From IMG/VR virus record IMGVR_UViG_3300015262_000006, positions 1 to 47,964 of that record: a stretch of DNA of 47,964 bases. The stretch is one strand, 5' to 3'. Below are positions 1-47,964 of the stretch, in pieces. Source of the DNA: a virus. The position numbers and the translations under genes are program-made. The notes below the pieces were generated by a model. The model had not been told where the DNA came from, did not search any database, and was given only the letters and a program-made list of their open reading frames with translations. Each line of letters begins with the position of its first letter. Within the stretch, counting starts at the first letter, position 1.

Positions 1-123
1 CGATGTGCTCGCCGACAGTAAGGAAGTCGATGCGACGGTTAAGCGAGTTCAGCTCAATGATAGCGGTGAACACGTCAGCATTGTCCTGCCAGTAGAAATC
101 CTTCGCCTCAAGATCTGCCGCTA
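1..123. repeat. Terminal direct repeat, left copy
   Basis: These 123 bases are identical to 47842-47964. The repeat lies inside one continuous helicase reading frame that reads across the junction, so it is most simply the overlap left when a circular or circularly permuted molecule was assembled. A short true direct terminal repeat cannot be excluded from sequence alone. Confidence 0.95.
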
Positions 124-202
124 GCAGGTCGATCAGCGCAGGGTCGATCATCATGGCACCGAGAACGCTTTGCTCGGCTTCCAGGCTAAATGGGTCACGC
201 AT
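1..202 (-). CDS. dnaB: Replicative DNA helicase, DnaB type (5' part of gene)
   Basis: This is the N-terminal part of the replicative helicase whose remainder lies at 46679-47964. Translation from the ATG at 202-200 gives MRDPFSLEAEQSVLGAMMID, which is the typical start of the DnaB N-terminal domain (PFSLEAEQSVLG). The frame continues through the window junction without a break. Counting the repeated 123 bases once, the whole protein is 454 residues, the normal size for DnaB. The start overlaps the TGA of the upstream DUF1376 gene (ATGCGTGA), so translation is probably coupled. Helicase and likely loader are thus adjacent, as in many phages. Confidence 0.95.
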   Translation of the reverse strand, partial: MRDPFSLEAEQSVLGAMMIDPALIDLLAADLEAKDFYWQDNADVFTAIIELNSLNRRIDFLTVGEHI

Positions 203-1040
203 TGTATTTCCCCTCGTCGTAATTGCCTTCGATTATCTTTCTGAAGTTCTTTGGAGCCATGATCCAGTCAAAGCAGCATGCGGTCCATCCTGTTTCGCCC
301 ATAAGAAACTTTGACTGAGAGATGTGCAAGAAGTATTTGTCGAAGAATTCAATCGAGCCGTATTCCTCCTCCTTCATCCATATCGCTCTCACTGCTTTCT
401 GCCTGTCAGGATCTAGCTTCCTTGGTTGCGGGAACGATGGGAGCCTTTGCCGAAATGAGGCAAGGATCTTGTCATACGGGATTCGCAATGTCGACGTTTT
501 TTCCTCGCCTCCATCACCGAGCAGATCTCGTGATTCAGCTTGCTGATCACAAGGCTTTTGCTCTGTTCTCTTCTCTTCTACTTCTAATCCTAATACTCCT
601 TCTATATGACATTTGCTTTCATTTGATAAGCAAGTGCTTGCATTTGCTTGGCTAGTGCTTTCTTGAGCCTCTGATTCCGTGGCTTTCGTCTTTGCAATCC
701 CGCCTTTTCTCCCTGCCTCTGATCGTTTTACACGCTCCGAATCTTTCTCCGTTCGCTCAATATTCAGACGCGTATTCACCATTTTCCCATCAGCGTCAAG
801 GTCAAAGCACTTTTCTAGGCGCGGCCATGCGTCCTCCATAACGTCAATTGGGCAGTCGCAGATGTCGGCAAGGTCTTGCAGATCGGTCGGAATGAAACCC
901 TCAGCCCAGCATTCGTCCAGCAGCTCTCGGTAGAGTCCGCGCTCAACGTACGTCATTCTCTGTACATTGCGATTCGCTCTCCAGTCCTGCCAGAACCATC
1001 TGTAATAAGGAAGCGGCCTATATGGTGCAGTTCGGATCAT
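195..1040 (-). CDS. Replication protein, DUF1376 (YdaU-like) family
   Basis: This 281-residue protein has an N-terminal region (about 10-95) rich in aromatic residues with the pattern PYYRWFWQDW, then TYVERGLYRELLDECW. These are typical of the DUF1376/YdaU family of phage replication proteins. A basic, low-complexity linker (about 100-185) follows, then a C-terminal part with a conserved aromatic pattern (GWTACCFDWIMAPKNF) seen in phage replication initiators or helicase loaders. It sits directly upstream of the dnaB-type helicase and overlaps its start, which supports a role in origin recognition or helicase loading. The exact role is inferred. It overlaps the preceding GIY-YIG gene by four bases. 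Confidence 0.85.
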   Translation of the reverse strand: MIRTAPYRPLPYYRWFWQDWRANRNVQRMTYVERGLYRELLDECWAEGFIPTDLQDLADICDCPIDVMEDAWPRLEKCFDLDADGKMVNTRLNIERTEKDSERVKRSEAGRKGGIAKTKATESEAQESTSQANASTCLSNESKCHIEGVLGLEVEEKRTEQKPCDQQAESRDLLGDGGEEKTSTLRIPYDKILASFRQRLPSFPQPRKLDPDRQKAVRAIWMKEEEYGSIEFFDKYFLHISQSKFLMGETGWTACCFDWIMAPKNFRKIIEGNYDEGKYNA

Positions 1041-1411
1041 TTAGCCAGCCTCGCTTTGTAGTTTTCGAAATCTATATCAACCCTGGACCAGAGGTAGTAC
1101 TGCGACTCTGCGAACGCTCCATGCTCTATTTGGGCAATGTCGTAAATCCAATGATGGATTTCCTTTACGTCGAGCCTGAAAAATTCACGATTACCAGAGA
1201 CTCGCTTATCCGCCAATGCATCATGGATCATCAGCTCGTAGCTAGCTGGGTTTGGAACATCCGCATAGAAGAGCACGATGTAGGGCGAGGGAACTCCTGT
1301 TCCTTTTGAAAGCTGTATAGCACGCTCATACGGTGACGCTGACGTAAATCCGATTTTGTACATCCCTGGCATTGACTCGTTAGACATGCAGTAAACGAAA
1401 CCCCAGCTCAT
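1037..1411 (-). CDS. GIY-YIG-like protein of the T5orf172/Mug113 type
   Basis: This 124-residue protein begins with GFVYCMSN, followed by MYKIGFT, arginine at about 29 and later NREFFRL. That order matches the T5orf172/Mug113 branch of the GIY-YIG nuclease fold: GFVY strand, YKIG strand, R in the helix, and E of the EFF motif. The family is common in phages and its function is usually untested. It could be a DNA endonuclease or a DNA-binding regulator. ATGA overlaps on both sides place it between the HTH regulator and the replication protein in one coupled operon. Confidence 0.8.
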   Translation of the reverse strand: MSWGFVYCMSNESMPGMYKIGFTSASPYERAIQLSKGTGVPSPYIVLFYADVPNPASYELMIHDALADKRVSGNREFFRLDVKEIHHWIYDIAQIEHGAFAESQYYLWSRVDIDFENYKARLAK

Positions 1412-1581
1412 TGTTTTGGCTCCAAGTATTCGCTTAGGGCGATCAGAACCTTATGTGTGGGATTGCTCTGAACGTTGTCCCTTACCTGCTTGATGGTGTT
1501 GTAGTGAAGCCCAGTCGCCTCCGCAACCATTAGTAGGCGGCGGTCTTGCAGTGCGTTACGGATGTCTTGCAATGTCATCAT
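1408..1581 (-). CDS. Small HTH regulator (Cro/repressor-like)
   Basis: This 57-residue protein has a helix-turn-helix-like core: RRLLMVAEATGLHYNTIKQV, then a final helix HKVLIALSEYL. I chose the ATG at 1581 because GGAAG lies 7 bases upstream. A GTG at 1620 would extend it by 13 residues but lacks a ribosome site. It is the first gene of the long minus-strand operon and faces the plus-strand operon across the only large divergent control region of this side of the genome. Its own promoter region carries a copy of the dispersed 14-bp palindrome (1643-1656). The simplest inference is that this protein is a Cro-like regulator that binds that palindrome. No separate CI-type repressor is visible. 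Confidence 0.75.
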   Translation of the reverse strand: MMTLQDIRNALQDRRLLMVAEATGLHYNTIKQVRDNVQSNPTHKVLIALSEYLEPKQ

Positions 1582-1620
1582 TTGGCTGCTTCCGGTTGCT
1601 GGTTTCTGTTTCGGTGTCAC

Positions 1621-1629
1621 AGGATAACA
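1621..1629 (-). promoter_or_regulatory. Extended -10 promoter for the HTH/replication operon
   Basis: On the minus strand, TGTTATCCT forms an extended -10 (TGn TATCCT). There is no good -35. Where a -35 would lie (16 bases upstream), the palindrome at 1643-1656 occupies the DNA. The predicted transcript starts about 30 bases before the regulator ATG. Confidence 0.45.
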
Positions 1630-1642
1630 TAAAAGAAAAACA

Positions 1643-1656
1643 GTTCTCCGGAAAAC
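1643..1656. promoter_or_regulatory. Dispersed palindromic operator, site 1
   Basis: The sequence is GTTCTCCGGAAAAC, one mismatch from the perfect palindrome GTTCTCCGGAGAAC. It lies in the divergent control region and covers the -35 position of the regulator operon, as expected for autoregulation. Confidence 0.65.
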
Positions 1657-1707
1657 ACTTAGATTTTGATGGCTATAAACCGCCAGCCTCTTATAACGAA
1701 ATCGTCT

Positions 1708-1735
1708 TTGACTGTAACCGTATGTGTCCTATCCT
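1708..1735 (+). promoter_or_regulatory. Sigma70-type promoter for the plus-strand early operon
   Basis: TTGACT (1708-1713) and TATCCT (1730-1735) are separated by 16 bases. An 8-bp hairpin with one mismatch (1745-1765, GGGGCAGC/GCCGCCCC) would lie at the very 5' end of the transcript and may stabilise the leader. Confidence 0.6.
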
Positions 1736-1807
1736 TTAGATCAAGGGGCAGCAAGAAGCCGCCCCAATCTTGAGATAAGGATCTAAACACTTTTAGAGGC
1801 TAAGACG

Positions 1808-2365
1808 ATGACTACTGAAAAAAGCAAACAGGGCAAGGTTCTCCAGGCGATTGCAGAGCAAGGCGACAAACTGGACAATGTAGCTGGTGCTTTTATGAAG
1901 CTAGTCAAGGAAGAACAGATAGACACGCTGGAGAAATTCAATCCGTGGTTAGCTGTTGGTTACGAAGAGAACGGATGGTCGAACGTTATTGGGCGACCGG
2001 TGCCAGGTTCTGTGTTGACTCCGGCGCCGAGGGCGGTTAAGCAGTACGCCTCGATGTTCCGTGCTGCGTACAGGTACGAAATGAAGGTCACCGAGTTCGA
2101 AACGGTGCGGCAGATGGTTGATGCTGTTGCCGAGAAGCGTAAAGAACTCGCTAAGCCCGTCGAGCGTATCCAGGATCCAGAGCTTAAAGGTGTTCTGGTG
2201 AAGGCTGGAGCGCGAATGAACGGAGCACTATGGCATGACGCAATAGTCGTCATAGAACACCTCAACGACGACGACAAGGATGATTTCGAGCAGCGACTAC
2301 GCAAGCTCGTGATGCGCTTCCAATCCAAGGTTCCGAAAGAGATCCGCAAGCAGGTTGCCGCCTAG
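1808..2365 (+). CDS. Hypothetical protein, first gene of plus-strand early operon
   Basis: This 185-residue protein is charged, mostly helical in appearance and lacks a signal or membrane segment. I do not recognise its family. It contains a central segment with GRPVPGSVLTPAPRAVKQY and an acidic patch HLNDDDKDDFEQR near residue 160. The start is supported by GAGG 8 bases upstream. It has its own promoter (1708-1735) and is followed by an operator copy (2374-2387) and a strong terminator, so it is a single-gene transcription unit opposite the HTH regulator. That position is typical of an early host-takeover or regulatory gene, but this is inference. Confidence 0.8.
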   Translation: MTTEKSKQGKVLQAIAEQGDKLDNVAGAFMKLVKEEQIDTLEKFNPWLAVGYEENGWSNVIGRPVPGSVLTPAPRAVKQYASMFRAAYRYEMKVTEFETVRQMVDAVAEKRKELAKPVERIQDPELKGVLVKAGARMNGALWHDAIVVIEHLNDDDKDDFEQRLRKLVMRFQSKVPKEIRKQVAA

Positions 2366-2373
2366 CGTAAAGA

Positions 2374-2387
2374 GTTCTCCGCAGAAC
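2374..2387. promoter_or_regulatory. Dispersed palindromic operator, site 2
   Basis: The sequence is GTTCTCCGCAGAAC, with perfect five-base arms and one changed central base. It is intergenic, 9 bases after the preceding stop and 2 bases before a terminator hairpin. Confidence 0.6.
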
Positions 2388-2389
2388 AG

Positions 2390-2420
2390 AAAGGCCAGCT
2401 AGAAATAGTTGGCCTTTTTT
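2390..2420 (+). terminator. Rho-independent terminator
   Basis: The stem AGGCCAGCTA/TAGTTGGCCT has one G-U pair and a GAAA tetraloop, followed by six T residues. It ends the unit of the preceding hypothetical gene. Confidence 0.9.
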
Positions 2421-2421
2421 G

Positions 2422-2450
2422 TTGACTGGAATAAATGCCCGCGTTAATGT
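2422..2450 (+). promoter_or_regulatory. Candidate promoter for the ProQ/recombination genes
   Basis: TTGACT (2422-2427) lies directly after the terminator, and a weak -10, TAATGT (2445-2450), follows at 17-base spacing. The ProQ gene starts 28 bases further on. Confidence 0.45.
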
Positions 2451-2478
2451 GAGCGCACACCAACAGAGGGGTTGATTC

Positions 2479-2850
2479 ATGAATCACAAAGAGAAAGTAA
2501 AAGCAGGGATAGAAGGTCTGCGGTCGGCATTCCCTAAGATCTTCAGTCGCGACCAGCCAAAGCCACTGGCTATTGGCGCCTGCCGCCAGCTTAATCAGGC
2601 GCGTCGTAACGGAGTTCTGAATATCTCTGTGCTTGTTCAGCGAGCGGCTATCAATTCTTGGCTGTGCAGTTCCAACTACCATCGTGCCGTTGCCAGCACG
2701 CCATGCCGTTATAACCTTGACGGCTCTGCATCTGGCCCAGTATCTGATGAGCATCGTCAGCGGGCAATCGACAAGCTCAAAGAGATTCGCAAGGCCAAGA
2801 AAGCGCGCCGTGCAGCAATTAAGGCATCGAAGCTGAAGGTGGCAGCATGA
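2479..2850 (+). CDS. ProQ/FinO-family RNA chaperone
   Basis: This 123-residue protein matches the ProQ/FinO domain over about residues 8-95. Visible elements are LRSAFPKIF near the start, KPLAIGACRQL, a basic segment, and SNYHRAVASTPCRYNLDGS, which resembles the family pattern YLxAL...RYDLDG. A lysine/arginine-rich tail follows (KARRAAIKASKLKVAA). Family members bind structured RNAs, stabilise or pair small RNAs, and some are plasmid- or phage-borne. It probably acts in the cytoplasm on phage or host RNA. GAGGGG stands 8 bases before the ATG. The stop overlaps the next small gene by four bases. Confidence 0.85.
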   Translation: MNHKEKVKAGIEGLRSAFPKIFSRDQPKPLAIGACRQLNQARRNGVLNISVLVQRAAINSWLCSSNYHRAVASTPCRYNLDGSASGPVSDEHRQRAIDKLKEIRKAKKARRAAIKASKLKVAA

Positions 2851-2978
2851 ATTACCGGATAAATATCTGGTCAGCAATGGATGGCGAGCTTGAGAAATTC
2901 GGAAGCAGAAAAGTAATCAAGAAGCTAAAGCGAGATCGCATCATGAAACTCGTAAAATACTGGAGGCGCGCACAATGA
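2847..2978 (+). CDS. Small basic protein coupled to proQ-like gene
   Basis: This 43-residue frame starts at an ATG overlapping the previous stop (ATGA) and ends with a TGA overlapping the next ATG (CAATGA). The product is basic (KVIKKLKRDRIMKLVKYW) and begins MNYRINIWSAMDGELEKFG. I do not recognise a family. The perfect overlaps on both sides are the main support. Position suggests co-translation with the RNA chaperone and the nuclease. Confidence 0.7.
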   Translation: MNYRINIWSAMDGELEKFGSRKVIKKLKRDRIMKLVKYWRRAQ

Positions 2979-3868
2979 CGGAAGTGCAAGAAGACTGGAT
3001 CGTCCGGCAAGAATCACAGCCTGTTAAACAAGAGCGCCAAAAATTCGCAGTAGGCCTGCATGAAGGTTTGAGCAATGCCGATTATCACGCAGACGAGGCG
3101 GTCGGCAGCACAGGCCTAAAGCGAATCCTCGTCAGCCCTGCACACTTCCGATACCCGAACCCATTCAACGCGACTCGGGCCAAGGAGATCGGCAGCGCGA
3201 TTCATTGCCGCATTCTTGAGTCTGATCGCTGGGATACGGATTACAAGGTAGTTGAGTGTGATGCTCGCACGTCGGCGCTGTACAAGGCTGCGTGTAAGGA
3301 TCATCCGAAAGAACGCGTGTTGACTTCGGCTGAATACGAGAATGTTCTTGGAATGCAGAAGGGGGTGATGCGCAACCGCCATTGCCGAGAACTGATCAAG
3401 GCACCGGGGCGATATGAGCTTAGCCTTTTCACAACAGATCCAATTACAGGGGTTCAGGTCAAGGTTCGCTATGACAAGCTGACTGATTCCGGGATGCCGG
3501 TCGATCTTAAGAAGACGCAGAAAGCAGGCCGAGACGATTTCTCACGTACGATCAACAACTACGGGTATCACATCAGCGCCGCACTCTACATGGACGCCTG
3601 GGAGTGGCAATTCGGCGAGAAGCTGGACGTTATGCGATGGATCGCAATCGAGGAACAATCGCCGCATGCGGCTATGCGCTACAAGCCAGATGCTGATGCT
3701 CTGATGATTGCTCGCGCTTTGTATCGTGAAGCCCTGGAAATTTACGCGAATTGTCTTGATCGCGATGAGTGGCCGAGTTACGATGAATCAGAAGAAGAGA
3801 TTGGTTTGCCGGGTTACGCCGTGAATCAGTTTGAAGATGGTTTAGAAGTTAATGGATTGGAGGATTGA
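2975..3868 (+). CDS. PD-(D/E)XK exonuclease, RecE/exonuclease VIII-like
   Basis: This 297-residue protein resembles the C-terminal nuclease domain of exonuclease VIII (DUF3799). Motifs in order: GLSNADYHA, where substrate entry segments usually lie; GSAIHCRILE with the histidine (about 70-80); RYELSLF; VRYDKLTD with the motif II aspartate (about 165); PVDLKKT with the D-x-K pair (about 177); and the YHISAALYMD helix. Such nucleases degrade one strand to give 3' tails for annealing. The adjacent SSB and conserved hypothetical protein make a recombination module. No clear RecT/Beta annealase is present, so the next gene or a host protein may supply annealing. Confidence 0.85.
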   Translation: MTEVQEDWIVRQESQPVKQERQKFAVGLHEGLSNADYHADEAVGSTGLKRILVSPAHFRYPNPFNATRAKEIGSAIHCRILESDRWDTDYKVVECDARTSALYKAACKDHPKERVLTSAEYENVLGMQKGVMRNRHCRELIKAPGRYELSLFTTDPITGVQVKVRYDKLTDSGMPVDLKKTQKAGRDDFSRTINNYGYHISAALYMDAWEWQFGEKLDVMRWIAIEEQSPHAAMRYKPDADALMIARALYREALEIYANCLDRDEWPSYDESEEEIGLPGYAVNQFEDGLEVNGLED

Positions 3869-3869
3869 A

Positions 3870-4046
3870 ATGAATACTGCTTCTTGGATTCTGATTGTTT
3901 GGCTAGTGATTCAGCTATTCGGGCGGCTTTTCCGTGCGGGTAAAAAGCATAAAGAGCCAATGGATTTGGTTGGTTCTGGTGCTGGATGCTGCTTGTGGTT
4001 GGCCTGTATGGTTTATTTGATTCATCTTTCTGGGGGCTGGAACTAA
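3870..4046 (+). CDS. Small membrane protein (58 aa)
   Basis: The predicted product has a first hydrophobic segment (SWILIVWLVIQLFGRLF), a basic loop (RAGKKHKEP) and a second hydrophobic segment (CCLWLACMVYLIHL). I chose the ATG at 3870 because GGAGG lies about 8 bases upstream. Its TAA overlaps the next ATG (TAATG). Function unknown. Confidence 0.6.
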   Translation: MNTASWILIVWLVIQLFGRLFRAGKKHKEPMDLVGSGAGCCLWLACMVYLIHLSGGWN

Positions 4047-4606
4047 TGACTGACATGGCAAACCTGCGGGAAACAATCACGCCTAAGAGCGACAGGATCA
4101 ACGCCGATGACTTTATCGCCGGCCCTGAAACGGTAGAGATCACCGCCGTCAAGCGTGGCGATGCAGATTCACCAGTCGCCGTGCACATCAAGGACCGCAA
4201 GCCATGGTATCCGTGCAAGTCCATGCGCCGTGTGCTAATCACTGCTTACGGCGATAACGGCGCAGATTGGGTTGGTAAGTCGGCAACCTTATTCTGCGAT
4301 CCTGCTGTGCGTTTCGGTGGTGTTGCAGTCGGCGGGATTCGTATTGCTGCTCTGTCTCACATTGAGAATGATCTGGCAATCTCGCTGACGACTACTCGCG
4401 GGAAACGCTCACCGTATACCGTGAAAAAATTGTCGGTCGTCTACTATGACCAAGCTAAGTTTGATGCTAACCTTCCGGCCTGGATCGCAGCAATCAGCGC
4501 TGGCAAGGCTACGGCAGACGCCATCATCGGCAAGGTAGAGCAGTCCGGCAAGCTCACTGACGAGCAGAAAGAAAAAATTCGTAATCCACAAGAGGCGGCA
4601 CAATGA
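4046..4606 (+). CDS. Conserved phage protein in recombination cluster
   Basis: This 186-residue protein starts at the ATG in TAATG. It contains INADDFIAGPETVEITAV, KPWYPCKSMRRVL and FGGVAVGGIRIAALSHI. This layout, with beta-strands and then a C-terminal helix rich in K/E/Q, I associate with conserved phage proteins encoded between a nuclease and SSB. I cannot name its activity. A DNA-binding OB-like fold or an annealing role is conceivable from context only. It overlaps ssb by four bases. Confidence 0.75.
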   Translation: MTDMANLRETITPKSDRINADDFIAGPETVEITAVKRGDADSPVAVHIKDRKPWYPCKSMRRVLITAYGDNGADWVGKSATLFCDPAVRFGGVAVGGIRIAALSHIENDLAISLTTTRGKRSPYTVKKLSVVYYDQAKFDANLPAWIAAISAGKATADAIIGKVEQSGKLTDEQKEKIRNPQEAAQ

Positions 4607-5007
4607 ACCTGTTTGCATTCACTGGCAATATCGGCGGCGACGTCAAGGTTAACAACGCTGGCGGTACAGCCGTAGCGAATTTCAGCGTTGCTGTTAAGGC
4701 TGGTTACGGCGACAAGGCACAGACAATCTGGATCGCTTGTGCGCTTTGGGGCAAACAGGCCGAATCGAAGCTTACAGACTACCTAGTAAAGGGCCAGGGT
4801 GTTACGGTATCTGGCGAGCTGTCGACTCGCGAGCATGACGGCAAGACGTATTTGCAGGTTCGTGTAGGTACGATTGATCTGGTTGGCGGAGGTAAGTCTG
4901 AAGGTGGTAGTCAGCCTGCGCCACGACAGCAATCAGCACCACGACAAGACTCGCAGCCACAGCAGCGACCAGATCACGAAGACTTTGATAATTCCATACC
5001 TTTTTGA
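4603..5007 (+). CDS. ssb: Single-stranded DNA-binding protein
   Basis: This 134-residue protein has an N-terminal OB fold: MNLFAFTGNIGGDVKV, then FSVAVKAGYGDK, WIACALWGKQAE, YLVKGQGVTVSGELS. A low-complexity Q/P-rich linker (about 100-125) and an acidic tip DFDNSIPF follow. The tip matches the D-D-x-I-P-F signature that recruits host repair and replication proteins. The protein coats ssDNA during replication and recombination. It is slightly shorter than bacterial SSB, as usual in phages. Confidence 0.95.
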   Translation: MNLFAFTGNIGGDVKVNNAGGTAVANFSVAVKAGYGDKAQTIWIACALWGKQAESKLTDYLVKGQGVTVSGELSTREHDGKTYLQVRVGTIDLVGGGKSEGGSQPAPRQQSAPRQDSQPQQRPDHEDFDNSIPF

Positions 5008-5015
5008 CCTAACAC

Positions 5016-5036
5016 TGCCCCGCTAACCGCGGGGCA
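5016..5036 (+). terminator. GC-rich hairpin after ssb
   Basis: A perfect 8-bp stem TGCCCCGC/GCGGGGCA encloses a 5-base loop. There is no T-run, so it may be an RNA processing or stability element, or a weak terminator. Confidence 0.5.
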
Positions 5037-5072
5037 ATCCACTCCACAGAAAGTATCGGAAACTGTAACTTT

Positions 5073-5258
5073 ATGCGCAAAGGCACGCCTAGATCTAATC
5101 TAACCGCGCACGACGTAGCGCAGATCCGCGAACTTATCGAATGGAAAAAAGAAGAGTTGGCTAGGATCAATTCGATTGCTAGTATGCAGTCCTTGGCCGA
5201 TAAATTTGGCGTATCGGTAGTAACCATTCACAAGATTAGCAGCTATAGGACCTGGTAA
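5073..5258 (+). CDS. Small HTH protein
   Basis: This 61-residue protein reads NLTAHDVAQIRELIEWKKEE, then SMQSLADKFGVSVVTIHKI, ending in SYRTW. This is a helix-turn-helix of the type often attached to phage HNH proteins (LADKFGVSxxTIxxI). It has no nuclease domain. It begins a block of three HTH genes and is followed at once by the next ATG. Confidence 0.7.
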   Translation: MRKGTPRSNLTAHDVAQIRELIEWKKEELARINSIASMQSLADKFGVSVVTIHKISSYRTW

Positions 5259-5663
5259 ATGACTTGGGCATTTGAGCTGTATAAGGAAATTGGCAGGCCG
5301 GCAGTAGAGGTTGTTCGCGAGCTTCTGATGGAGAACAGCCTTACCGCTACTGCTCAGATCATTGGTATCTCGCATAACACGCTGAAGAAATACGTTTGTG
5401 AGCGCTCCATTCCATTCACCCCGCGTCTTCAACCAAAGGAGTTCGCGCCCCGCAAACCTAGAAAACCGGATACCCGCTCTCGATTCATAGAGCTAGACGG
5501 AAAAACTCAATCAATCACCCAATGGGCAAAGGAGATCGGCGTTAGTAGGTGCAAGATCTCAAAACGCCTAGATCGCGGCATGTCAGTTCGCGAAGCATTA
5601 CAGCCTGGATCGCAGCGTCATAAATTCCCAGCAAACAACATTAAGGGCAAGGCTCGTGGCTAG
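5259..5663 (+). CDS. HTH protein, possible regulator
   Basis: This 134-residue protein has two short HTH-like segments: SLTATAQIIGISHNTLKKYV (about 26-45) and SITQWAKEIGVSRCKISKRL (about 88-107). A basic proline-rich linker joins them. The first resembles segments in the next protein, suggesting related genes. The product may bind DNA and regulate late or middle genes, but this rests only on fold-like patterns and position. Confidence 0.65.
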   Translation: MTWAFELYKEIGRPAVEVVRELLMENSLTATAQIIGISHNTLKKYVCERSIPFTPRLQPKEFAPRKPRKPDTRSRFIELDGKTQSITQWAKEIGVSRCKISKRLDRGMSVREALQPGSQRHKFPANNIKGKARG

Positions 5664-6183
5664 GTCAATAGTTGCCGAGGTTGAGGCGGAATATGGAGAG
5701 CCATTTTGGGATGTTGTGCGTGGATTTGCTTCGGACAATTATTCTCTTAATACAACCGCAAAGATCATTGGCTATGCAAACCCTCAAGGTCTGCGCGGCT
5801 TGATCAGTCGTTCTGGAGTGGTTATTGACTGGCCGAAGTGGGGAACCTGTAACGCCATGCAGGATAGAGGGGCTCGCTCTCCTGAGGCAATCAAGAACGC
5901 TCGTGATGCATCCTATGCAGCAAGAGACATGCTTTGCAAGCGTTACGAGCGTGAAACCGGAGAGTCTATTCTTCAGCTGGTAGAGCGCCTTAGACGCACG
6001 CACACGGTTACAGAGGTGGCAAAGATCGCCGGTTGGAAGGATGATCAGGGGTTGCGTAAGTGGATGCGCACGAACAAAGTAAAGGTTGAGTTTTTCAAAA
6101 GACCATACAAGGCGCCAAAAGGCGTTGGCTTTCAGTCGAAAGAAGGTCGTGCATTTATTGGGCACCCTGTAGCACGCGTATGA
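5656..6183 (+). CDS. Protein with two duplicated HTH-like units
   Basis: This 175-residue protein starts at GTG overlapping the previous gene by 8 bases. Two related units are visible: LNTTAKIIGYANPQGLRGLI (about 31-50) and VTEVAKIAGWKDDQGLRKWM (about 118-137). They share A-K-I-x-G-x-x-x-x-Q-G-L-R, a clear internal duplication. The first also resembles the HTH of the preceding protein. A DNA-binding regulatory role is likely. Its 3' end overlaps the convergent spanin gene by 29 bases (6155-6183). Confidence 0.7.
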   Translation: MARSIVAEVEAEYGEPFWDVVRGFASDNYSLNTTAKIIGYANPQGLRGLISRSGVVIDWPKWGTCNAMQDRGARSPEAIKNARDASYAARDMLCKRYERETGESILQLVERLRRTHTVTEVAKIAGWKDDQGLRKWMRTNKVKVEFFKRPYKAPKGVGFQSKEGRAFIGHPVARV

Positions 6184-6589
6184 CGCCCTGTAGAAATTTT
6201 ATTTGGGCGTCTTTGGTTTCGATGAGTCGTCGATGGGCGAGATAAGCTGATTCAGACTCTCGGTCGAGGATGGCAGTTCCTCCATTGCCCAAGCTGGAAT
6301 CACCGGAAGCTGGCACACAGGTGGCGCCAATTGACAGCCGCTTAGAAGCGCGAGAAAGATCAATGGCAAGCTGATCAGTTTTAGCCTTTGCATCTGATAA
6401 TTCCTTGCTGGCCTTTGCGTCAGCTTGAGTTACGACGATTGATTGTTCTATTAGTATCTGCGCCTTCTCCTGAGCTTGATGTAGCTCAATCCTAGACACG
6501 CTAGCATCATGCCAAAGCATGACGACGAACGCGCCGCATGCGAGGCCTGAGAGAAAGCGCCATGGTAGCGCGGTTAGCCAGATTGGCAT
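6155..6589 (-). CDS. Inner-membrane spanin subunit (Rz-like)
   Basis: This 144-residue protein has one N-terminal membrane segment (about 9-27, FLSGLACGAFVVMLW) and a long periplasmic helical region rich in K, E and Q (HQAQEKAQILIEQ, SKELSDAKAKTDQ). That is the i-spanin plan. It lies immediately after the endolysin and contains the lipoprotein partner in another frame, which makes the Rz/Rz1 assignment firm. Spanins fuse the inner and outer membranes in the final lysis step of Gram-negative hosts. Confidence 0.9.
   Translation of the reverse strand: MPIWLTALPWRFLSGLACGAFVVMLWHDASVSRIELHQAQEKAQILIEQSIVVTQADAKASKELSDAKAKTDQLAIDLSRASKRLSIGATCVPASGDSSLGNGGTAILDRESESAYLAHRRLIETKDAQIKFLQGVIRVLQGAQ
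6199..6393 (-). CDS. Outer-membrane spanin lipoprotein (Rz1-like), nested
   Basis: This 64-residue frame is entirely nested in the Rz gene in a different frame. It starts MQRLKLISLPLIFLALLSGC, a lipoprotein signal with lipobox LSGC at cysteine 20. The mature part is short and proline-rich (APPVCQLPVIP, SKPKTPK). This is the classic o-spanin design. Its position inside the i-spanin gene matches lambda Rz/Rz1. Confidence 0.88.
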   Translation of the reverse strand: MQRLKLISLPLIFLALLSGCQLAPPVCQLPVIPAWAMEELPSSTESLNQLISPIDDSSKPKTPK

Positions 6590-7035
6590 TAGTGTTCTCC
6601 GGAGAACATTTTCAGCTCAGCCTTGCGACGGCGAGTAAGACCAGCCATAACCTTTCCATCGTTCTTGTCCCAGCGAAGAAGCTGAAGCCCTGCATTCGCG
6701 TAATAGCCTTCGTTAAGCATCTTAAGCAGGGTAGAGCTTCGTAGACTGCCAAGCCCTAGGTTGTAGGCGAACGATACCAAGGCATCGAATTGGCCCTGAG
6801 TCAGTGGCACGGTTACCGCCTGCGATACGCCCAGCTCAACCTTGGCAAGCTCCTTTGCAAAGCGAGCGTCTGCCTGTCCCTTTGTCCAGACCGTGCCGGG
6901 TCCAATATCCATACCGGTCGAACCATAACCCACAGTCCATGGCTTGCCGTCTTTGCTGCCAGGATCTGGATAAGCCTTAAGTCGCAATGACTCAAAGCTA
7001 TGGATTAGGTCGATACCGGCCTGTGATGTCTTCAT
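6589..7035 (-). CDS. Endolysin, phage-type lysozyme (GH24)
   Basis: This 148-residue protein has the T4/P22-type lysozyme catalytic region: IHSFESLRLKAYPDP with Glu15 and Asp24, then TVGYGST with Thr40, giving the E-D-T triad. Also visible are FDALVSFAYNLGLG and GLTRRRKAELKMF near the end. It cleaves the glycan backbone of peptidoglycan. There is no signal peptide or SAR segment, so it needs a holin for release. The holin is encoded far away (35640-35969). GAGGTG stands about 8 bases before the ATG. The last codons contain a copy of the dispersed palindrome. Confidence 0.93.
   Translation of the reverse strand: MKTSQAGIDLIHSFESLRLKAYPDPGSKDGKPWTVGYGSTGMDIGPGTVWTKGQADARFAKELAKVELGVSQAVTVPLTQGQFDALVSFAYNLGLGSLRSSTLLKMLNEGYYANAGLQLLRWDKNDGKVMAGLTRRRKAELKMFSGEH
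6594..6607. promoter_or_regulatory. Dispersed palindromic operator, site 3 (perfect)
   Basis: The perfect palindrome GTTCTCCGGAGAAC lies within the last codons of the endolysin gene (Met-Phe-Ser-Gly-Glu-His), 5 bases from the endolysin/spanin junction. No promoter is evident beside it, so it would act, if at all, like a stoperator. Confidence 0.6.
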
Positions 7036-7078
7036 TTATGCGCACCTCAAAATATATTTCTATCTTAACAAAAATAGA

Positions 7079-7108
7079 TTGCCTTTCCTGTGCGCGGCGG
7101 AATACAAT
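7079..7108 (+). promoter_or_regulatory. Candidate promoter for plus-strand accessory operon
   Basis: TTGCCT (7079-7084) and TACAAT (7103-7108) are separated by 18 bases in the divergent region between the endolysin and the plus-strand genes. The first ATG is at 7135. Confidence 0.5.
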
Positions 7109-7134
7109 CACTCCAAGCCAACAGGAGCCACCCA

Positions 7135-7389
7135 ATGCACACAAAATCAGAAGCAACATTTGTTCGTGAAATTCACCGCGCCATTTCCTTCGCTGACGAC
7201 AAATTCCAGCGTTCACGTACCAGCGAATACAAGCACATCTTTGGCATGCTGCGTGGTGCCTTGTTGGTCGGCGGTATCAGCTACGAAATGTACTCTTCTC
7301 TGTACAGTCACGTTTGGGAGTGCAAGTTTGACTCTGACGGCGTAGATATGGAAGATCCAGAGCAGGCAGAATTTAGCATGGAGGATTGA
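7135..7389 (+). CDS. Hypothetical accessory protein (84 aa)
   Basis: The start at 7135 is supported by AGGAG about 7 bases upstream. The soluble product has a basic N-terminal half (FVREIHRAISFADDKFQRSR) and an acidic end (DMEDPEQAEFSMED). I do not recognise a family. It is first in the accessory operon after a plausible promoter. Confidence 0.65.
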   Translation: MHTKSEATFVREIHRAISFADDKFQRSRTSEYKHIFGMLRGALLVGGISYEMYSSLYSHVWECKFDSDGVDMEDPEQAEFSMED

Positions 7390-7391
7390 TG

Positions 7392-7538
7392 ATGAACAGT
7401 AATTTTATATCTTTCTGGGGCTGCCTTATTTGCTCAACTATTTGGCAAGCGAATGGCAGCTTCAAGTTTTCTATTATTTGGATTGTGATGAGTGCTATTT
7501 ACGGAATCTTCGCAGTAATCGGAGCCAAGAAAAAATGA
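7392..7538 (+). CDS. Small membrane protein (48 aa)
   Basis: This frame is preceded by GGAGG at 7380-7384, 7 bases before the ATG. It has two hydrophobic stretches (FISFWGCLICSTIW; FSIIWIVMSAIYGIFAVIG) and ends in AKKK. Its stop overlaps the next ATG (ATGA). Function unknown. A holin-like or accessory membrane role is possible. Confidence 0.6.
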   Translation: MNSNFISFWGCLICSTIWQANGSFKFSIIWIVMSAIYGIFAVIGAKKK

Positions 7539-7711
7539 ATATCCGCGCAATCACAACTGTAATTATAATCATTCTTCTCTCTGCGGGTTTCGTAGTATCT
7601 AACCGCATGAGCTATCAAGATGGGCTTGATGATCAAGCCTGGAAATGCCAGATGATCGAAGAGGGTGTCTGGCCAGATGTAGACAACTATCACGAAAGGG
7701 CTTGCAAATGA
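7535..7711 (+). CDS. Small membrane-anchored protein (58 aa)
   Basis: It starts in the ATGA overlap with the previous gene. A single hydrophobic segment (AITTVIIIILLSAGFVV) is followed by a polar region ending in HERACK with two cysteines, so it is probably membrane-anchored with the C-terminus outside. It overlaps the next tiny frame by four bases. Confidence 0.6.
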   Translation: MNIRAITTVIIIILLSAGFVVSNRMSYQDGLDDQAWKCQMIEEGVWPDVDNYHERACK

Positions 7712-7776
7712 TCCTTAAAGCGCTGGCATTTACCTTTGTGTTCGTCTGGTTGCCGCTTTCTTACTGGCTGGCATAA
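7708..7776 (+). CDS. Membrane micro-peptide (22 aa)
   Basis: A 22-residue frame starts in an ATGA overlap and encodes almost only a membrane span (LAFTFVFVWLPLSYWLA). The overlap with the preceding gene and the all-hydrophobic product are the support. It could be a lysis or membrane-stress peptide, or merely a spurious frame. Confidence 0.4.
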   Translation: MILKALAFTFVFVWLPLSYWLA

Positions 7777-7820
7777 CAACAATAACCGCCCTATCGGGCA
7801 CAGCAGATTGGAGAATGACC

Positions 7821-8174
7821 GTGAGTGAAGTCCAGCGATACAACTGTGCAACTGTGCAGGGGCTGCCATGCATGATGCCCCGCCAAAATGGAGTCTGGGT
7901 GCAATCCGTGGATTACGACGCCGCCCAATCCGAGCTGTCTGCGCTGCGGGGAGAGCTGGCGCGGAAGGATGTAGTCATCGAGGACATGGTTGAATCGAAC
8001 TGCGATATGGGCCAGTTCTTGGCAGCCGCCGAGCAGCGGAATGCAGTTATGACTGAGTTGCTGATTGCTTGCAGGCTTGAGTTCAGCACTTCTGAAGCTA
8101 ACGCATGGGAAATCGCAATGCGTGAAAAAATCGATGCCGCCCTCAAACCCACCGAATCGGGAGCAAGCGAATGA
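7821..8174 (+). CDS. Hypothetical protein with coiled-coil segment
   Basis: I chose GTG at 7821 because GGAG lies 7 bases upstream, whereas an ATG at 7815 is almost touching it. The 117-residue product has a helical middle (YDAAQSELSALRGELARKD) like the Ea22/ead accessory proteins of lambdoid phages, then LIACRLEFSTSEANAWEIAM. It overlaps the next gene by four bases. Function unknown. Confidence 0.6.
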   Translation: MSEVQRYNCATVQGLPCMMPRQNGVWVQSVDYDAAQSELSALRGELARKDVVIEDMVESNCDMGQFLAAAEQRNAVMTELLIACRLEFSTSEANAWEIAMREKIDAALKPTESGASE

Positions 8175-8578
8175 GCAGTAAAATTGAAGTCAATGTAACT
8201 GATAGTGGTGTGCAATTTGGTGGCGCTTGGTTTTCTCATGAGCGCATCACGGGGTATACCGCTGAGCAGCTGAACTCTGGTAATTGCTGCGTTACTGGCA
8301 AGCAATACATGAAATGGCTTTCTAATGCTGCCGCCCCTGTCGTCGAGCGCCAGCCGGTGTGCTCAAAGTGTAACGATACCGGTGAAGTAGATAGCGGCGG
8401 AGTACAGCCGTGGGGCGAAGGAATTAACGTAACTTGTGATTGTCAGCTATCCCCGCCCGAACTCGCCGAACTGCAAGCCCCAACGAATGGCGCGATTATC
8501 AAGGATCTGACTGAGGTCATCGCCCAGCAGGCTGCCGAAATCGAGCGGCTGAAGGGTGGGCAGGGTGAGCAGAAATGA
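8171..8578 (+). CDS. Hypothetical protein with Cys-rich (DnaJ-type) motif
   Basis: This 135-residue protein carries CSKCNDTGEV (about 64-73) followed by CDCQL (about 93), resembling one half of a DnaJ-type zinc finger. A C-terminal helix (LTEVIAQQAAEIERLKGG) could form a coiled coil. It overlaps both neighbours by four bases. No specific function can be assigned. Confidence 0.6.
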   Translation: MSSKIEVNVTDSGVQFGGAWFSHERITGYTAEQLNSGNCCVTGKQYMKWLSNAAAPVVERQPVCSKCNDTGEVDSGGVQPWGEGINVTCDCQLSPPELAELQAPTNGAIIKDLTEVIAQQAAEIERLKGGQGEQK

Positions 8579-9102
8579 TCGACAAACGGAAAGCCAAGGA
8601 GACGCCTGAGAGCAAAGCACTTGTCCTCTCGTCGCTCTCATATGAACCGATCACCGGTGAATTCCGATGGAGGACGACCAGAAAGAATGGCGCGCAGGCT
8701 GGCACTATTGCTGGCTGTCTCCATCGGTCTGGCTACATGCTCATATCGGTCGCGCGGATTAAATTCCCAAGCCACCGACTCGCATGGCTTTTCCACACGG
8801 GAGAGTGGCCGAAGGATCACATTGACCACATAAATGGGGATAAATCAGATAACCGAATTTGCAATCTGAGGGAGGCGACATCGGCTCAGAACGGATTCAA
8901 TAACCCGATGCAGCCCTATAACACTTCTGGCTACAAGGGAGTCAGTTGGTCGGCCCGCGAGAAGAAGTACCGTGCTCAAATCACCGCTTACGGGAAGCGC
9001 AACTTTCTTGGGCTTTTTGATGACCCGGCTGTTGCAGCAGAGGCTTATAAGGCTGCCGCAGCGAAACTTCACGGTGAATTTGCAAGGACTGAACCGGCAT
9101 GA
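8575..9102 (+). CDS. HNH endonuclease with AP2 DNA-binding domain
   Basis: This 175-residue protein has an N-terminal strand region (YEPITGEFRWR), the HNH motif HIDHINGDKSDNRICNLREA (about 82-101), and an AP2-type domain (SGYKGVSWSAREKKYRAQI, then LGLFDDPAVAAEAYKAAAAK). This is a typical free-standing phage homing endonuclease. ATGA overlaps with both neighbours suggest it has been domesticated into the operon rather than inserted in an intron. Confidence 0.9.
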   Translation: MIDKRKAKETPESKALVLSSLSYEPITGEFRWRTTRKNGAQAGTIAGCLHRSGYMLISVARIKFPSHRLAWLFHTGEWPKDHIDHINGDKSDNRICNLREATSAQNGFNNPMQPYNTSGYKGVSWSAREKKYRAQITAYGKRNFLGLFDDPAVAAEAYKAAAAKLHGEFARTEPA

Positions 9103-9317
9103 AAGCACCTACTGGAAAGCTCGCTTTTGCTTACCAAACAATCGCTACTCTTGAGGCTCGTATAGCAGATCTTGAAGCACGGCCGCCCGCGCCGGTAGCG
9201 GTGGCGCTGCCTGAGCGTATGGAGTATCACCGGTTCGGGCAAGTATTAACCGTGAGTAATGCGCATGTTGACGGATGGAACGCCTGCCTCGACAAGGTCA
9301 AGGAGATGAACGCTTGA
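9099..9317 (+). CDS. Small hypothetical protein with coiled coil
   Basis: The 72-residue product begins with a helix likely to coil (FAYQTIATLEARIADLEARP), followed by a proline linker and a segment with VDGWNACLDKVKEM. That C-terminal GWNACLD pattern recurs in small accessory phage proteins. Coupled by ATGA to the HNH gene. Function unknown. Confidence 0.6.
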   Translation: MKAPTGKLAFAYQTIATLEARIADLEARPPAPVAVALPERMEYHRFGQVLTVSNAHVDGWNACLDKVKEMNA

Positions 9318-9592
9318 CCGCTCTAGAGCTATACAACCAGCGAGTGCCAGTAAAGGCCATTGCTAGACAGATTGGCTACAGCGAAGGACATACCAGGCGA
9401 ATACTAAAGGCTCAGGGATACGAGCCAAACAGGATCGGCGGAACACGGATTACATATGAACAAGCATTCCAGGCGAAGGAGATGGATCTAAAAGGTTGCT
9501 CTTGGCGAGAGATAACTAATACTCTAGGACCAAGCTGGAAGGCATTAAAGAAGGCGATTGAATACTATGCAGCACAGCGCATTGACGAATAG
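9314..9592 (+). CDS. HTH protein
   Basis: I set the start at TTG (9314), which overlaps the previous stop as TTGA and has AGGAG 8 bases upstream. The product (92 aa) begins LTALELYNQRVPVKAIARQI with GYSEGHTRRILKAQGYEPNR, a good helix-turn-helix. A second similar unit (SWREITNTLGPSWKALKKAI) follows. Probably a DNA-binding regulator. Confidence 0.6.
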   Translation: MTALELYNQRVPVKAIARQIGYSEGHTRRILKAQGYEPNRIGGTRITYEQAFQAKEMDLKGCSWREITNTLGPSWKALKKAIEYYAAQRIDE

Positions 9593-9752
9593 ATATTACT
9601 TGGAAGGCAAAGTTGCCTTTCTGGAGGGTAGAAGTGACTGTCCATACCAAAACGGAGAGCGTAAGAATTTCTGGCTTGCCGGAATTGTCGAAATGCGCGA
9701 AGAACTTAGAGTTCTCAGAGAAAGTTTGCAGTTGCAAGCACGAGCTAGGTGA
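9567..9752 (+). CDS. Ribosome modulation factor-like protein
   Basis: The 61-residue product has the pattern YYLEGKVAFLEGRSDCPY then RKNFWLAGIVE. Bacterial RMF proteins share GxxAFxxGR...CPY...R..WxxGW, so this is a plausible RMF-family member. RMF dimerises ribosomes in stationary phase. A phage copy might affect translation, but similar short domains are also found in proteins of unknown role. It overlaps the next frame by 119 bases. Confidence 0.5.
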   Translation: MQHSALTNRYYLEGKVAFLEGRSDCPYQNGERKNFWLAGIVEMREELRVLRESLQLQARAR

Positions 9753-9840
9753 AACTGGCGCAATTTTTCTGAGGAGTTATGGCGTTCTGTATTGCAACGA
9801 ATGTTCTGGACTTCAACCAATCAAACATGAGATACGATAA
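9634..9840 (+). CDS. Cys-rich small protein (possible zinc binding)
   Basis: A GTG at 9634 with GGAGG 6 bases upstream opens a 68-residue frame. It contains CSCKHELGETG and YCNECSGLQPIK, two Cys pairs consistent with a zinc ribbon. Its first half overlaps the RMF-like gene in another frame, so either both are translated or the true start is later. The TAATG junction with the following gene supports the 3' end. Confidence 0.45.
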   Translation: MTVHTKTESVRISGLPELSKCAKNLEFSEKVCSCKHELGETGAIFLRSYGVLYCNECSGLQPIKHEIR

Positions 9841-10034
9841 TGAGCCAACGAATCAAACTGAAATTCTTCCCGTTTCCAGACATGGTTTCGGATCTGGTAG
9901 TTAACTTGGCCGAGGCTGGATTCAATATCGAGATGAGCCCATGCGAAGGGCAGGACTTTAGCGTAATGATTGCTGAGCGGTGTTATGAGGATGAGTTGCC
10001 GACAGTGCTGCCGAATGGGCCTACCATGCATTAA
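9840..10034 (+). CDS. Small hypothetical protein (64 aa)
   Basis: It starts in TAATG right after the previous frame and precedes a strong terminator, so it closes the operon. The sequence (KLKFFPFPDMVSDLVVNLAE, CEGQDFSVMIAERC) shows no family I recognise. It is soluble and acidic. Confidence 0.55.
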   Translation: MSQRIKLKFFPFPDMVSDLVVNLAEAGFNIEMSPCEGQDFSVMIAERCYEDELPTVLPNGPTMH

Positions 10035-10038
10035 AAAG

Positions 10039-10070
10039 AAACCCCGCCTTGTGAGCGGGGTTTTTGTTTT
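10039..10070. terminator. Strong, probably bidirectional terminator
   Basis: The stem AAACCCCGC/GCGGGGTTT is followed by T-rich DNA on the plus strand and preceded by A-rich DNA, so it can end both the plus accessory operon and the minus tail operon. Confidence 0.85.
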
Positions 10071-10073
10071 ACG

Positions 10074-10247
10074 TTACATCGACAAACTTGGAACGACTAC
10101 CCCGCTCGCATCCTTTCGACAATCACGGCACGATAGCGTCGGCAAGATTACACTTGGCACCGGCTTAGTAATCATGGTTTCGCCTCCTCCGCAGTGTTCG
10201 CACTTGATATAGGTGACACCATTCGCATCTGGCTCTTGTACTTTCAT
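10074..10247 (-). CDS. Small Cys-rich (zinc-ribbon-like) protein
   Basis: The 57-residue product has CEHCGGGE and LSCRDCRKDA, two CxxC pairs separated by about 25 residues, typical of a zinc ribbon. I chose the ATG at 10247, one base after the tailspike TAA, over an upstream in-frame TTG. It is last in the tail operon. Function unknown. Confidence 0.6.
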   Translation of the reverse strand: MKVQEPDANGVTYIKCEHCGGGETMITKPVPSVILPTLSCRDCRKDASGVVVPSLSM

Positions 10248-10248
10248 C

Positions 10249-12135
10249 TTATGCGCTCGCAAAGTTCATGGTAGGTGTTGCAGTATACGTTACAGAAAGC
10301 GCGTCACCTGGCGAAAGAATCCAAGTGCCGCCGCCTGCCGTAGATCCAAGGTTAGTCGCGCCTCGGAAGTAAGTCGAGATCGAAACAGTACCGCCAGAAA
10401 CACCAACGATTAACGCACGACCGGTATTGTTGGTGTAAACGAATGGCGAACCGGTTACAGTAATCCCACCAGATATGGACGAACCAGTGCCCCACTTTTG
10501 CGACTGGGCTTGGTAGCATGGGCCGAATCCAGAGCGTGTGCCAGCATCAGGAATAACTAGGTTGCCCGACAAGCCGCGACCGTAGGTTACACCGCCGACA
10601 AAGTTACCAGTGCCGCCACTGATCGTAATCTGATCATGCATGCCGCCAACGAGTCTATTCCCAGAACCTCCGGTAAAGAAGAACTTAACGGAGTCGACGT
10701 TGAATTCGTTAAAATTACCTGAGCATGTAATGCCCGAGATTGTATTGACTTCTTCATTCAAGCCATATGCACGGTTGCCGATAGACAGGCCTGTAAAGAT
10801 CGCGCCGGTATCAGAGCAGTATTCGTTATCACCACCAAGCCATACGTTGCCAAGAGTGCTGTCGACGTACATGCCGATTTGACAGGCAGCACCCAGCCAG
10901 TTGTAGAAGATGTTGTAGGAAGCTTGTGCAAATGCCGCGCTTTGACTAATAGTCATGCCGGACAAAGGCTTGCCGCCCAAATACCAGCCATTTACGTAAT
11001 CAGCTGGATTTTCTTTAGCGCTCTCGGTTGGTGTTGCACCAATCCAGAACTTAGACAGTACGCAGCCAAGGATAGACCATCCAGCCTGCGTTAAACCTGC
11101 GCCCCAGACTCGACCGCGAATCTCGCTCAAGTAAACGTTACGAACAAGTACGGTTGGAGCTGTGGCAGATGGTCCGTTCTCGAAAACAAAACCAGTGCCA
11201 AGACCAATGGTAAGAGCCGTTATGTTTACGCCAAAAGTTGCCCCAGCATCCAAGATCATTGCAGATCCGGTGCCAGTGCCGCGAATTTTTACCTTGCCAC
11301 GGTTAAGGATAACCGCGCCTTGGATACCCCAGTTAGGCGCAACACTGCACTCGTAAGTGCCTGCATTCAGCCAAATAGTAGGCAGTTTTCGGAAAGCAGC
11401 CAGTTCTGCACGCAAGAATGTTTCGATTGCTGCGAAGGCTGTAGCGTTGTCAAATCCAGCAACTGGACGAGCGCCAAACATTCCGGCTTCTAGGTCATCG
11501 TATACGCGCAACCAACGACCGGTAGAGACTCCGGTTGCCGCTACAATGGTTAAATCGTTGGCGGTTGAAGTGCTGGTGGAACTCCAGATGAAAGGACCAT
11601 TACCGCCGTCATACGCTGGGTCGACACGCTCCATGTAAACCATGTCGTAGTTATAACGACCGGTGATGGTCTTTAACTCAGCCAGGGTATTGATATGGCG
11701 CATTGTGCGACCAACCAAGGCCGCGCCATTTGAAAGGCTTACTGCGTCTGCCAATGCCGTGCGTAGCGCCGCGTCACCTACAGAAACAAACTTAGGCTGA
11801 TCGATTGTCCAGTTATTGACCGTGGTATATGGAAGAGTAAGCGATGGACCTGGGCGCCAGTATTCACCACCTTTAGACATTACCTGATTTGTACGGGTGA
11901 ATGTCAATTCACCTGCTGCATCATAATCGCCAATGAACTCGTAACCTAATGCAAGGAGCGCATCGCTTGAGTCTTTTTCAAGGCCAGACCAAGTCTTTCT
12001 TGCATTGCCGAATCGATCAACCCAAGTGGTATTGATCAGGTCATTGACGGCATCATCAAGATTGGATGCGTTATTGAACAGTACTTTTACTTCAGTAGAT
12101 CCCAGCGGAATCCCGCTTGTGTCATAAGTATTCAT
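10249..12135 (-). CDS. Tailspike, right-handed beta-helix type
   Basis: This 628-residue protein ends the tail module. The N-terminal part (about 1-130) includes YEFIGDYDAAGELTFTRTNQ and a segment ending ...WTIDQPKFVSVGD, as in the particle-binding region of phage tailspikes. The middle (about 210-560) begins DLEAGMFGARPVAGFDNATA, like the pectate-lyase-like start found in tailspikes. It then runs in strand-turn repeats rich in G, N and V (ITISGGTGNFVGGVTYGRGL), consistent with a beta-helix. A short beta-rich C-terminal domain follows. It probably binds and may cleave surface polysaccharide. The enzyme class cannot be read from sequence. Confidence 0.8.
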   Translation of the reverse strand: MNTYDTSGIPLGSTEVKVLFNNASNLDDAVNDLINTTWVDRFGNARKTWSGLEKDSSDALLALGYEFIGDYDAAGELTFTRTNQVMSKGGEYWRPGPSLTLPYTTVNNWTIDQPKFVSVGDAALRTALADAVSLSNGAALVGRTMRHINTLAELKTITGRYNYDMVYMERVDPAYDGGNGPFIWSSTSTSTANDLTIVAATGVSTGRWLRVYDDLEAGMFGARPVAGFDNATAFAAIETFLRAELAAFRKLPTIWLNAGTYECSVAPNWGIQGAVILNRGKVKIRGTGTGSAMILDAGATFGVNITALTIGLGTGFVFENGPSATAPTVLVRNVYLSEIRGRVWGAGLTQAGWSILGCVLSKFWIGATPTESAKENPADYVNGWYLGGKPLSGMTISQSAAFAQASYNIFYNWLGAACQIGMYVDSTLGNVWLGGDNEYCSDTGAIFTGLSIGNRAYGLNEEVNTISGITCSGNFNEFNVDSVKFFFTGGSGNRLVGGMHDQITISGGTGNFVGGVTYGRGLSGNLVIPDAGTRSGFGPCYQAQSQKWGTGSSISGGITVTGSPFVYTNNTGRALIVGVSGGTVSISTYFRGATNLGSTAGGGTWILSPGDALSVTYTATPTMNFASA

Positions 12136-12143
12136 TCATAGTC

Positions 12144-13070
12144 CTACACAAGAGAGAAGACGACAGAGAAAGAAAGCAATGCGTTGTTACAGTTGAGGCA
12201 AGCAATTGTGCCGTCAGTGTTGATTATCACAGCAGGAACTGTAGCCGTAGTACTCGGAGTTGCAGTTGCATAAGCCGCAACAGGGACAACCAGAAGGCTA
12301 GGCGGACGGAATCCAGCAGGCAGTGTTGCAACAACTGTCCCGTCAGTCGCAGTTCCGTTTCGGATAGCGACTTCTAGTTGAACGTTATCGGCTACCTTTC
12401 GATATACGGCTCGGCGGCTCGTATAAACCACCCAGCTATTGTTCAGCGGGAGCGCTGTCATTGTCTGCGCCGCTAAGCCTGTGCCGCCCTGCGCGATACT
12501 CAACGGCGTAGTCAGGCCGGTTAGCGAGGTAATGTCACTGTTAGCGCCTGATTTCGCACGAGCAGCCCATGCGCCCCAGACGCTACTAAGCAGAGTCCGC
12601 TCGTAGATGAGCCCGGTAGTCGAGTCCACGAAGCGTTGAGCACAAAACGTACCGCTCTGTGGCAGTACAGACAGCCAGCCGCTGTTTGCTGTCGGACCGT
12701 TCGTGGGTGTAGTTAGGAAATATTCCTTACCAGTTGTCAGGGTGTTGATGTCAGCGCTTGTCAGTGGGACAGGTGCACCCAGTCGCGTCTGCTGCGCAGT
12801 TAGTGTTGCGTCGCCTAAGAACGCACGCGCAAGTGGCGTGAGAGTAGACAAGGCCATCGCCCCGACGCCAGTGAAATACGCCAGTTTGTCAGCGGCACCA
12901 GTGAGCCCGTTAAACGCAACAACGTTCGCGCCGAGACCGATAGCCACACGCAATTGTGCTAACGTCTGCTTGCGCGTGTCAGCCAACTGAACAACAGGAT
13001 AATAGTCTGTGTCGTTAGCAAGCTGTGCTGGCGGCAATTCCGATATCTTTTTCGGGACATCAACCATCAT
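12144..13070 (-). CDS. Tail fibre protein
   Basis: The 308-residue protein starts with KKISELPPAQLANDTDYYPV, a common particle-binding start in tail fibres. It continues with FNGLTGAADKLAYFTGVGAM and ARAFLGDATLTAQQTRLG, segments of a fibre repeat widely found in siphoviruses. The C-terminal part is beta-rich (LEVAIRNGTATDGTVVATLP). It precedes the tailspike, so the tip probably carries two receptor-binding proteins. The start is in TAATG after the previous gene, with GGAG upstream. Confidence 0.75.
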   Translation of the reverse strand: MMVDVPKKISELPPAQLANDTDYYPVVQLADTRKQTLAQLRVAIGLGANVVAFNGLTGAADKLAYFTGVGAMALSTLTPLARAFLGDATLTAQQTRLGAPVPLTSADINTLTTGKEYFLTTPTNGPTANSGWLSVLPQSGTFCAQRFVDSTTGLIYERTLLSSVWGAWAARAKSGANSDITSLTGLTTPLSIAQGGTGLAAQTMTALPLNNSWVVYTSRRAVYRKVADNVQLEVAIRNGTATDGTVVATLPAGFRPPSLLVVPVAAYATATPSTTATVPAVIINTDGTIACLNCNNALLSFSVVFSLV

Positions 13071-13600
13071 TAATTCTCCAAGGTGAGCGGGGTGCCGTTT
13101 TCAGCAAGTAATGTCATACCCGACTCAGTTAGCAGCAATGATTCAGGCTCAACCAAAGGCCACTCGCGATTCATTGCGTAATCGAATATTTCTGGATTCA
13201 AGATGAAGCTAGGCAAGATTGACCACCCATATGGAAGAATTGGTCTATCTCTCAATTCAAGTTCGGCGGTAATGCTCCATAGGTTTGGGCCTACTCTAGA
13301 GGGACCAGAATAGATATCGGTGAATCTTGATGTGTAATCCTGATATCCAAGCGGAGTTTCTAGAGGGGCTTCAAACCATTGCGAGCCATCGATTAGCTCA
13401 TCTCTCCACCAAGCCTCAAAAAGCTGGCACTCTTGGCTAGTAAACAGCCAACTGATTTGCGCCATTGTTGGAACGCTGGTGAAGTTTCTGCGCTGACGTG
13501 CTCGCCCGCTAGCGAGTTCTGATCGCTTAAGTGGGCTTACTGTTTTGTAGGTTCTTCCGTTATGAAGTCCTCTCGGCAATCCTTCTGGGTATAAGATCAT
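13070..13600 (-). CDS. Tail tip/fibre-associated protein
   Basis: This 176-residue protein follows the J-like gene with a four-base overlap. Visible are LYPEGLPRGLHNGRTYKTVS and ISWLFTSQECQLFEAWWRD, and a C-terminal segment with two related stretches (LLLTESGMTLLAENGTPLTL). I associate this arrangement with siphovirus tail tip proteins that sit between the central tip protein and the fibre. A precise role is not known to me. Confidence 0.65.
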   Translation of the reverse strand: MILYPEGLPRGLHNGRTYKTVSPLKRSELASGRARQRRNFTSVPTMAQISWLFTSQECQLFEAWWRDELIDGSQWFEAPLETPLGYQDYTSRFTDIYSGPSRVGPNLWSITAELELRDRPILPYGWSILPSFILNPEIFDYAMNREWPLVEPESLLLTESGMTLLAENGTPLTLEN

Positions 13601-16239
13601 GGAGGGCTCTGGTCATCGCTTAAATAGACTGCCTCATTATACGCCATCGCCTCTACGCTAGCGGAGTCAGTGCCATTTGGAGATATGGAGGTAATAAGCA
13701 CTTTGTACCCGATGCCGAATAACAAGTGGGGCGGCTCACGATCAAGAGAAGTATCAGGCGGAAAGTCCAAGCCGGAGATAGATAGATGGAAGTCATCAAT
13801 GCGAGTTGCGATATATGGGCCAGCGCTAGAACCGTCTTGACGGCGCACATAAACGTAGTGAGGGCCTGGATCTGACCAGTCGAAAGCTTCTGACGATTCA
13901 ATAACACCATTGTCATACGAGATCATATAGGCCGATTGCGCATAGCCTGGAACGTCGTCTGCTACCTGTACATAGCTCAAGTAGCGGCTATTCAAGGCGT
14001 CAAGCTCAGTAGACCAGCGATATTCCCAGCGACGGTACTTCATCGCTCGACGCTGACGCATACCGATCTGCCACGCCTTCGTGCGATTCGTGCAGCCGTC
14101 AGCTTTAACCTTCTGAACACGAACACCTTGATCTCCGGGAAGTCGGCACTCAACGGTTTCAACTTGCCACGAAATGCCGTCTGTATATTCAACATCTACG
14201 CCATCGAAATCATCAGGGCGAACGGCGGTAAAGTCGCGCTCTAGCGGCTCAGTCATGTTCTGAGGCGTGTACATGCTCTCAAACGCAGTACGAGGCTCGT
14301 CACGCACCGGGCGCAATAATCCACGGTCAACGGTAAGCTCAGAGAATCCGCAGTTCAGAGCATCATTTATGACGCCTTTAGCGGTGCCGTTAGAGTTAGT
14401 CGCTTGGTCGTAATGGTCGCCGCGAGCCTTCCAAATTGCATCCAGGCGGTCTAACTCTGCATAGTCAATCTCGGCATCTGTATAGCCGACAGATTTGGCG
14501 ACGTAAGCAAAGAACGGAGCGATGTCCCGTGTAGGTTGCGCTGGCTGCCATACTCCACCTACACGAACAGGAAGCTTGCGGGTTGCTTCTACCGAAATCA
14601 TCGACTCAGATTGCGCGGAGAGGCGATCACCGCCGCGAGCATTCACGGCCATGATGGTCACGCCTTCGTAGGCAATAGGCGATGCAAGCAACGAACGGCA
14701 GCCATACCAAACAGCCGAATCCTGCCATTCCTGAGAAACTACGGGGCTTCGTTTAATACGTGCTTCGGCGCGCATCGGATAAGGCAGGTCAATCTTGAAC
14801 GTGTAGCCGACAGCATCGAGCGATACGTTGCTGACGGTTCGCTCTTCGACGGTCCACGCGCCTGCGATATCCATATCGCGCCACTCGAAATAGTGAGTGG
14901 CTGGCACGGTGTATCGGTCGCCATTCTTTGCGCCAAGGCCGATCAAGCCGCCAGGAAAGAAAACATCCCACTCAATGGAGTAGGCTTTCTCGCCAGAGGG
15001 ACAGACAGCGAACGGGCCTCGATACCCACCCTGCAAGCTGGACTGATCCAGAACGATAGAGGATGCGGTAGTAGACAGGAACGTAAATCCAGAGAATCCT
15101 GTATCTGTAGAGCCAGACGACGTAAGGCGCTGAATGGTTAGCTGTGGCGTGCTGAATACAGTGATGCGGTAACGAAGGCCTACAGGGCCTATGCAGGTTA
15201 CGATTGTTCCAAGCGTGAACGATGTAACGGGAGATCCGCCAACGAAGTTAAGCGTCATCTCTGGAGGCGTAGCACCAACAGCAGGCGTATAGCTGTTGAC
15301 TACATACAAGCCGCCATTGACGCCAGAGATTTCAATGTTATCGCCAACCGATGGCGCCAACATTTGCAGGTTGAAACCTCTAATAATGTCGCGTCCAGCA
15401 CCGCCATCAACGAACTCGTACTGATACGGAATGATTGCGCGGATGATAAGGCCCGAAGACCAGTCGGCAGGGAACGAACCTTGGCCAGCAGGAATATTAA
15501 TATTGAATGCGTTGTACTGAATCGATGAGGCCACGAAGCTTGGCGTCAAAGCATTGGCGATAGTAAGTTCAAGACCAGACGAACCGTTAGAGCTAGAACC
15601 GACCTCTGTTACATCGTTCCACCAGAAGTGCGCAGGATCGCCAGAAATGTTAGTTCCTGGTGGATAGACGCTATATATAACATCCGAGCCAAGAGAGATT
15701 GCCGGAGTATCGCCAATAAGGATCTTGTCTGAAGGGATGTCATGGTCGCCAACGCCGACGCACAACAGCATTTCCACACGCTGTTCGCGAGGACTGGCAA
15801 AGTAACGGCGCGGAGGCAGAAGGTAGTCAGGATAAACCTTGCGACGGCCAGCAATCTCGCGAACAGGGGAGTTGATCTTTACCTTGTTACCCTTAATAGA
15901 TGCCTCGTTAATGCCTTCGCCGTTCTGGCTAGTGGTATTAACTTTCGGAATCTTTGGCGTCATCAGCTTAATGGCGACTAAGAACAGTGCTCCGAAAAAC
16001 AGTTCCGTGCCTTTTGGTTCAATGACAATATCAACTGCGTCGTCTTTCGAGAAGATAGTTAGCGCCCACTCGGTAGCATCGACGACCGATCCGTTAAGCG
16101 AAACACTGATTGGGTGAACATCCATATCAGAATAGCTAGGCACGTTCTCGGCCAGCCAGTCACGCACAGAGATACCGCCAACCGAATATTCTTCGCATGG
16201 CTCATCGTTAAGCTTTGATCCGAATACTCTAACGGTCAC
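13597..16239 (-). CDS. Central tail tip protein (J-like host specificity)
   Basis: At 880 residues this is the second-largest gene. The N-terminus (about 1-75) resembles the small ThiS/MoaD-like domain seen in some tip proteins (VRVFGSKLNDEPCEEY ... VISLNG-type strand). The body contains INEASIKGNKVKINSPVREI and GRRKVYPDYLLPPRRYF, and later GVTIMAVNARGGDRLSAQSE, which recall J-family proteins that form the tip hub. Beta-rich fibronectin-like stretches follow. Position after the NlpC/P60 protein and before the fibres is exactly that of gpJ. It overlaps both neighbours by 4-11 bases. Confidence 0.82.
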   Translation of the reverse strand: MTVRVFGSKLNDEPCEEYSVGGISVRDWLAENVPSYSDMDVHPISVSLNGSVVDATEWALTIFSKDDAVDIVIEPKGTELFFGALFLVAIKLMTPKIPKVNTTSQNGEGINEASIKGNKVKINSPVREIAGRRKVYPDYLLPPRRYFASPREQRVEMLLCVGVGDHDIPSDKILIGDTPAISLGSDVIYSVYPPGTNISGDPAHFWWNDVTEVGSSSNGSSGLELTIANALTPSFVASSIQYNAFNINIPAGQGSFPADWSSGLIIRAIIPYQYEFVDGGAGRDIIRGFNLQMLAPSVGDNIEISGVNGGLYVVNSYTPAVGATPPEMTLNFVGGSPVTSFTLGTIVTCIGPVGLRYRITVFSTPQLTIQRLTSSGSTDTGFSGFTFLSTTASSIVLDQSSLQGGYRGPFAVCPSGEKAYSIEWDVFFPGGLIGLGAKNGDRYTVPATHYFEWRDMDIAGAWTVEERTVSNVSLDAVGYTFKIDLPYPMRAEARIKRSPVVSQEWQDSAVWYGCRSLLASPIAYEGVTIMAVNARGGDRLSAQSESMISVEATRKLPVRVGGVWQPAQPTRDIAPFFAYVAKSVGYTDAEIDYAELDRLDAIWKARGDHYDQATNSNGTAKGVINDALNCGFSELTVDRGLLRPVRDEPRTAFESMYTPQNMTEPLERDFTAVRPDDFDGVDVEYTDGISWQVETVECRLPGDQGVRVQKVKADGCTNRTKAWQIGMRQRRAMKYRRWEYRWSTELDALNSRYLSYVQVADDVPGYAQSAYMISYDNGVIESSEAFDWSDPGPHYVYVRRQDGSSAGPYIATRIDDFHLSISGLDFPPDTSLDREPPHLLFGIGYKVLITSISPNGTDSASVEAMAYNEAVYLSDDQSPP

Positions 16240-16621
16240 GGTAATAAATCACTCTTAGGTATTGGGATTCAAAATCGTGGACTCTCAGCAGGCGGGCACC
16301 CTTTTTTGGGTTTATTTCAAGCGCGTGCAGTCCATTTTCTAGTTCAATTATAACAGCGACATGGATGCACAAAGGCCCACGGAATACGGCGGCAATGGCC
16401 CCATGTTCCGGTGCGCACTCTTCCATTGAGGCCGCTTCTTGTTGATAGGCGCGGGTGAATTCTTTAGGTTGAGTATTGCGGATTGCGCCGAATGATGGGA
16501 GTAGGCGCTTCCCACAGTGGTGGTGACGGACGAATCTCGTCATGCCGAAGCAGTCCCATTTATCAGGACCGCGAGCACCGTCTTCGTATGTTGACGAGAG
16601 GAATCTATTAATCCAATCCAT
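16229..16621 (-). CDS. NlpC/P60-like tail assembly protein
   Basis: The 130-residue protein has the catalytic cysteine motif WDCFGMTRFV (Cys24), a GAIAAVF strand, and the histidine in CIHVAVIIEL (about 87). That is the order of an NlpC/P60 cysteine peptidase. The family corresponds to the gpK-type protein of siphovirus tails, located between the minor tail protein and gpJ. It may trim peptidoglycan during DNA entry or act in tip assembly. Confidence 0.8.
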   Translation of the reverse strand: MDWINRFLSSTYEDGARGPDKWDCFGMTRFVRHHHCGKRLLPSFGAIRNTQPKEFTRAYQQEAASMEECAPEHGAIAAVFRGPLCIHVAVIIELENGLHALEINPKKGARLLRVHDFESQYLRVIYYRDR

Positions 16622-17109
16622 TAGAGATACTTGAGGCCAGGTGCAAACTCAGTTGTGTAAAGTTTCCGAGGCCATGCGTAGTTAAGAATATCCTGAAAAC
16701 CAGCCTCAATAGAAACAGTGGTCCCGCTAACATTGCCGCCAAGCACAGTTGCATAGAACTCCCGTTCCGATGGTTGAGTTAGATCAGTGTTCAGGTATCG
16801 ACGGAATGTCAGCCGGATACGCTGCTCGCTCTCAATGGCCGTATCAATCAAGCGTTGTGCCTGGCCAGTCACGTTATCAATAGCGAAGTTCAGCGTCTGC
16901 GCGCCTTGGTTATTCTTCTTAGGCAGTGCAATGGAAATAGGCGCCGCCATAAACGACTTATAGGTAATGCCGTCAATGCCAAGAGTCATATCCTCAAAGC
17001 CCTTGACGATGTAAAGCGACTCATCCCAAGCTGAGCAGGCAAGCTCGATGGTATCAATGATTACCTCTGAGCCTGCCGATGCATATACGCGCTCGATTAG
17101 CGTACTCAT
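16621..17109 (-). CDS. Minor tail protein, DUF1833-like
   Basis: The 162-residue protein lies between the tape measure and the NlpC/P60 gene. Its segments SEVIIDTIELACSAWDESLY, ISIALPKKNNQGAQTLNFAI and RLTFRRYLNTDLTQPSERE are typical of the DUF1833 family of tail proteins, which occupy the gpM/gpL position of lambda-like tips. It is expected to join the tape measure end to the tip hub. Confidence 0.78.
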   Translation of the reverse strand: MSTLIERVYASAGSEVIIDTIELACSAWDESLYIVKGFEDMTLGIDGITYKSFMAAPISIALPKKNNQGAQTLNFAIDNVTGQAQRLIDTAIESEQRIRLTFRRYLNTDLTQPSEREFYATVLGGNVSGTTVSIEAGFQDILNYAWPRKLYTTEFAPGLKYL

Positions 17110-19769
17110 ACTCCTTGCTTCCTTGTGCCGGTAGTTTGGTTGACAGCGCGGCCAGTCTTGCCATCGCCCATCATGTCGCCCACAATTGTATCAATAACCC
17201 AACGACGGTCGGCCTCGCTGAACTTCGCACTGGACTGCATCGACTGGCCAGAGTAGTTATGGTTGTTGATGATTGGAGCGGCGCCTGCGCCAGATCCGCC
17301 AGAGGTCGCATCATTGTTGCTGACTACATCGCCGCGACTGTTAGGCATCATGTACTGACGACCATTGGCAGCGTTGAAGATCTCTGGAGCACCGGTTTCG
17401 TTAACTCGGTACATGCCGTCAGCTTGTACTGGGCCACCCAGGGCGCGACCACCAACAAGCGCCAGTCCCGACGCAAGTGCGGTAGTTGAAGTCAAGGCGG
17501 CAGCGGCTGGCACGGAGTTACTACCGAACGACGCAAGAGAAGCCATGGCAGCAGCAGGCGCCCATGCAGCAGCAACGATAGACGCCTCGCCAACAGACGC
17601 AGCAGTTGCAGCGGCGGCAGTCGCCTGGCCGACAGATGCCATGACGATTTGCTGCTTAACCCACTCAATGCCAGCCTGTACGAACGAGCCGATAACAGCA
17701 TTCAGGACGGTGTTAGCGATATTGCCAAGCGCGTCTTGAAGGCTCATGGTGCCAGAGAGCAGACCGCCCAATGCCTGAGTACCAGCAGAACCCAAAGCAT
17801 CAAGCCCATCAATCAACGCCTGATTGCCTGCCGACTGAGCAGCAAACCGCTGAGTCTCAATCTCCATCATTCGGGCGTTGTAATCAGTCTCGGCTTGCTC
17901 CTTAAGTGCCAGGTAATCGGTATCGCTCAACAACTTCATGTCGTTGACTGTTTGCAGGTCTTTCAGTTGTTGCGTATATGCCTGCGTGGCATTTGCAGCA
18001 GGATCAACACGAGCAAGGGTATCTTTCGCAGTCTTGGCATCATAGAACGCACCAGCAATATCGCGAATCGACTGGATTTGCTCTGGGGTTGCGTATTTGT
18101 TGAGCGTTAGAGCGGCTTGGTCCATAGCCAGATCACGCGCAGATTTACCAACGCTTGCTAGTTCTGCGCCAAGTTTTGCAAAGGACTTCTGGTTTTCCTC
18201 TACACCCTTGCGCTCTTCTGTTGCGGCCTTTTTAGCTTCCGCTTCAGCCTTTTTCGCAGCCGCAGATGTCTCTGCAATTCCTTTCTTTTTGCTAGCCGTC
18301 AATTCTTTTGTGGCGGTATCTAGCTTATAGATCTCTGCGCCAAGAGATGCGGCTTGAGCTTTCTCTGCTTCAGTGGCCTTATCGCCAAGCTTTTGAATAG
18401 CGATCAGCTTGGCTTTTTCTTCGCCAGTCAGCTTAGCCGCATCAGCTTCTTCTTTGAGCTTATCTATGGCCTTCTGAGAGTCAGTCTTTGGTGCATTTTT
18501 TGGTGGTGTAATCTTTAGCTTGTCGCTTTCAGCCTTCTGTTCGGCAATCTTGCGATCTTGGATTGCCTGGATTTCTTTATTAAGCCCATCGATCCTAGTC
18601 TTTGTAGCTGCTGCTGTAGTACTCAGCCCAAACTTAATTTGAGTCGCATATTGCTGTTCGGCAGTTGCTCGCTCTAGAACAAGCTTATTTATTTGTTGTT
18701 GGTCGGTAAGCTGGCCAGAAGATAGGCGAATGCCTTTAGCCACAGCATCAAGCGCAGTAGCAAGAGCGCGAGACGCACCGGCAGCTTGGTCTATCTTGGA
18801 GATTGCCACGCCCATAGAGTTGACGATTGCGTTTGTCGCTGCTCCTACAGAACGAGGAACTTTGTCAAACTCTTCATTTACCTTGCCGGTTTGCTTGTAG
18901 ATAGCTTCAAGTACGCGATCAATCGTCAGCTTTCCGTCCAGCATCTGCTGGCGTAGTTCGTTGAATGGAATACCAAGACCGTCAGCAATCTTGCGGCCAA
19001 GCTCTGGCATCTGCTCAATGATCGAGTTGAATTCCTCAGCGCGCAGAGTGCCGCCAGCAACCGACTGGCTGAACTGACGCAATGCTGCGCTTATCTCTTC
19101 AGCGCTAGAGCCACCAATCTTGCCGATCTTTTGGAGAGTGTCAGTAAGGCTAAGGATCTGGTCCTTGGTTACCCCTAGACTCTTCAGGGATGCGGTTAGG
19201 CTTTCCCATAGCTTGATCGTGGTAGTAAGATCTGACCCGCCAGCAGAAGAAATCTGCACAAGAGCCGCATAGTTTGTCTTTGCATCAGCAGCGCTACCAG
19301 ACAAGCGCATCACGCGAGATTCAAGCAGCGTAAATTGCTCGCTAAGCTTTTGCAGGCTGACGAGAGCGGCAACACTGACAAGGCCGGAGATGGCGGAAGC
19401 GAGCGGAGACAGGGCAAATGAGAACTTAGACGAACTGCTTGTGGCCTTGTCTATTTCTGAAGACGTTTGCTTTAGGTCTGTACCGACCTTGTTGATTGCC
19501 TTGCCTGCGCCGCCAGCCGAGGTTTCTACAACCTTCAATGATGAGCCGGCACCATCAATCTTCTTGCCGGCATCAGCGGCAGATGCACCGGTAGTGTTTA
19601 GTGCAGCACCAGTACCGCCTACTGCTTTAGTAGCACCATTTGCTGAGCCATCAAGCTTATTAAGCGCCGAATCCAGCTTGTCGAGTTGCTTATCTGCCTT
19701 CTCTGTACCGGTAACGAGCGCAGCCGTTTCAACTTCGACTTGATATGTGATGGTTCCGAGGTTGCTCAT
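17106..19769 (-). CDS. Tail tape measure protein
   Basis: At 887 residues this is the longest gene, in the position of the tape measure. The N-terminal part is alanine/serine-rich and helical, followed by a conserved region (about 160-330) with SAEEISAALRQFSQSVAGG, FNSIIEQMPELGRKIADGLG and LDGKLTIDRVLEAIYKQ, a hallmark of the tape measure N-terminal domain. A long coiled coil (about 370-570) rich in K, E and A precedes a hydrophobic segment (about 690-780). The length would correspond to a tail of roughly 130 nm using about 1.5 angstrom per residue, a general rule rather than a measurement. Confidence 0.92.
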   Translation of the reverse strand: MSNLGTITYQVEVETAALVTGTEKADKQLDKLDSALNKLDGSANGATKAVGGTGAALNTTGASAADAGKKIDGAGSSLKVVETSAGGAGKAINKVGTDLKQTSSEIDKATSSSSKFSFALSPLASAISGLVSVAALVSLQKLSEQFTLLESRVMRLSGSAADAKTNYAALVQISSAGGSDLTTTIKLWESLTASLKSLGVTKDQILSLTDTLQKIGKIGGSSAEEISAALRQFSQSVAGGTLRAEEFNSIIEQMPELGRKIADGLGIPFNELRQQMLDGKLTIDRVLEAIYKQTGKVNEEFDKVPRSVGAATNAIVNSMGVAISKIDQAAGASRALATALDAVAKGIRLSSGQLTDQQQINKLVLERATAEQQYATQIKFGLSTTAAATKTRIDGLNKEIQAIQDRKIAEQKAESDKLKITPPKNAPKTDSQKAIDKLKEEADAAKLTGEEKAKLIAIQKLGDKATEAEKAQAASLGAEIYKLDTATKELTASKKKGIAETSAAAKKAEAEAKKAATEERKGVEENQKSFAKLGAELASVGKSARDLAMDQAALTLNKYATPEQIQSIRDIAGAFYDAKTAKDTLARVDPAANATQAYTQQLKDLQTVNDMKLLSDTDYLALKEQAETDYNARMMEIETQRFAAQSAGNQALIDGLDALGSAGTQALGGLLSGTMSLQDALGNIANTVLNAVIGSFVQAGIEWVKQQIVMASVGQATAAAATAASVGEASIVAAAWAPAAAMASLASFGSNSVPAAAALTSTTALASGLALVGGRALGGPVQADGMYRVNETGAPEIFNAANGRQYMMPNSRGDVVSNNDATSGGSGAGAAPIINNHNYSGQSMQSSAKFSEADRRWVIDTIVGDMMGDGKTGRAVNQTTGTRKQGV

Positions 19770-20389
19770 TTGTTCACCTGATACTGACGCAATCTGTTGA
19801 TTTCAGCGAGGCGCGACATGGCTTCGTCGTGCTCTTCTTCTGGAGGCAATGTTTCTGGCTTACCGAATTTTGACTGCATGGCGCCCGAGAACTCTGTCAT
19901 TGTCAGGTTCCAGGCTTGCTCGCTGGATAGGCCAAGATGCGCGATTGCCTGAGCGACAAAATCACGCGCCTTGAACTCTGGAACGTACTCAGTATCTGGC
20001 TTGCTCAGGAGGCGACCTTCTGGCTTGATTCCGATAATCCCGTGTTTCATCAGGCATCGAGCTAAGTGAACCATATCGTTAGAAGGCATAGCGCCAGGAG
20101 CGAAGGTTCCCCAGCGCGTGCCCATATGCCCAATCAGTGACGTCAAGTCAGCATCACAGCAAGCCACTAGCACGTCATATGCCGTGGCCATCACTTCTCT
20201 CTCCCACGCCCTGTACGAAGGCACAGGCCAGAAAGGATTAATGTTCGGAGTGGAGAAAAGCAGGCTGAATTTGTCTACGATCTCGGTTGCTGAACCTAGA
20301 GAGTCAATGGCTTTAAACGATGGCCTGAAAAGGAAGTCCTGATCGCCAAGGCTAACCCCAACCTCTCCGACAGAAGTGATAGCTCGCAT
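19766..20389 (-). CDS. Tail assembly chaperone (DUF6246-like)
   Basis: The 207-residue protein lies directly upstream of the tape measure with a four-base overlap, the place of gpG-type chaperones. Its sequence GEVGVSLGDQDFLFRPSFKA and the acidic C-terminal part (LPPEEEHDEAMSRLAEINRL) fit the DUF6246 family of siphovirus tail proteins. I see no slippery heptamer or second frame that would make a G-GT fusion. A plus-strand moron gene separates it from the major tail protein. Confidence 0.7.
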   Translation of the reverse strand: MRAITSVGEVGVSLGDQDFLFRPSFKAIDSLGSATEIVDKFSLLFSTPNINPFWPVPSYRAWEREVMATAYDVLVACCDADLTSLIGHMGTRWGTFAPGAMPSNDMVHLARCLMKHGIIGIKPEGRLLSKPDTEYVPEFKARDFVAQAIAHLGLSSEQAWNLTMTEFSGAMQSKFGKPETLPPEEEHDEAMSRLAEINRLRQYQVNK

Positions 20390-20432
20390 TTTTCGAGTCC
20401 ATAGATAATTGAATTATTTTACCACGGGGTAT

Positions 20433-20460
20433 TGACGAGCCTTGAATCATGGCTATACTC
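20433..20460 (+). promoter_or_regulatory. Moron promoter (sigma70)
   Basis: TTGACG (20433-20438) and TATACT (20455-20460) are spaced by 16 bases. It lies upstream of a single plus-strand gene inside the minus-strand tail operon. Confidence 0.75.
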
Positions 20461-20490
20461 GGCCAACACACACAAACTCAAGGATACGAA

Positions 20491-20700
20491 ATGCTCACTC
20501 TCTTGCTGGTTATCGGTCTATGCTCTGACGTTGGTTGCGATTACATTGACCTGACTAGCCGTGAGTCAGTTGTAAGCGACATGGACTGCTTTCAAAAGGC
20601 TGAGGAATACAACGAATACAATCGGTCGATTGGTGAGCAGCCGCGATTCGCATGTCTTGAACCCGCCAAGTATCACGCGATCGCAAAGAAAGAAATCTGA
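20491..20700 (+). CDS. Moron-type small secreted or membrane protein, DUF1482-like
   Basis: The 69-residue product begins MLTLLLVIGLCSDVGCDYID and continues with a cysteine pattern and the helix SDMDCFQKAEEYNEY. This resembles the small DUF1482 proteins of lambdoid phages, which have a hydrophobic start and spaced cysteines. I chose the ATG at 20491 with AAGGAT upstream. It has its own promoter and terminator on the strand opposite to its neighbours. That is the definition of a moron, often expressed in carriers to alter the host surface. Confidence 0.7.
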   Translation: MLTLLLVIGLCSDVGCDYIDLTSRESVVSDMDCFQKAEEYNEYNRSIGEQPRFACLEPAKYHAIAKKEI

Positions 20701-20706
20701 CTCAAT

Positions 20707-20733
20707 AAAAAGCCCCCGGATAGGGGGCTTTGT
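20707..20733. terminator. Bidirectional terminator
   Basis: The stem AAGCCCCC/GGGGGCTT with a 5-base loop is flanked by A-rich DNA on one side and T-rich on the other. It can end the moron on the plus strand and the major tail protein transcript on the minus strand. Confidence 0.8.
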
Positions 20734-20746
20734 GTATCTGCTTACC

Positions 20747-21475
20747 TTAGACCACTGTAACGGTCATGGTAGCTGTTTTGGTCGGATCGGCTACAGATGT
20801 AGCGGTGATGACCGAAGTACCGGCAGCGACACCAGTAACCACGCCAGTAGACGACACTGTTGCCTTAGCAGGCGTTCCGCTAGACCATGTGAAGGCTTGG
20901 CTTGCGGCAGCAGGAAGAGCCTTAGCGATCAAGTTGGTTACGTTGCCGACAGCCACCGTTGCAGTGGTAGGCGATACAGAAACCGAAGTGATAGCGATTG
21001 GGGTTTCCGCAACGATTACGCTAGCCAGGCCACCGGGGCGCGATGTAGCGCTTGCAGTAATCGAGTAGGTAGCGATATCGTCATACGGGAACTCTTGGCT
21101 GAACTCAGTCAGGATGGAGAAGCCGGTAACGGTGTTGATCGGGCCAGTCAGACGAATCCAAACATACGGTTGTGGATCGGTGACGAAGTGGTTAAACAGC
21201 ATTTGCTGGTTAGAGGTTGTGCCATCATCGCGCTTGGTCACGCCATCGATAGAAACTTCGAAGGTTTTGTAGGTGATCAAGGTGTCACGGAAACCGCCAA
21301 CCGAGTCATCGGCGGTCGCGTCAACAGTATCAGCGCTCATAGTCAGCGACTTGTTACGAGCAGCACCCAGCGGCAACCACGTCAGCGTCAGCGGATCAAC
21401 ATCGCCGCAAGCAAGCGCGAACTCTGCGAGAACGCTCTTACCTACGAATTTAGAACTTGCACAGTTAAGGGCCAT
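20747..21475 (-). CDS. Major tail protein with C-terminal Ig-like (Big2) domain
   Basis: This 242-residue protein is located between the tail terminator and the chaperone, as the tail tube subunit should be. The first 155 residues include YKTFEVSIDGVTKRDDGTTS and FSQEFPYDDIATYSITASAT. The last 85 residues form a bacterial Ig-like domain: ITSVSVSPTTATVAVGNVTN, then FTWSSGTPAKATVSSTGVVT and GVAAGTSVITATSV, the classic Big2 pattern. Such surface domains decorate the tail and may bind carbohydrates. AGGAGG lies upstream of the ATG. Confidence 0.85.
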   Translation of the reverse strand: MALNCASSKFVGKSVLAEFALACGDVDPLTLTWLPLGAARNKSLTMSADTVDATADDSVGGFRDTLITYKTFEVSIDGVTKRDDGTTSNQQMLFNHFVTDPQPYVWIRLTGPINTVTGFSILTEFSQEFPYDDIATYSITASATSRPGGLASVIVAETPIAITSVSVSPTTATVAVGNVTNLIAKALPAAASQAFTWSSGTPAKATVSSTGVVTGVAAGTSVITATSVADPTKTATMTVTVV

Positions 21476-21540
21476 TCTCGGCGCCTCCTATAAGGTTGTT
21501 GAGTATCGCCCACAACTGAGCGTATATTTCAAGCAATAGT

Positions 21541-21927
21541 TTAACACGTCAGCTCGAAATTAATTTCTAGCCACGGTCGGTTTGTCTCTGTGTAATACGG
21601 TCCCATAATAGAACCTATCGGTCTGATTTGTAGCATGCAGCTAGTTTCAAAGTTGGCTATTGCTGCGTCAAACAGTGATTCAACAAATAGCTCAGCTACT
21701 TCTGCATCGCCAAGTGCTCGACCATTAGCGCGCCCGGTTACGATTACGCGGATATGCGGATACTGGATTTCACCATTAGGCGTGCGGCCAGAATCAGACC
21801 AGACAGCTACGAACTTCTTTGTCGGGTTGTTAGCTTCTTCCCACATCCCGCGACTAATTGTATAGCCAGCCGTTGATACATAGGTCTCTAGCCAGTCGCG
21901 GAATAGGTTAATTGGTGTATGGCTCAT
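21541..21927 (-). CDS. Tail terminator protein
   Basis: The 128-residue protein comes just after the HK97-gp10-like protein and before the tail tube gene. Segments such as PINLFRDWLETYVSTAGY, IRVIVTGRANGRALGDAEVA and WLEINFELTC fit tail terminator/neck proteins of the gpU type in siphoviruses. Assignment rests on order and general composition. Confidence 0.6.
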   Translation of the reverse strand: MSHTPINLFRDWLETYVSTAGYTISRGMWEEANNPTKKFVAVWSDSGRTPNGEIQYPHIRVIVTGRANGRALGDAEVAELFVESLFDAAIANFETSCMLQIRPIGSIMGPYYTETNRPWLEINFELTC

Positions 21928-22340
21928 TTTAGTGTCATATTCCGTCTGATTACAGCATCAATATCCGCCCTTGCATCATCATCCTCAAATGCTTTCCTGA
22001 GGAATTCAGGCTCTGCACCAGGATCCCACACATTCCCGCGAGACTTATCAGATTTTGACCTTGGCGTTTTAGTGCCTAGCAAGGTGCCTTTTTTATCATG
22101 CACAGCTGCTGCATATGCGGCTGTATAACCCATTGTTCCAGTAACCTTTGTTCCGGATGTTTCTACTCTTCGGAATTGGCTACCGATCAAATTTCCTGTA
22201 TCAATTGGGGTCATTGTTGCTGCGAAACCAGAGGCAGTAATCAGGACTTCAAGAAGAGCTCTTTCTGTAAGGTTGCCGCTTATATTGGCTAACTCTTTTC
22301 TTAATTTTTCCCGAACCTCTTTAAGCCCCTTAGTCGCCAT
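21924..22340 (-). CDS. HK97 gp10-like tail completion/neck protein
   Basis: The 138-residue protein starts with a helical, charged region (KGLKEVREKLRKELANISGN) and contains the family hallmark TPIDTGNLIGSQFRR followed by YTAAYAAAVHD and a late FLRKAFEDD. The PxDTGxL...YAxxVH pattern is typical of HK97-gp10 proteins. It joins the connector to the tail. Confidence 0.85.
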   Translation of the reverse strand: MATKGLKEVREKLRKELANISGNLTERALLEVLITASGFAATMTPIDTGNLIGSQFRRVETSGTKVTGTMGYTAAYAAAVHDKKGTLLGTKTPRSKSDKSRGNVWDPGAEPEFLRKAFEDDDARADIDAVIRRNMTLK

Positions 22341-22684
22341 CAGACAGTCTCCAGATCGTATTCATCCTCGTAACCCATGGCCGACATGCCATGACGCGCA
22401 ACCTTGCGAATCTCTGCGGCGGATGCAGCGTCCCAGGTTTGCGCTGTAGTGTCGCCATATGCGATTCGGTCTAGGAATGCTGGCCTAGTGTCACCCGTGT
22501 AATAGATATCCCGCGTTACGAACTCAGCGCCTTCTGCGTCTCGCGATTGGCGCGATACACCTTCGTGACCACATAGGATTGTGTACGGGGTTCCGTATGT
22601 AACACCGCCGCCCCAGTCGCTCTCAGCTAGGCGAGGGTAGATGGTTGCGGTATCGATCATGTACCACGCGGACATGAAGGCCAT
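22340..22684 (-). CDS. Head-tail joining protein, putative
   Basis: The 114-residue protein lies between the connector-like gene and the gp10-like gene. It contains ATIYPRLAESDWGGGVTYG and FVTRDIYYTGDTRPAFLDRI. Position and size suit a head-tail stopper, but the family is not one I can name with certainty. It overlaps the next gene by one base. Confidence 0.6.
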   Translation of the reverse strand: MAFMSAWYMIDTATIYPRLAESDWGGGVTYGTPYTILCGHEGVSRQSRDAEGAEFVTRDIYYTGDTRPAFLDRIAYGDTTAQTWDAASAAEIRKVARHGMSAMGYEDEYDLETV

Positions 22685-22896
22685 TAGCTAAGCTCCATCA
22701 TGTAATAAGGATCAGCGTCTGGCCATCCGTAATCTCGCAGGTCTTTATCCCATTCAGCATCAGCCCTTGAGAAGGTTCGATTCTGCACACAATAACCACA
22801 GCTTCCATGGTGACGGCACGATCTTACGGGGAACTGAATAATTCCATCACGCACTACGCCAGACCCCTTTCGCTTAGTTCGTACAGTCCTAGCCAT
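22684..22896 (-). CDS. Small basic Cys-containing neck-region protein
   Basis: I place the start at the ATG at 22896, which overlaps the previous stop. The product (70 aa) begins MARTVRTKRKGSGVVRDG and has RSCRHHGSCGYCVQNR, three cysteines and two histidines that may bind a metal. Then AEWDKDLRDYGWPDADPYY. It is conserved in position within the neck gene cluster, function unknown. Confidence 0.6.
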   Translation of the reverse strand: MARTVRTKRKGSGVVRDGIIQFPVRSCRHHGSCGYCVQNRTFSRADAEWDKDLRDYGWPDADPYYMMELS

Positions 22897-23285
22897 TAGC
22901 AGCACTTCCCGCCAGTAGAAACCCAAAGGCCAGCACTTGCGCCAGGCTCAGGCGGAATTACTGATGCGGTACAACCAGAAGTGTCCAGCGTACCAAGAAG
23001 AGAGCGCAGAGAGCGATAACGGTCAACGAAAGAACCCCAACGAAAAGACTGAGAAGCACCAGACGGAGCAGTCTGCGAGCTGATTTGACGATCCACGTTG
23101 ACATAGCCAGTCAATCCAAGGAGGTACAGGTAGATGAGTGTCTGCGTGGCTTCTGGATAACCAGCGCCATCCAGGCACGGCTGAATGACTTCTACGGAAT
23201 CAATCCATAGTTGCAGGATAAAGTCAGGCGGAACAGGAATCCCATACGCCAAGAAGTATTGCTTGATCTGCTCAATAGTAGGCAT
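22896..23285 (-). CDS. Head-tail connector protein, putative
   Basis: The 129-residue protein is predicted mainly helical and begins MPTIEQIKQYFLAYGIPVPP, then YPEATQTLIYLYLLGLTGYV. Helical proteins of this size after the capsid genes are usually the adaptor ring (gp6-like). The C-terminus is cysteine-containing (GGKCC). Single-base overlap with the preceding gene. Confidence 0.6.
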   Translation of the reverse strand: MPTIEQIKQYFLAYGIPVPPDFILQLWIDSVEVIQPCLDGAGYPEATQTLIYLYLLGLTGYVNVDRQISSQTAPSGASQSFRWGSFVDRYRSLRSLLGTLDTSGCTASVIPPEPGASAGLWVSTGGKCC

Positions 23286-23584
23286 CAGCGATCCTTAATC
23301 TTCAGGTAAATAGACCGAACAGCCGTTCGCCCGTCTGCGGTTGTGATTACGCACGCGACGGTTGCTGTATTGCCGACTACGCCACCGGATACCCAAGCGG
23401 TTGCCGATGTAGTGGTATTGCTGGACGAATCAACCACTACGCCTACAGGCTCAAACACAACAGTAACGATTGTGTCAGTGATATCAGCAAGGTATGCAGA
23501 CCAATCAAACGTGTAGTCGAGAACCTCTTCAGGATCCTTGACAATCGTAGGTTTATCCGGCCCCCCAGTGTATGTCTCTGTCAT
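23285..23584 (-). CDS. Small beta-rich structural protein
   Basis: This 99-residue protein begins MTETYTGGPDKPTIVKDPEE and continues with alternating strands (TIVTVVFEPVGVVVDSSSN; VACVITTADGRTAVRSIYLK). That looks like the small Ig-fold-type fibre/tail adaptor proteins encoded near siphovirus neck genes. It overlaps the repeat protein by four bases. It is probably virion-associated. Confidence 0.6.
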   Translation of the reverse strand: MTETYTGGPDKPTIVKDPEEVLDYTFDWSAYLADITDTIVTVVFEPVGVVVDSSSNTTTSATAWVSGGVVGNTATVACVITTADGRTAVRSIYLKIKDR

Positions 23585-25089
23585 TCTGCAACTTTCCTAT
23601 TCTGAGGCTCTGGAGTAACCGATCTGTTTTGCGCTTCGATTGAGGCCAATCTTGATTGGGCAATCAGCGAAATAATCCGTTGCTGACTCTGCTGATAGAC
23701 CGTGCGACTCTGGCTTTGAATGCCTGAATAAATCCGCGACTCAGCACCAATAAACAATGTTCGTTCTGGTGACGGCTCGAATACGCCGCCGACAGAAACT
23801 GATGCAGCCATTATATCAGCAGCGACTATGGCGTCAGATTGCGCGGATACTGCTGTGGCTGAATCTGCGGCTACCGAGTCGTCAAGATCTTTATTAGCCG
23901 CATCTGCGGACACAGCGATAATGCCGAATGATGTTGATGTGTCGCCAATCATTACTGCCGAAACGCCAGCACCAACTGCAACCAGTAACGATGATTGCGC
24001 CTGATCGCCAGCCAGTTGAGCCGACGATGAAGCCGATACTTGCGCAACTGCCGAGGCCGAAGCGCTATCAGGCTGCACGGTGATCGCTGAGGCCGCAGAC
24101 ACACCAGATTGGGTCTGAACGCTTGCTGTGTCTCCAGCATTAACCAGAGAGGACGTAGCGGCAACAGAAGCAAACGACTGGGCAGATAGCCCGTCAGCCT
24201 GGAGCGTAATGGCAAGTGTCGCTGATATATCTGTAGCAACAACGCCTGCCGTACTCGATAAAGTGTCGCCTTGCAGCGTTACCGATGACGATCCGGAGAT
24301 AGCAGCGACAGACTGAGCCGATGCGGTGTCATTCTGCGCAGTCACCGCTAGCTGAGCAGATACGTCAGCAGTCGCACCAGATAAAGCCGTATCGTTCGCT
24401 AGCGTGATCGCTACGGTGGCATTAACACCACCAGAAGGCGTGCCGAATGTCAGGGTGTCCGCGCTGAAGTTCAGGAAGGACGCGTGGTTGGTAACGACAG
24501 TGTTAACCGTTGCCGTCTCGGTCGTGCCGTTTGCCCATACGTCTGCGGTGTAGCTAGTCGCTGCTGACTGCGTGTGAAACTGCCAGATCTCGCATACGAT
24601 GACATCGCCAGCAAGTGCGCTAACGGTGCTGGTTGAAGATGTGGAAGCGCTGTTAGACCGCTCAGAGTTCGCCGTAGTCGGTTCGGCTGAGCCAGTCATT
24701 GTCAGGCAATCGCAGATCGTCCCAACCTTTGCGCCTGTTGACGGGCGCCATACATAAACGTTGCAGCGCAGATCAGCGCCGAAGTTCATGCTTAGGTTAT
24801 TTTCACGGTTGGCTAGGTTGAGCGTGAGAGTCTGGCCTGCTCCACCAACGCTCTGGTTTACGTCTAAAGTATCGGACGCAAAGTATCCGCAGAATGCTGC
24901 CTGCAACGAGGTGTTAGCAAGACTCGTACCGCTAAACGAACCCTGACCGCCACCCTTTGTCCCGCGCATGGTCAGCAGCGACGAAGCGCCGACCATAGAC
25001 CAACTGGCAGTTTGTGAGGACTGCTCAGTTGTAGGAAAGGTTCCGGTTAGCGCATTAGCTGTCGATAGCAGGTATAGCTTGGTAGCCAT
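23581..25089 (-). CDS. Repeat-rich structural protein (putative head fibre)
   Basis: The 502-residue protein has three parts. Residues 1-210 are beta-rich (GGQGSFSGTSLANTS; AGDVIVCEIWQFHTQ). Residues about 215-425 are eight to ten degenerate repeats of about 21 residues with the core V-S-A-x-x-A-I-T-L-Q-x-D-x-A-S-A-Q-S. Residues about 445-500 hold six copies of a nine-residue motif with core (Q/E)-(S/N/Q)-R-x-(I/V/L), for example AESRIY, QSRTVY, QSRLAS, QNRSV. Short AESR-type repeats are known at the ends of other phage neck-region proteins. A capsid- or neck-attached fibre is the best guess. Confidence 0.7.
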   Translation of the reverse strand: MATKLYLLSTANALTGTFPTTEQSSQTASWSMVGASSLLTMRGTKGGGQGSFSGTSLANTSLQAAFCGYFASDTLDVNQSVGGAGQTLTLNLANRENNLSMNFGADLRCNVYVWRPSTGAKVGTICDCLTMTGSAEPTTANSERSNSASTSSTSTVSALAGDVIVCEIWQFHTQSAATSYTADVWANGTTETATVNTVVTNHASFLNFSADTLTFGTPSGGVNATVAITLANDTALSGATADVSAQLAVTAQNDTASAQSVAAISGSSSVTLQGDTLSSTAGVVATDISATLAITLQADGLSAQSFASVAATSSLVNAGDTASVQTQSGVSAASAITVQPDSASASAVAQVSASSSAQLAGDQAQSSLLVAVGAGVSAVMIGDTSTSFGIIAVSADAANKDLDDSVAADSATAVSAQSDAIVAADIMAASVSVGGVFEPSPERTLFIGAESRIYSGIQSQSRTVYQQSQQRIISLIAQSRLASIEAQNRSVTPEPQNRKVAE

Positions 25090-25091
25090 AC

Positions 25092-25496
25092 TTAAGCATT
25101 GCCGGTCGTCAGCGAGAAGGAGTTAACGGTTACGACTTGGGAAACGGCAATACTGGTGTTGTCTAGGATCATATCTCCGCCGCCACCGGTAATGGTTGCA
25201 GTGCCTTGCGCGTGGGTAGTGGTGCCGGCAGTGTCAACGATGCGGAAATAGCCAGCAGTGCCAGCAGCAGCGCCAGTGCCAGACCACGTACCAGACTTGG
25301 CCTTGACGCCAGCAGATGCAGCCGCCATCCAGTCAGAAGGCAGTGCTATCTCGACCAGCAGCGTGCCTGTAGCCGCCGCCGCGCAGTTAGCTGGAACCGT
25401 TCCAGTGTAGATCCGGAGCTTAGCCGAAGTGCCTGCCGTGCTTTCGAATGCATCAAGGCGTGCGTTGTTTACTGCTACTGAGTACTGGAGCGTCAT
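25092..25496 (-). CDS. Small structural protein, head/neck region
   Basis: The 134-residue protein is alanine-, threonine- and glycine-rich with beta pattern: LQYSVAVNNARLDAFESTAG, LRIYTGTVPANCAAAATGTL, GTATITGGGGDMILDNTSIA. I associate this pattern with conserved structural proteins of Proteobacterial siphoviruses next to head fibres. Its role (decoration or fibre adaptor) is inferred. Confidence 0.65.
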   Translation of the reverse strand: MTLQYSVAVNNARLDAFESTAGTSAKLRIYTGTVPANCAAAATGTLLVEIALPSDWMAAASAGVKAKSGTWSGTGAAAGTAGYFRIVDTAGTTTHAQGTATITGGGGDMILDNTSIAVSQVVTVNSFSLTTGNA

Positions 25497-25539
25497 TTTC
25501 GTGGCCCGTAAATGGTTTTGACTATTTTAGCATTTTTGC

Positions 25540-25568
25540 TTGACGCGGAATTCGGGCGGGTCTAGTCT
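25540..25568 (+). promoter_or_regulatory. Plus-strand sigma70 promoter inside late operon
   Basis: TTGACG (25540-25545) and TAGTCT (25563-25568) are separated by 17 bases. It faces against the surrounding genes and has a terminator about 100 bases downstream. Confidence 0.6.
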
Positions 25569-25574
25569 CTGTTT

Positions 25575-25692
25575 AACGAACCCCGGCGAGTCCGGCCCAT
25601 CAACCCACGGAGCAATCGACATGCTTACCGCCGCCCTGATTCTTCTGCTGCTGTTCTGAAAAACAAAGCCCTCAATCAAGAGGGCTTTTTTT
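25575..25692 (+). ncRNA. Candidate small RNA with a 12-residue hydrophobic frame
   Basis: A predicted transcript of about 115 nucleotides runs from the promoter at 25540-25568 to the terminator at 25666-25692. The only frame in it is 25621-25659, MLTAALILLLLF, with GGAG 8 bases upstream of its ATG. The product may be a micro-peptide or the RNA itself may be the function. The unit is antisense to no gene and sits in a 194-base gap between two minus-strand genes. Confidence 0.45.
25666..25692. terminator. Terminator of the small plus-strand unit
   Basis: The stem AAGCCCTC/GAGGGCTT with a 6-base loop is followed by seven T residues on the plus strand. On the minus strand it can also stop transcripts leaving the AT-hook gene. 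Confidence 0.88.
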
Positions 25693-25891
25693 ATGCTTCG
25701 TCTTTGTCTTTCGGCGGTCTGCCACGGCGAGGCGTTGCGACTTCCAGCACCTTTTCCTCTTCCTTGGGCACGACCTCTACGGCCTTGTTGACCAGCCCAG
25801 CAGGCAGCGATTCATGCTTAACTCGCGTGCCAATCTCAAGACGTACACCGTCAACAATGACGCCTTTCTCTGTAATCACAAATTCTTTCAT
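25691..25891 (-). CDS. Small protein with AT-hook-like tail
   Basis: The 66-residue protein follows the major capsid gene after a terminator. The first half is beta-like (FVITEKGVIVDGVRLEIGTR). The second half is charged and ends RRGRPPKDKDEA, containing the R-G-R-P core of an AT-hook that binds the minor groove of AT-rich DNA. Small proteins with this tail are seen near capsid genes in other phages. Packaging or capsid-DNA contact are possible roles. Confidence 0.65.
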   Translation of the reverse strand: MKEFVITEKGVIVDGVRLEIGTRVKHESLPAGLVNKAVEVVPKEEEKVLEVATPRRGRPPKDKDEA

Positions 25892-25901
25892 TTGAACCTC
25901 A

Positions 25902-25927
25902 ATAAAAAAGGGGCCCGCTAAGGCCCC
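25902..25927 (-). terminator. Terminator after major capsid gene
   Basis: On the minus strand, GGGGCC/GGCCCC encloses a 6-base loop and is followed by a run of six T. It probably limits read-through so that capsid mRNA exceeds that of the neck genes. Confidence 0.85.
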
Positions 25928-25944
25928 TATTCTAACCCAGCGGA

Positions 25945-26958
25945 TTAGCCTTTGGTGAACTGAGCGTACCCAGCATTACCGTTGTAATCACGCTTGAATT
26001 GTGGAGCAACTGCGGTCATGATCTGGAAGCTGTACTCGTCGGTGAAGTTTTTACGTTCAATCGGCATAGTGGTTACAGGCATCGCGGTCAGGATTTCCAG
26101 CACTCGGCGTTCTTTTACAACGGCGAGGATTTCGTTTGCTGGAACTGCGGTCGATGGAACGATTGCTACGATGCCAGGAATTGCCATCAGGCGAGCCAGA
26201 ATGGTGTTCTGAGGCGCGGCAGTAACGTAGTCGTTAGCCGATGCAGCGAACCAATCACCATAGTTCAGGTAGATGGTAGCGCCGCCGTAGTAGTTCTCGC
26301 CTTGCAGGCCGATCAATACTTTGGTCAGAGCCGAAACCCACTGAGCACCGGTAGCGGTCACGAGGTCGAAGTTACCGAACAGACCTGTAGCGCGACCAGG
26401 AGCAGTACGCAGACCGTAGATCTGGTTACCGGCAACGTTGAACTTGGTGTCGCCGTTGATTACCAAATCTTCCAGCTTCTCGATGATGCGGCGGTTGCCG
26501 TTATCACGAGTAGCGCCGTCCAGATACTGCCAGCCACCGTCTTGACGAGCGGCTTCTACATCGCGCCAGCCGAAGGTGAAGGTAGTGTCGTAGATCGGCA
26601 GCGGGGTGCCTTCGTAATCAATGACTGGAGCGTCTGCTTTCGCACGGCTACGGCCATCAATCGAGCTATTCACTTCGCCTTGGTCGGAAACCTTGGAGAA
26701 GTATTGCAGCACTTTGCCGATTGGCACGTTGCGTTGCAGGCTAGCCAAGTCACTGAACACGCCCAGCTGAGCGCGCTGCAAGGTGATCAAGTCTTGGTCG
26801 TAGGTAGCCCAGGCATCACGAGGGATGGTATAGGCGTTACCGATCAACTCGCCTTCGCTATCTCGTGCGAGGCGCTCTTGACGGGCGTTGTGAGCGCGGC
26901 GTTTGCCAATTACGGCTGCCTCCTGCTCTTTACTGAACTTCAAAATTTCTGCTGGCAT
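25945..26958 (-). CDS. Major capsid protein
   Basis: The 337-residue protein lies after the protease/scaffold and decoration genes. Features include the N-arm with GNAYTIPRDAWATYDQDLIT, then DYEGTPLPIYDTTFTFGWRD, LVINGDTKFNVAGNQIYGLR and LTAMPVTTMPIERKNFTDEY. The pattern matches HK97-fold coat proteins of the family that resembles encapsulins (linocin-like; DUF6260/DUF2184 type). Absence of a long cleaved delta domain agrees with a separate scaffold part on the protease. A strong terminator follows. Confidence 0.88.
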   Translation of the reverse strand: MPAEILKFSKEQEAAVIGKRRAHNARQERLARDSEGELIGNAYTIPRDAWATYDQDLITLQRAQLGVFSDLASLQRNVPIGKVLQYFSKVSDQGEVNSSIDGRSRAKADAPVIDYEGTPLPIYDTTFTFGWRDVEAARQDGGWQYLDGATRDNGNRRIIEKLEDLVINGDTKFNVAGNQIYGLRTAPGRATGLFGNFDLVTATGAQWVSALTKVLIGLQGENYYGGATIYLNYGDWFAASANDYVTAAPQNTILARLMAIPGIVAIVPSTAVPANEILAVVKERRVLEILTAMPVTTMPIERKNFTDEYSFQIMTAVAPQFKRDYNGNAGYAQFTKG

Positions 26959-26963
26959 GTCAA

Positions 26964-27395
26964 TTACACCACGTAGGAGTTAGCGAGGATACGAACGTCA
27001 CCGAAGCCGTTAGCACCGACAGCGCGGGAGGCTGCTTCATCGAAGGCTGCGACAGCGACTTCACCAGTTACAGCGGCCTTGAACTGACCAGCTACGACAC
27101 TCAGGACTTGGCCTGGAGTGTAGGTAGCAGCGGCCATACGCACGTTGAACTCATACTGAGGAACAGGCTTGAATGCTTCGCCAGTTTCGCCAGACGGAAC
27201 AGCGGTATCGATGGTTTCGCCGATGTATGCGCGGTTATGCATGATGAAGAAGTCAGTCTTCGAGGTGGCTGCCAACTGGAACACGCCAGCGGTCAGCACT
27301 ACAGCCAAACCCGGAAGAATGCTTGCGCCGGTCTTTGCGGTGCGCGAATCAGGCTGTGCAAGATGCACAGGACCACGCCAGATAACGTTAGCCAT
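26964..27395 (-). CDS. Capsid decoration protein, putative
   Basis: The 143-residue protein between the protease and the major capsid gene is rich in A, V, G and T. It has VHLAQPDSRTAKTGASILPG and ATYTPGQVLSVVAGQFKAAV. Proteins of this size and position in DUF2213-type phages are head decoration/cement proteins. GGAGG stands upstream of its ATG. Confidence 0.7.
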   Translation of the reverse strand: MANVIWRGPVHLAQPDSRTAKTGASILPGLAVVLTAGVFQLAATSKTDFFIMHNRAYIGETIDTAVPSGETGEAFKPVPQYEFNVRMAAATYTPGQVLSVVAGQFKAAVTGEVAVAAFDEAASRAVGANGFGDVRILANSYVV

Positions 27396-28645
27396 TATTT
27401 GGCCTCCTGATCAGCGGAGTTAAGGCTGTAGCCTTCAAACTCGTCTTTTGCGTTGATTACTGGATTGCCCGACACGATACCGGCAGCAGTTTGCACACTG
27501 GCGAACATGGCATCCAGAGCTTCACCGCTCAATGCATTGGCAACTACTTCGCCGTGCACTTTGGCTACTGCGGAGCGCTTGTCTTTCAGGCCGGATTCTT
27601 CATTGGCCTGAATTTTGGTTTGCAGGGAAGCGATGATCTCCGATTGAGCGTCAAGCTTTGCGTTGAACGCACCGCTAATCTTCTCAGCCTGAGCGTCAAG
27701 CGCCGCCTTTAATTCTTCCGGGGTCATATCGACTTCCTCGTTAACGATAGCCAGTACAGGCTGTTTAGTTTTGGTACGTGGATATTGTACATGATTCTGA
27801 AACAGCTTCATGATGCGGCGAAAGTTCGTAGCAATGTAGCTAGTTTGTTCGGCAACTGGCGTTGATTCACCAGTAAAGACAACCTTATCAGCTTCGAAAT
27901 GGTAGTCGATTTTATACATCAGCTCGCCAACGCAATAAACTACTGCCTTGTCGTCGAAATCCTCTACGCAGACATATTCAGTAGGCGAACCGAAACGTTC
28001 AAGAATTGCGGCCTCGATCAGTTCTTCTTTGTTGCCGTAGGAGTTATCTAGGACTGAATCGTCATTGACAACTACAGAGTTAATAACAAACGTTTTGTTT
28101 ACCATCATGCCTACACCATCAGAAGGGGTTGCTGCTCCAGTCTCATTTAAAAGCAGGGCGTCATGGTCAAAAACCATATTCCTTGCGATCCAGCCATAAC
28201 CATCGGCGTTAGGAGTCATCTCGCGATCAAGGAAAATGCCAGTTGAGGTATGGATAGGCTCGCCTTTGTCGATAGCATCAAGCAGTGCGCGACCGCCTTC
28301 TGTGTTTTTGGCGAACTCGACATCGATCCACTTTTCAATACTTACCCTGTGACCTACTCGCTCAACGTTGCGATTCCAGGCCCCCACATGGTAGGCGTTT
28401 ATCGCCTCTGGTTGTCGAGCGCTAACGTAATCACCATCAACCATTGGGTGCGACAGTGGCGCCAGAGTTCCCTCAAGCCCCTTATAGGCCTTGTCGATCT
28501 CTTCCTTCGGATAGAGGCCGTTATTCATCACGACACCATCAGGTAGCGTGAAAGATGGCACCACGATATGCTCGCGACCATTGTGCTGCTCGCGACGAAT
28601 TGAGGCAGCGTTTACGGATACTCGGACGTTTACGCGGGTATTCAT
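27395..28645 (-). CDS. Capsid maturation protease (DUF2213) with scaffold-like C-terminus
   Basis: I start at the ATG in TAATG (28645), since GAAGAGG lies about 8 bases upstream. An ATG at 28654 is too close to it. The 416-residue protein has the DUF2213 domain (about 20-180): EHIVVPSFTLPDGVVMNNGL, APLSHPMVDGDYVSARQPEA with the likely catalytic His and Ser, and GWIARNMVFDHDALLL. A later helical, charged region (about 300-370, TPEELKAALDAQAEKISGAF) looks like a fused scaffold. The middle insertion (about 190-270) may be regulatory. It is expected to cleave the scaffold and mature the head. Confidence 0.82.
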   Translation of the reverse strand: MNTRVNVRVSVNAASIRREQHNGREHIVVPSFTLPDGVVMNNGLYPKEEIDKAYKGLEGTLAPLSHPMVDGDYVSARQPEAINAYHVGAWNRNVERVGHRVSIEKWIDVEFAKNTEGGRALLDAIDKGEPIHTSTGIFLDREMTPNADGYGWIARNMVFDHDALLLNETGAATPSDGVGMMVNKTFVINSVVVNDDSVLDNSYGNKEELIEAAILERFGSPTEYVCVEDFDDKAVVYCVGELMYKIDYHFEADKVVFTGESTPVAEQTSYIATNFRRIMKLFQNHVQYPRTKTKQPVLAIVNEEVDMTPEELKAALDAQAEKISGAFNAKLDAQSEIIASLQTKIQANEESGLKDKRSAVAKVHGEVVANALSGEALDAMFASVQTAAGIVSGNPVINAKDEFEGYSLNSADQEAK

Positions 28646-28713
28646 TAGATCCATTCCTCTTCACTGGCGCTAATCTCTTCGCAACCAATAAAGCCTTCGT
28701 ATTCTTCAAGCAT
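28645..28713 (-). CDS. Acidic leader peptide (22 aa)
   Basis: A 22-residue frame with GGAGG 7 bases before its ATG encodes a very acidic peptide (MLEEYEGFIGCEEISASEEE). Its TAA overlaps the ATG of the protease gene. It is the first frame of the late minus operon and could tune translation of the protease by coupling. Confidence 0.5.
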   Translation of the reverse strand: MLEEYEGFIGCEEISASEEEWI

Positions 28714-28808
28714 ATGCAAGCCTCCAATAGATAGCCGTTATTCTATCACGCACTAATTGCGACTTTTGGCAAGTGATATCATATGGATAATTTACGAGGC
28801 CCTATTTT
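28714..28808. promoter_or_regulatory. Divergent promoter region between the two head-gene transcripts
   Basis: This 95-base interval separates the minus late operon from plus portal genes. Minus-strand TGATAGAAT (an extended -10) lies near 28737-28745 without a clear -35. On the plus strand GATAAT (about 28785-28790) could be a -10. Exact promoters are uncertain and may need a phage activator. Confidence 0.4.
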
Positions 28809-30188
28809 ATGACTGTCAATGCACCACCTAAATTGATGATGGCGCTCAACAGCCTAGCTGAGCGGCAGGTTGCTGCGTCTAGGCAATTGGCTGCGTTCGG
28901 CACCGGCTCGATTGATTCGAAGCGACCTAGAGCCTACTGCGAGTATGGATTTCCAGATAATCCGTGCTTTGACGAGTTCTACCGTGTGTACAAGCGACAT
29001 GGTATCGGCCACGGCGCGCTTATGCAGGTGCTTGATAAAACCTGGCAGACCATGCCTTGGGTTATCGAGGGCGAAGATGAATTCGACGAGGCTAAGCAGG
29101 AAACCCAGTGGGAAAAGGATGTAAAGCGGCTATTCAAAAAGAAAAACATCTTCACTGCCATCAAGGAAACAGACAAGCGCAAGATGGTAGGCGGTTACGC
29201 TGGCCTGATCATCCAGGTCAAGGACTCCAAGAAATGGAGTCAGAAGCTTGACAAGATCAGCTCGGCGGCAATTGTAAAATTCATACCTACTTGGCGCGGA
29301 TCGCTGACTGTCACAGTTTGGGATACAAACGAGACTAGCCCGACTTATGGACAGCCTCTCATGTATTCGTACAAAGAACACAGCGAGGCAATCGGGTCTT
29401 CGCCTCGAACGGTTGAGATGCATCCTAGCCGAGTGATTATCTTTGGTTCTCTGACTGAGCCAGAGTCGATATTTGAGCCTGTGCTGAACGCACTGATCAG
29501 CCTTGAAAAGGTAACTGGTGGCTCAGGCGAGGCTTACATTAAGGCTGCTGCTCGTGCGCTGCATATCGGCTTTGATGCTACTGCCCAGCTGTCTGAGCTT
29601 GCTCGTGCGCATGGCATGAAGCCTGATCAGATTGGCGAGCTGTATAACGAGGTTGTGCAAGGCGTTAGTCGCGGCATTGACTCAGCGATCATTACGCAAG
29701 GCGCCAAGGTAGAGACAATCACCTCGAACGTGCCGGATCCTCAGCAGCCTTTTGAGGTCAACCTTCAAGAGGTTGGCGCGGGCATGCAAGTTCCGTCGAC
29801 AATCATTGTTGGTCGACAGACTGGTACGCTTGCAAGCAATGAAGACGTTAAGGCATTCAACCGCTTCGGCCAGAGTCGTCGCGACAACGAAGTAGGCCCG
29901 AACACAAGGCTTGTAGTTGATTGGCTGATGGAGCACGGCGTTATCGATACCAAAGAAGACTATGAAGTAATGTGGGATGAGCTGACTGAATCGACCGATG
30001 CAGAGAAGCTGTTGAACGCTAAGACCATGTCCGAGGTCAATAGCGCGTCTTTGGCTAGTGGAGAGATGGTATTTAGTCCTGAAGAGATTAGGACGGCGGC
30101 AGGCTATGAGAATACAGACCCGCTTACTCCACTTCCAGACGTAAACCCCCCAGCCGATCCGAATGCTCCACCGGAAACCGTGCAATAA
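28809..30188 (+). CDS. Portal protein, DUF1073 family
   Basis: The 459-residue protein is the DNA-entry portal. It shows CFDEFYRVYKRHGIGHGALM, then FKKKNIFTAIKETDKRKMVG, HPSRVIIFGSLTEPESIFEP and VGRQTGTLASNEDVKAFNRF, a combination typical of the DUF1073 portals. The C-terminus is proline-rich and acidic. It has no anti-CBASS domain. GAGG lies 9 bases before the ATG. The terminases and capsid genes lie on the other strand, which is unusual. Confidence 0.88.
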   Translation: MTVNAPPKLMMALNSLAERQVAASRQLAAFGTGSIDSKRPRAYCEYGFPDNPCFDEFYRVYKRHGIGHGALMQVLDKTWQTMPWVIEGEDEFDEAKQETQWEKDVKRLFKKKNIFTAIKETDKRKMVGGYAGLIIQVKDSKKWSQKLDKISSAAIVKFIPTWRGSLTVTVWDTNETSPTYGQPLMYSYKEHSEAIGSSPRTVEMHPSRVIIFGSLTEPESIFEPVLNALISLEKVTGGSGEAYIKAAARALHIGFDATAQLSELARAHGMKPDQIGELYNEVVQGVSRGIDSAIITQGAKVETITSNVPDPQQPFEVNLQEVGAGMQVPSTIIVGRQTGTLASNEDVKAFNRFGQSRRDNEVGPNTRLVVDWLMEHGVIDTKEDYEVMWDELTESTDAEKLLNAKTMSEVNSASLASGEMVFSPEEIRTAAGYENTDPLTPLPDVNPPADPNAPPETVQ

Positions 30189-30190
30189 TC

Positions 30191-30212
30191 AAAGGCCCCA
30201 AGCGGGCCTTTT
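30191..30212 (+). terminator. Terminator-like hairpin between portal and MuF genes
   Basis: The stem AAGGCCC/GGGCCTT has a 5-base loop and a short T-run. It probably attenuates rather than stops transcription, since the next gene has no evident promoter of its own. Confidence 0.65.
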
Positions 30213-30228
30213 CTAATTAGAGGATTTT

Positions 30229-31131
30229 ATGGGCGAGCCAATCATCCCAAGAAGCGAAACGGACCCAACCGGCCAGCAGGCGAGAGTCCAGAAGGCTATC
30301 AAGGACTTCAATCGTCGCATTGACGCTGTGCAGAAAGGCGTGCTGGCTATCCTGAAGCGCATTCCGTATAAGGTCGTCACCCTGAACGCGGTTAATGCAG
30401 AGCAGAAGACGTACATTTTCGAACTTGACGATTTCACGCTATCCAACATGGATAACGAGATTGCGATGCTGATTGGCCAGCTAATCGATGAAGGTACGCC
30501 GCAAACGAACTGGTTTATGTCTAGCTACATTACCCCTGCATACGTGCAAGGTACTGCCCTAACAATGGCAAACCTGACGATTCAGTCGGAGGCCTACGCA
30601 GTTAGTAGACCGCATCTAGATTCACTGTTGACTAGCGCGCCTTATCGTCGACGCCTAAGCCTGCTCCAGGCTCGCACGTTCAACGAAATGAAGAAGATTG
30701 CCGATGATATGACTGGTGATCTAGCCTCTACCCTCTCTCGCGGCATGGCTAGCGGTCTTAATCCACGCAAGATCGCGGAGAACATCGAAACAAGGATTGG
30801 AGTTAGTAAGTCTGATGCTAGCCGTATCGCACAAACGGAGGTTGTCGGGGCCATGCGCACGGCCCGAAGAGAAGAGGCGCAACAAGCACAGACCGATCTA
30901 GGAATTAAGACTAAGCTGATGCATCTATCAGCACTCAAGAGCACAAGCCGCGCAAGTCATATAGCTCGCCACGGTAACTTGTATACAATCCAAGAGACTG
31001 CAACCTGGTATTCGATAGTGCCAAATATGATCTACTGTTATTGCACGCAAGTTGAAGTTCTCGTTAATGATAAAGGCGAACCACTATCCCCATCTATCAT
31101 CGCTCGCGCAAAAGCTAAACTTGACAAATAG
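30229..31131 (+). CDS. MuF-like minor head protein (head morphogenesis)
   Basis: This 300-residue protein follows the portal. The C-terminal part holds the MuF-domain pattern: SRIAQTEVVGAMRTARREEA, then LSALKSTSRASHIARHGNLY with R and H, and TWYSIVPNMIYCYCTQVEVL with the Cys pair. The N-terminal half is helical. Such proteins are minor capsid or injected proteins. AGAGGA stands 5 bases before the ATG. The gene is followed by a strong bidirectional terminator. Confidence 0.85.
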   Translation: MGEPIIPRSETDPTGQQARVQKAIKDFNRRIDAVQKGVLAILKRIPYKVVTLNAVNAEQKTYIFELDDFTLSNMDNEIAMLIGQLIDEGTPQTNWFMSSYITPAYVQGTALTMANLTIQSEAYAVSRPHLDSLLTSAPYRRRLSLLQARTFNEMKKIADDMTGDLASTLSRGMASGLNPRKIAENIETRIGVSKSDASRIAQTEVVGAMRTARREEAQQAQTDLGIKTKLMHLSALKSTSRASHIARHGNLYTIQETATWYSIVPNMIYCYCTQVEVLVNDKGEPLSPSIIARAKAKLDK

Positions 31132-31181
31132 GAAAACACCAAAACTCAAATGTCCAAGATTTATGGAATGTGGACACAAGA

Positions 31182-31209
31182 AAAAGGCCTCATTGCGAGG
31201 CCTTTTGTT
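31182..31209. terminator. Bidirectional terminator
   Basis: The stem AAAAGGCCTC/GAGGCCTTTT with a 5-base loop lies between convergent operons and can stop both. A weaker inverted repeat, TGTCCA/TGGACA, precedes it at 31151-31176. Confidence 0.9.
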
Positions 31210-31380
31210 TTACTGCCAGATCTGGATGATTAGGCCGATGGGTATCGATACTAAGCTTATCAAAGCAATATAAGCCCAGAATGTAACCATCGGTTTACGC
31301 GAGGCCTTCTGACATGCAGAGAACATGAAAAGACTAAACGCGAATACTATTAGCGAACTTAACGCCACTTGCCAACCCAT
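31210..31380 (-). CDS. Small two-span membrane protein (56 aa)
   Basis: This frame starts in a TGATG overlap with the preceding gene and ends at the terminator. The product has two hydrophobic segments (VALSSLIVFAFSLFMFSA; FWAYIALISLVSIPIGLII) joined by a basic loop (CQKASRKP). Overlap with its neighbour and clear topology support it. Function unknown. Confidence 0.65.
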   Translation of the reverse strand: MGWQVALSSLIVFAFSLFMFSACQKASRKPMVTFWAYIALISLVSIPIGLIIQIWQ

Positions 31381-31907
31381 CACACCACCTCCCGCTTAAA
31401 CCCAGCATCAACCAACCTAGCAGCAGTCACGCGGCAATCTACTTGCGCGATGTCCATTAGTTCGCGGATGGCGGATTCGCGTTGGTCGCGCGCAATATCT
31501 TCTTCGGTCTTGATTGCGCGGAATTCATCAGCCCATCTAGCGGTTGTCTTTTCGATATCAACTACTAGCAGTTCAGATTGAGACATCTCATCGTTCTTAT
31601 AGACGACTTCGCATCGCCGCCAAAGATAATTAGATTGGCCAGGAAGAAGAATGCGCGCCTCGCAAATCGTACCTACCGGCGGCAACCCATCTTCCGGACC
31701 CGGCCATTGTTTAGGCTTTGGGCGTTCGATCATTTCTTCAATATCATGCCGAACGTTTCCCCATTTGCACCAATGGGGATATTCAGAAGCCGGGGGCCAA
31801 TAAAACCACTGGCCATTATCGAATTTCATGAAGCTATTAATACGTCTATCGCATGCGTCCCAATGAGTAGCATCATCAGGCGCCAAACTCCAATCAACCT
31901 TGCTCAT
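31380..31907 (-). CDS. Modular hypothetical protein A
   Basis: The 175-residue protein is built from three modules found elsewhere in this genome. The N-terminus MSKVDWSLAPDDATHWDACD resembles that of the gene at 37058-37258. The middle GLPPVGTICEARILLPGQSN and the C-terminal RAIKTEEDIARDQRESAIRE resemble the product of 44906-45382. It has many tryptophans in the first half. I know no biochemical function. It overlaps the preceding gene by four bases. Confidence 0.75.
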   Translation of the reverse strand: MSKVDWSLAPDDATHWDACDRRINSFMKFDNGQWFYWPPASEYPHWCKWGNVRHDIEEMIERPKPKQWPGPEDGLPPVGTICEARILLPGQSNYLWRRCEVVYKNDEMSQSELLVVDIEKTTARWADEFRAIKTEEDIARDQRESAIRELMDIAQVDCRVTAARLVDAGFKREVV

Positions 31908-32197
31908 AACCTAACCCCGTCCGCGTCATATTGTGGGTGATGTTTCTTCAGCTCGGCAATGTAGGTGCCTGCTACGTATTCGAAGTCTGACTCTGTGAAA
32001 ATGTCGTTCGAGAAATAGGCCGCACGGTCTGGATAGTAGACCCAGGCGTTCTCGGCGTTGAATGGTTGAGCGCTAAGGCGAACCTGTACGCTTGTGCTAG
32101 ATACGTCTACATGCGCCGATACATTTCCTGCCTCGCTGACATCCATTGCCAGCGATACGATTTCATTTGTTAGATTGCGTTCTTTTTCGGTAGCCAC
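31904..32197 (-). CDS. Hypothetical protein (97 aa)
   Basis: It starts at GTG with GGAGGG 6 bases upstream. The product has LTNEIVSLAMDVSEAGNVSA, then VQVRLSAQPFNAENAWVYYP, and ends in ELKKHHPQYDADGVRL. Similar small accessory proteins of unknown role occur in phages. It follows the methyltransferase gene after a 57-base gap and overlaps the next gene. Confidence 0.65.
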   Translation of the reverse strand: MATEKERNLTNEIVSLAMDVSEAGNVSAHVDVSSTSVQVRLSAQPFNAENAWVYYPDRAAYFSNDIFTESDFEYVAGTYIAELKKHHPQYDADGVRL

Positions 32198-32253
32198 TGT
32201 GTACCCTCCGTTTATGTTCGCTGAATGTAGCGCGGGATTCGGCTCGTGTCTAT

Positions 32254-33012
32254 TTATTTGCTCAAGATATCGAATGCTGTTGCTGCCAAGCGTGGAACTT
32301 GTCCATTTCCAATTGCCTTAAGTCGGTCCATCCCAAAGGCCACATCATGACCGATTCTGCGAACAAGGGATTCAGGTAGATCGGATCTTCCTCGCAAGTC
32401 CTCAATCCCTCTGACATCTTCGCCCCACGGTAGTCTGGAGAACCGATATAGCGCCTTTTCTGCGATCCCTTGCCCTCGTTTGCGCCTGTTGTTGGTAGCG
32501 ACAATCCAGATCCGCTCTCGTAGGTGAACTCCGCCGACGTCACGACATGAAAGCACTCCCCATTCCGCATCGAACCCCATCTTGGCCAGGTCTGCAAGGA
32601 CGACTCCGAGTCCTCGAAGAGTGAGCGCTGGGCTATTTTCCACAAGGACGTATTCGGGGTCAACCTCGCAAACGATTCTTCCCATTTGCTTCCAGAGGCC
32701 GGATCTGTTTCCTTCGATACCAGCCCCATTCCCGGCAACTGATATGTCCTGACACGGGAATCCGCCAGAAACCACCTCAACAAGTCCGCGCCACGGTCTT
32801 CCGTCAAAACTGCACACGTCAGACCAAATTGGGAAAGGTTTGAGTGCTCCATCGTTTTGTCGTTGCGCCAGAACTTGTGCTGCGTAGGCATCACGCTCAA
32901 CGGCGCAGACGGTGCGCCATCCCAAGAGGTGGCCTCCGAGTATTCCTCCACCGGCTCCTGCAAAGAGCGCGAGTTCTCGTAATCCTGCATCAGTGCTCGA
33001 CTTATTAGCCAT
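32254..33012 (-). CDS. DNA (cytosine-5) methyltransferase
   Basis: The 252-residue protein has the C5 methyltransferase motifs: motif I LFAGAGGG (about 16-23) for AdoMet, an acidic residue in VERD (39-41), the catalytic loop SGGFPCQDIS with Cys87, ENS at 125-127, RERIWIVA (motif VIII) near 165-172, and AIGNGQVP near the end (motif X). A target-recognition region between VIII and IX is short, so recognition may be of a small site. It probably methylates phage DNA against host restriction. The same DNA holds a second long open frame (32262-33017). Confidence 0.93.
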   Translation of the reverse strand: MANKSSTDAGLRELALFAGAGGGILGGHLLGWRTVCAVERDAYAAQVLAQRQNDGALKPFPIWSDVCSFDGRPWRGLVEVVSGGFPCQDISVAGNGAGIEGNRSGLWKQMGRIVCEVDPEYVLVENSPALTLRGLGVVLADLAKMGFDAEWGVLSCRDVGGVHLRERIWIVATNNRRKRGQGIAEKALYRFSRLPWGEDVRGIEDLRGRSDLPESLVRRIGHDVAFGMDRLKAIGNGQVPRLAATAFDILSK

Positions 33013-33017
33013 GACAT
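32262..33017 (-). CDS. Overlapping frame in methyltransferase gene (putative protein)
   Basis: In a different frame of the same strand, an ATG 5 bases upstream of the methyltransferase ATG opens 251 codons that span nearly the whole methyltransferase gene. The product contains SLQTWPRWGSMRNGECF, LSLPTTGANEGKG and LNPLFAESVMMWPLGWTDL, ending MDKFHAWQQQH. I recognise these as motifs of a family often listed as phage DNA methylase or hypothetical proteins. Both starts share one short upstream region. It may be a genuine overlapping gene or a frame kept open by codon bias. No biochemical role is known to me. Confidence 0.5.
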   Translation of the reverse strand: MSWLISRALMQDYENSRSLQEPVEEYSEATSWDGAPSAPLSVMPTQHKFWRNDKTMEHSNLSQFGLTCAVLTEDRGADLLRWFLADSRVRTYQLPGMGLVSKETDPASGSKWEESFARLTPNTSLWKIAQRSLFEDSESSLQTWPRWGSMRNGECFHVVTSAEFTYESGSGLSLPTTGANEGKGSQKRRYIGSPDYRGAKMSEGLRTCEEDPIYLNPLFAESVMMWPLGWTDLRQLEMDKFHAWQQQHSIS

Positions 33018-33382
33018 TTTCCTAAATACCCCGCCAAATTCGACAAAAGATCCGCGTTATCAGTGCACAAACCTAGCACCGTATTGCATCGATTGCAAAG
33101 TATTCCTCTGACCTTTAGGCTGGCATGGCAGTGGTCAATGTGTGGCTTTGTCTGCTTGTCTCCCCAATCAAATGCCTTCTTGCAGGTTGCACAGGAATCG
33201 GCCTGATCGCTCATCATTGCCGAAAAATCTTCAGGTGTTATGCCGTATTTTCGTCTTGATTCCTGAAGATAGCTTTTACGTCTATTAGCCGCGCGATATG
33301 CCTGTACCTTTTCAGGATTCGCCAACCTCCAAGCCTTTGCTGCCTGCCTTTTTAATTCTGATGTTTTGTAGCTATCCTTCAT
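33005..33382 (-). CDS. Recombination endonuclease VII-like protein
   Basis: The 125-residue protein has a basic helical N-terminus and the endonuclease VII core: YGITPEDFSAMMSDQADSCA with TCKK (first Cys pair), HIDHCH (active-site His and Asp), ILCNRCNTVLG (second Cys pair). This His-Me finger nuclease with a structural zinc resolves branched DNA before packaging. The gene stands between terL and the methyltransferase, behind its own promoter. Its stop overlaps the methyltransferase starts. Confidence 0.88.
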   Translation of the reverse strand: MKDSYKTSELKRQAAKAWRLANPEKVQAYRAANRRKSYLQESRRKYGITPEDFSAMMSDQADSCATCKKAFDWGDKQTKPHIDHCHASLKVRGILCNRCNTVLGLCTDNADLLSNLAGYLGKCHG

Positions 33383-33406
33383 AACCCCTCCTGTTTGTAT
33401 GTAGGG

Positions 33407-33434
33407 ATTGTATATGGCTGGCAGTCAGCGTCAA
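33407..33434 (-). promoter_or_regulatory. Strong sigma70 promoter after terL
   Basis: On the minus strand TTGACG (33434-33429) and TACAAT (33412-33407) are separated by 16 bases. It drives the endonuclease VII/methyltransferase operon. The palindromic operator at 33437-33450 lies 2 bases upstream of its -35. Confidence 0.75.
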
Positions 33435-33436
33435 GT

Positions 33437-33450
33437 GTTCTCCGAAGAAT
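33437..33450. promoter_or_regulatory. Dispersed palindromic operator, site 4
   Basis: The sequence GTTCTCCGAAGAAT has two changes from the perfect palindrome. It is intergenic, between the terL stop and a strong minus promoter, which it abuts. Confidence 0.65.
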
Positions 33451-33452
33451 CG

Positions 33453-35117
33453 TTATCTGCGCATGCGGGCTGGGAGTAACACTCCACCAGACGCTTGCTT
33501 CTCGATCAGCATTTCGGCCACAGCATCGAACATAGGATCGAGTTGGTCATCGTGCTTATGCGAGTCGTCAGCGCTGAAGTCTGCGACCTCTGCCAGGAAC
33601 GGCAGAACCCAATCAGTCTTGGCGATCTGCTTCCCGTTGCTGTCTGTAGTGCGCAGGATCGGATATCCGTCCTCATTCAAGATCGCAGGCACAAACACAC
33701 GCCCGTTCTTGACATAGCTCTGAATATCTAGGCAGCGCGATACCTTGTTGTTATCAGGACCGCGAGGAATGGCCTTGATCGGGATATGCTTCTTGTTGGT
33801 CAGCGTCTGGATCAACCCAGTGCCGCTTGCCTTGTCCTCGATTGCCATATGCCGGATTTGGCCTTGATAGGTGCTATCCCATGACGACCATTCAGCCCAT
33901 GCGTCCTGCGCAGTCTTGATCAGTTCGTCAGCGTCCCACTTGCCGCGCCTAACGTCGATCAGGTAAGCGTTGTTATCGACACCAAGGCCCCACAACTCAA
34001 ACACGGAGTAGTCGTTCTGCTCGCCTTTCTTCTGCGCTGTATCCGCGTATACGGCTCTCCACTGCATTTGCGGAAGCTGCTCGTAACGTTGTAGCCATGC
34101 AGAATCAAGAAGGCCGCCAGTAAGCGCTTGAGGGCGTTGCATGTACTGAGACATGAACGTGTACTCATCTCGCTCCCAAAGCGACATGAGGTCGTTAACG
34201 TGTTCCATTTCCGGCCAATATGACCAGTATCGAACGCCGCCCTTCTCGACTGAATCCGTATCCTTAACCGTATCCCAGCACATTTGCCGGTATGGCTCAG
34301 GCAGAGTGGCTATGTAGTCCTCTGTGACCAGCGCAGGGATCGCGATGTTCTTGAACTCTACACCCATGCCGCCAGCCATCATGAAGCCGGTAGCGTCCAT
34401 CGTGTGGAGTCGCTGCTGGATGGAAACGATAGGCGTAGGGTGTTCTTTTGACTTGTCGCCACGACGCGAGCGGAACGTGCCGGTCAATCGAGCATTGCTT
34501 GCGTCACGCTTCGTATTCGAAAGCATGTCGTCAGGTTTATTAAGGTCGTCAAAGAGCAAGCAGCCAGAAAACTCAGGCCCGAAGTAACCGGCACGACCAC
34601 CTGTAATCTGACCACCTGCTGACTTGCTGATGGTCTGCCCTACACTGCGGCCTTTCTCGTCGATCAGTTCCCACTCTTCGGCCTGGTTAACGCCAAATAT
34701 CGACGGCCATAGCTCTTGGTATTCCTTGGACGCGATAATGTCCCGCGTGCGCCTGGAGTTGCGGCGAACAAGTGAATCAGCGTAGGAAACGTTGAGGTTA
34801 CGGAACCGGCGCAGTTTCTTGGACTGAACCTTAGTATTGATGTAAGCAGGCAAATGGATAGAGAAGAACTCTGTCTTAGTGCCGCCTGGAGGAATGTTGA
34901 CGATCAGGTTTCCCGGCTTTAGCTTGCCGTTAATCAGATCGTCAATAGACGCTGCCATCATCTTGTGATGCCAGTTCACTAGAAGCCGGTCGCCCTGAAG
35001 CAACTCAAACCAGATGCGAGTGAAGTTAAGGAATGACTTCTCGGACTTCTGCTTAAGTATCAGCCTGTCCGCGAAATTCATATCCTCCCAATCAAGCAGC
35101 TTATTAGTCGAGGTCAT
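33453..35117 (-). CDS. terL: Terminase large subunit
   Basis: The 554-residue protein has the ATPase of a packaging motor: the Walker A-like segment NIPPGGTKTEFFS (about 75-87), Walker B CLLFDDLN (about 185-192), and then the nuclease domain with VYADTAQKKGEQND (Asp of the first metal site, about 358) and HKHDDQLDPM near the C-terminus. ATPase drives DNA into the procapsid and the nuclease cuts it. It overlaps terS by 14 bases. Confidence 0.95.
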   Translation of the reverse strand: MTSTNKLLDWEDMNFADRLILKQKSEKSFLNFTRIWFELLQGDRLLVNWHHKMMAASIDDLINGKLKPGNLIVNIPPGGTKTEFFSIHLPAYINTKVQSKKLRRFRNLNVSYADSLVRRNSRRTRDIIASKEYQELWPSIFGVNQAEEWELIDEKGRSVGQTISKSAGGQITGGRAGYFGPEFSGCLLFDDLNKPDDMLSNTKRDASNARLTGTFRSRRGDKSKEHPTPIVSIQQRLHTMDATGFMMAGGMGVEFKNIAIPALVTEDYIATLPEPYRQMCWDTVKDTDSVEKGGVRYWSYWPEMEHVNDLMSLWERDEYTFMSQYMQRPQALTGGLLDSAWLQRYEQLPQMQWRAVYADTAQKKGEQNDYSVFELWGLGVDNNAYLIDVRRGKWDADELIKTAQDAWAEWSSWDSTYQGQIRHMAIEDKASGTGLIQTLTNKKHIPIKAIPRGPDNNKVSRCLDIQSYVKNGRVFVPAILNEDGYPILRTTDSNGKQIAKTDWVLPFLAEVADFSADDSHKHDDQLDPMFDAVAEMLIEKQASGGVLLPARMRR

Positions 35118-35598
35118 CGAGCTTGTTCCCCAGCTCTAGTTCGGCCTGCTTGTAGTCTGCTGGGGAGTAGTTGACGTGCGTGACAGTGCCGGAGTTACTG
35201 ACTTCCGACTTCTCGACAAGACCGATATCCCGCGCAATCAGCGTAGGGTTCATGAGCCCAGCAACGGCGTTCTCGAACTTGTATTGTTTCATGCGATCCT
35301 CGATCTCGTCGCAGACAAGGTCGAACTCTTCGCTGATGCGGTAGTTCTGCCAGGTATGGCGATGTATACCGAGGTATAGGCATAGACCGGTGATGGTCAC
35401 GGCGCGAGGCTTCTTAAGTTGCGCAGTGAGGATTGTCCCCTGAGATGAGAAGTGCTTCTCTTCAATCAGCGGGTGAGCATCTGCCCACTCAAGATACGCC
35501 AGGCATGATTCGCGCAGATCATCAGGCGTCTCAAACGCCCGAGTCCGCCCGACTGTTGAGGTCTTATCCCCGGTGTGTACTATTGGCTTAGCAGCCAT
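35104..35598 (-). CDS. terS: Terminase small subunit
   Basis: The 164-residue protein has an N-terminal region with TPDDLRESCLAYLEWADAHP, an HTH-like segment (VTITGLCLYLGIHRHTWQNY), and the helical part EDRMKQYKFENAVAGLMNPT followed by LIARDIGLVEKSEV. This series is characteristic of the P22-type DNA-packaging family. It binds the packaging site and feeds DNA to TerL. Its ribosome site lies in the 3' arm of a terminator-like hairpin. Confidence 0.9.
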   Translation of the reverse strand: MAAKPIVHTGDKTSTVGRTRAFETPDDLRESCLAYLEWADAHPLIEEKHFSSQGTILTAQLKKPRAVTITGLCLYLGIHRHTWQNYRISEEFDLVCDEIEDRMKQYKFENAVAGLMNPTLIARDIGLVEKSEVSNSGTVTHVNYSPADYKQAELELGNKLDDLD

Positions 35599-35621
35599 AA
35601 AAAAGCCCTCCGATTAGAGGG
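35599..35621 (-). terminator. Terminator-like hairpin containing the terS ribosome site
   Basis: On the minus strand CCCTC TAATCG GAGGG CTTTTTT is followed immediately by the terS ATG. The 3' arm GGAGGG is also the only ribosome site. The hairpin may stop holin transcripts and also hide the terS start. Confidence 0.75.
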
Positions 35622-35639
35622 ATATCTTAGCATTTTCCG

Positions 35640-35969
35640 CTATTCCGCTGCTTTCTTATCTGCAAACTTGGCAGCGAATGCCTTAACCTGATCAATCCCG
35701 AAGACTGCAACTGCACCACCGATAGCGAAACACCAGCCGTTAGACAGACCGAACGCCTCTACTGCTGAGCCTGCCATGAAGGTGATAATCCCGCCACCAC
35801 TCACCTCTAACAGCGCAGTCCAAAACGTTCGCTCCTTATTACGAAACGCCATCACAGTACTCAGCGCGACGTTCATAACAGCGGCTTTCAGTGGTTCTGG
35901 CAAGCTGGCCCAGAATTGAGCAATTACGCTTGGGTCGCTAGTTGGGTCGCTCATTGGTGACTTCTTCAT
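35640..35969 (-). CDS. Holin (phage holin superfamily III-like) with possible dual start
   Basis: The product from the ATG at 35969 is 109 residues. It has three hydrophobic helices: PLKAAVMNVALSTVMAF, TFWTALLEVSGGGIITFMAG, and WCFAIGGAVAVFGIDQVKAF, and ends with FADKKAAE. This matches the lambda-like holin fold found with the phage_holin_3 families. The start MKKSPM gives two ATGs five codons apart (35969 and 35954). The two lysines between them recall the holin/antiholin pair of lambda S. It is far from the endolysin. Confidence 0.72.
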   Translation of the reverse strand: MKKSPMSDPTSDPSVIAQFWASLPEPLKAAVMNVALSTVMAFRNKERTFWTALLEVSGGGIITFMAGSAVEAFGLSNGWCFAIGGAVAVFGIDQVKAFAAKFADKKAAE

Positions 35970-36013
35970 GGGTGATAGGTCTGGATGTAGTGGAATGTAA
36001 TCCATTTGAACCA

Positions 36014-36022
36014 ATTGTATCA
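36014..36022 (-). promoter_or_regulatory. Extended -10 promoter for holin
   Basis: On the minus strand TGATACAAT matches an extended -10 (TGn TACAAT). Transcription from it would begin inside longer in-frame starts, which favours the ATGs at 35969 or 35954 for the holin. Confidence 0.4.
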
Positions 36023-36064
36023 GTTGTGGTTCCATGGCGTCTGGCCATCACTTTTTGTTGCTCA

Positions 36065-36115
36065 TAAAAAAGCCCCGATTTGAGCATAACCATTTCTGGT
36101 CATAGGCTTGGGGCT
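36065..36115 (-). terminator. Long nested terminator hairpin
   Basis: On the minus strand AGCCCC pairs with GGGGCT across about 33 bases that contain an inner stem (ATGACCA/TGGTTAT, GAAA loop), then six T. It terminates the short non-coding interval upstream of the holin. Confidence 0.7.
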
Positions 36116-36290
36116 GTGTTGTTACAGTGCTTCAAGAGCTACATCAATCCAGAAGCTAACAGGATTTCAGGTCCTGCGCTGGCATTGTCACTGGATGCAA
36201 GAATGATAACACATGCATAAAAATGCACATATTCTGCCAGTTTTGATGAAAAACGGTAATTTAATGCACATTCTGAAGAAAAGCATGCAT
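36116..36290. other. Gene-free interval with repeats
   Basis: No frame of useful length is seen. The sequence has two copies of CATGCATAAAAA (36212 and 36284) and two of ATGCACAT(A)TTCTG (36223 and 36263), and is AT-rich. It lies between two minus-facing terminators, so a short separate transcript or a control region is plausible. Confidence 0.6.
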
Positions 36291-36322
36291 AAAAAAAGCC
36301 CATCGGACGGTTCACGATGGGC
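36291..36322 (-). terminator. Terminator ending the long early operon
   Basis: On the minus strand GCCCATCG/CGATGGGC encloses a 9-base loop and is followed by seven T. It lies downstream of the last small gene at 36368-36592. Confidence 0.9.
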
Positions 36323-36367
36323 CAAGGTGCAGCGGGCGACGGAGGGGAGGTCATCGCTTAAGGTAGA

Positions 36368-36592
36368 TTATGCCATAGCTTTATACATCGGTGCGCATTT
36401 AATTCTAAGCTCAAGATCGCGCTCGGTCTGTGCACGATCAGAAAGCCAGGATTTCAGCTTGATTCGTAGGGTTGATCCCTTGTCACAATGCATAGCCTTG
36501 TCTCGGAAACGCTCATAAGCAGCAAAGCCAATCTCGCTCAAGGTCATCATGGCCTCGGCGTTGATTGCGTCCACGTCGTGAATAGTTGTCAT
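36368..36592 (-). CDS. Small hypothetical protein (74 aa)
   Basis: The product is helical and soluble (ITYPE not assignable): MMTLSEIGFAAYERFRDKAM and STLRIKLKSWLSDRAQTERD. It overlaps its upstream neighbour by four bases and is the last gene before a strong terminator. No family recognised. Confidence 0.6.
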   Translation of the reverse strand: MTTIHDVDAINAEAMMTLSEIGFAAYERFRDKAMHCDKGSTLRIKLKSWLSDRAQTERDLELRIKCAPMYKAMA

Positions 36593-36870
36593 GGCTTCAC
36601 CTTTAGGCCTGCGGATTCGATTATTTTCTGGATATCCTCAATCGCCGAATCGTATCCGCCGTCGAAGTCTGGGTAAGTTGATCCCGATAGCTTTGGCAGC
36701 TCAATCACAACTGATTCTCGTGAGGCTTGCCAAATATCCCAAAGCATTTGAGTTGTTTGGTTCCTGTATCCTCCATCCATTGCTCGGGCAGGAACAAACT
36801 TCCCCGTGATAGCTAGACAGATTTCTTTGGCCGACATCTCGAACTCTTCCCGCATTTTATCATTACTCAC
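36589..36870 (-). CDS. Hypothetical protein (93 aa)
   Basis: I place the start at GTG (36870), which overlaps the previous stop as GTGA and has GGAGG 8 bases upstream. An internal ATG at 36855 lacks a good site. Sequence includes MREEFEMSAKEICLAITGKF, GGYRNQTTQMLWDIWQAS and a late AIEDIQKIIESAG. Phage accessory protein of unknown role. Confidence 0.6.
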   Translation of the reverse strand: MSNDKMREEFEMSAKEICLAITGKFVPARAMDGGYRNQTTQMLWDIWQASRESVVIELPKLSGSTYPDFDGGYDSAIEDIQKIIESAGLKVKP

Positions 36871-37061
36871 TTCGTCGCCCTCCACCAGTACCAAGCATCC
36901 ATTGCGTAACGATAAGGCCAGAATACTGACCAGACTGCCCATGCGCAGATCCATTCCCAGTATGGTGCGCCGACTGGCAGTGAATTGATCTTGTAGTGGA
37001 ATACCAACGGCCAGTAGCTGAAGAACCCGACTGCCAGGTAGATTGTGATTAGGGTTGTCAT
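36867..37061 (-). CDS. Small Trp-rich membrane protein (64 aa)
   Basis: The start is in an ATGA overlap with GAGG 8 bases upstream. The product begins MTTLITIYLAVGFFSYWPLV, a membrane segment, and later has WICAWAVWSVFWPY, with eleven tryptophans and tyrosines near the interface. Function unknown. Confidence 0.6.
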   Translation of the reverse strand: MTTLITIYLAVGFFSYWPLVFHYKINSLPVGAPYWEWICAWAVWSVFWPYRYAMDAWYWWRATK

Positions 37062-37258
37062 GGGCGAGCCTCGGTGAAATCCCAGCAGCATTTCCTTAGG
37101 TCGAAAAACATCCAGTTCCTAGCAATGTCATCATCCCATATGGCTCTTGCCCCGTCTTCATATAGCGATGCCCAGCAGTACACGACTCCATTGAATCCAT
37201 TTTGCTGAACTAATACGCTCGCCCAATCAGGTGCGCGACTCCAATCTGGCTTGCTCAT
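37058..37258 (-). CDS. Small protein with W-x-x-APDWA module
   Basis: The 66-residue product begins MSKPDWSRAPDWASVLVQQN and contains GVVYCWASLYEDGARAIWDD. This N-terminal module is shared with the proteins at 31380-31907 and, in part, 38858-39409. The start lies in ATGA with GGGGG upstream. Function unknown. Confidence 0.65.
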   Translation of the reverse strand: MSKPDWSRAPDWASVLVQQNGFNGVVYCWASLYEDGARAIWDDDIARNWMFFDLRKCCWDFTEARP

Positions 37259-37473
37259 TTCAACACCCCCAGACTCCGACCAACCGCCATCGACTGCAAC
37301 CACTCTAACTCATGCCCCTCAATCAGCGTCGTGTGCTTGGCGATCTTCTGCGTCGACGTGATAGCCGTCTGACTACCTACCAATTCCCAATCGCCTGATT
37401 CGTACAGCAGGAATTGTCCTGGCTTGAACGACTCTGGCGCTCCCTGCTGCCATTTTACAATTACGTTGATCAT
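37255..37473 (-). CDS. Small hypothetical protein (72 aa)
   Basis: Overlaps both neighbours by four bases. The product has a beta-like N-terminus (MINVIVKWQQGAPESFKPGQ) and FLLYESGDWELVGSQTA, then HTTLIEGHELEWLQSM. No family recognised. Confidence 0.6.
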   Translation of the reverse strand: MINVIVKWQQGAPESFKPGQFLLYESGDWELVGSQTAITSTQKIAKHTTLIEGHELEWLQSMAVGRSLGVLK

Positions 37474-37637
37474 AAACTCCCTCCAGCCATCATATAAAAA
37501 CCATAAGCAAACGCAGCCATTACGACAGCGGCAGTCAGCCAGATAAGAGCAGTGATTCGGACGCCTATGAGCAGCGAACTGAATACGAATAGCGCCACCA
37601 TTACGATCAAGATCAGGAATATTCCAAGGTAAAACAT
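37470..37637 (-). CDS. Small two-span membrane protein (55 aa)
   Basis: The start at 37637 is preceded by GGAGGGGA. The product has two membrane helices (FYLGIFLILIVMVALFVFSS; ALIWLTAAVVMAAFAYGFYM). It is the first gene after a promoter with a palindromic spacer (37666-37694). Function unknown. Confidence 0.65.
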   Translation of the reverse strand: MFYLGIFLILIVMVALFVFSSLLIGVRITALIWLTAAVVMAAFAYGFYMMAGGSL

Positions 37638-37665
37638 GATTCTCCCCTCCTGTGTGATTTCTTGT

Positions 37666-37694
37666 AGGTTAGACCGCGTGGTTAGCGCGGTCAA
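37666..37694 (-). promoter_or_regulatory. Promoter with palindromic spacer
   Basis: On the minus strand TTGACC (37694-37689) and TAACCT (37671-37666) have a 17-base spacer. The inverted repeat GACCGCG/CGCGGTC (37672-37692, 7-base loop) fills the spacer and touches the -35, so a bound dimer would block the promoter. Confidence 0.5.
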
Positions 37695-37739
37695 GCATTA
37701 AATGGAATGCATTTTCCTGTTACTGCGAAGAATGCATTG

Positions 37740-38861
37740 TCAATGAAGCATTTCCGGCGAGACAGTGATCCGGCTAACCTCGCCGTACTGCTTGTGGTAG
37801 GTGATTACGGTAGAGCTTCGACCAGACATCCAGCCTCCACGGCTAGCGTATGCGTCTGCACCTGCCAGGGTTCGGTGCTGCTCGACAATCATCAGGCTAG
37901 TCTCCTTCAGGTCGCGATGGTGCAGGTGTCCCGTGTGTGCGTATGAAAATTTAGTGCGACCAAACACTTCGCGGAACTTGGCGACGAATACAGAATCGAT
38001 GCCGGCCATCCGGTGCTTGTGGGAGTGGTGCCAAAACAGGCTGGTTAGGCCGTGCTCATAGCAGTAGTAAGGATCTGGACGCGTCTCAACGGTAATGCGC
38101 GGCTCATCCATGTAACGGGCGGCGAACAGTTCACGAAGCCATACAGACGATGCAAGGTCGTGATTTCCTTCTGCCATGAGCATGAACACTTTCGGATACT
38201 TGGCCAGAAGCATATCCACGATACGAGCCACTGTACGGATGACTACGCGCACGAGACGACTGAAGCGGGTGTCTGCATCAAGATTGTGCCCGCTGCTCGG
38301 CGTGATGCTCTCCAGGCCGTCAAAGTGCATGAAATCCCCAAGCTGAGCGAATACGCACGAGTCTGCGTCTGGAGCCTGGTGGATTGACTGGGCGAACCAG
38401 TTGATAAGCATCTGCTCGGCGATGTCGGTGTCCCAATCGTCGCCAGTCTCAGGCTTCCATGCGAGCATACCGAAGTGGTAGTCAGAGATCGTGTAAACGT
38501 TGAGCAGGTTCGAGTTCTTTGCTGCTGGTGGCACTACAGCGCGAATAGCCGGGATCTCTTCCTTGAGTGTTGATACTGTCTCCATGAGCAAGGCAAGACG
38601 GCGATCATCATCGGTCGTCGTCTTTACCCATTGAGCAGAGAGAATCCCTTCCTTGTTGTACAGACTAGATACGCCCTTAACGCGGAATCCGTCAGGGCAC
38701 TGGCGCGTCATGTCGGCTTCAGGTGCATAACCAACGCTTGCAAGTTTGGCCTTCCACCGCCGCATAGTGCGCTCATTCACGCCGAACTCTGTAGCCATCT
38801 CGCCATTTGTACGACCTGATGCAATCGCTTCCTTGACTAGCTGCTCGTTGTATTCGGTCAT
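37740..38861 (-). CDS. Metallophosphoesterase with N-terminal HTH
   Basis: The 373-residue protein has an HTH-like start (NGEMATEFGVNERTMRRWKA, about 19-38) and a calcineurin-type phosphoesterase. Motifs in order: SDYHFG (D-x-H, about 126), LGDFMHFDG (GD), AEGNHD (GNH[DE]), WHHSHKH and HTGHLHH (GHxH). Two-metal catalysis is thus intact. Similar HTH-phosphatase fusions recur in phages. Substrate (DNA end, nucleotide or RNA) is unknown. Confidence 0.9.
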   Translation of the reverse strand: MTEYNEQLVKEAIASGRTNGEMATEFGVNERTMRRWKAKLASVGYAPEADMTRQCPDGFRVKGVSSLYNKEGILSAQWVKTTTDDDRRLALLMETVSTLKEEIPAIRAVVPPAAKNSNLLNVYTISDYHFGMLAWKPETGDDWDTDIAEQMLINWFAQSIHQAPDADSCVFAQLGDFMHFDGLESITPSSGHNLDADTRFSRLVRVVIRTVARIVDMLLAKYPKVFMLMAEGNHDLASSVWLRELFAARYMDEPRITVETRPDPYYCYEHGLTSLFWHHSHKHRMAGIDSVFVAKFREVFGRTKFSYAHTGHLHHRDLKETSLMIVEQHRTLAGADAYASRGGWMSGRSSTVITYHKQYGEVSRITVSPEMLH

Positions 38862-39409
38862 TGGGCTGTGCTCGTTGGGCGCTGCAAGAGTTTTGGCTCT
38901 GTTGATTTTTTAGCGTCGGCAATTACTTTTAGACTGCTTTCTACCGATGCCTCAGGAGCAACGTATACATCATTGCTACGGTGGAGATCTGGCTTATCCT
39001 TAAACCAGCACTGCCCGTACTTGTCTTGAGCTAGCCACATCGCCCAATCCGGCGCATCATCCCAGCTAGGAGTATCCGAAGGATCAATGATCATATTGAT
39101 ACCTTGCGCTGGATTTTCGGAAGACAGCACATCGACCTCTTCACTCAATGCCTCAGCCTTAAGCGCCGAGTAAGCCACGCCGTCTAGCGCGGAGTCATGG
39201 TGATACTTGCTCGGGTTCTGCCACTGGCGCACGTCCTTGAGCGTCTGAAGCAGCAACCATCCCTCAGCCTCGGACAGATCGCGCCCTGTGATGGCGTTGA
39301 AGGCTGTCACAGTGGCACCCATTGAGCGCTCGCCTGTAGGTTTATCGTATGTAACCCCGCGTTCAGCCTGAACGTCGATTGCTGCCTGTAGGAATTCGGT
39401 GGATTTCAT
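38858..39409 (-). CDS. DUF6378-like protein with C-terminal APDWA module
   Basis: I chose the ATG at 39409 since it overlaps the previous stop. The N-terminal half, TEFLQAAIDVQAERGVTYDK, then SEAEGWLLLQTLKDVRQWQN and DSALDGVAYSALKAEAL, resembles the DUF6378 domain of phage proteins. The second half has PSWDDAPDWAMWLAQDKYGQ, the shared tryptophan module. It looks like a two-domain fusion. Function unknown. Confidence 0.65.
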   Translation of the reverse strand: MKSTEFLQAAIDVQAERGVTYDKPTGERSMGATVTAFNAITGRDLSEAEGWLLLQTLKDVRQWQNPSKYHHDSALDGVAYSALKAEALSEEVDVLSSENPAQGINMIIDPSDTPSWDDAPDWAMWLAQDKYGQCWFKDKPDLHRSNDVYVAPEASVESSLKVIADAKKSTEPKLLQRPTSTAQ

Positions 39410-39618
39410 TTGGTTGTTTTCCATGGCAAGAAAGCGGCGCTTAACAAGGTAACGAATTCACGCTTAACATCATCCTTGATCTCTTGATATCCGGTGTACA
39501 TAGCTACACATAGCACGATTACAGGGTAAAGCAGTATGCTTATAACGGCGATCAGGCGCGTTAGCAGCGGGTATCTCTGCAAGCCTTTTCGGATTGGTGT
39601 CGGATCAAATGTTTTCAC
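39406..39618 (-). CDS. Small membrane protein (70 aa)
   Basis: One membrane helix (LIAVISILLYPVIVLCVAMY) is flanked by a basic N-terminus and a charged middle (GYQEIKDDVKREF). Four-base overlaps with both neighbours. Function unknown. Confidence 0.6.
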   Translation of the reverse strand: MKTFDPTPIRKGLQRYPLLTRLIAVISILLYPVIVLCVAMYTGYQEIKDDVKREFVTLLSAAFLPWKTTK

Positions 39619-39803
39619 TCTGCATCCTCCAGCTCATCAACGTCGATATGAGCTTCTAAATACGCGACCTCCTGAAGCTTGCGCTGCTCCCTAACCCCAA
39701 GATTCCCATCCTCCAATCTGCTCTGGCTAATCCCTGTGCGGCTGGCGATCAGGCTCATATTCCAGCCGCGATTCTTCATTTCCTTGATGATTCGGTCATG
39801 CAT
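39615..39803 (-). CDS. Small HTH protein (62 aa)
   Basis: The product MHDRIIKEMKNRGWNMSLIA then SRTGISQSRLEDGNLGVREQ has the shape of a minimal XRE/Cro-type helix-turn-helix. A regulator role is possible. Confidence 0.6.
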   Translation of the reverse strand: MHDRIIKEMKNRGWNMSLIASRTGISQSRLEDGNLGVREQRKLQEVAYLEAHIDVDELEDAE

Positions 39804-40095
39804 GCAGTTCTTCCTTATGGGTTACGTCGAGCGGGTCGGCGAGTGGTGGTAATGGCAGCAAATGTCTAGCGTTAACGTATGTGAATCCGAATTCGTACTC
39901 TACACCAGAAGTATTAGTTGCAATCACGCCCTCACCTTCCACAAGCCATGCCTTCTCATTGCCATCATAAACCGCACCGTCTTGCCTATCGCCCTTACTG
40001 ACAACGCGATTTAGGGTGACTAGCTTTCCCATGTTTACTGGAGTTCGCGAGTATCCGACGATCATCGCCAACATCCCAGGCTGCAACTCGCTCAT
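39796..40095 (-). CDS. Hypothetical protein, possible SH3/KOW-like fold
   Basis: I start at the ATG at 40095 in an ATGA overlap. The 99-residue product begins MSELQPGMLAMIVGYSRTPV and continues GKLVTLNRVVSKGD, then YVNARHLLPLPP. The PGxLAxIV...GKxV pattern resembles small phage proteins with an SH3-like fold. Role unknown. Confidence 0.6.
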   Translation of the reverse strand: MSELQPGMLAMIVGYSRTPVNMGKLVTLNRVVSKGDRQDGAVYDGNEKAWLVEGEGVIATNTSGVEYEFGFTYVNARHLLPLPPLADPLDVTHKEELHA

Positions 40096-40319
40096 GTCCA
40101 AAGCCCCTGCGCTACCAATTTTTCGTGAACCTCGGCGAGATCTACCGAGAATTCGAGTTTAGTACAGAATGCGGCGCATGCGTTCCAGTACTCGTGGCGG
40201 GCGTTGGTGAGTGCTTCTTTTGCGATGTGAGTGGCAGTTGGGTGCTCGATATCTGCTGAGACGAATGCCAGGTGCGCTGCTTCGAGTGCTTCCCGTGAGG
40301 CTTTGACTGTGATGCTCAT
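40092..40319 (-). CDS. Small helical hypothetical protein (75 aa)
   Basis: Starts in an ATGA overlap at 40319. The sequence (MSITVKASREALEAAHLAFV, ATHIAKEALTNARHEYWNAC) is fully helical in appearance. Unknown function. Confidence 0.55.
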   Translation of the reverse strand: MSITVKASREALEAAHLAFVSADIEHPTATHIAKEALTNARHEYWNACAAFCTKLEFSVDLAEVHEKLVAQGLWT

Positions 40320-40528
40320 TTCGATTCTCCCATCTTGATTGCTACAGAAAGCAGTCCGCCAATCATTGCCGCATTGTGCTCTGTAGACTGATTCAGCAAC
40401 TCCATGTAGCGATCTCGCCACTCGTCACGGTCTTTCTCCATGTCGTAGTACATCTCTTCGTACTGAGATGCGCGCATCATCGCCTTTCCGATTGAGTACA
40501 GGTCTACGCCTTCTTCGTACTTGCTCAT
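40316..40528 (-). CDS. Small hypothetical protein (70 aa)
   Basis: The product has a charged helix rich in E, D, Y and R (EEMYYDMEKDRDEWRDRYME) that may form a coiled coil. Coupled to both neighbours by four-base overlaps. Unknown function. Confidence 0.55.
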   Translation of the reverse strand: MSKYEEGVDLYSIGKAMMRASQYEEMYYDMEKDRDEWRDRYMELLNQSTEHNAAMIGGLLSVAIKMGESK

Positions 40529-40758
40529 GATCTATGACCCTCTATCTGCGCCCAAATGGCGCGTTCAATCTCATTTATATACTCGTTGCAGATTAAGTCA
40601 AGCGACTTTTTTGAAATTGTTTCGCCGATTTCGTCTGTGCCGTGTGCACAGGTCCATTCGAGTTCGCTGTGGCCGTTTGTGTGGCGCGTAGAAGGCTCGG
40701 AGTGTGCGTAGGTGATGTCTACGTCAAGCATCAATCCGTGAAGATTCACAATCGTCAT
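40525..40758 (-). CDS. Small hypothetical protein (77 aa)
   Basis: The ATG at 40758 follows AAGGAG by 6 bases and overlaps the previous TGA. The product begins MTIVNLHGLMLDVDITYAHS and has ELEWTCAHGTDEIGETISKK. No family recognised. Confidence 0.6.
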   Translation of the reverse strand: MTIVNLHGLMLDVDITYAHSEPSTRHTNGHSELEWTCAHGTDEIGETISKKSLDLICNEYINEIERAIWAQIEGHRS

Positions 40759-40904
40759 CTGCGGCTCCTTGGTTGCCACTCAGTAAAGGTGCAATGTCCG
40801 CATATCTCGCACATGCCAATTATCACAAGGTATTGCCATGTCAGCTCACGATTAGAAACCTTCGTGTATTTGTGTCCGAACGCAATGCATCGTAAGTGGA
40901 TCAT
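40755..40904 (-). CDS. Small Cys-rich protein (49 aa)
   Basis: This short frame overlaps the previous stop (TGATG) and the next start (ATGA). The product MIHLRCIAFGHKYTKVSNRE contains later MCEICGHCTFTEWQPR with a CxxCxxC cluster and may bind zinc. The overlaps on both sides and the metal-binding pattern make it a real gene. Confidence 0.65.
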   Translation of the reverse strand: MIHLRCIAFGHKYTKVSNRELTWQYLVIIGMCEICGHCTFTEWQPRSRR

Positions 40905-41263
40905 CAGGAAGGGTTCTCCGGAGAACTGATAGCTGCGTCAATTACGTAGTCGGCAGACTCGAAAGTTAAAGCTATGCTCGACGGCGCGCCACAGGAAGGG
41001 AGCGTCACGATTATGTAAGGACCAGATCCAACACTTTGCGAACACGATCCAACTATCTGCCTAGAAACCCCTCTCTCCTTTAGCCAACGATACCGCTCAG
41101 CATCCTTGCGCAGACATTCGTTCTCGGACTTGAGCTTATGTATCTCCTGTCGCATGCATTGCCTGCACTGAGCAAGTGGCGTGCCTTTGCCGTATTCCTC
41201 TTGCCCGCAAACATCTGCGTAACCCTGACCGCCGCCAAACGACGCGCCGCAATAGATACTCAT
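40904..41263 (-). CDS. Hypothetical protein with coiled-coil core
   Basis: The start at 41263 has GGAGGGG about 5 bases upstream. The 119-residue product has cysteines near the start (CGQEEY, CRQCMRQE) and EIHKLKSENECLRKDAERYR then WLKERG, a common phage coiled-coil and AERYRWL motif. The last codons hold a perfect copy of the dispersed palindrome. Function unknown. Confidence 0.7.
   Translation of the reverse strand: MSIYCGASFGGGQGYADVCGQEEYGKGTPLAQCRQCMRQEIHKLKSENECLRKDAERYRWLKERGVSRQIVGSCSQSVGSGPYIIVTLPSCGAPSSIALTFESADYVIDAAISSPENPS
40913..40926. promoter_or_regulatory. Dispersed palindromic operator, site 5 (perfect)
   Basis: The perfect palindrome GTTCTCCGGAGAAC lies in the last codons (Ser-Pro-Glu-Asn) of the gene at 40904-41263, near a gene junction and with no promoter evident beside it. 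Confidence 0.6.
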
Positions 41264-41346
41264 AAACCCCTCCAATAACTAATTTTCGTCTTAACGGCTG
41301 GCATTAAGTACACGATTGCGAACCATGTGCAAGCGATTACTGGCAT
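41260..41346 (-). CDS. Membrane micro-peptide (28 aa)
   Basis: A 28-residue frame begins inside the end of the preceding gene and stops in an ATGA overlap with the next. Its product has a hydrophobic half (PVIACTWFAIVYLMPAV) and a basic/aromatic end (KTKISYWRGL). Support is the overlap plus the amphipathic pattern. No family known. Confidence 0.42.
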   Translation of the reverse strand: MPVIACTWFAIVYLMPAVKTKISYWRGL

Positions 41347-41660
41347 AGCGATTCTCCGATTTCAGATGCGCAAAGAAGTACGGCGCGACGTGTGTCTGAT
41401 GCTAGGTCGCCAGTATAGCTAGCCATCCAGCAGTGATGGACGCCCTCATCGCTTGCATGAACCTCGCCGAACCCTGGAAAGTAATTTACGTCTAGCCGCA
41501 GCATGACCATCAGCTCAAACGAATCGGCGCTACTCGTCTCAGGCTCCCACCGCCTAACAATCGCCCCATCCTTAACCAGATAATGGCTGCCATCTGGATC
41601 CGTGAAAAGGTCATGCTCAATCGCGAAGGCTGCGTTTTTTAGGGTTGTGTTGGTGATCAT
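41337..41660 (-). CDS. Hypothetical protein (107 aa)
   Basis: The product begins MITNTTLKNAAFAIEHDLFT, with SHYLVKDGAIVRRWEPETSS and a late TRRAVLLCASEIGESL. It overlaps the preceding gene by four bases. No family recognised; an accessory phage protein. Confidence 0.6.
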   Translation of the reverse strand: MITNTTLKNAAFAIEHDLFTDPDGSHYLVKDGAIVRRWEPETSSADSFELMVMLRLDVNYFPGFGEVHASDEGVHHCWMASYTGDLASDTRRAVLLCASEIGESLCQ

Positions 41661-41875
41661 TTTGAGAACTCCTTGGCTGCAACAAATCTACGAGCGAAAT
41701 CCAGCACGTCTTGTTCCCACTCAGCACCAACGCCATCGTCAAATGCGAACAACATCCCTGACAGTGCTCGCTCAAGCATATCAATCGTATTCTGCTTGGC
41801 TTGAAGCTCGCAACCTACGCACTGACGATAGCCCTGGAACGGATTAGCTTTGTGTTCTGCACATACCTTAGTCAT
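41657..41875 (-). CDS. Small Cys-containing protein (72 aa)
   Basis: I start at the ATG at 41875 with GGAGGG a few bases upstream. The product MTKVCAEHKANPFQGYRQCV then GCELQAKQNTIDMLERALSG has cysteine pairs and a C-terminal helix. It is first in its block after a terminator. Function unknown. Confidence 0.6.
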   Translation of the reverse strand: MTKVCAEHKANPFQGYRQCVGCELQAKQNTIDMLERALSGMLFAFDDGVGAEWEQDVLDFARRFVAAKEFSK

Positions 41876-41896
41876 ACACCCTCCAAATTTTCCGCA

Positions 41897-41925
41897 AAAA
41901 GAAAGGCTCACATTAGGAGCCTTTT
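41897..41925 (-). terminator. Terminator after the queE-dpdA genes
   Basis: The stem AAGGCTC/GAGCCTT (41903-41923) has a 7-base loop. On the minus strand it is followed by a T-rich run (TTCTTTTT). It separates the DNA-modification operon from later genes. Confidence 0.8.
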
Positions 41926-41944
41926 GGTGGTTTTGCAAGGGTTA

Positions 41945-42670
41945 TTACATAGCCATCTCAATCTGATCGCTTTTCACCCATACAGCAGAACTGTTGCTTG
42001 CTTCTATTCGGCTAGCTATCACCTCAGCTCGTTGTCCTGCCGTTGGAGGCGGGTACATTCCGAAGCGCTTGATGCTGCCAGCATTCACTCCAGCATTTGT
42101 GGAGTCTGCGCTAGATAGCGGAAGCTCACTGAATATCTTTGGATCTAGCATTCTGAGCCCATGAAGCCTGCACATTGGCCTACCAAGATCGTCGCAAACA
42201 GCATCCATTACTAAAGCCATCCTTGCCCACCACGCATCAGTCCCTGGCGATTTCCATTGCCCAGAACTACCTATCGCCACCACTGACCACTCACTGGCTA
42301 GACGCTGAAGACGCTCCATTGATTCATGCAGATGCCATACGGGAACACCTCGCATAGACTTAGGCCAACGATCAATCAATTCATCGTTTGCATTCTCATC
42401 GCCATCAATGACGTCAGGTATCAGCGCCCAGTCAAACCCTGGGTGCTTGTGCCACTTTTCAACCCAGTAGATGTACCCCTTCACATCCATAGTAAAACCC
42501 TTCGTCCATGCCGAGAAGGCCCCGTTATCCAGCACGAAGGATTGGCAAGCATTGGCCACGATTGGCATGCTCTGCTGATATGCAAACGATACCAGCGCAT
42601 GCCTGCCTTTCAGGAACTTTGCAGCATCAATGCCGTCTCCGCTAATAGGGGTTCCATGGTAATGAATCAC
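41945..42670 (-). CDS. dpdA: DpdA-like DNA 7-deazaguanine transglycosylase
   Basis: I place the start at GTG (42670), which overlaps the queE stop as GTGA, has GGGG about 6 bases upstream, and gives MIHYHGTPISGDGIDAAKFL, the usual DpdA beginning. The 241-residue product shows LKGRHALVSFAYQQ, FVLDNGAFSAW (with a likely catalytic Asp), ALIPDVIDG, VPVWHLHES, VVAIGSSGQW and RLHGLRML. These are motifs of the TGT-like barrel in phage DpdA proteins. The enzyme exchanges guanine in DNA for a 7-deazaguanine base. It has no other domain. A GTG at 42682 would add four residues. Confidence 0.85.
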   Translation of the reverse strand: MIHYHGTPISGDGIDAAKFLKGRHALVSFAYQQSMPIVANACQSFVLDNGAFSAWTKGFTMDVKGYIYWVEKWHKHPGFDWALIPDVIDGDENANDELIDRWPKSMRGVPVWHLHESMERLQRLASEWSVVAIGSSGQWKSPGTDAWWARMALVMDAVCDDLGRPMCRLHGLRMLDPKIFSELPLSSADSTNAGVNAGSIKRFGMYPPPTAGQRAEVIASRIEASNSSAVWVKSDQIEMAM

Positions 42671-43293
42671 CGAACACCCCACGCCTTATGAGCCTGGATA
42701 GAAACTCGCCACCTCGGATTGAGTTGAGCGTATTCAATGGCAGCTTCGGTGTTTTCAGTGATCGACGGCCCATCAATCGGCTGTAACGAATACCTTTGCG
42801 CATGAATGTCCTGCACGTCTTTAGGTTCGATATCGGCAAGCGGAAACAGAAGCTTTACCTCGTCAGCCTTGTCAAGAGTAAGCGGTAGACGCTTGGGGCT
42901 TAGCGTAACCCAGCACTTATCAGCGCCAGCAAGCGGAACACTGCCATTCGTCTCAACTGCGATCTCTGCACCGTAAGCCAGCAGCAGATCAACAAGAGAC
43001 TCGGTGATCTGTAGAGCTGGCTCACCACCTGTAAGCACGATGAATGGTGTCGCAGACCAATTCACCCACTGATTCAGGATTGCCGATACCAATTCAGCCT
43101 CGGTATAGCGATCACCACCAACAAAATCAGTATCGCAAAACGAGCAAGCTGATTTAGCCTTGTCCTCCTGGCGCCCTGACCACATATTGCAGCCGGCGAA
43201 CCTGACGAAAACAGCAGGGCGTCCGATATGGAAGCCCTCCCCTTGCACCGTATAAAATATTTCCTTAACCAGAAAGCTTTTAGAGAATTTCAC
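42667..43293 (-). CDS. queE: 7-carboxy-7-deazaguanine synthase (QueE)
   Basis: The 208-residue radical-SAM protein has its cluster cysteines at 35, 50 and 53 (FAGCNMWSGRQEDKAKSA with CSFCDTDF), the C-x14-C-x2-C spacing of proteobacterial QueE rather than the usual C-x3-C-x2-C. IFYTVQGEGFHIGRPAVF and the later GGEPAL are family marks. It turns carboxy-tetrahydropterin into CDG. The start is GTG with AAGGGA upstream. FolE, QueD and QueC are not present, so substrate must come from host metabolism. Confidence 0.93.
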   Translation of the reverse strand: MKFSKSFLVKEIFYTVQGEGFHIGRPAVFVRFAGCNMWSGRQEDKAKSACSFCDTDFVGGDRYTEAELVSAILNQWVNWSATPFIVLTGGEPALQITESLVDLLLAYGAEIAVETNGSVPLAGADKCWVTLSPKRLPLTLDKADEVKLLFPLADIEPKDVQDIHAQRYSLQPIDGPSITENTEAAIEYAQLNPRWRVSIQAHKAWGVR

Positions 43294-43305
43294 TATGCGA
43301 TCCCT

Positions 43306-43557
43306 TCATTTTTGCCTTAAAGATTTGATCCTAACGCCTTGATGGATCGCGGTCAATTCCTGATAGCCTCCAAAGCTAAGAAATAGATCATCGGCAATCT
43401 GCTCGTGGATTCCCTTTTTGATTAGTGCAGTAGCTGTCTTAATGTGCTCGACCATGATGGTTACTGGCGACAGGATAACCAGTTCATAGATGATCTGGTC
43501 ACCATCGTTAGGACAGGTTGCGACGAATGTGTGCTGATACTCGTTAATGCTTTTCAC
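43306..43557 (-). CDS. Conserved small protein upstream of queE
   Basis: The 83-residue product begins MKSINEYQHTFVATCPNDGD then QIIYELVI, with MVEHIKTATALIKKGIHEQI and LSFGGYQELTAIHQGVRI. I believe it belongs to a conserved family but cannot name an activity. It is only 12 bases upstream of queE and may belong to the modification pathway. It is too short and lacks the His pattern for QueD. Confidence 0.65.
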   Translation of the reverse strand: MKSINEYQHTFVATCPNDGDQIIYELVILSPVTIMVEHIKTATALIKKGIHEQIADDLFLSFGGYQELTAIHQGVRIKSLRQK

Positions 43558-43736
43558 TTCAATATCTCCCGAGCCAACATCTGAATATCGCTCCAGAGCT
43601 GCGATGACGGGCTTTCGTCGTACTGGCCTAGCATCTTGGCCAAACGAATTCCAGCGGGCTTGTGGGTGTCTTCTTGAGGCTTTGGCTGTTCGTGCTTGAT
43701 CACTGTGGCTAGCTCCATCTGTCCAGGCAATGTCAT
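43554..43736 (-). CDS. Small hypothetical protein (60 aa)
   Basis: Four-base overlaps on both sides. The product has a polar N-terminal part and IRLAKMLGQYDESPSSQLWS then DIQMLAREILK. No family recognised. Confidence 0.55.
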   Translation of the reverse strand: MTLPGQMELATVIKHEQPKPQEDTHKPAGIRLAKMLGQYDESPSSQLWSDIQMLAREILK

Positions 43737-44008
43737 TTCTTCTTCTCCATGATTTGTTTGGCGCGATAATACCAGTCCCCAGGATATTCCTGCTGACTCA
43801 ATTCGTCCACCATCTCCTGAATGAGCGACACATAAATATCAGTCGTCTCCTGGCAGCGGGTGAAGGCGTCGAGGCGTACATTAAGCTCCATACACTCGAT
43901 CTTTACTGGAGATCCGTGCGCGCATACGTAAGCCCCGAATACTGGCGACCAAAACACACCCTCAGGCACCGGCCAAATTTCCTCAAAACGCTCTCGAATC
44001 GTCTTCAT
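43733..44008 (-). CDS. Hypothetical protein (91 aa)
   Basis: The product begins MKTIRERFEEIWPVPEGVFW and contains AYVCAHGSPVKIECMELNVR and LDAFTRCQETTDIYVSLIQE, ending in EKKK. It is first in its local block. The 54-base gap upstream contains CCAATATATTGG (44022-44033), a palindrome that may belong to a promoter. Function unknown. Confidence 0.6.
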   Translation of the reverse strand: MKTIRERFEEIWPVPEGVFWSPVFGAYVCAHGSPVKIECMELNVRLDAFTRCQETTDIYVSLIQEMVDELSQQEYPGDWYYRAKQIMEKKK

Positions 44009-44062
44009 TTCCCACTCCGATCCAATATATTGGGATTTGTAGAATTATTGGTCAGTTTTTGA

Positions 44063-44293
44063 TCAGTAGGTTGCAGGTTGCTTGAGCTGTTCTTGCTTTA
44101 TACCCTCGGCCAGCCCTTGAGCAAACGAGCTAAGACCTAGGTAAGTGATTGATTCTGCAATGGTCATGTTTGCCAGTTTGTCAGCATCACGAAAGCTCAT
44201 AGTGCCTTCATTTACGCAAGTATCTACAATTGCCTTGACTAAACTCTGAATGGCTATGTGCAGGTGCTCTGTTGCTGATTCGATACGCGTCAT
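44063..44293 (-). CDS. Small helical hypothetical protein (76 aa)
   Basis: I prefer the second of two adjacent ATGs (44293) because GAGGG lies about 7 bases upstream of it. The product is helical: ESATEHLHIAIQSLVKAIVD, TMSFRDADKLANMTIAESI. No family recognised. Confidence 0.55.
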   Translation of the reverse strand: MTRIESATEHLHIAIQSLVKAIVDTCVNEGTMSFRDADKLANMTIAESITYLGLSSFAQGLAEGIKQEQLKQPATY

Positions 44294-44303
44294 CATCTAT
44301 CCC

Positions 44304-44480
44304 TCAGTAAAAGTCAACGAAAAGTTCCCCTTTCTCCCCCAATTCGCAGTCACACTCAAGCTGAGATATCAGCACCCCAACAATAGGCTTGTGCTCATCA
44401 AACCCTGTGCCTAGCTTTAGTTCGCCGCCGTGAGTGTCGTAGGCGGCTAGGAGGATGGGGAGTAGGTCGGTTAGGGTCAT
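44304..44480 (-). CDS. Small hypothetical protein (58 aa)
   Basis: Starts at an ATGA overlap at 44480. The product MTLTDLLPILLAAYDTHGGE then LKLGTGFDEHKPIVGVLISQ ends with an acidic segment (ECDCELGEKGELFVDFY). No family recognised. Confidence 0.55.
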   Translation of the reverse strand: MTLTDLLPILLAAYDTHGGELKLGTGFDEHKPIVGVLISQLECDCELGEKGELFVDFY

Positions 44481-44866
44481 TGCATAAGCTCGGATGGAAT
44501 GGAAATGGTTTCGCCTAGTTTGTCTAGGACGATAGCTCGGCACGCGGCAATCAAATGGGTTGCTCCAAATGACCCATACACTTCACCCTTGATAATTGGA
44601 AGCCCATCGTCTTGGCAAGGATAAGAATAAACCAAGCCTACTCGCTCAAATGTAAGATCCAGCTGGTATTTGTCAATCAGCGGGCCTCCATCTGCCCATT
44701 CAGTAGATGGCGAATAGCATGCCTGAACAGACCAGTCAGCAAGCCACGCCTCACGACTTCCTGACCATGCGCCTGCTCCTAGATGATTGCTGCGCACTGC
44801 GTATCCTACCGCCCAATCCAAGGCCGCTCCAATCAATTCACTCGTCTTAACTTCTACAATATCCAT
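44477..44866 (-). CDS. NinX-like protein (DUF2591)
   Basis: The 129-residue protein starts with VKTSELIGAALDWAVGYAVR, then has YSPSTEWADGGPLIDKYQLD and ATHLIAACRAIVLDKLGETI, ending IPSELMQ. The order KTSEL-x-GAALDWAV, WADGGP, LIAACRA...KLGE is the DUF2591/NinX signature of lambdoid nin regions. Function of this family is not established. Confidence 0.85.
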   Translation of the reverse strand: MDIVEVKTSELIGAALDWAVGYAVRSNHLGAGAWSGSREAWLADWSVQACYSPSTEWADGGPLIDKYQLDLTFERVGLVYSYPCQDDGLPIIKGEVYGSFGATHLIAACRAIVLDKLGETISIPSELMQ

Positions 44867-44889
44867 CTCTACCCCTCCACCCTATATCT

Positions 44890-44903
44890 GTTCTTCGGAG
44901 AAT
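44890..44903. promoter_or_regulatory. Dispersed palindromic operator, site 6
   Basis: The sequence GTTCTTCGGAGAAT has two changes that spoil the perfect symmetry. It lies in the 39-base gap upstream of the NinX-like gene. Confidence 0.55.
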
Positions 44904-44905
44904 AG

Positions 44906-45382
44906 TTATACCTTGCGGTAGCCTGCGTCGTAGATTGCCAATGTAGGATCGATTCCTTTGAGATTTGCACGAACGATAATATCGTTTAGTGTCGATATTT
45001 CTTTCTGACGCTCTTCCGCCGCGATCTGCTCTGGTGTGCGAAGTGGACGAATCCTTGGGCCTATCGATGCAGTGATATTGTTGCAATCTACCCAGCAGAC
45101 AGCCTGATTTTCTTTATGCGCAATGATTTCGCAGCATACCCACTCATCACTTCCACCAACAAGCATGCATTCGCATACCGTCCCAACAGGCGGCAGGCCT
45201 TCGCCGGTCCACTTTGTCTTGAAAACCTCGCGGACACCAAATGTCCATGTTGTTTTACCATCGAAATTGCACCCGCGCTCATCAATGGCAAGAGAGATGC
45301 CATGGAAGTCAATAACCGTCTGGTCATTGAATGCTGTTTCTAGGATCCGTGCGTGCTCTTTGTCTCTGATCGTAATTTTCAT
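44906..45382 (-). CDS. Modular hypothetical protein B
   Basis: The 158-residue protein shares its second half with the product of 31380-31907: GLPPVGTVCECMLVGGSDEW, then RPLRTPEQIAAEERQKEIST and IYDAGYRKV. Its first half (ITIRDKEHARILETAFNDQT) is unique. Strong promoter 45410-45437 drives it. Function unknown. Confidence 0.7.
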   Translation of the reverse strand: MKITIRDKEHARILETAFNDQTVIDFHGISLAIDERGCNFDGKTTWTFGVREVFKTKWTGEGLPPVGTVCECMLVGGSDEWVCCEIIAHKENQAVCWVDCNNITASIGPRIRPLRTPEQIAAEERQKEISTLNDIIVRANLKGIDPTLAIYDAGYRKV

Positions 45383-45409
45383 CTTCCCGCCCTCCGTAAA
45401 TGTCTGCTG

Positions 45410-45437
45410 ATTATGGCTTAGCCTAAGCGTATGTCAA
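45410..45437 (-). promoter_or_regulatory. Near-consensus promoter with palindromic spacer
   Basis: On the minus strand TTGACA (45437-45432) and CATAAT (45415-45410) are separated by 16 bases. The spacer contains the 13-base palindrome GCTTAGCCTAAGC (45416-45428), placed where a repressor would block RNA polymerase. Confidence 0.75.
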
Positions 45438-45778
45438 TACAAAATATGCATTACTTTCACGTCGGATAGCTCGGCAATTCTGGTCATGTCTCGCGTACCT
45501 GATCCGCCTGGAAACGCAATCACTCCATCAGGCTCTAAGGCGAGCATGGCAGCGTTTCGTTTTGGTCCGGCACCATTTCCATAGACCTTCCAGTTAGCAA
45601 TCGCCGTAAACACCTGAATGCCCTTCTCTAGCGCCCATTCCCTAGCAAGCCGATCAGCCCCATTAGCGCCACCCTCGATAATCGCGTGGATCGTGCATTT
45701 CTTGTGTACGCCGTCGAGCACCTGGTGGAGTCGTGCTTTGTCTGCGTAGTCACGTCCGCCGCATACGATGAATTTCAT
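45434..45778 (-). CDS. SLOG-family protein (DUF2493)
   Basis: The 114-residue protein begins MKFIVCGGRDYADKARLHQV and contains IIEGGANGADRLAREWALE and a late GVIAFPGGSGTRDM. These match the DUF2493 branch of the SLOG/DprA-like Rossmann superfamily, which binds nucleotide-derived ligands. Phage copies are common and their function is unknown. It overlaps the RusA gene by four bases. Confidence 0.85.
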   Translation of the reverse strand: MKFIVCGGRDYADKARLHQVLDGVHKKCTIHAIIEGGANGADRLAREWALEKGIQVFTAIANWKVYGNGAGPKRNAAMLALEPDGVIAFPGGSGTRDMTRIAELSDVKVMHILY

Positions 45779-46131
45779 TGCTGAGACTCCGAAATATGCA
45801 CGACAACCTTGCCTCCTGGAACCTTTTGCCTACGGATAACCCTTAGATCGTCTATAAGCTCGTCGTCGGCCCAAAACCCCGCTTTGGTTATGGAGTCCTG
45901 CAATGCCTTGAGAACGCCGTCCAGATCGCGTTTGCGGAGGTCTGGCGGGTAAACGTCCACGACCATGCAGATACGGAAGTCGATTGGCTCTACAGTTCCG
46001 ATGATCTTGGCTACGTCAACTGCGTACTTCCTGCCCTTAGCGCTGATCATAGTCCGTCCTGATCCGCCAATGGTCACGTTACGGTAGTAGGTGTTGTTAG
46101 TCGGCGGGTATGGCAGCTCAAGCACGATCAA
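45775..46131 (-). CDS. rusA: RusA-family Holliday junction resolvase
   Basis: The product contains LELPYPPTNNTYYRNVTIGG, SAKGRKYAVDVAKIIG, RKRDLDGVLKALQDSITKAG and FWADDELIDDLRVIRR. These give the RusA pattern with the acidic metal-binding residues in RDLDG and DDELIDD. It cuts branched DNA as a dimer. Start choice: TTG at 46131 overlaps the previous stop (TTGA) and has GGGAG about 8 bases upstream; a GTG at 46146 would add five residues. Confidence 0.88.
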   Translation of the reverse strand: MIVLELPYPPTNNTYYRNVTIGGSGRTMISAKGRKYAVDVAKIIGTVEPIDFRICMVVDVYPPDLRKRDLDGVLKALQDSITKAGFWADDELIDDLRVIRRQKVPGGKVVVHISESQQ

Positions 46132-46415
46132 AAGGAAAACTCCCACTCGGCCACTTCACGGCGCTCGATGCGAGCGAACTCAAGTCTAGGCATTTCCTTG
46201 CGCTGATGATCAGACCATTCACGAATAGTCATTCCAGTGCAGCCACACATGTAGCCGTCGCAGCACTCCATATCATCAGGATCTTGATTGAACGCGGTCC
46301 AAGGTTCGGGCCCAAGCAGCTTCATGAACCTCTCAGCATTTTTCTCGATAGCGAACCGACGACGCTTCTTGCGGCACCCTTCACGCTGCCAGATAACGCG
46401 ATACTCGTATTTCAT
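46128..46415 (-). CDS. Hypothetical protein with Cys cluster (95 aa)
   Basis: The product begins MKYEYRVIWQREGCRKKRRR, has FAIEKNAERFMKLLG and then MECCDGYMCGCTGMTIREWS with a compact Cys cluster that could bind metal. It overlaps both neighbours by four bases and sits in the replication operon. Function unknown. Confidence 0.65.
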   Translation of the reverse strand: MKYEYRVIWQREGCRKKRRRFAIEKNAERFMKLLGPEPWTAFNQDPDDMECCDGYMCGCTGMTIREWSDHQRKEMPRLEFARIERREVAEWEFSF

Positions 46416-46666
46416 TTCTTCACCTTCAGCAATAAGTTCAGTTGGCGCCGGGTTTCGGCTTCGATGTCGGGCTTAGTCTTGAGCTCTCTCTCAGCCCACA
46501 TGCGCCCCTTGTTCGCCTTCAACCCGAAATAGATCTGGCTGGCATGGTCCCGAGCTAGCTTCCATCTCTGGAGACATTCCTCCTTGTGGTTCTCGATGCT
46601 CTCGCGTTCGGCAGTCGAAAGGATTGCCAAGTTGAGCGATCCAGCAGGTGTAGCAGATGTGGTCAT
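46412..46666 (-). CDS. Small helical hypothetical protein (84 aa)
   Basis: The product MTTSATPAGSLNLAILSTAE continues as a charged helix (ENHKEECLQRWKLARDHASQ) and IYFGLKANKGRMWAERELK. It follows the helicase gene by 12 bases. No family recognised. Confidence 0.6.
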   Translation of the reverse strand: MTTSATPAGSLNLAILSTAERESIENHKEECLQRWKLARDHASQIYFGLKANKGRMWAERELKTKPDIEAETRRQLNLLLKVKK

Positions 46667-46678
46667 GGGTTGGCTCCA

Positions 46679-47964
46679 TTAGAATTTCATTCCGCGAACT
46701 TTCTCAGCCTGCTTAGGCGTGTCCTTTTCTTCCGGAATGTATGCGCCGGCCTCAAGTGGTGCGAACCGTGCATATCGACCTTGGAACATTGCAAAGAACG
46801 TCTTTGCCTCGCTCTCGCGGGAAATAGACAGGATGATCTCAGCAATCCCCTTGCGGTCGCTATCAGGGTTGTAGACCTCATCTCGGTACACAAAGATAGC
46901 CATATCACAATCCTGCTCAATAGAACCAGAGTCACGAAGGTCAGACGGAACTGGTCGCTTGTTCGGTCGCTGTTCAAGTGCGCGGTTGAGCTGAGAAAGC
47001 AAGATAACGGGGATTTTCATCTCTTTAGCGAGCAATTTAGCCTGTCTTGATATCTCAGTAACCTTTGCCACTTGGTTTGCCTTTGGATCATCGGAGTCAA
47101 GCAAGCCAAGGTGGTCGATCATCACCATGTCGAGTCCGTGCTTGCGTTTGTGGCGTCGGCACATAGAGCGGATGCGGCGCATGGTTAGGCCGGGGCGATC
47201 GGACAGAGTCATCCTTGCGTCTTTGATTCGAGCCGCTGCAAGCGTAAGTCCTGCCGTATGAGCATCGCAAGCAGAGCCGTCCTTCATTGCATCGAGAGGA
47301 ATACTGCCCTCGGCAGCAATCAGGCGATCCATCAATTGACGGTTACTCATCTCAAGGCTGATTACTAGAACCTCCTTCTTCTCGCGTATGGCGGCGTTGC
47401 GCACAATATCCATGGCTAGAGTCGTCTTGCCCATCTTTGGCCTGCCAGCGATGATCACAAGCTGTTCTGACTGCAATCCTCCGGTGTGCTTATCGAACTC
47501 TTCCAGGCCAGTGCGAATTCCTGAGATTGAGTCTCCTTGCGCCATGCGCTTTTCTAGCAGGTCCATATGCTCAACAAGGACGTCGTAGGCTTCGACGGTT
47601 TCAGCCGTGGCCGACTCACCATCGATAGCTAAGATCTCAGACTGAGCGGCTGCAATCTTGTCTGGAGTGTCCATGGTGCTATGGGCGATCTGGTGAATCT
47701 CTTGTGCAGCGGCGATCAGGCAGCGATCAAGAGAGCGCTCACGAACGATCCGTGCGTACTGCTCTGAGTTGGCAACGCTAGGTGTGCCGTTCTGGATCTG
47801 AGCTGTGTAGGCGAAGGCTGGATCACCATTCTCCAGTGTTCCGATGTGCTCGCCGACAGTAAGGAAGTCGATGCGACGGTTAAGCGAGTTCAGCTCAATG
47901 ATAGCGGTGAACACGTCAGCATTGTCCTGCCAGTAGAAATCCTTCGCCTCAAGATCTGCCGCTA
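46679..47964 (-). CDS. dnaB: Replicative DNA helicase, DnaB type (3' part of gene)
   Basis: This covers all but the first codons of the helicase, which lie at 124-202. Walker A GRPKMGKTTLA, Walker B MVMIDHLGLL, and the later LSQLNRALEQRP and DLRDSGSIEQDCDMAIFVYR are the RecA-like helicase motifs (H1-H4) of DnaB. The N-terminal domain precedes them. As a hexameric motor it unwinds the fork for phage replication. It heads a series of replication and recombination genes (rusA, SLOG and small proteins). Confidence 0.96.
   Translation of the reverse strand, partial: AADLEAKDFYWQDNADVFTAIIELNSLNRRIDFLTVGEHIGTLENGDPAFAYTAQIQNGTPSVANSEQYARIVRERSLDRCLIAAAQEIHQIAHSTMDTPDKIAAAQSEILAIDGESATAETVEAYDVLVEHMDLLEKRMAQGDSISGIRTGLEEFDKHTGGLQSEQLVIIAGRPKMGKTTLAMDIVRNAAIREKKEVLVISLEMSNRQLMDRLIAAEGSIPLDAMKDGSACDAHTAGLTLAAARIKDARMTLSDRPGLTMRRIRSMCRRHKRKHGLDMVMIDHLGLLDSDDPKANQVAKVTEISRQAKLLAKEMKIPVILLSQLNRALEQRPNKRPVPSDLRDSGSIEQDCDMAIFVYRDEVYNPDSDRKGIAEIILSISRESEAKTFFAMFQGRYARFAPLEAGAYIPEEKDTPKQAEKVRGMKF
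47842..47964. repeat. Terminal direct repeat, right copy
   Basis: This is the second copy of the 123-base sequence at 1-123. Joining the two copies restores a 454-codon DnaB-type helicase, which supports a circular map of about 47,841 bp. Confidence 0.95.

Follow-up and report, generated by a model that had tools for sequence, protein, structure and literature searches.

Known systems of dispersed operators

The P1 C1 and phiC31 repressors each act at several scattered operators and are lysogeny repressors of temperate phages, and to our knowledge the known dispersed operator sets (L5, SPbeta, P1, phiC31) all serve lysogeny. The window analysed here, the whole stretch of 47,964 nucleotides of IMG/VR record IMGVR_UViG_3300015262_000006, is a complete phage genome that carries a short palindrome at six places, in a phage group with no recognised integrase, unlike P1 C1 and phiC31. 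The host of this phage and its relatives is probably Pseudomonas.

In PMC9283540 and PMC5712189, the sites of L5-like (Cluster A) phages are described as 13 bp long, asymmetric and oriented, in about 24 copies. The L5 repressor binds as a monomer, has an N-terminal HTH and belongs to temperate phages, and the lytic derivative D29 retains sites of this type (PMC9283540 and PMC5712189). The window shares with L5 a short site dispersed in the genome, one copy on a promoter and most in short gene junctions, as well as a regulator of similar size, the L5 repressor having 183 aa and p185, the unannotated protein proposed here as regulator, 185 aa. It differs from L5 in having a 24-bp dyad, about six copies, no orientation on account of the palindromic form, and a candidate regulator in which no HTH is recognised. 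The sequence-only reading had likened the set to L5 operators; a dispersed, position-conserved site at promoters and short junctions is borne out, whereas silencing in lysogeny of the L5 type is not supported, in view of the palindromic site, the count of about six rather than more than 20, and the lack of any sign of lysogeny found.

For SPbeta, PMC10516654 describes a repeated element, SPBRE, that is dispersed, intergenic and served by a single regulator, the repressor MrpR. Lysogeny is maintained by MrpR, a protein of tyrosine-recombinase fold whose catalytic-like domain reaches to residue 320. A dispersed element and one regulator (here a proposed one) are shared. The weak matches of p185 to Cre, the basis for any fold link to MrpR, are at noise level, p185 has just 185 aa, and the phages that carry its family yielded no integrase.

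The phage had been described as lacking a visible integrase, and neither an integrase nor a resolvase (PF00589, PF00239) was recognised in 14 of the 14 genomes searched. No relatives of p185 or of the MCP were confirmed among 75 and 37 candidate stretches, respectively, out of 84,980 genomes, and these searches gave no pointers to lysogeny. With neither enzyme found in the 14 genomes, the dispersed sites have the look of a stoperator-like network belonging to lytic phages. A literature search, thin on subscription journals, turned up neither a network of this kind in a lytic phage nor the palindrome word GTTCTCCGGAGAAC. WACTRTGAC, a motif for DNA nicks in a different Pseudomonas phage, is unrelated to the palindrome, and none is listed there for Torfinnsbu (PMC11780129).

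A 14-bp palindrome is in excess and extends to a longer dyad

All six palindromes of the sequence-only reading were recovered in place (Table 1). Sites C and E are exact, as it had said; A and B carry one mismatch and D and F two. The further statement that the imperfect copies keep GTTCT-N4-(A)GAA(C/T) fails at site A, which reads GTTCTCCGGAAAAC and so lacks AGAA. The proposed count against shuffled sequence gave 9 matches at up to 3 mismatches versus a mean of 1.63 and a maximum of 5 over 100 shuffles, and the reversed pattern had no matches in the window. With the looser pattern GTTCTNNNNAGAAC there was no excess when 2 mismatches were allowed (23 versus 19.0 shuffled), and thus the signal resides in the full 14 bp. 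Across 15 complete genomes the counts were 66 with one mismatch or fewer and 91 with two or fewer (5 to 8 per genome), versus 0 and 1 for the reversed pattern; six of the 91 fall off the six places, five in a tail gene and one at position 323 of G003. The exact word is present in 97 IMG/VR stretches, 50 of them related to the window by blastn, and none of the other 47 holds two copies at up to 1 mismatch within the stretch fetched.

The palindrome extends to a 24-bp dyad, TAACTGTTCTCCGGAGAACAGTTA, its flanks continuing the symmetry on the outside (A, G/C, T, T, A) in the manner expected of a site bound by a protein dimer. A 24-bp weight matrix gives the six sites 25.9 to 32.3 bits and reaches at most 15.6 over 40 shuffles; it was trained on these six sites and their counterparts, so the scores are not independent. 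A weak seventh match, GTGCTCCGAAAAAC, is retained in some relatives and may reflect coding constraint alone.

Table 1 Coordinates of the sites and neighbouring features in the window
Feature	Position	Strand	Remarks
Small Cro/C1-type HTH protein	1408..1620	-	phrog_18104, E 4e-10; type variable or gene not seen in relatives
Extended -10, leftward HTH/replication promoter	1621..1626	-	16 nt from site A; consensus match
Site A, GTTCTCCGGAAAAC	1643..1656	.	24-bp dyad 1638-1661; between divergent HTH operon and p185
p185 promoter-like sequence, TTGACT-16-TATCCT	1708..1735	+	Consensus match only
p185, 185 aa, unannotated	1808..2365	+	Lies between sites A and B; candidate binder of all six
Site B, GTTCTCCGCAGAAC	2374..2387	.	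8 nt past p185 stop, directly 5' of intrinsic terminator
Intrinsic terminator	2390..2420	+	Directly after site B; missed by terminator scan
Site C, exact palindrome	6594..6607	.	Last codons of lysozyme gene, 4 nt before Rz-like spanin gene (-)
Weak seventh match, GTGCTCCGAAAAAC	15987..16000	.	Inside tail gene; weight matrix 19.4 bits
Leftward promoter, TTGACG-16-TACAAT	33407..33434	-	Directly downstream of site D; consensus match
Site D, GTTCTCCGAAGAAT	33437..33450	.	2 nt past TerL stop (-), 2 bp before -35 of next leftward promoter
62-aa Cro-like HTH protein	39615..39803	-	Rival binder; 21/21 genomes, three recognition-helix types
Site E, exact palindrome	40913..40926	.	Junction of small variable genes (-)
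Site F, GTTCTTCGGAGAAT	44890..44903	.	2 nt past gene stop (-); next gene has own Shine-Dalgarno

Site positions are conserved across relatives

Twenty genomes (G001-G020) were picked for holding at least one exact palindrome copy, which is a selection bias. Three others (G021, G022 and G027) were retrieved via p185 rather than the palindrome. Allowing up to 2 mismatches, G021 holds 6 matches and G022 and G027 hold 5 each; one of the five in G027 sits in the tail gene, and site B of G022 carries 3 mismatches. Five more were retrieved via a tail gene. At up to 2 mismatches G023 has no sites, G024 has two, and G025 and G026 have none, while G028, a 21.8-kb fragment without p185, has one match. 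Gene contexts were derived from ORFs and tblastn with no gene caller. Excluded were 33 unclassed site rows, comprising 25 at 3 mismatches, five tail-gene rows at 2, and three at 1 mismatch (G003 323, G018 9549 and the G013 E site, the last counted by eye).

In the comparison of positions between related phages that had been proposed, sites B, C, D, E and F lie at the same gene junction in 15 of the 15 complete genomes that carry p185, and site A in 10 of 15. The genes adjoining the sites are frequently exchanged between relatives. Mean pairwise identity is 0.90-0.97 over the 14 bp versus 0.27-0.76 (ungapped) over the 30-bp flanks, the former being high partly by construction because sites were selected at up to 2-3 mismatches. 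The palindromes might be linkers that guide gene-cassette exchange among mosaic phages: beside C, E and F the genes frequently lack homology from one genome to the next, yet the 14 bp persists. We consider this unlikely, since it leaves unexplained the dyad, the promoter geometry at A and D, and the loss of site C beside the same neighbours where p185 is absent: in G023 and G024, which lack p185, the lysozyme/Rz junction is retained and site C is destroyed. G024 retains sites D and F without p185. Gene exchange at the sites may be a by-product of their conservation.

Site A overlaps the -35 region of the leftward promoter. It occurs at up to 3 mismatches in 12 of the 19 genomes covering the place, identical in 7 of these 12, and also in G021 and G022. 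A -10-like hexamer after TGn lies at +16/+17 in 12 of 12 relatives, in a scan that rewards TGn, which fits the claim that this site covers the -35 of the HTH operon. Site D is kept in 19 of 19 genomes covering the place, and a -35/-10 pair with its -35 at +2 scores 8-10 out of 12 in 18 of them and 5 out of 12 in the remaining one, in agreement with the sequence-only reading that the site ends 2 bp before a promoter. The same reading saw no promoter close to the remaining sites, which does not hold at site B, where the terminator and a TTGACT promoter-like sequence follow at once. Promoter-like matches of the p185 kind are no commoner than in shuffles.

Among 36 usable p185 loci collected independently of the palindrome, 34 have site B with 2 mismatches or fewer, and in 27 of those 34 it lies 2 nt past the p185 stop. 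The 57-nt stretch with site B and the terminator has a folding energy of -23.7 kcal/mol (z -5.0). In G004 p185 and site B are separated by an ORF, and the site there follows the terminator rather than p185. Sites C, E and F are kept in 19/19, 21/21 and 20/20 genomes covering the place (for E, 20 script-classed and G013 by eye from the unclassed rows).

Some of these junctions could also be read at the RNA level, with the palindrome acting as a hairpin at message ends or as a switch masking the Shine-Dalgarno. GGAG within site C is positioned as the Shine-Dalgarno of the Rz-like spanin gene, as is the palindrome GGAG of site E in relatives, site B lies between a stop and a terminator, and the window word folds at -2.2 kcal/mol and site C in context at -4.4. 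These energies are near those of shuffles (z -0.7 and -1.4), however, and on them the hairpin is disfavoured. The palindromes of two distant homologues show no RNA folding, the dyad symmetry crosses the would-be loop and continues into the flanks, and site A is upstream of both proposed divergent promoters, so that we regard an RNA role as very improbable.

Phage HTH proteins and host factors as possible binders

The sequence-only reading named the small HTH protein as repressor, with the sites as its operators. Its gene adjoins site A and falls in a transcription-regulator family, site A is missing in four complete genomes with no HTH gene seen (G001, G005, G008 and G012; none in the first three minus-strand ORFs of at least 50 aa within 1.6 kb, and no tblastn match to the window's HTH protein), and three of the four HTH types are related, being 30-64% identical to the window's or the window's own. 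The fourth type has no match to it, however, and site A does not change to match the four recognition-helix types, its commonest form adjoining three of them. Sites B-F are retained in the same four genomes where no HTH gene is seen, whereas G013, G015 and G017 have lost site A and retained the HTH gene. HTH70-like genes (37% and 42%) occur in the site-poor G023 and G024 (0 and 2 sites). Helix variation, the persistence of B-F and the HTH70-like genes in site-poor relatives disfavour this protein as the binder, a role we find very unlikely.

A second rival binder is the 62-aa Cro-like protein. It is universal, being present in 21 of 21 site-bearing genomes examined, and has weak HTH and regulator matches. 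It also exists as three recognition-helix types among genomes that share the same site, and occurs at 55% and 50% in the site-poor G023 and G024, with 0 and 2 sites. Both features disfavour it, and its role as binder is improbable. A host transcription factor reading the sites would account for a site that stays constant although the phage HTH genes vary. Relatives without p185 that match about 50 window genes nevertheless have few or no sites, and in the distant p185 phages, which infect Pseudomonas wherever the organism is named, the same place holds a different palindrome or lacks one, making a host factor the least probable of the explanations considered.

p185 is tied to the sites by presence and absence

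The distribution of p185 suggests that it is a better candidate for the binder than the small HTH protein. By tblastn (E <= 1e-3), 36 of the 81 window genes occur in 14 of 14 complete site-rich relatives, and p185 is the only one of the 81 that occurs in at least 12 of these (in this case 14 of 14) and in neither site-poor relative (0 sites in G023, 2 in G024). These two nonetheless match 48 and 51 window genes, respectively; a very diverged p185 there could evade tblastn, and just two genomes without p185 are known. The association of p185 with the sites has p = 1/136 = 0.007 (2 genomes without p185 among 17 complete genomes, kinship ignored).

The window p185 has no Pfam family above cut-off and no PHROG; among 26 homologues, two give hits to phrog_2563, which is unnamed (best E 7e-4). 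No HTH family model matched; the best Pfam E was 0.015 (HMG_box, 3 of 26 members), and the sole HTH-kind domain noticed was CggR_N (E 0.16, one member), with Pfam cut-offs available for member 1 only. There was also no convincing sequence match to the family in the PDB set. An AlphaFold model of residues 1-118 (pLDDT 86.7, pTM 0.72) is helical with a short two-strand element and has no fold match. Foldseek searches of the PDB with the whole model and with the N-domain found nothing at E <= 0.001, and the one viral match at that threshold is the PPpW-3 homologue. VIA-align comparisons with Cre (Z 2.2-2.8, 55-60 residues, rmsd 3.1-3.9) and with Bsg25A, a DNA-binding protein (Z 2.1, 68 residues, rmsd 3.7), do not rise above noise; the Cre alignment, p185 residues 21-93 on Cre 67-129, was not recovered with the N-domain alone. 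Matches to Mcl-1, Cre, Bsg25A and others were all at noise level; the fold searches gave nothing usable, and no DNA-binding fold is recognised in p185.

Part of the distant p185 homologues carry other palindromes

Part of the distant homologues also point to a tie between p185 and a palindrome. Homologues 28-41% identical to p185 carry a different near-palindrome just past the stop in 7 of 17 cases, some of the 17 being closely related to one another; the other 10 have none there. At up to 22 nt from the stop, the 7 of 17 compare with 30 among 697 ends of other ORFs. With a palindrome defined as 14 bp and one mispair the Fisher value is 7.5e-6, and three other definitions gave 0.017, 0.0002 and 0.0007. 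The palindrome has two further copies in G031 (GTTATCGCGATAAT) and in G033, and one further copy in G029 (ATTATCAGGATAAT) and, near an ORF end, in Torfinnsbu (GTTAACCAGTTAAC). In Torfinnsbu, an isolated phage of Pseudomonas poae, the palindromes lie at 39478 and 26210 of locus L165. G025 and G026, with p185 homologues at 36-40%, have no clade site at up to 2 mismatches; no palindrome was seen after the p185 stop in G025, and the distant contig G030, fetched whole, has no seeded palindrome match. The clade word is likewise absent at up to 2 mismatches from Torfinnsbu (50,000 of 53,022 bases searched), DDSR119 (50,000 of 52,905), PPpW-3, MR5 and phiB1_1. In these five named p185 phages, an unseeded de novo test found no clustering of near-palindromes above chance, a test that recovers just four of the window's six sites, and two-copy sets appear only if seeded from the p185 flank.

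Proposed role of p185 in lytic infection

On balance we favour the six palindromes being operators of one phage regulator, most likely p185, as a putative symmetric dimer on the 24-bp dyad. We infer the contact of p185 with DNA, its negative action, early expression and timing. Expression would be early, from a short transcription unit of the protein's own that sites A and B delimit. The protein would bind site A as an operator, covering the -35 region of the promoter that leads leftward into the HTH/replication genes, and site D as an operator abutting the promoter behind terL, and at B, C, E and F it may form road-blocks or act at stoperators at gene junctions. The predicted outcome is lowered early leftward and rightward transcription and limited read-through during lytic infection.

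The p185 family has so far been found in phages only, and the named ones are all Pseudomonas phages, both long-tailed and T7-like. More tentatively, p185 could represent a new family of DNA-binding regulators that runs a genome-wide network of stoperator-like sites in phages that are strictly lytic. The network would serve as a developmental clock and not for immunity, with protein and dyad diverging together. The p185 link, if true, assigns a function to a family without annotation, and p185 and its palindrome seem to have changed specificity several times in step, offering a protein/DNA pair for study. It also makes testable why a virulent phage retains stoperator-like sites. A conserved operator set without an integrase would show one protein timing lytic expression from gene ends.

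The phage genome and its relatives

Because the first 123 bases of the 47,964-base record recur at its end, we regard the 47,841-bp assembly as complete and circularly permuted. It encodes a DnaB helicase, a replication initiator, an SSB, an exonuclease VIII-like gene, a lysozyme, an Rz-like spanin, terminase subunits, the major capsid protein and tail proteins. A megablast search against the phage collection returned short patches only and no other match. Relatives are numerous in IMG/VR; the first set, chosen by an exact palindrome copy, comprised 13 further complete genomes, with terminal overlaps of 36-127 bp, and 7 fragments, and a second set (G021-G028) was added after these 20. The relatives' genomes are mosaic. 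Matches to the p185 family, named for an unannotated 185-aa protein encoded between sites A and B, occurred in 16 phage records, every one a Pseudomonas phage, and the host is therefore probably a Pseudomonas. Among 21 genomes, the queuine tRNA-ribosyltransferase-like and QueE-like genes, a pair possibly serving 7-deazaguanine DNA modification, were matched in the window and G001 only, and the DNA cytosine methyltransferase had no match among 20 relatives.

Features discussed in the text (window coordinates unless stated)
Feature	Position	Strand	Remark
Sites A, B, C, D, E, F	1643, 2374, 6594, 33437, 40913, 44890		palindrome copies
HTH protein	1408-1620	-	Cro/C1-type
p185	1808-2365	+	
ProQ/FinO-family protein	2479-2850	+	Pfam E 3e-19
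C junction	6589-7035	-	endolysin side
Palindrome-like match	15987-16000		within tail gene
DNA cytosine methyltransferase	32254-33012	-	225-bp patch with 84-87% identity to phages of Salmonella and Klebsiella
p39615	39615-39803	-	Cro-like, 62 aa
Queuine tRNA-ribosyltransferase-like and QueE-like genes	41945-43293	-	phrog_887 E 5e-69; phrog_2076 E 4e-27
Counterpart of the relatives' F site with cacacccctccaaactctcaatttaact	44862-44903		
Additional GTTCTCCAGAGAAC	G003 323; G018 9549		oriented coordinates
GTTAACCGGTTAAC-type copies	L167 25468, 29919, 41207		DDSR119

A dispersed dyad holds its place in mosaic genomes

The six 14-bp palindromes picked out by the sequence-only reading are present and exceed chance. 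In 15 complete genomes (the window, G001-G013 and G021), 66 matches were found at no more than one mismatch and 91 at no more than two, against 0 and 1 for the reversed pattern. The exact word was found in 97 IMG/VR stretches, 50 of them window-related; none of the 47 unrelated stretches had a second copy within the part fetched. Mean pairwise identity at the sites was 0.90-0.97 over the 14 bp versus 0.27-0.76 over 30-bp flanks, a contrast that is partly by construction. Symmetry extends outward into the flanks across all sites (A, G/C, T, T, A), and the resulting sequence is TAACTGTTCTCCGGAGAACAGTTA, a dyad whose length would fit a DNA-binding dimer. The palindromes almost certainly form a regulatory set recognized through this dyad.

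Sites B to F each occupy the same junction in 15/15 complete genomes, and A is at its place in 10/15; the genes neighboring C, E and F often differ between genomes while the 14 bp stays. The proposed promoter ties of two copies also held, with A over the -35 region of the leftward HTH/replication promoter (extended -10 at 16-17 nt in 12/12) and a -35-like hexamer beginning 2 bp past D in 18/19. The site begins 2 nt past a stop codon at B in 14/19, at D in 11/19 and at F in 15/20; these totals include 5 D rows and 2 F rows with no ORF called. The gene-end TAA may in part be the dyad's own outer arm, since A, at which no gene end was identified, shows the same TAA. A stop/start overlap directly follows C, and E in most genomes, with the GGAG of the site positioned as a Shine-Dalgarno sequence; the ORF ending over E is possibly due to chance in some genomes. 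An intrinsic terminator lies directly 3' of B.

At the C junction, differing endolysin genes are swapped up to the palindrome; the Rz side is constant. Beside F, 13/20 genomes (the window not among them) carry 28 bp, cacacccctccaaactctcaatttaact, a leader-like cassette with varying genes on either side. The tail-gene match GTGCTCCGAAAAAC (GTGCTCCGAAGAAC in several relatives) scores 19.4 bits, above shuffles, and reflects either coding constraint or a seventh site. Two genomes have an additional GTTCTCCAGAGAAC approximately 1.3 kb left of A.

Small HTH proteins as less likely binders

The small HTH protein encoded beside A had been named as the natural candidate binder. Four types occur there across genomes (motifs LHYNTIK, SRQKIWAI, HPSMMWRI and WPHNISRW), of which three are the window's protein or 30-64% identical to it and the fourth has no match. 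The commonest form of A, GTTCTCCGGAAAAC (7/12), lies beside three of these types, and GTTTTCCGGAAAAC beside two. G001, G005, G008 and G012 show no HTH gene and lack A, with B-F all kept; G013, G015 and G017 have lost A and retain the HTH gene. As A is unchanged across types, and B-F stay where no HTH gene is visible, this protein is disfavored as the reader and is most likely not the binder. The Cro-like p39615 is present in 21/21 genomes with three recognition-helix types, and both kinds of small HTH protein occur in G023 and G024, relatives with 0 and 2 sites.

p185 as candidate reader

G023 and G024, reached through a tail gene and not the palindrome, match 48 and 51 of the 81 window genes. 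Both lack p185; the sites left in G024 are D and F, and in both genomes the lysozyme/Rz junction is intact and C is destroyed. Of the 81, p185 alone was matched in 12 or more of the 14 complete site-rich relatives (in fact 14/14) and in neither G023 nor G024. At loci fetched without the palindrome, B was present at 34 of 36 usable p185 loci (one further locus without a stop being excluded); in the exceptions, B lies 406 nt on, past an inserted ORF, or has 3 mismatches. We consider p185 a likely candidate for the reader of the sites. Right behind B and its terminator is the ProQ/FinO-family gene, also matched in G007, G010, G021 and G022.

The 118-residue N-domain of p185 is predicted by AlphaFold to be all helices save two short strands (pLDDT 86.7, pTM 0.72), and a second helical part follows a low-confidence linker. 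No convincing solved-structure match was found. Residues 21-93 faintly resemble the Cre core-binding domain (Z 2.2-2.8), a likeness that is gone when the domain is compared alone. This likeness deserves mention because MrpR, the repressor of SPbeta, is according to PMC10516654 a recombinase-fold protein that reads a dispersed element.

Distant p185 homologues (28-41% identity to the window protein) are encoded by long-tailed phages (e.g. PPpW-3 and Torfinnsbu) and T7-like Krylovirinae. In part of them, a palindrome of different sequence lies 1-4 nt past their own p185 stop (GTTATCGCGATAAT in G031, ATTATCAGGATAAT in G029, GTTGTCGCGACAAT in G037, GTTAACCAGTTAAC in Torfinnsbu, GATAACCCGGTTAAC in G026 and ATTAACGCGTAAAT in L281); in L271 the distance is 7 nt. 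Additional copies, one or two per genome, occur elsewhere in G031, G029, G033 and Torfinnsbu, and several of these lie at an ORF end or over one. Near-palindromes within 22 nt of the stop occurred at 7/17 homologues versus 30/697 other ORF ends (Fisher 7.5e-6; 0.0002 to 0.017 under alternative definitions). Ten of the 17, including T7-like MR5 and phiB1_1, had none after the stop by this criterion. A test without seeding in five named p185 phages was also negative; the pattern is thus a strong association and a weak rule in general. In DDSR119, one palindrome copy lies 5' of the p185 homologue and one over a stop codon.

Lifestyle and proposed mechanism

Neither integrase (PF00589) nor resolvase (PF00239) was found in 14/14 genomes, with controls found in 14/14 and 10/14, and a search of an 84,980-genome collection confirmed no relative of p185 or of the major capsid protein (75 and 37 candidate stretches, picked via short peptide patterns only). 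These results make a lytic life likely. The suggested resemblance to L5 stoperators stands for the layout of the sites and does not extend to lysogeny. In the likeliest mechanism, p185 would be expressed from the unit bounded by A and B and would bind the dyads, controlling initiation at A and D and, at B, C, E and F, hindering passing RNA polymerase. The result would be lower expression of early operons and less read-through. A repressive or road-block role of this kind is put forward tentatively, at slightly less than even chances.

Follow-up and report, generated by a model that had tools for sequence, protein, structure and literature searches.

A phage C5-cytosine methyltransferase gene overlapped by a conserved +1 frame that probably encodes a second subunit

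C5-cytosine DNA methyltransferases that are naturally divided into two polypeptides have been described before. In M.EcoHK31I (YGGCCR), the large polypeptide carries motifs I–VIII and X and the small polypeptide carries motif IX, and both are needed (PMC3404938, citing Lee, Kam and Shaw 1995); the predicted target-recognition domain (TRD) sits in the large subunit (PMC3404938). The gene of the small polypeptide is nested within the gene of the large polypeptide, in another frame. In M.AquI, the smaller subunit carries motifs IX and X (PMC3404938). Among phages, the deposited annotation of Paenibacillus phage Lily already marks a second gene within a cytosine methyltransferase gene (gp62/gp63, 'g62 internal gene'), to which no function is assigned there. 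We found no earlier report of the phage overlap that we describe here in the open-access literature that we searched.

We analysed a window of 47,964 nucleotides (positions 1 to 47,964 of the IMG/VR virus record IMGVR_UViG_3300015262_000006). Its minus strand holds two frames that overlap almost completely, one for a C5-cytosine methyltransferase (MT, here also called alpha) and a second one (ALT). The alpha ORF spans 32254–33012 (ATG at 33012–33010, stop at 32256–32254, 252 aa) and the ALT ORF spans 32262–33017 (ATG at 33017–33015, stop at 32264–32262, 251 aa), in the +1 frame relative to alpha, so that the starts are 5 nt and the ends 8 nt apart. Alpha matches PF00145 (E 1.1e-28) and phrog_363 (E 3.7e-57). 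It has motifs I–VIII and X, including GGFPCQDIS (PCQ, motif IV with the catalytic Cys, 32740–32766), VENSP (ENS), RERIW (RxR) and GNGQVP, the last within the motif X stretch DRLKAIGNGQVP (32293–32328), assigned by sequence. With the PF00145 match and the PCQ, ENS, RxR and X motifs, the frame meets the criteria for a C5-cytosine DNA methyltransferase. For ALT, we found no match in Pfam and no family in NCBIfam; it matches phrog_1008 (E 5e-16; 5.2e-16), which is labelled 'DNA methyltransferase'. A preliminary description, made from the sequence alone, had given the positions, lengths and end offsets of the two frames, and these held when we re-derived the coordinates. It had also paired motifs across the frames, and both pairings held: ALT MDKFHAW (32306–32286) overlaps MT IGNGQVP (32313–32293), and the ALT motif TWPRWGSMRNGECF (32591–32550), described there as TWPRWGSM opposite DLAKMGFDAEW, overlaps MT GFDAEW (32577–32560).

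Directly upstream lies a gene for an endonuclease VII-like protein (33005–33382, minus strand, 125 aa; phrog_2914, E 3.5e-27), whose stop codon (33007–33005) overlaps the alpha start and the ALT start. From this arrangement we infer that translation of alpha and ALT is possibly coupled to the upstream gene. Genes for the terminase large subunit (33453–35117, minus strand) and a head morphogenesis protein (30229–31131, plus strand) are also found nearby, and together with the endonuclease VII-like gene they place the locus within a tailed-phage packaging region.

When the codons of the window methyltransferase were shuffled synonymously, the ALT frame acquired a mean of 5.6 stops and was open in 0 of 1000 trials. 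We then compared the window to 80 IMG/VR loci that were retrieved with the ALT protein (81 sequences including the window), a set that is biased toward the presence of ALT. In this ALT-found set, ALT is open in all sequences but one (L056, where a stop splits it), with about 3.9 stops expected per locus under synonymous shuffling. To avoid the bias of the ALT search, a second set of 80 relatives was retrieved by searching only with the alpha protein. All 80 of these loci contain an ORF homologous to ALT, and they have zero to two ALT-frame stops each, which are located at the ends, that is, before the ALT start or after the ALT end; the exception is an internal stop in L094. An indel in L112 breaks both the alpha and the ALT frame. 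As a control, we examined classical C5 methyltransferases from 26 genomes, which contain as many +1 stops as expected (e.g. 16 vs 15.1 and 14 vs 14.7), whereas alpha-type enzymes from the same genomes contain zero or one such stop versus two to nine expected.

Some loci depart from this arrangement. Six loci in genomes that were also searched with ALT (L173, L177, L201, L221, L228 and L230) have a single nonsense codon in the MT frame and an open ALT; ALT might have a role without alpha there, or these loci might be decaying, and we regard both as no more than possible. In E. coli PCP07014 (L270, 2489–3250 on the reverse complement), the two frames are each interrupted by stops at nearly the same position, and RefSeq lists this methyltransferase as a pseudogene.

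In 125 of 155 loci, ALT starts exactly 4 nt after alpha (ATGAATG), and in the group of the window it starts 5 nt before alpha. Shine-Dalgarno-like tetramers are found upstream of ALT in 94 of the 155 loci, mostly 7–9 nt away. Furthermore, the N-terminus of ALT, MSWL[FI]S[QR]AL, consists of similar peptides that are written with different codons over unrelated alpha N-termini. In the window, MSWLISRAL (32991–33017, over the stop codon of the endonuclease VII-like gene) is encoded by ATG TCA TGG CTA ATA AGT CGA GCA CTG opposite alpha MANKSS, and in other loci MSWLFSQAL is encoded by ATG AGT TGG CTC TTT TCG CAG GCG CTG opposite alpha NELALFAG. Two loci (L012 and L018, ALT ORFs at 137–1382 and 2550–3798) have an insertion of about 430 nt near the start; ALT is open throughout (about 415 aa), and alpha restarts downstream of the insertion.

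To estimate selection in each frame, we used overlap-aware rates from 69 independent pairs with 80–97% identity, in which isolated differences were classed by their effect in each frame. At alpha codon position 1, alpha-nonsynonymous changes occurred at 0.0312 per opportunity if they were synonymous in ALT and at 0.0046 if they were not, a 6.8-fold difference, whereas the same comparison gave 0.0071 and 0.0056 for 16 flanking genes of the same pairs. Changes that are silent in both frames occurred at 0.128 per opportunity. Relative to this doubly silent rate, w was about 0.10 for alpha and 0.36 for ALT in the first 60% of the gene, and 0.50 for alpha and 0.17 for ALT in the last 40%. These estimates agree with those from 27 pairs of the alpha-found set (alpha/ALT w of 0.07/0.45 in the first part and 0.49/0.19 in the last part). 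Because we used a simple substitution model and had only a small doubly silent class, with 1129 opportunities, the values of w are approximate; their direction is robust. In addition, among 150 divergent pairs, ALT identity was 44.5% versus 28.4% expected under alpha-synonymous shuffling, with a mean z of 7.3 and a minimum of 3.0.

A sliding profile in bins of 20 residues locates the constraint on each frame. Alpha is tight over residues 1–159 (w 0.02–0.16), relaxed over 160–219 (0.44–0.61) and tight again over 220–252. ALT has its least constrained stretch opposite the catalytic motif IV, where it is almost free to vary (alpha residues 80–99, ALT w 0.79, MT w 0.02). It is tightest at 180–219 (0.04–0.08) and intermediate elsewhere; its N-terminal half is also constrained (0.17–0.46). 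Thus, the constraint of the methyltransferase dominates at motifs I–VIII and X, and that of ALT dominates where the methyltransferase is variable and predicted to be disordered. These results show that purifying selection acts on both frames, with complementary maxima. We conclude that the locus is very likely a genuine dual-coding gene pair; translation of ALT is inferred, as there are no ribosome-profiling or proteomic data. The preliminary description had raised the possibility that the fixed relation between the frames holds in many phages, and the +1 offset is indeed common to the 81 ALT-found sequences (window included) and the 80 MT-found loci. It had offered widespread dual coding or a widespread annotation error as explanations. 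The former is strongly supported by the stop and substitution tests, and the latter holds too, since records are inconsistent about which frame is called. Of the outcomes that it had named as refuting, neither a free accumulation of stops in ALT among homologues nor a lack of excess conservation at MT-synonymous sites was found; instead, there is excess constraint at these sites. It had left ALT unidentified.

What could the product of ALT be? The answer that we favour starts from what alpha appears to lack. The alpha sequence aligns to M.HhaI over residues 10–173 only, with the match ending at residue 173. In the AF2 model of alpha (pLDDT 73), which has C5 methyltransferases as its structural matches, the chain folds over about residues 8–180 plus the motif X helix, and residues 181–237 have a pLDDT mostly below 50 and are predicted to be disordered. 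Neither the M.HhaI alignment nor the AF2 model revealed a folded TRD and motif IX in the alpha polypeptide. Based on this alignment and the predicted model, alpha is unlike a complete monomeric enzyme and probably has neither a TRD nor motif IX. The conservation of ALT peaks exactly where these parts seem to be missing: alpha residues 176–225 (32338–32487), predicted to be disordered, correspond to the TRD position of monomeric enzymes, are relaxed in the MT frame and coincide with the strongest constraint on ALT.

Two further observations connect ALT to the methyltransferase. We built a profile from the C-terminal ALT motif LNPxWVEWLMGWPxGWTDL, represented in the window by LNPLFAESVMMWPLGWTDL (32319–32375), a putative motif IX. 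This profile matches LSxxFVEWMMGLPxGWVTD in the MT frame itself of three actinophage enzymes (Propionibacterium phage B22, Gordonia phage Baddon and Mycobacterium phage Graduation), 31–53 residues before motif X (21–27 bits, shuffle P <= 0.001). When applied to classical monomeric methyltransferases, the profile did not single out motif IX, which was the best site in only 2 of 19, not significant overall. Furthermore, in L067, L069, L070 and L076, and separately in L248, the ALT ORF has about 120–150 additional residues with motif X (DRLxAIGNGQVP) at its end, and the alpha ORF ends without it; in these loci, an active enzyme would therefore need both products. We also observed that the methyltransferases of phage B22 (L307, CDS 192–2291) and of L303 (contig frame +1) are interrupted at the catalytic PC|Q by insertions that resemble inteins.

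Because of the in-frame motif of the actinophages, the relocation of motif X and the precedent of M.EcoHK31I, we take ALT to be the likely supplier of the missing part. ALT would thus probably act as beta subunit in a C5 methyltransferase made of two polypeptides and carry the target-recognition and motif IX part; its translation, its association with alpha, target recognition and methylation are all inferred. Several results count against this reading. The N-terminal half of ALT is constrained, which a beta subunit does not need. The structure model of ALT is poor (mean pLDDT 57, pTM 0.25), too much so for a structural search, and shows no TRD fold, a profile comparison of ALT with solved structures gave no credible match, the ALT motif did not pick out motif IX in the classical monomeric enzymes and the predicted TRD of M.EcoHK31I is in the large subunit. 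Lastly, there are the six genome loci with a nonsense codon in alpha and an intact ALT.

In the mechanism that we propose, frame 0 would encode alpha, the catalytic core with motifs I–VIII and X and without a folded TRD. The +1 frame, which starts no more than 4–5 nt away from where alpha starts and whose translation is probably coupled to that of the upstream gene, would encode ALT as the beta subunit with the target-recognition and motif IX part. The two polypeptides would associate to form one active DNA-cytosine methyltransferase, as in M.EcoHK31I, with activity and target site being inferred.

When comparing the locus to M.EcoHK31I, we find that alpha resembles the large polypeptide in having motifs I–VIII and X and no motif IX. 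In contrast to that system, ALT spans nearly the whole alpha ORF, with starts 4–5 nt apart and a conserved N-terminal module of its own, the TRD region of alpha looks disordered although the TRD of M.EcoHK31I is predicted in the large subunit (PMC3404938), and the locus is phage-borne with no cognate nuclease identified. As in M.AquI, one C5 methyltransferase would be naturally split into two polypeptides, and loci of the L067 and L248 type, with a second ORF that ends in motif X, approach the I–VIII / IX–X division of that enzyme; however, motif X normally stays in alpha and the two ORFs overlap almost completely. Compared to the window, ALT of phage Lily is shorter and confined to the last two thirds of the methyltransferase frame.

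The main rival to the beta-subunit reading accepts ALT as a real overlapping gene but not as a methyltransferase subunit: its product would have a role of its own, such as regulation, anti-restriction or partnership with some other phage protein. This would fit the conserved N-terminal module with its own start, the six loci where alpha has a nonsense codon and ALT is intact, and the poor structure model that yields no TRD. However, ALT was never found without an overlapping alpha in about 240 loci examined, its motif is found in frame before motif X in actinophage methyltransferases, motif X itself has been relocated to ALT in two groups and alpha appears to be without a TRD. We therefore consider an independent function unlikely.

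Even less plausible is that ribosomal frameshifting or slippage joins alpha motifs I–VIII to the C-terminal half of ALT, with the N-terminus of ALT giving no separate product. Selection does peak first in frame 0 and later in +1, and poly-G tracts in five loci can join both frames. Yet ALT begins at a separate start, a fixed distance from that of alpha, its N-terminus is conserved as protein with different codons and is constrained (w about 0.36–0.45 overall), and in most loci one +1 shift would leave motif X out of the product, so that we regard this as very unlikely. The tracts follow directly after methyltransferase motif IV (11 G in L067 at about 1448–1461, 10 G in L249 and L257, 9 G in L258 and L245); changes in their length join alpha motifs I–IV to the C-terminal half of ALT, or the reverse, which would be expected if the tract served for phase variation or slippage. 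The remaining explanation, that ALT is a non-coding by-product of conserved methyltransferase sequence and codon bias, is supported by some ALT motifs that necessarily mirror methyltransferase motifs, such as WPRxGxMRNG opposite LAxxGFDAEW. It is all but excluded: the synonymous shuffles, the controls with classical methyltransferases and flanking genes, and the overlap-aware rates rule out an origin of ALT by chance or codon bias.

ALT-type frames are widespread. They occur in proteobacterial chromosomes and prophages, in plasmids of Acinetobacter, Leptospira and Nostoc, and in phages of Bacteroides, Porphyromonas, Paenibacillus, Synechococcus, Microcystis, Microbacterium and Mycobacterium; some of the homologue searches used +1-frame translations of L084 and L262 with stops dropped as queries. 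In distant relatives, ALT is open only from about residue 60–100 onward, and the near start-to-start overlap is thus a feature of the window's subfamily. We searched viral contigs, species genomes, phages and plasmids for stand-alone ALT genes and found none, as every ALT match that we examined overlapped a methyltransferase frame.

Annotation of the locus varies. Most records annotate the methyltransferase alone, that of phage Lily annotates both frames, and that of Pseudomonas phage phPA-G shows ALT as a hypothetical protein and has no methyltransferase entry. In PHROGs, the two frames are separate families (phrog_363 and phrog_1008), both called 'DNA methyltransferase', and the label of phrog_1008 is silent on this family being the +1 frame of phrog_363. 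ALT of the window, phPA-G, Lily (gp63, 5.8e-44), L067, L248 and L264 all match phrog_1008. With usually just one of the frames shown in a record, a single locus appears in public databases as two unrelated protein families. If ALT is a subunit, experiments in which only the annotated ORF is expressed may lack a necessary part of the enzyme.

Same-strand dual coding that is conserved over about 750 nt, with relatives in phages, plasmids or prophages of proteobacteria, actinobacteria, cyanobacteria, Bacteroidota, Firmicutes and Leptospira, would be unusual among double-stranded DNA phages for both its length and its spread. In a bolder reading, which we consider probable when taken as one joint claim, phages and prophages of several phyla would encode the two halves of one enzyme in frames that overlap from start to stop, with selection split along the gene such that the constraint on one frame falls where the other can vary freely, and with the catalytic motif X able to switch frames. 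The locus is a natural test case for the division of an enzyme between overlapping frames.
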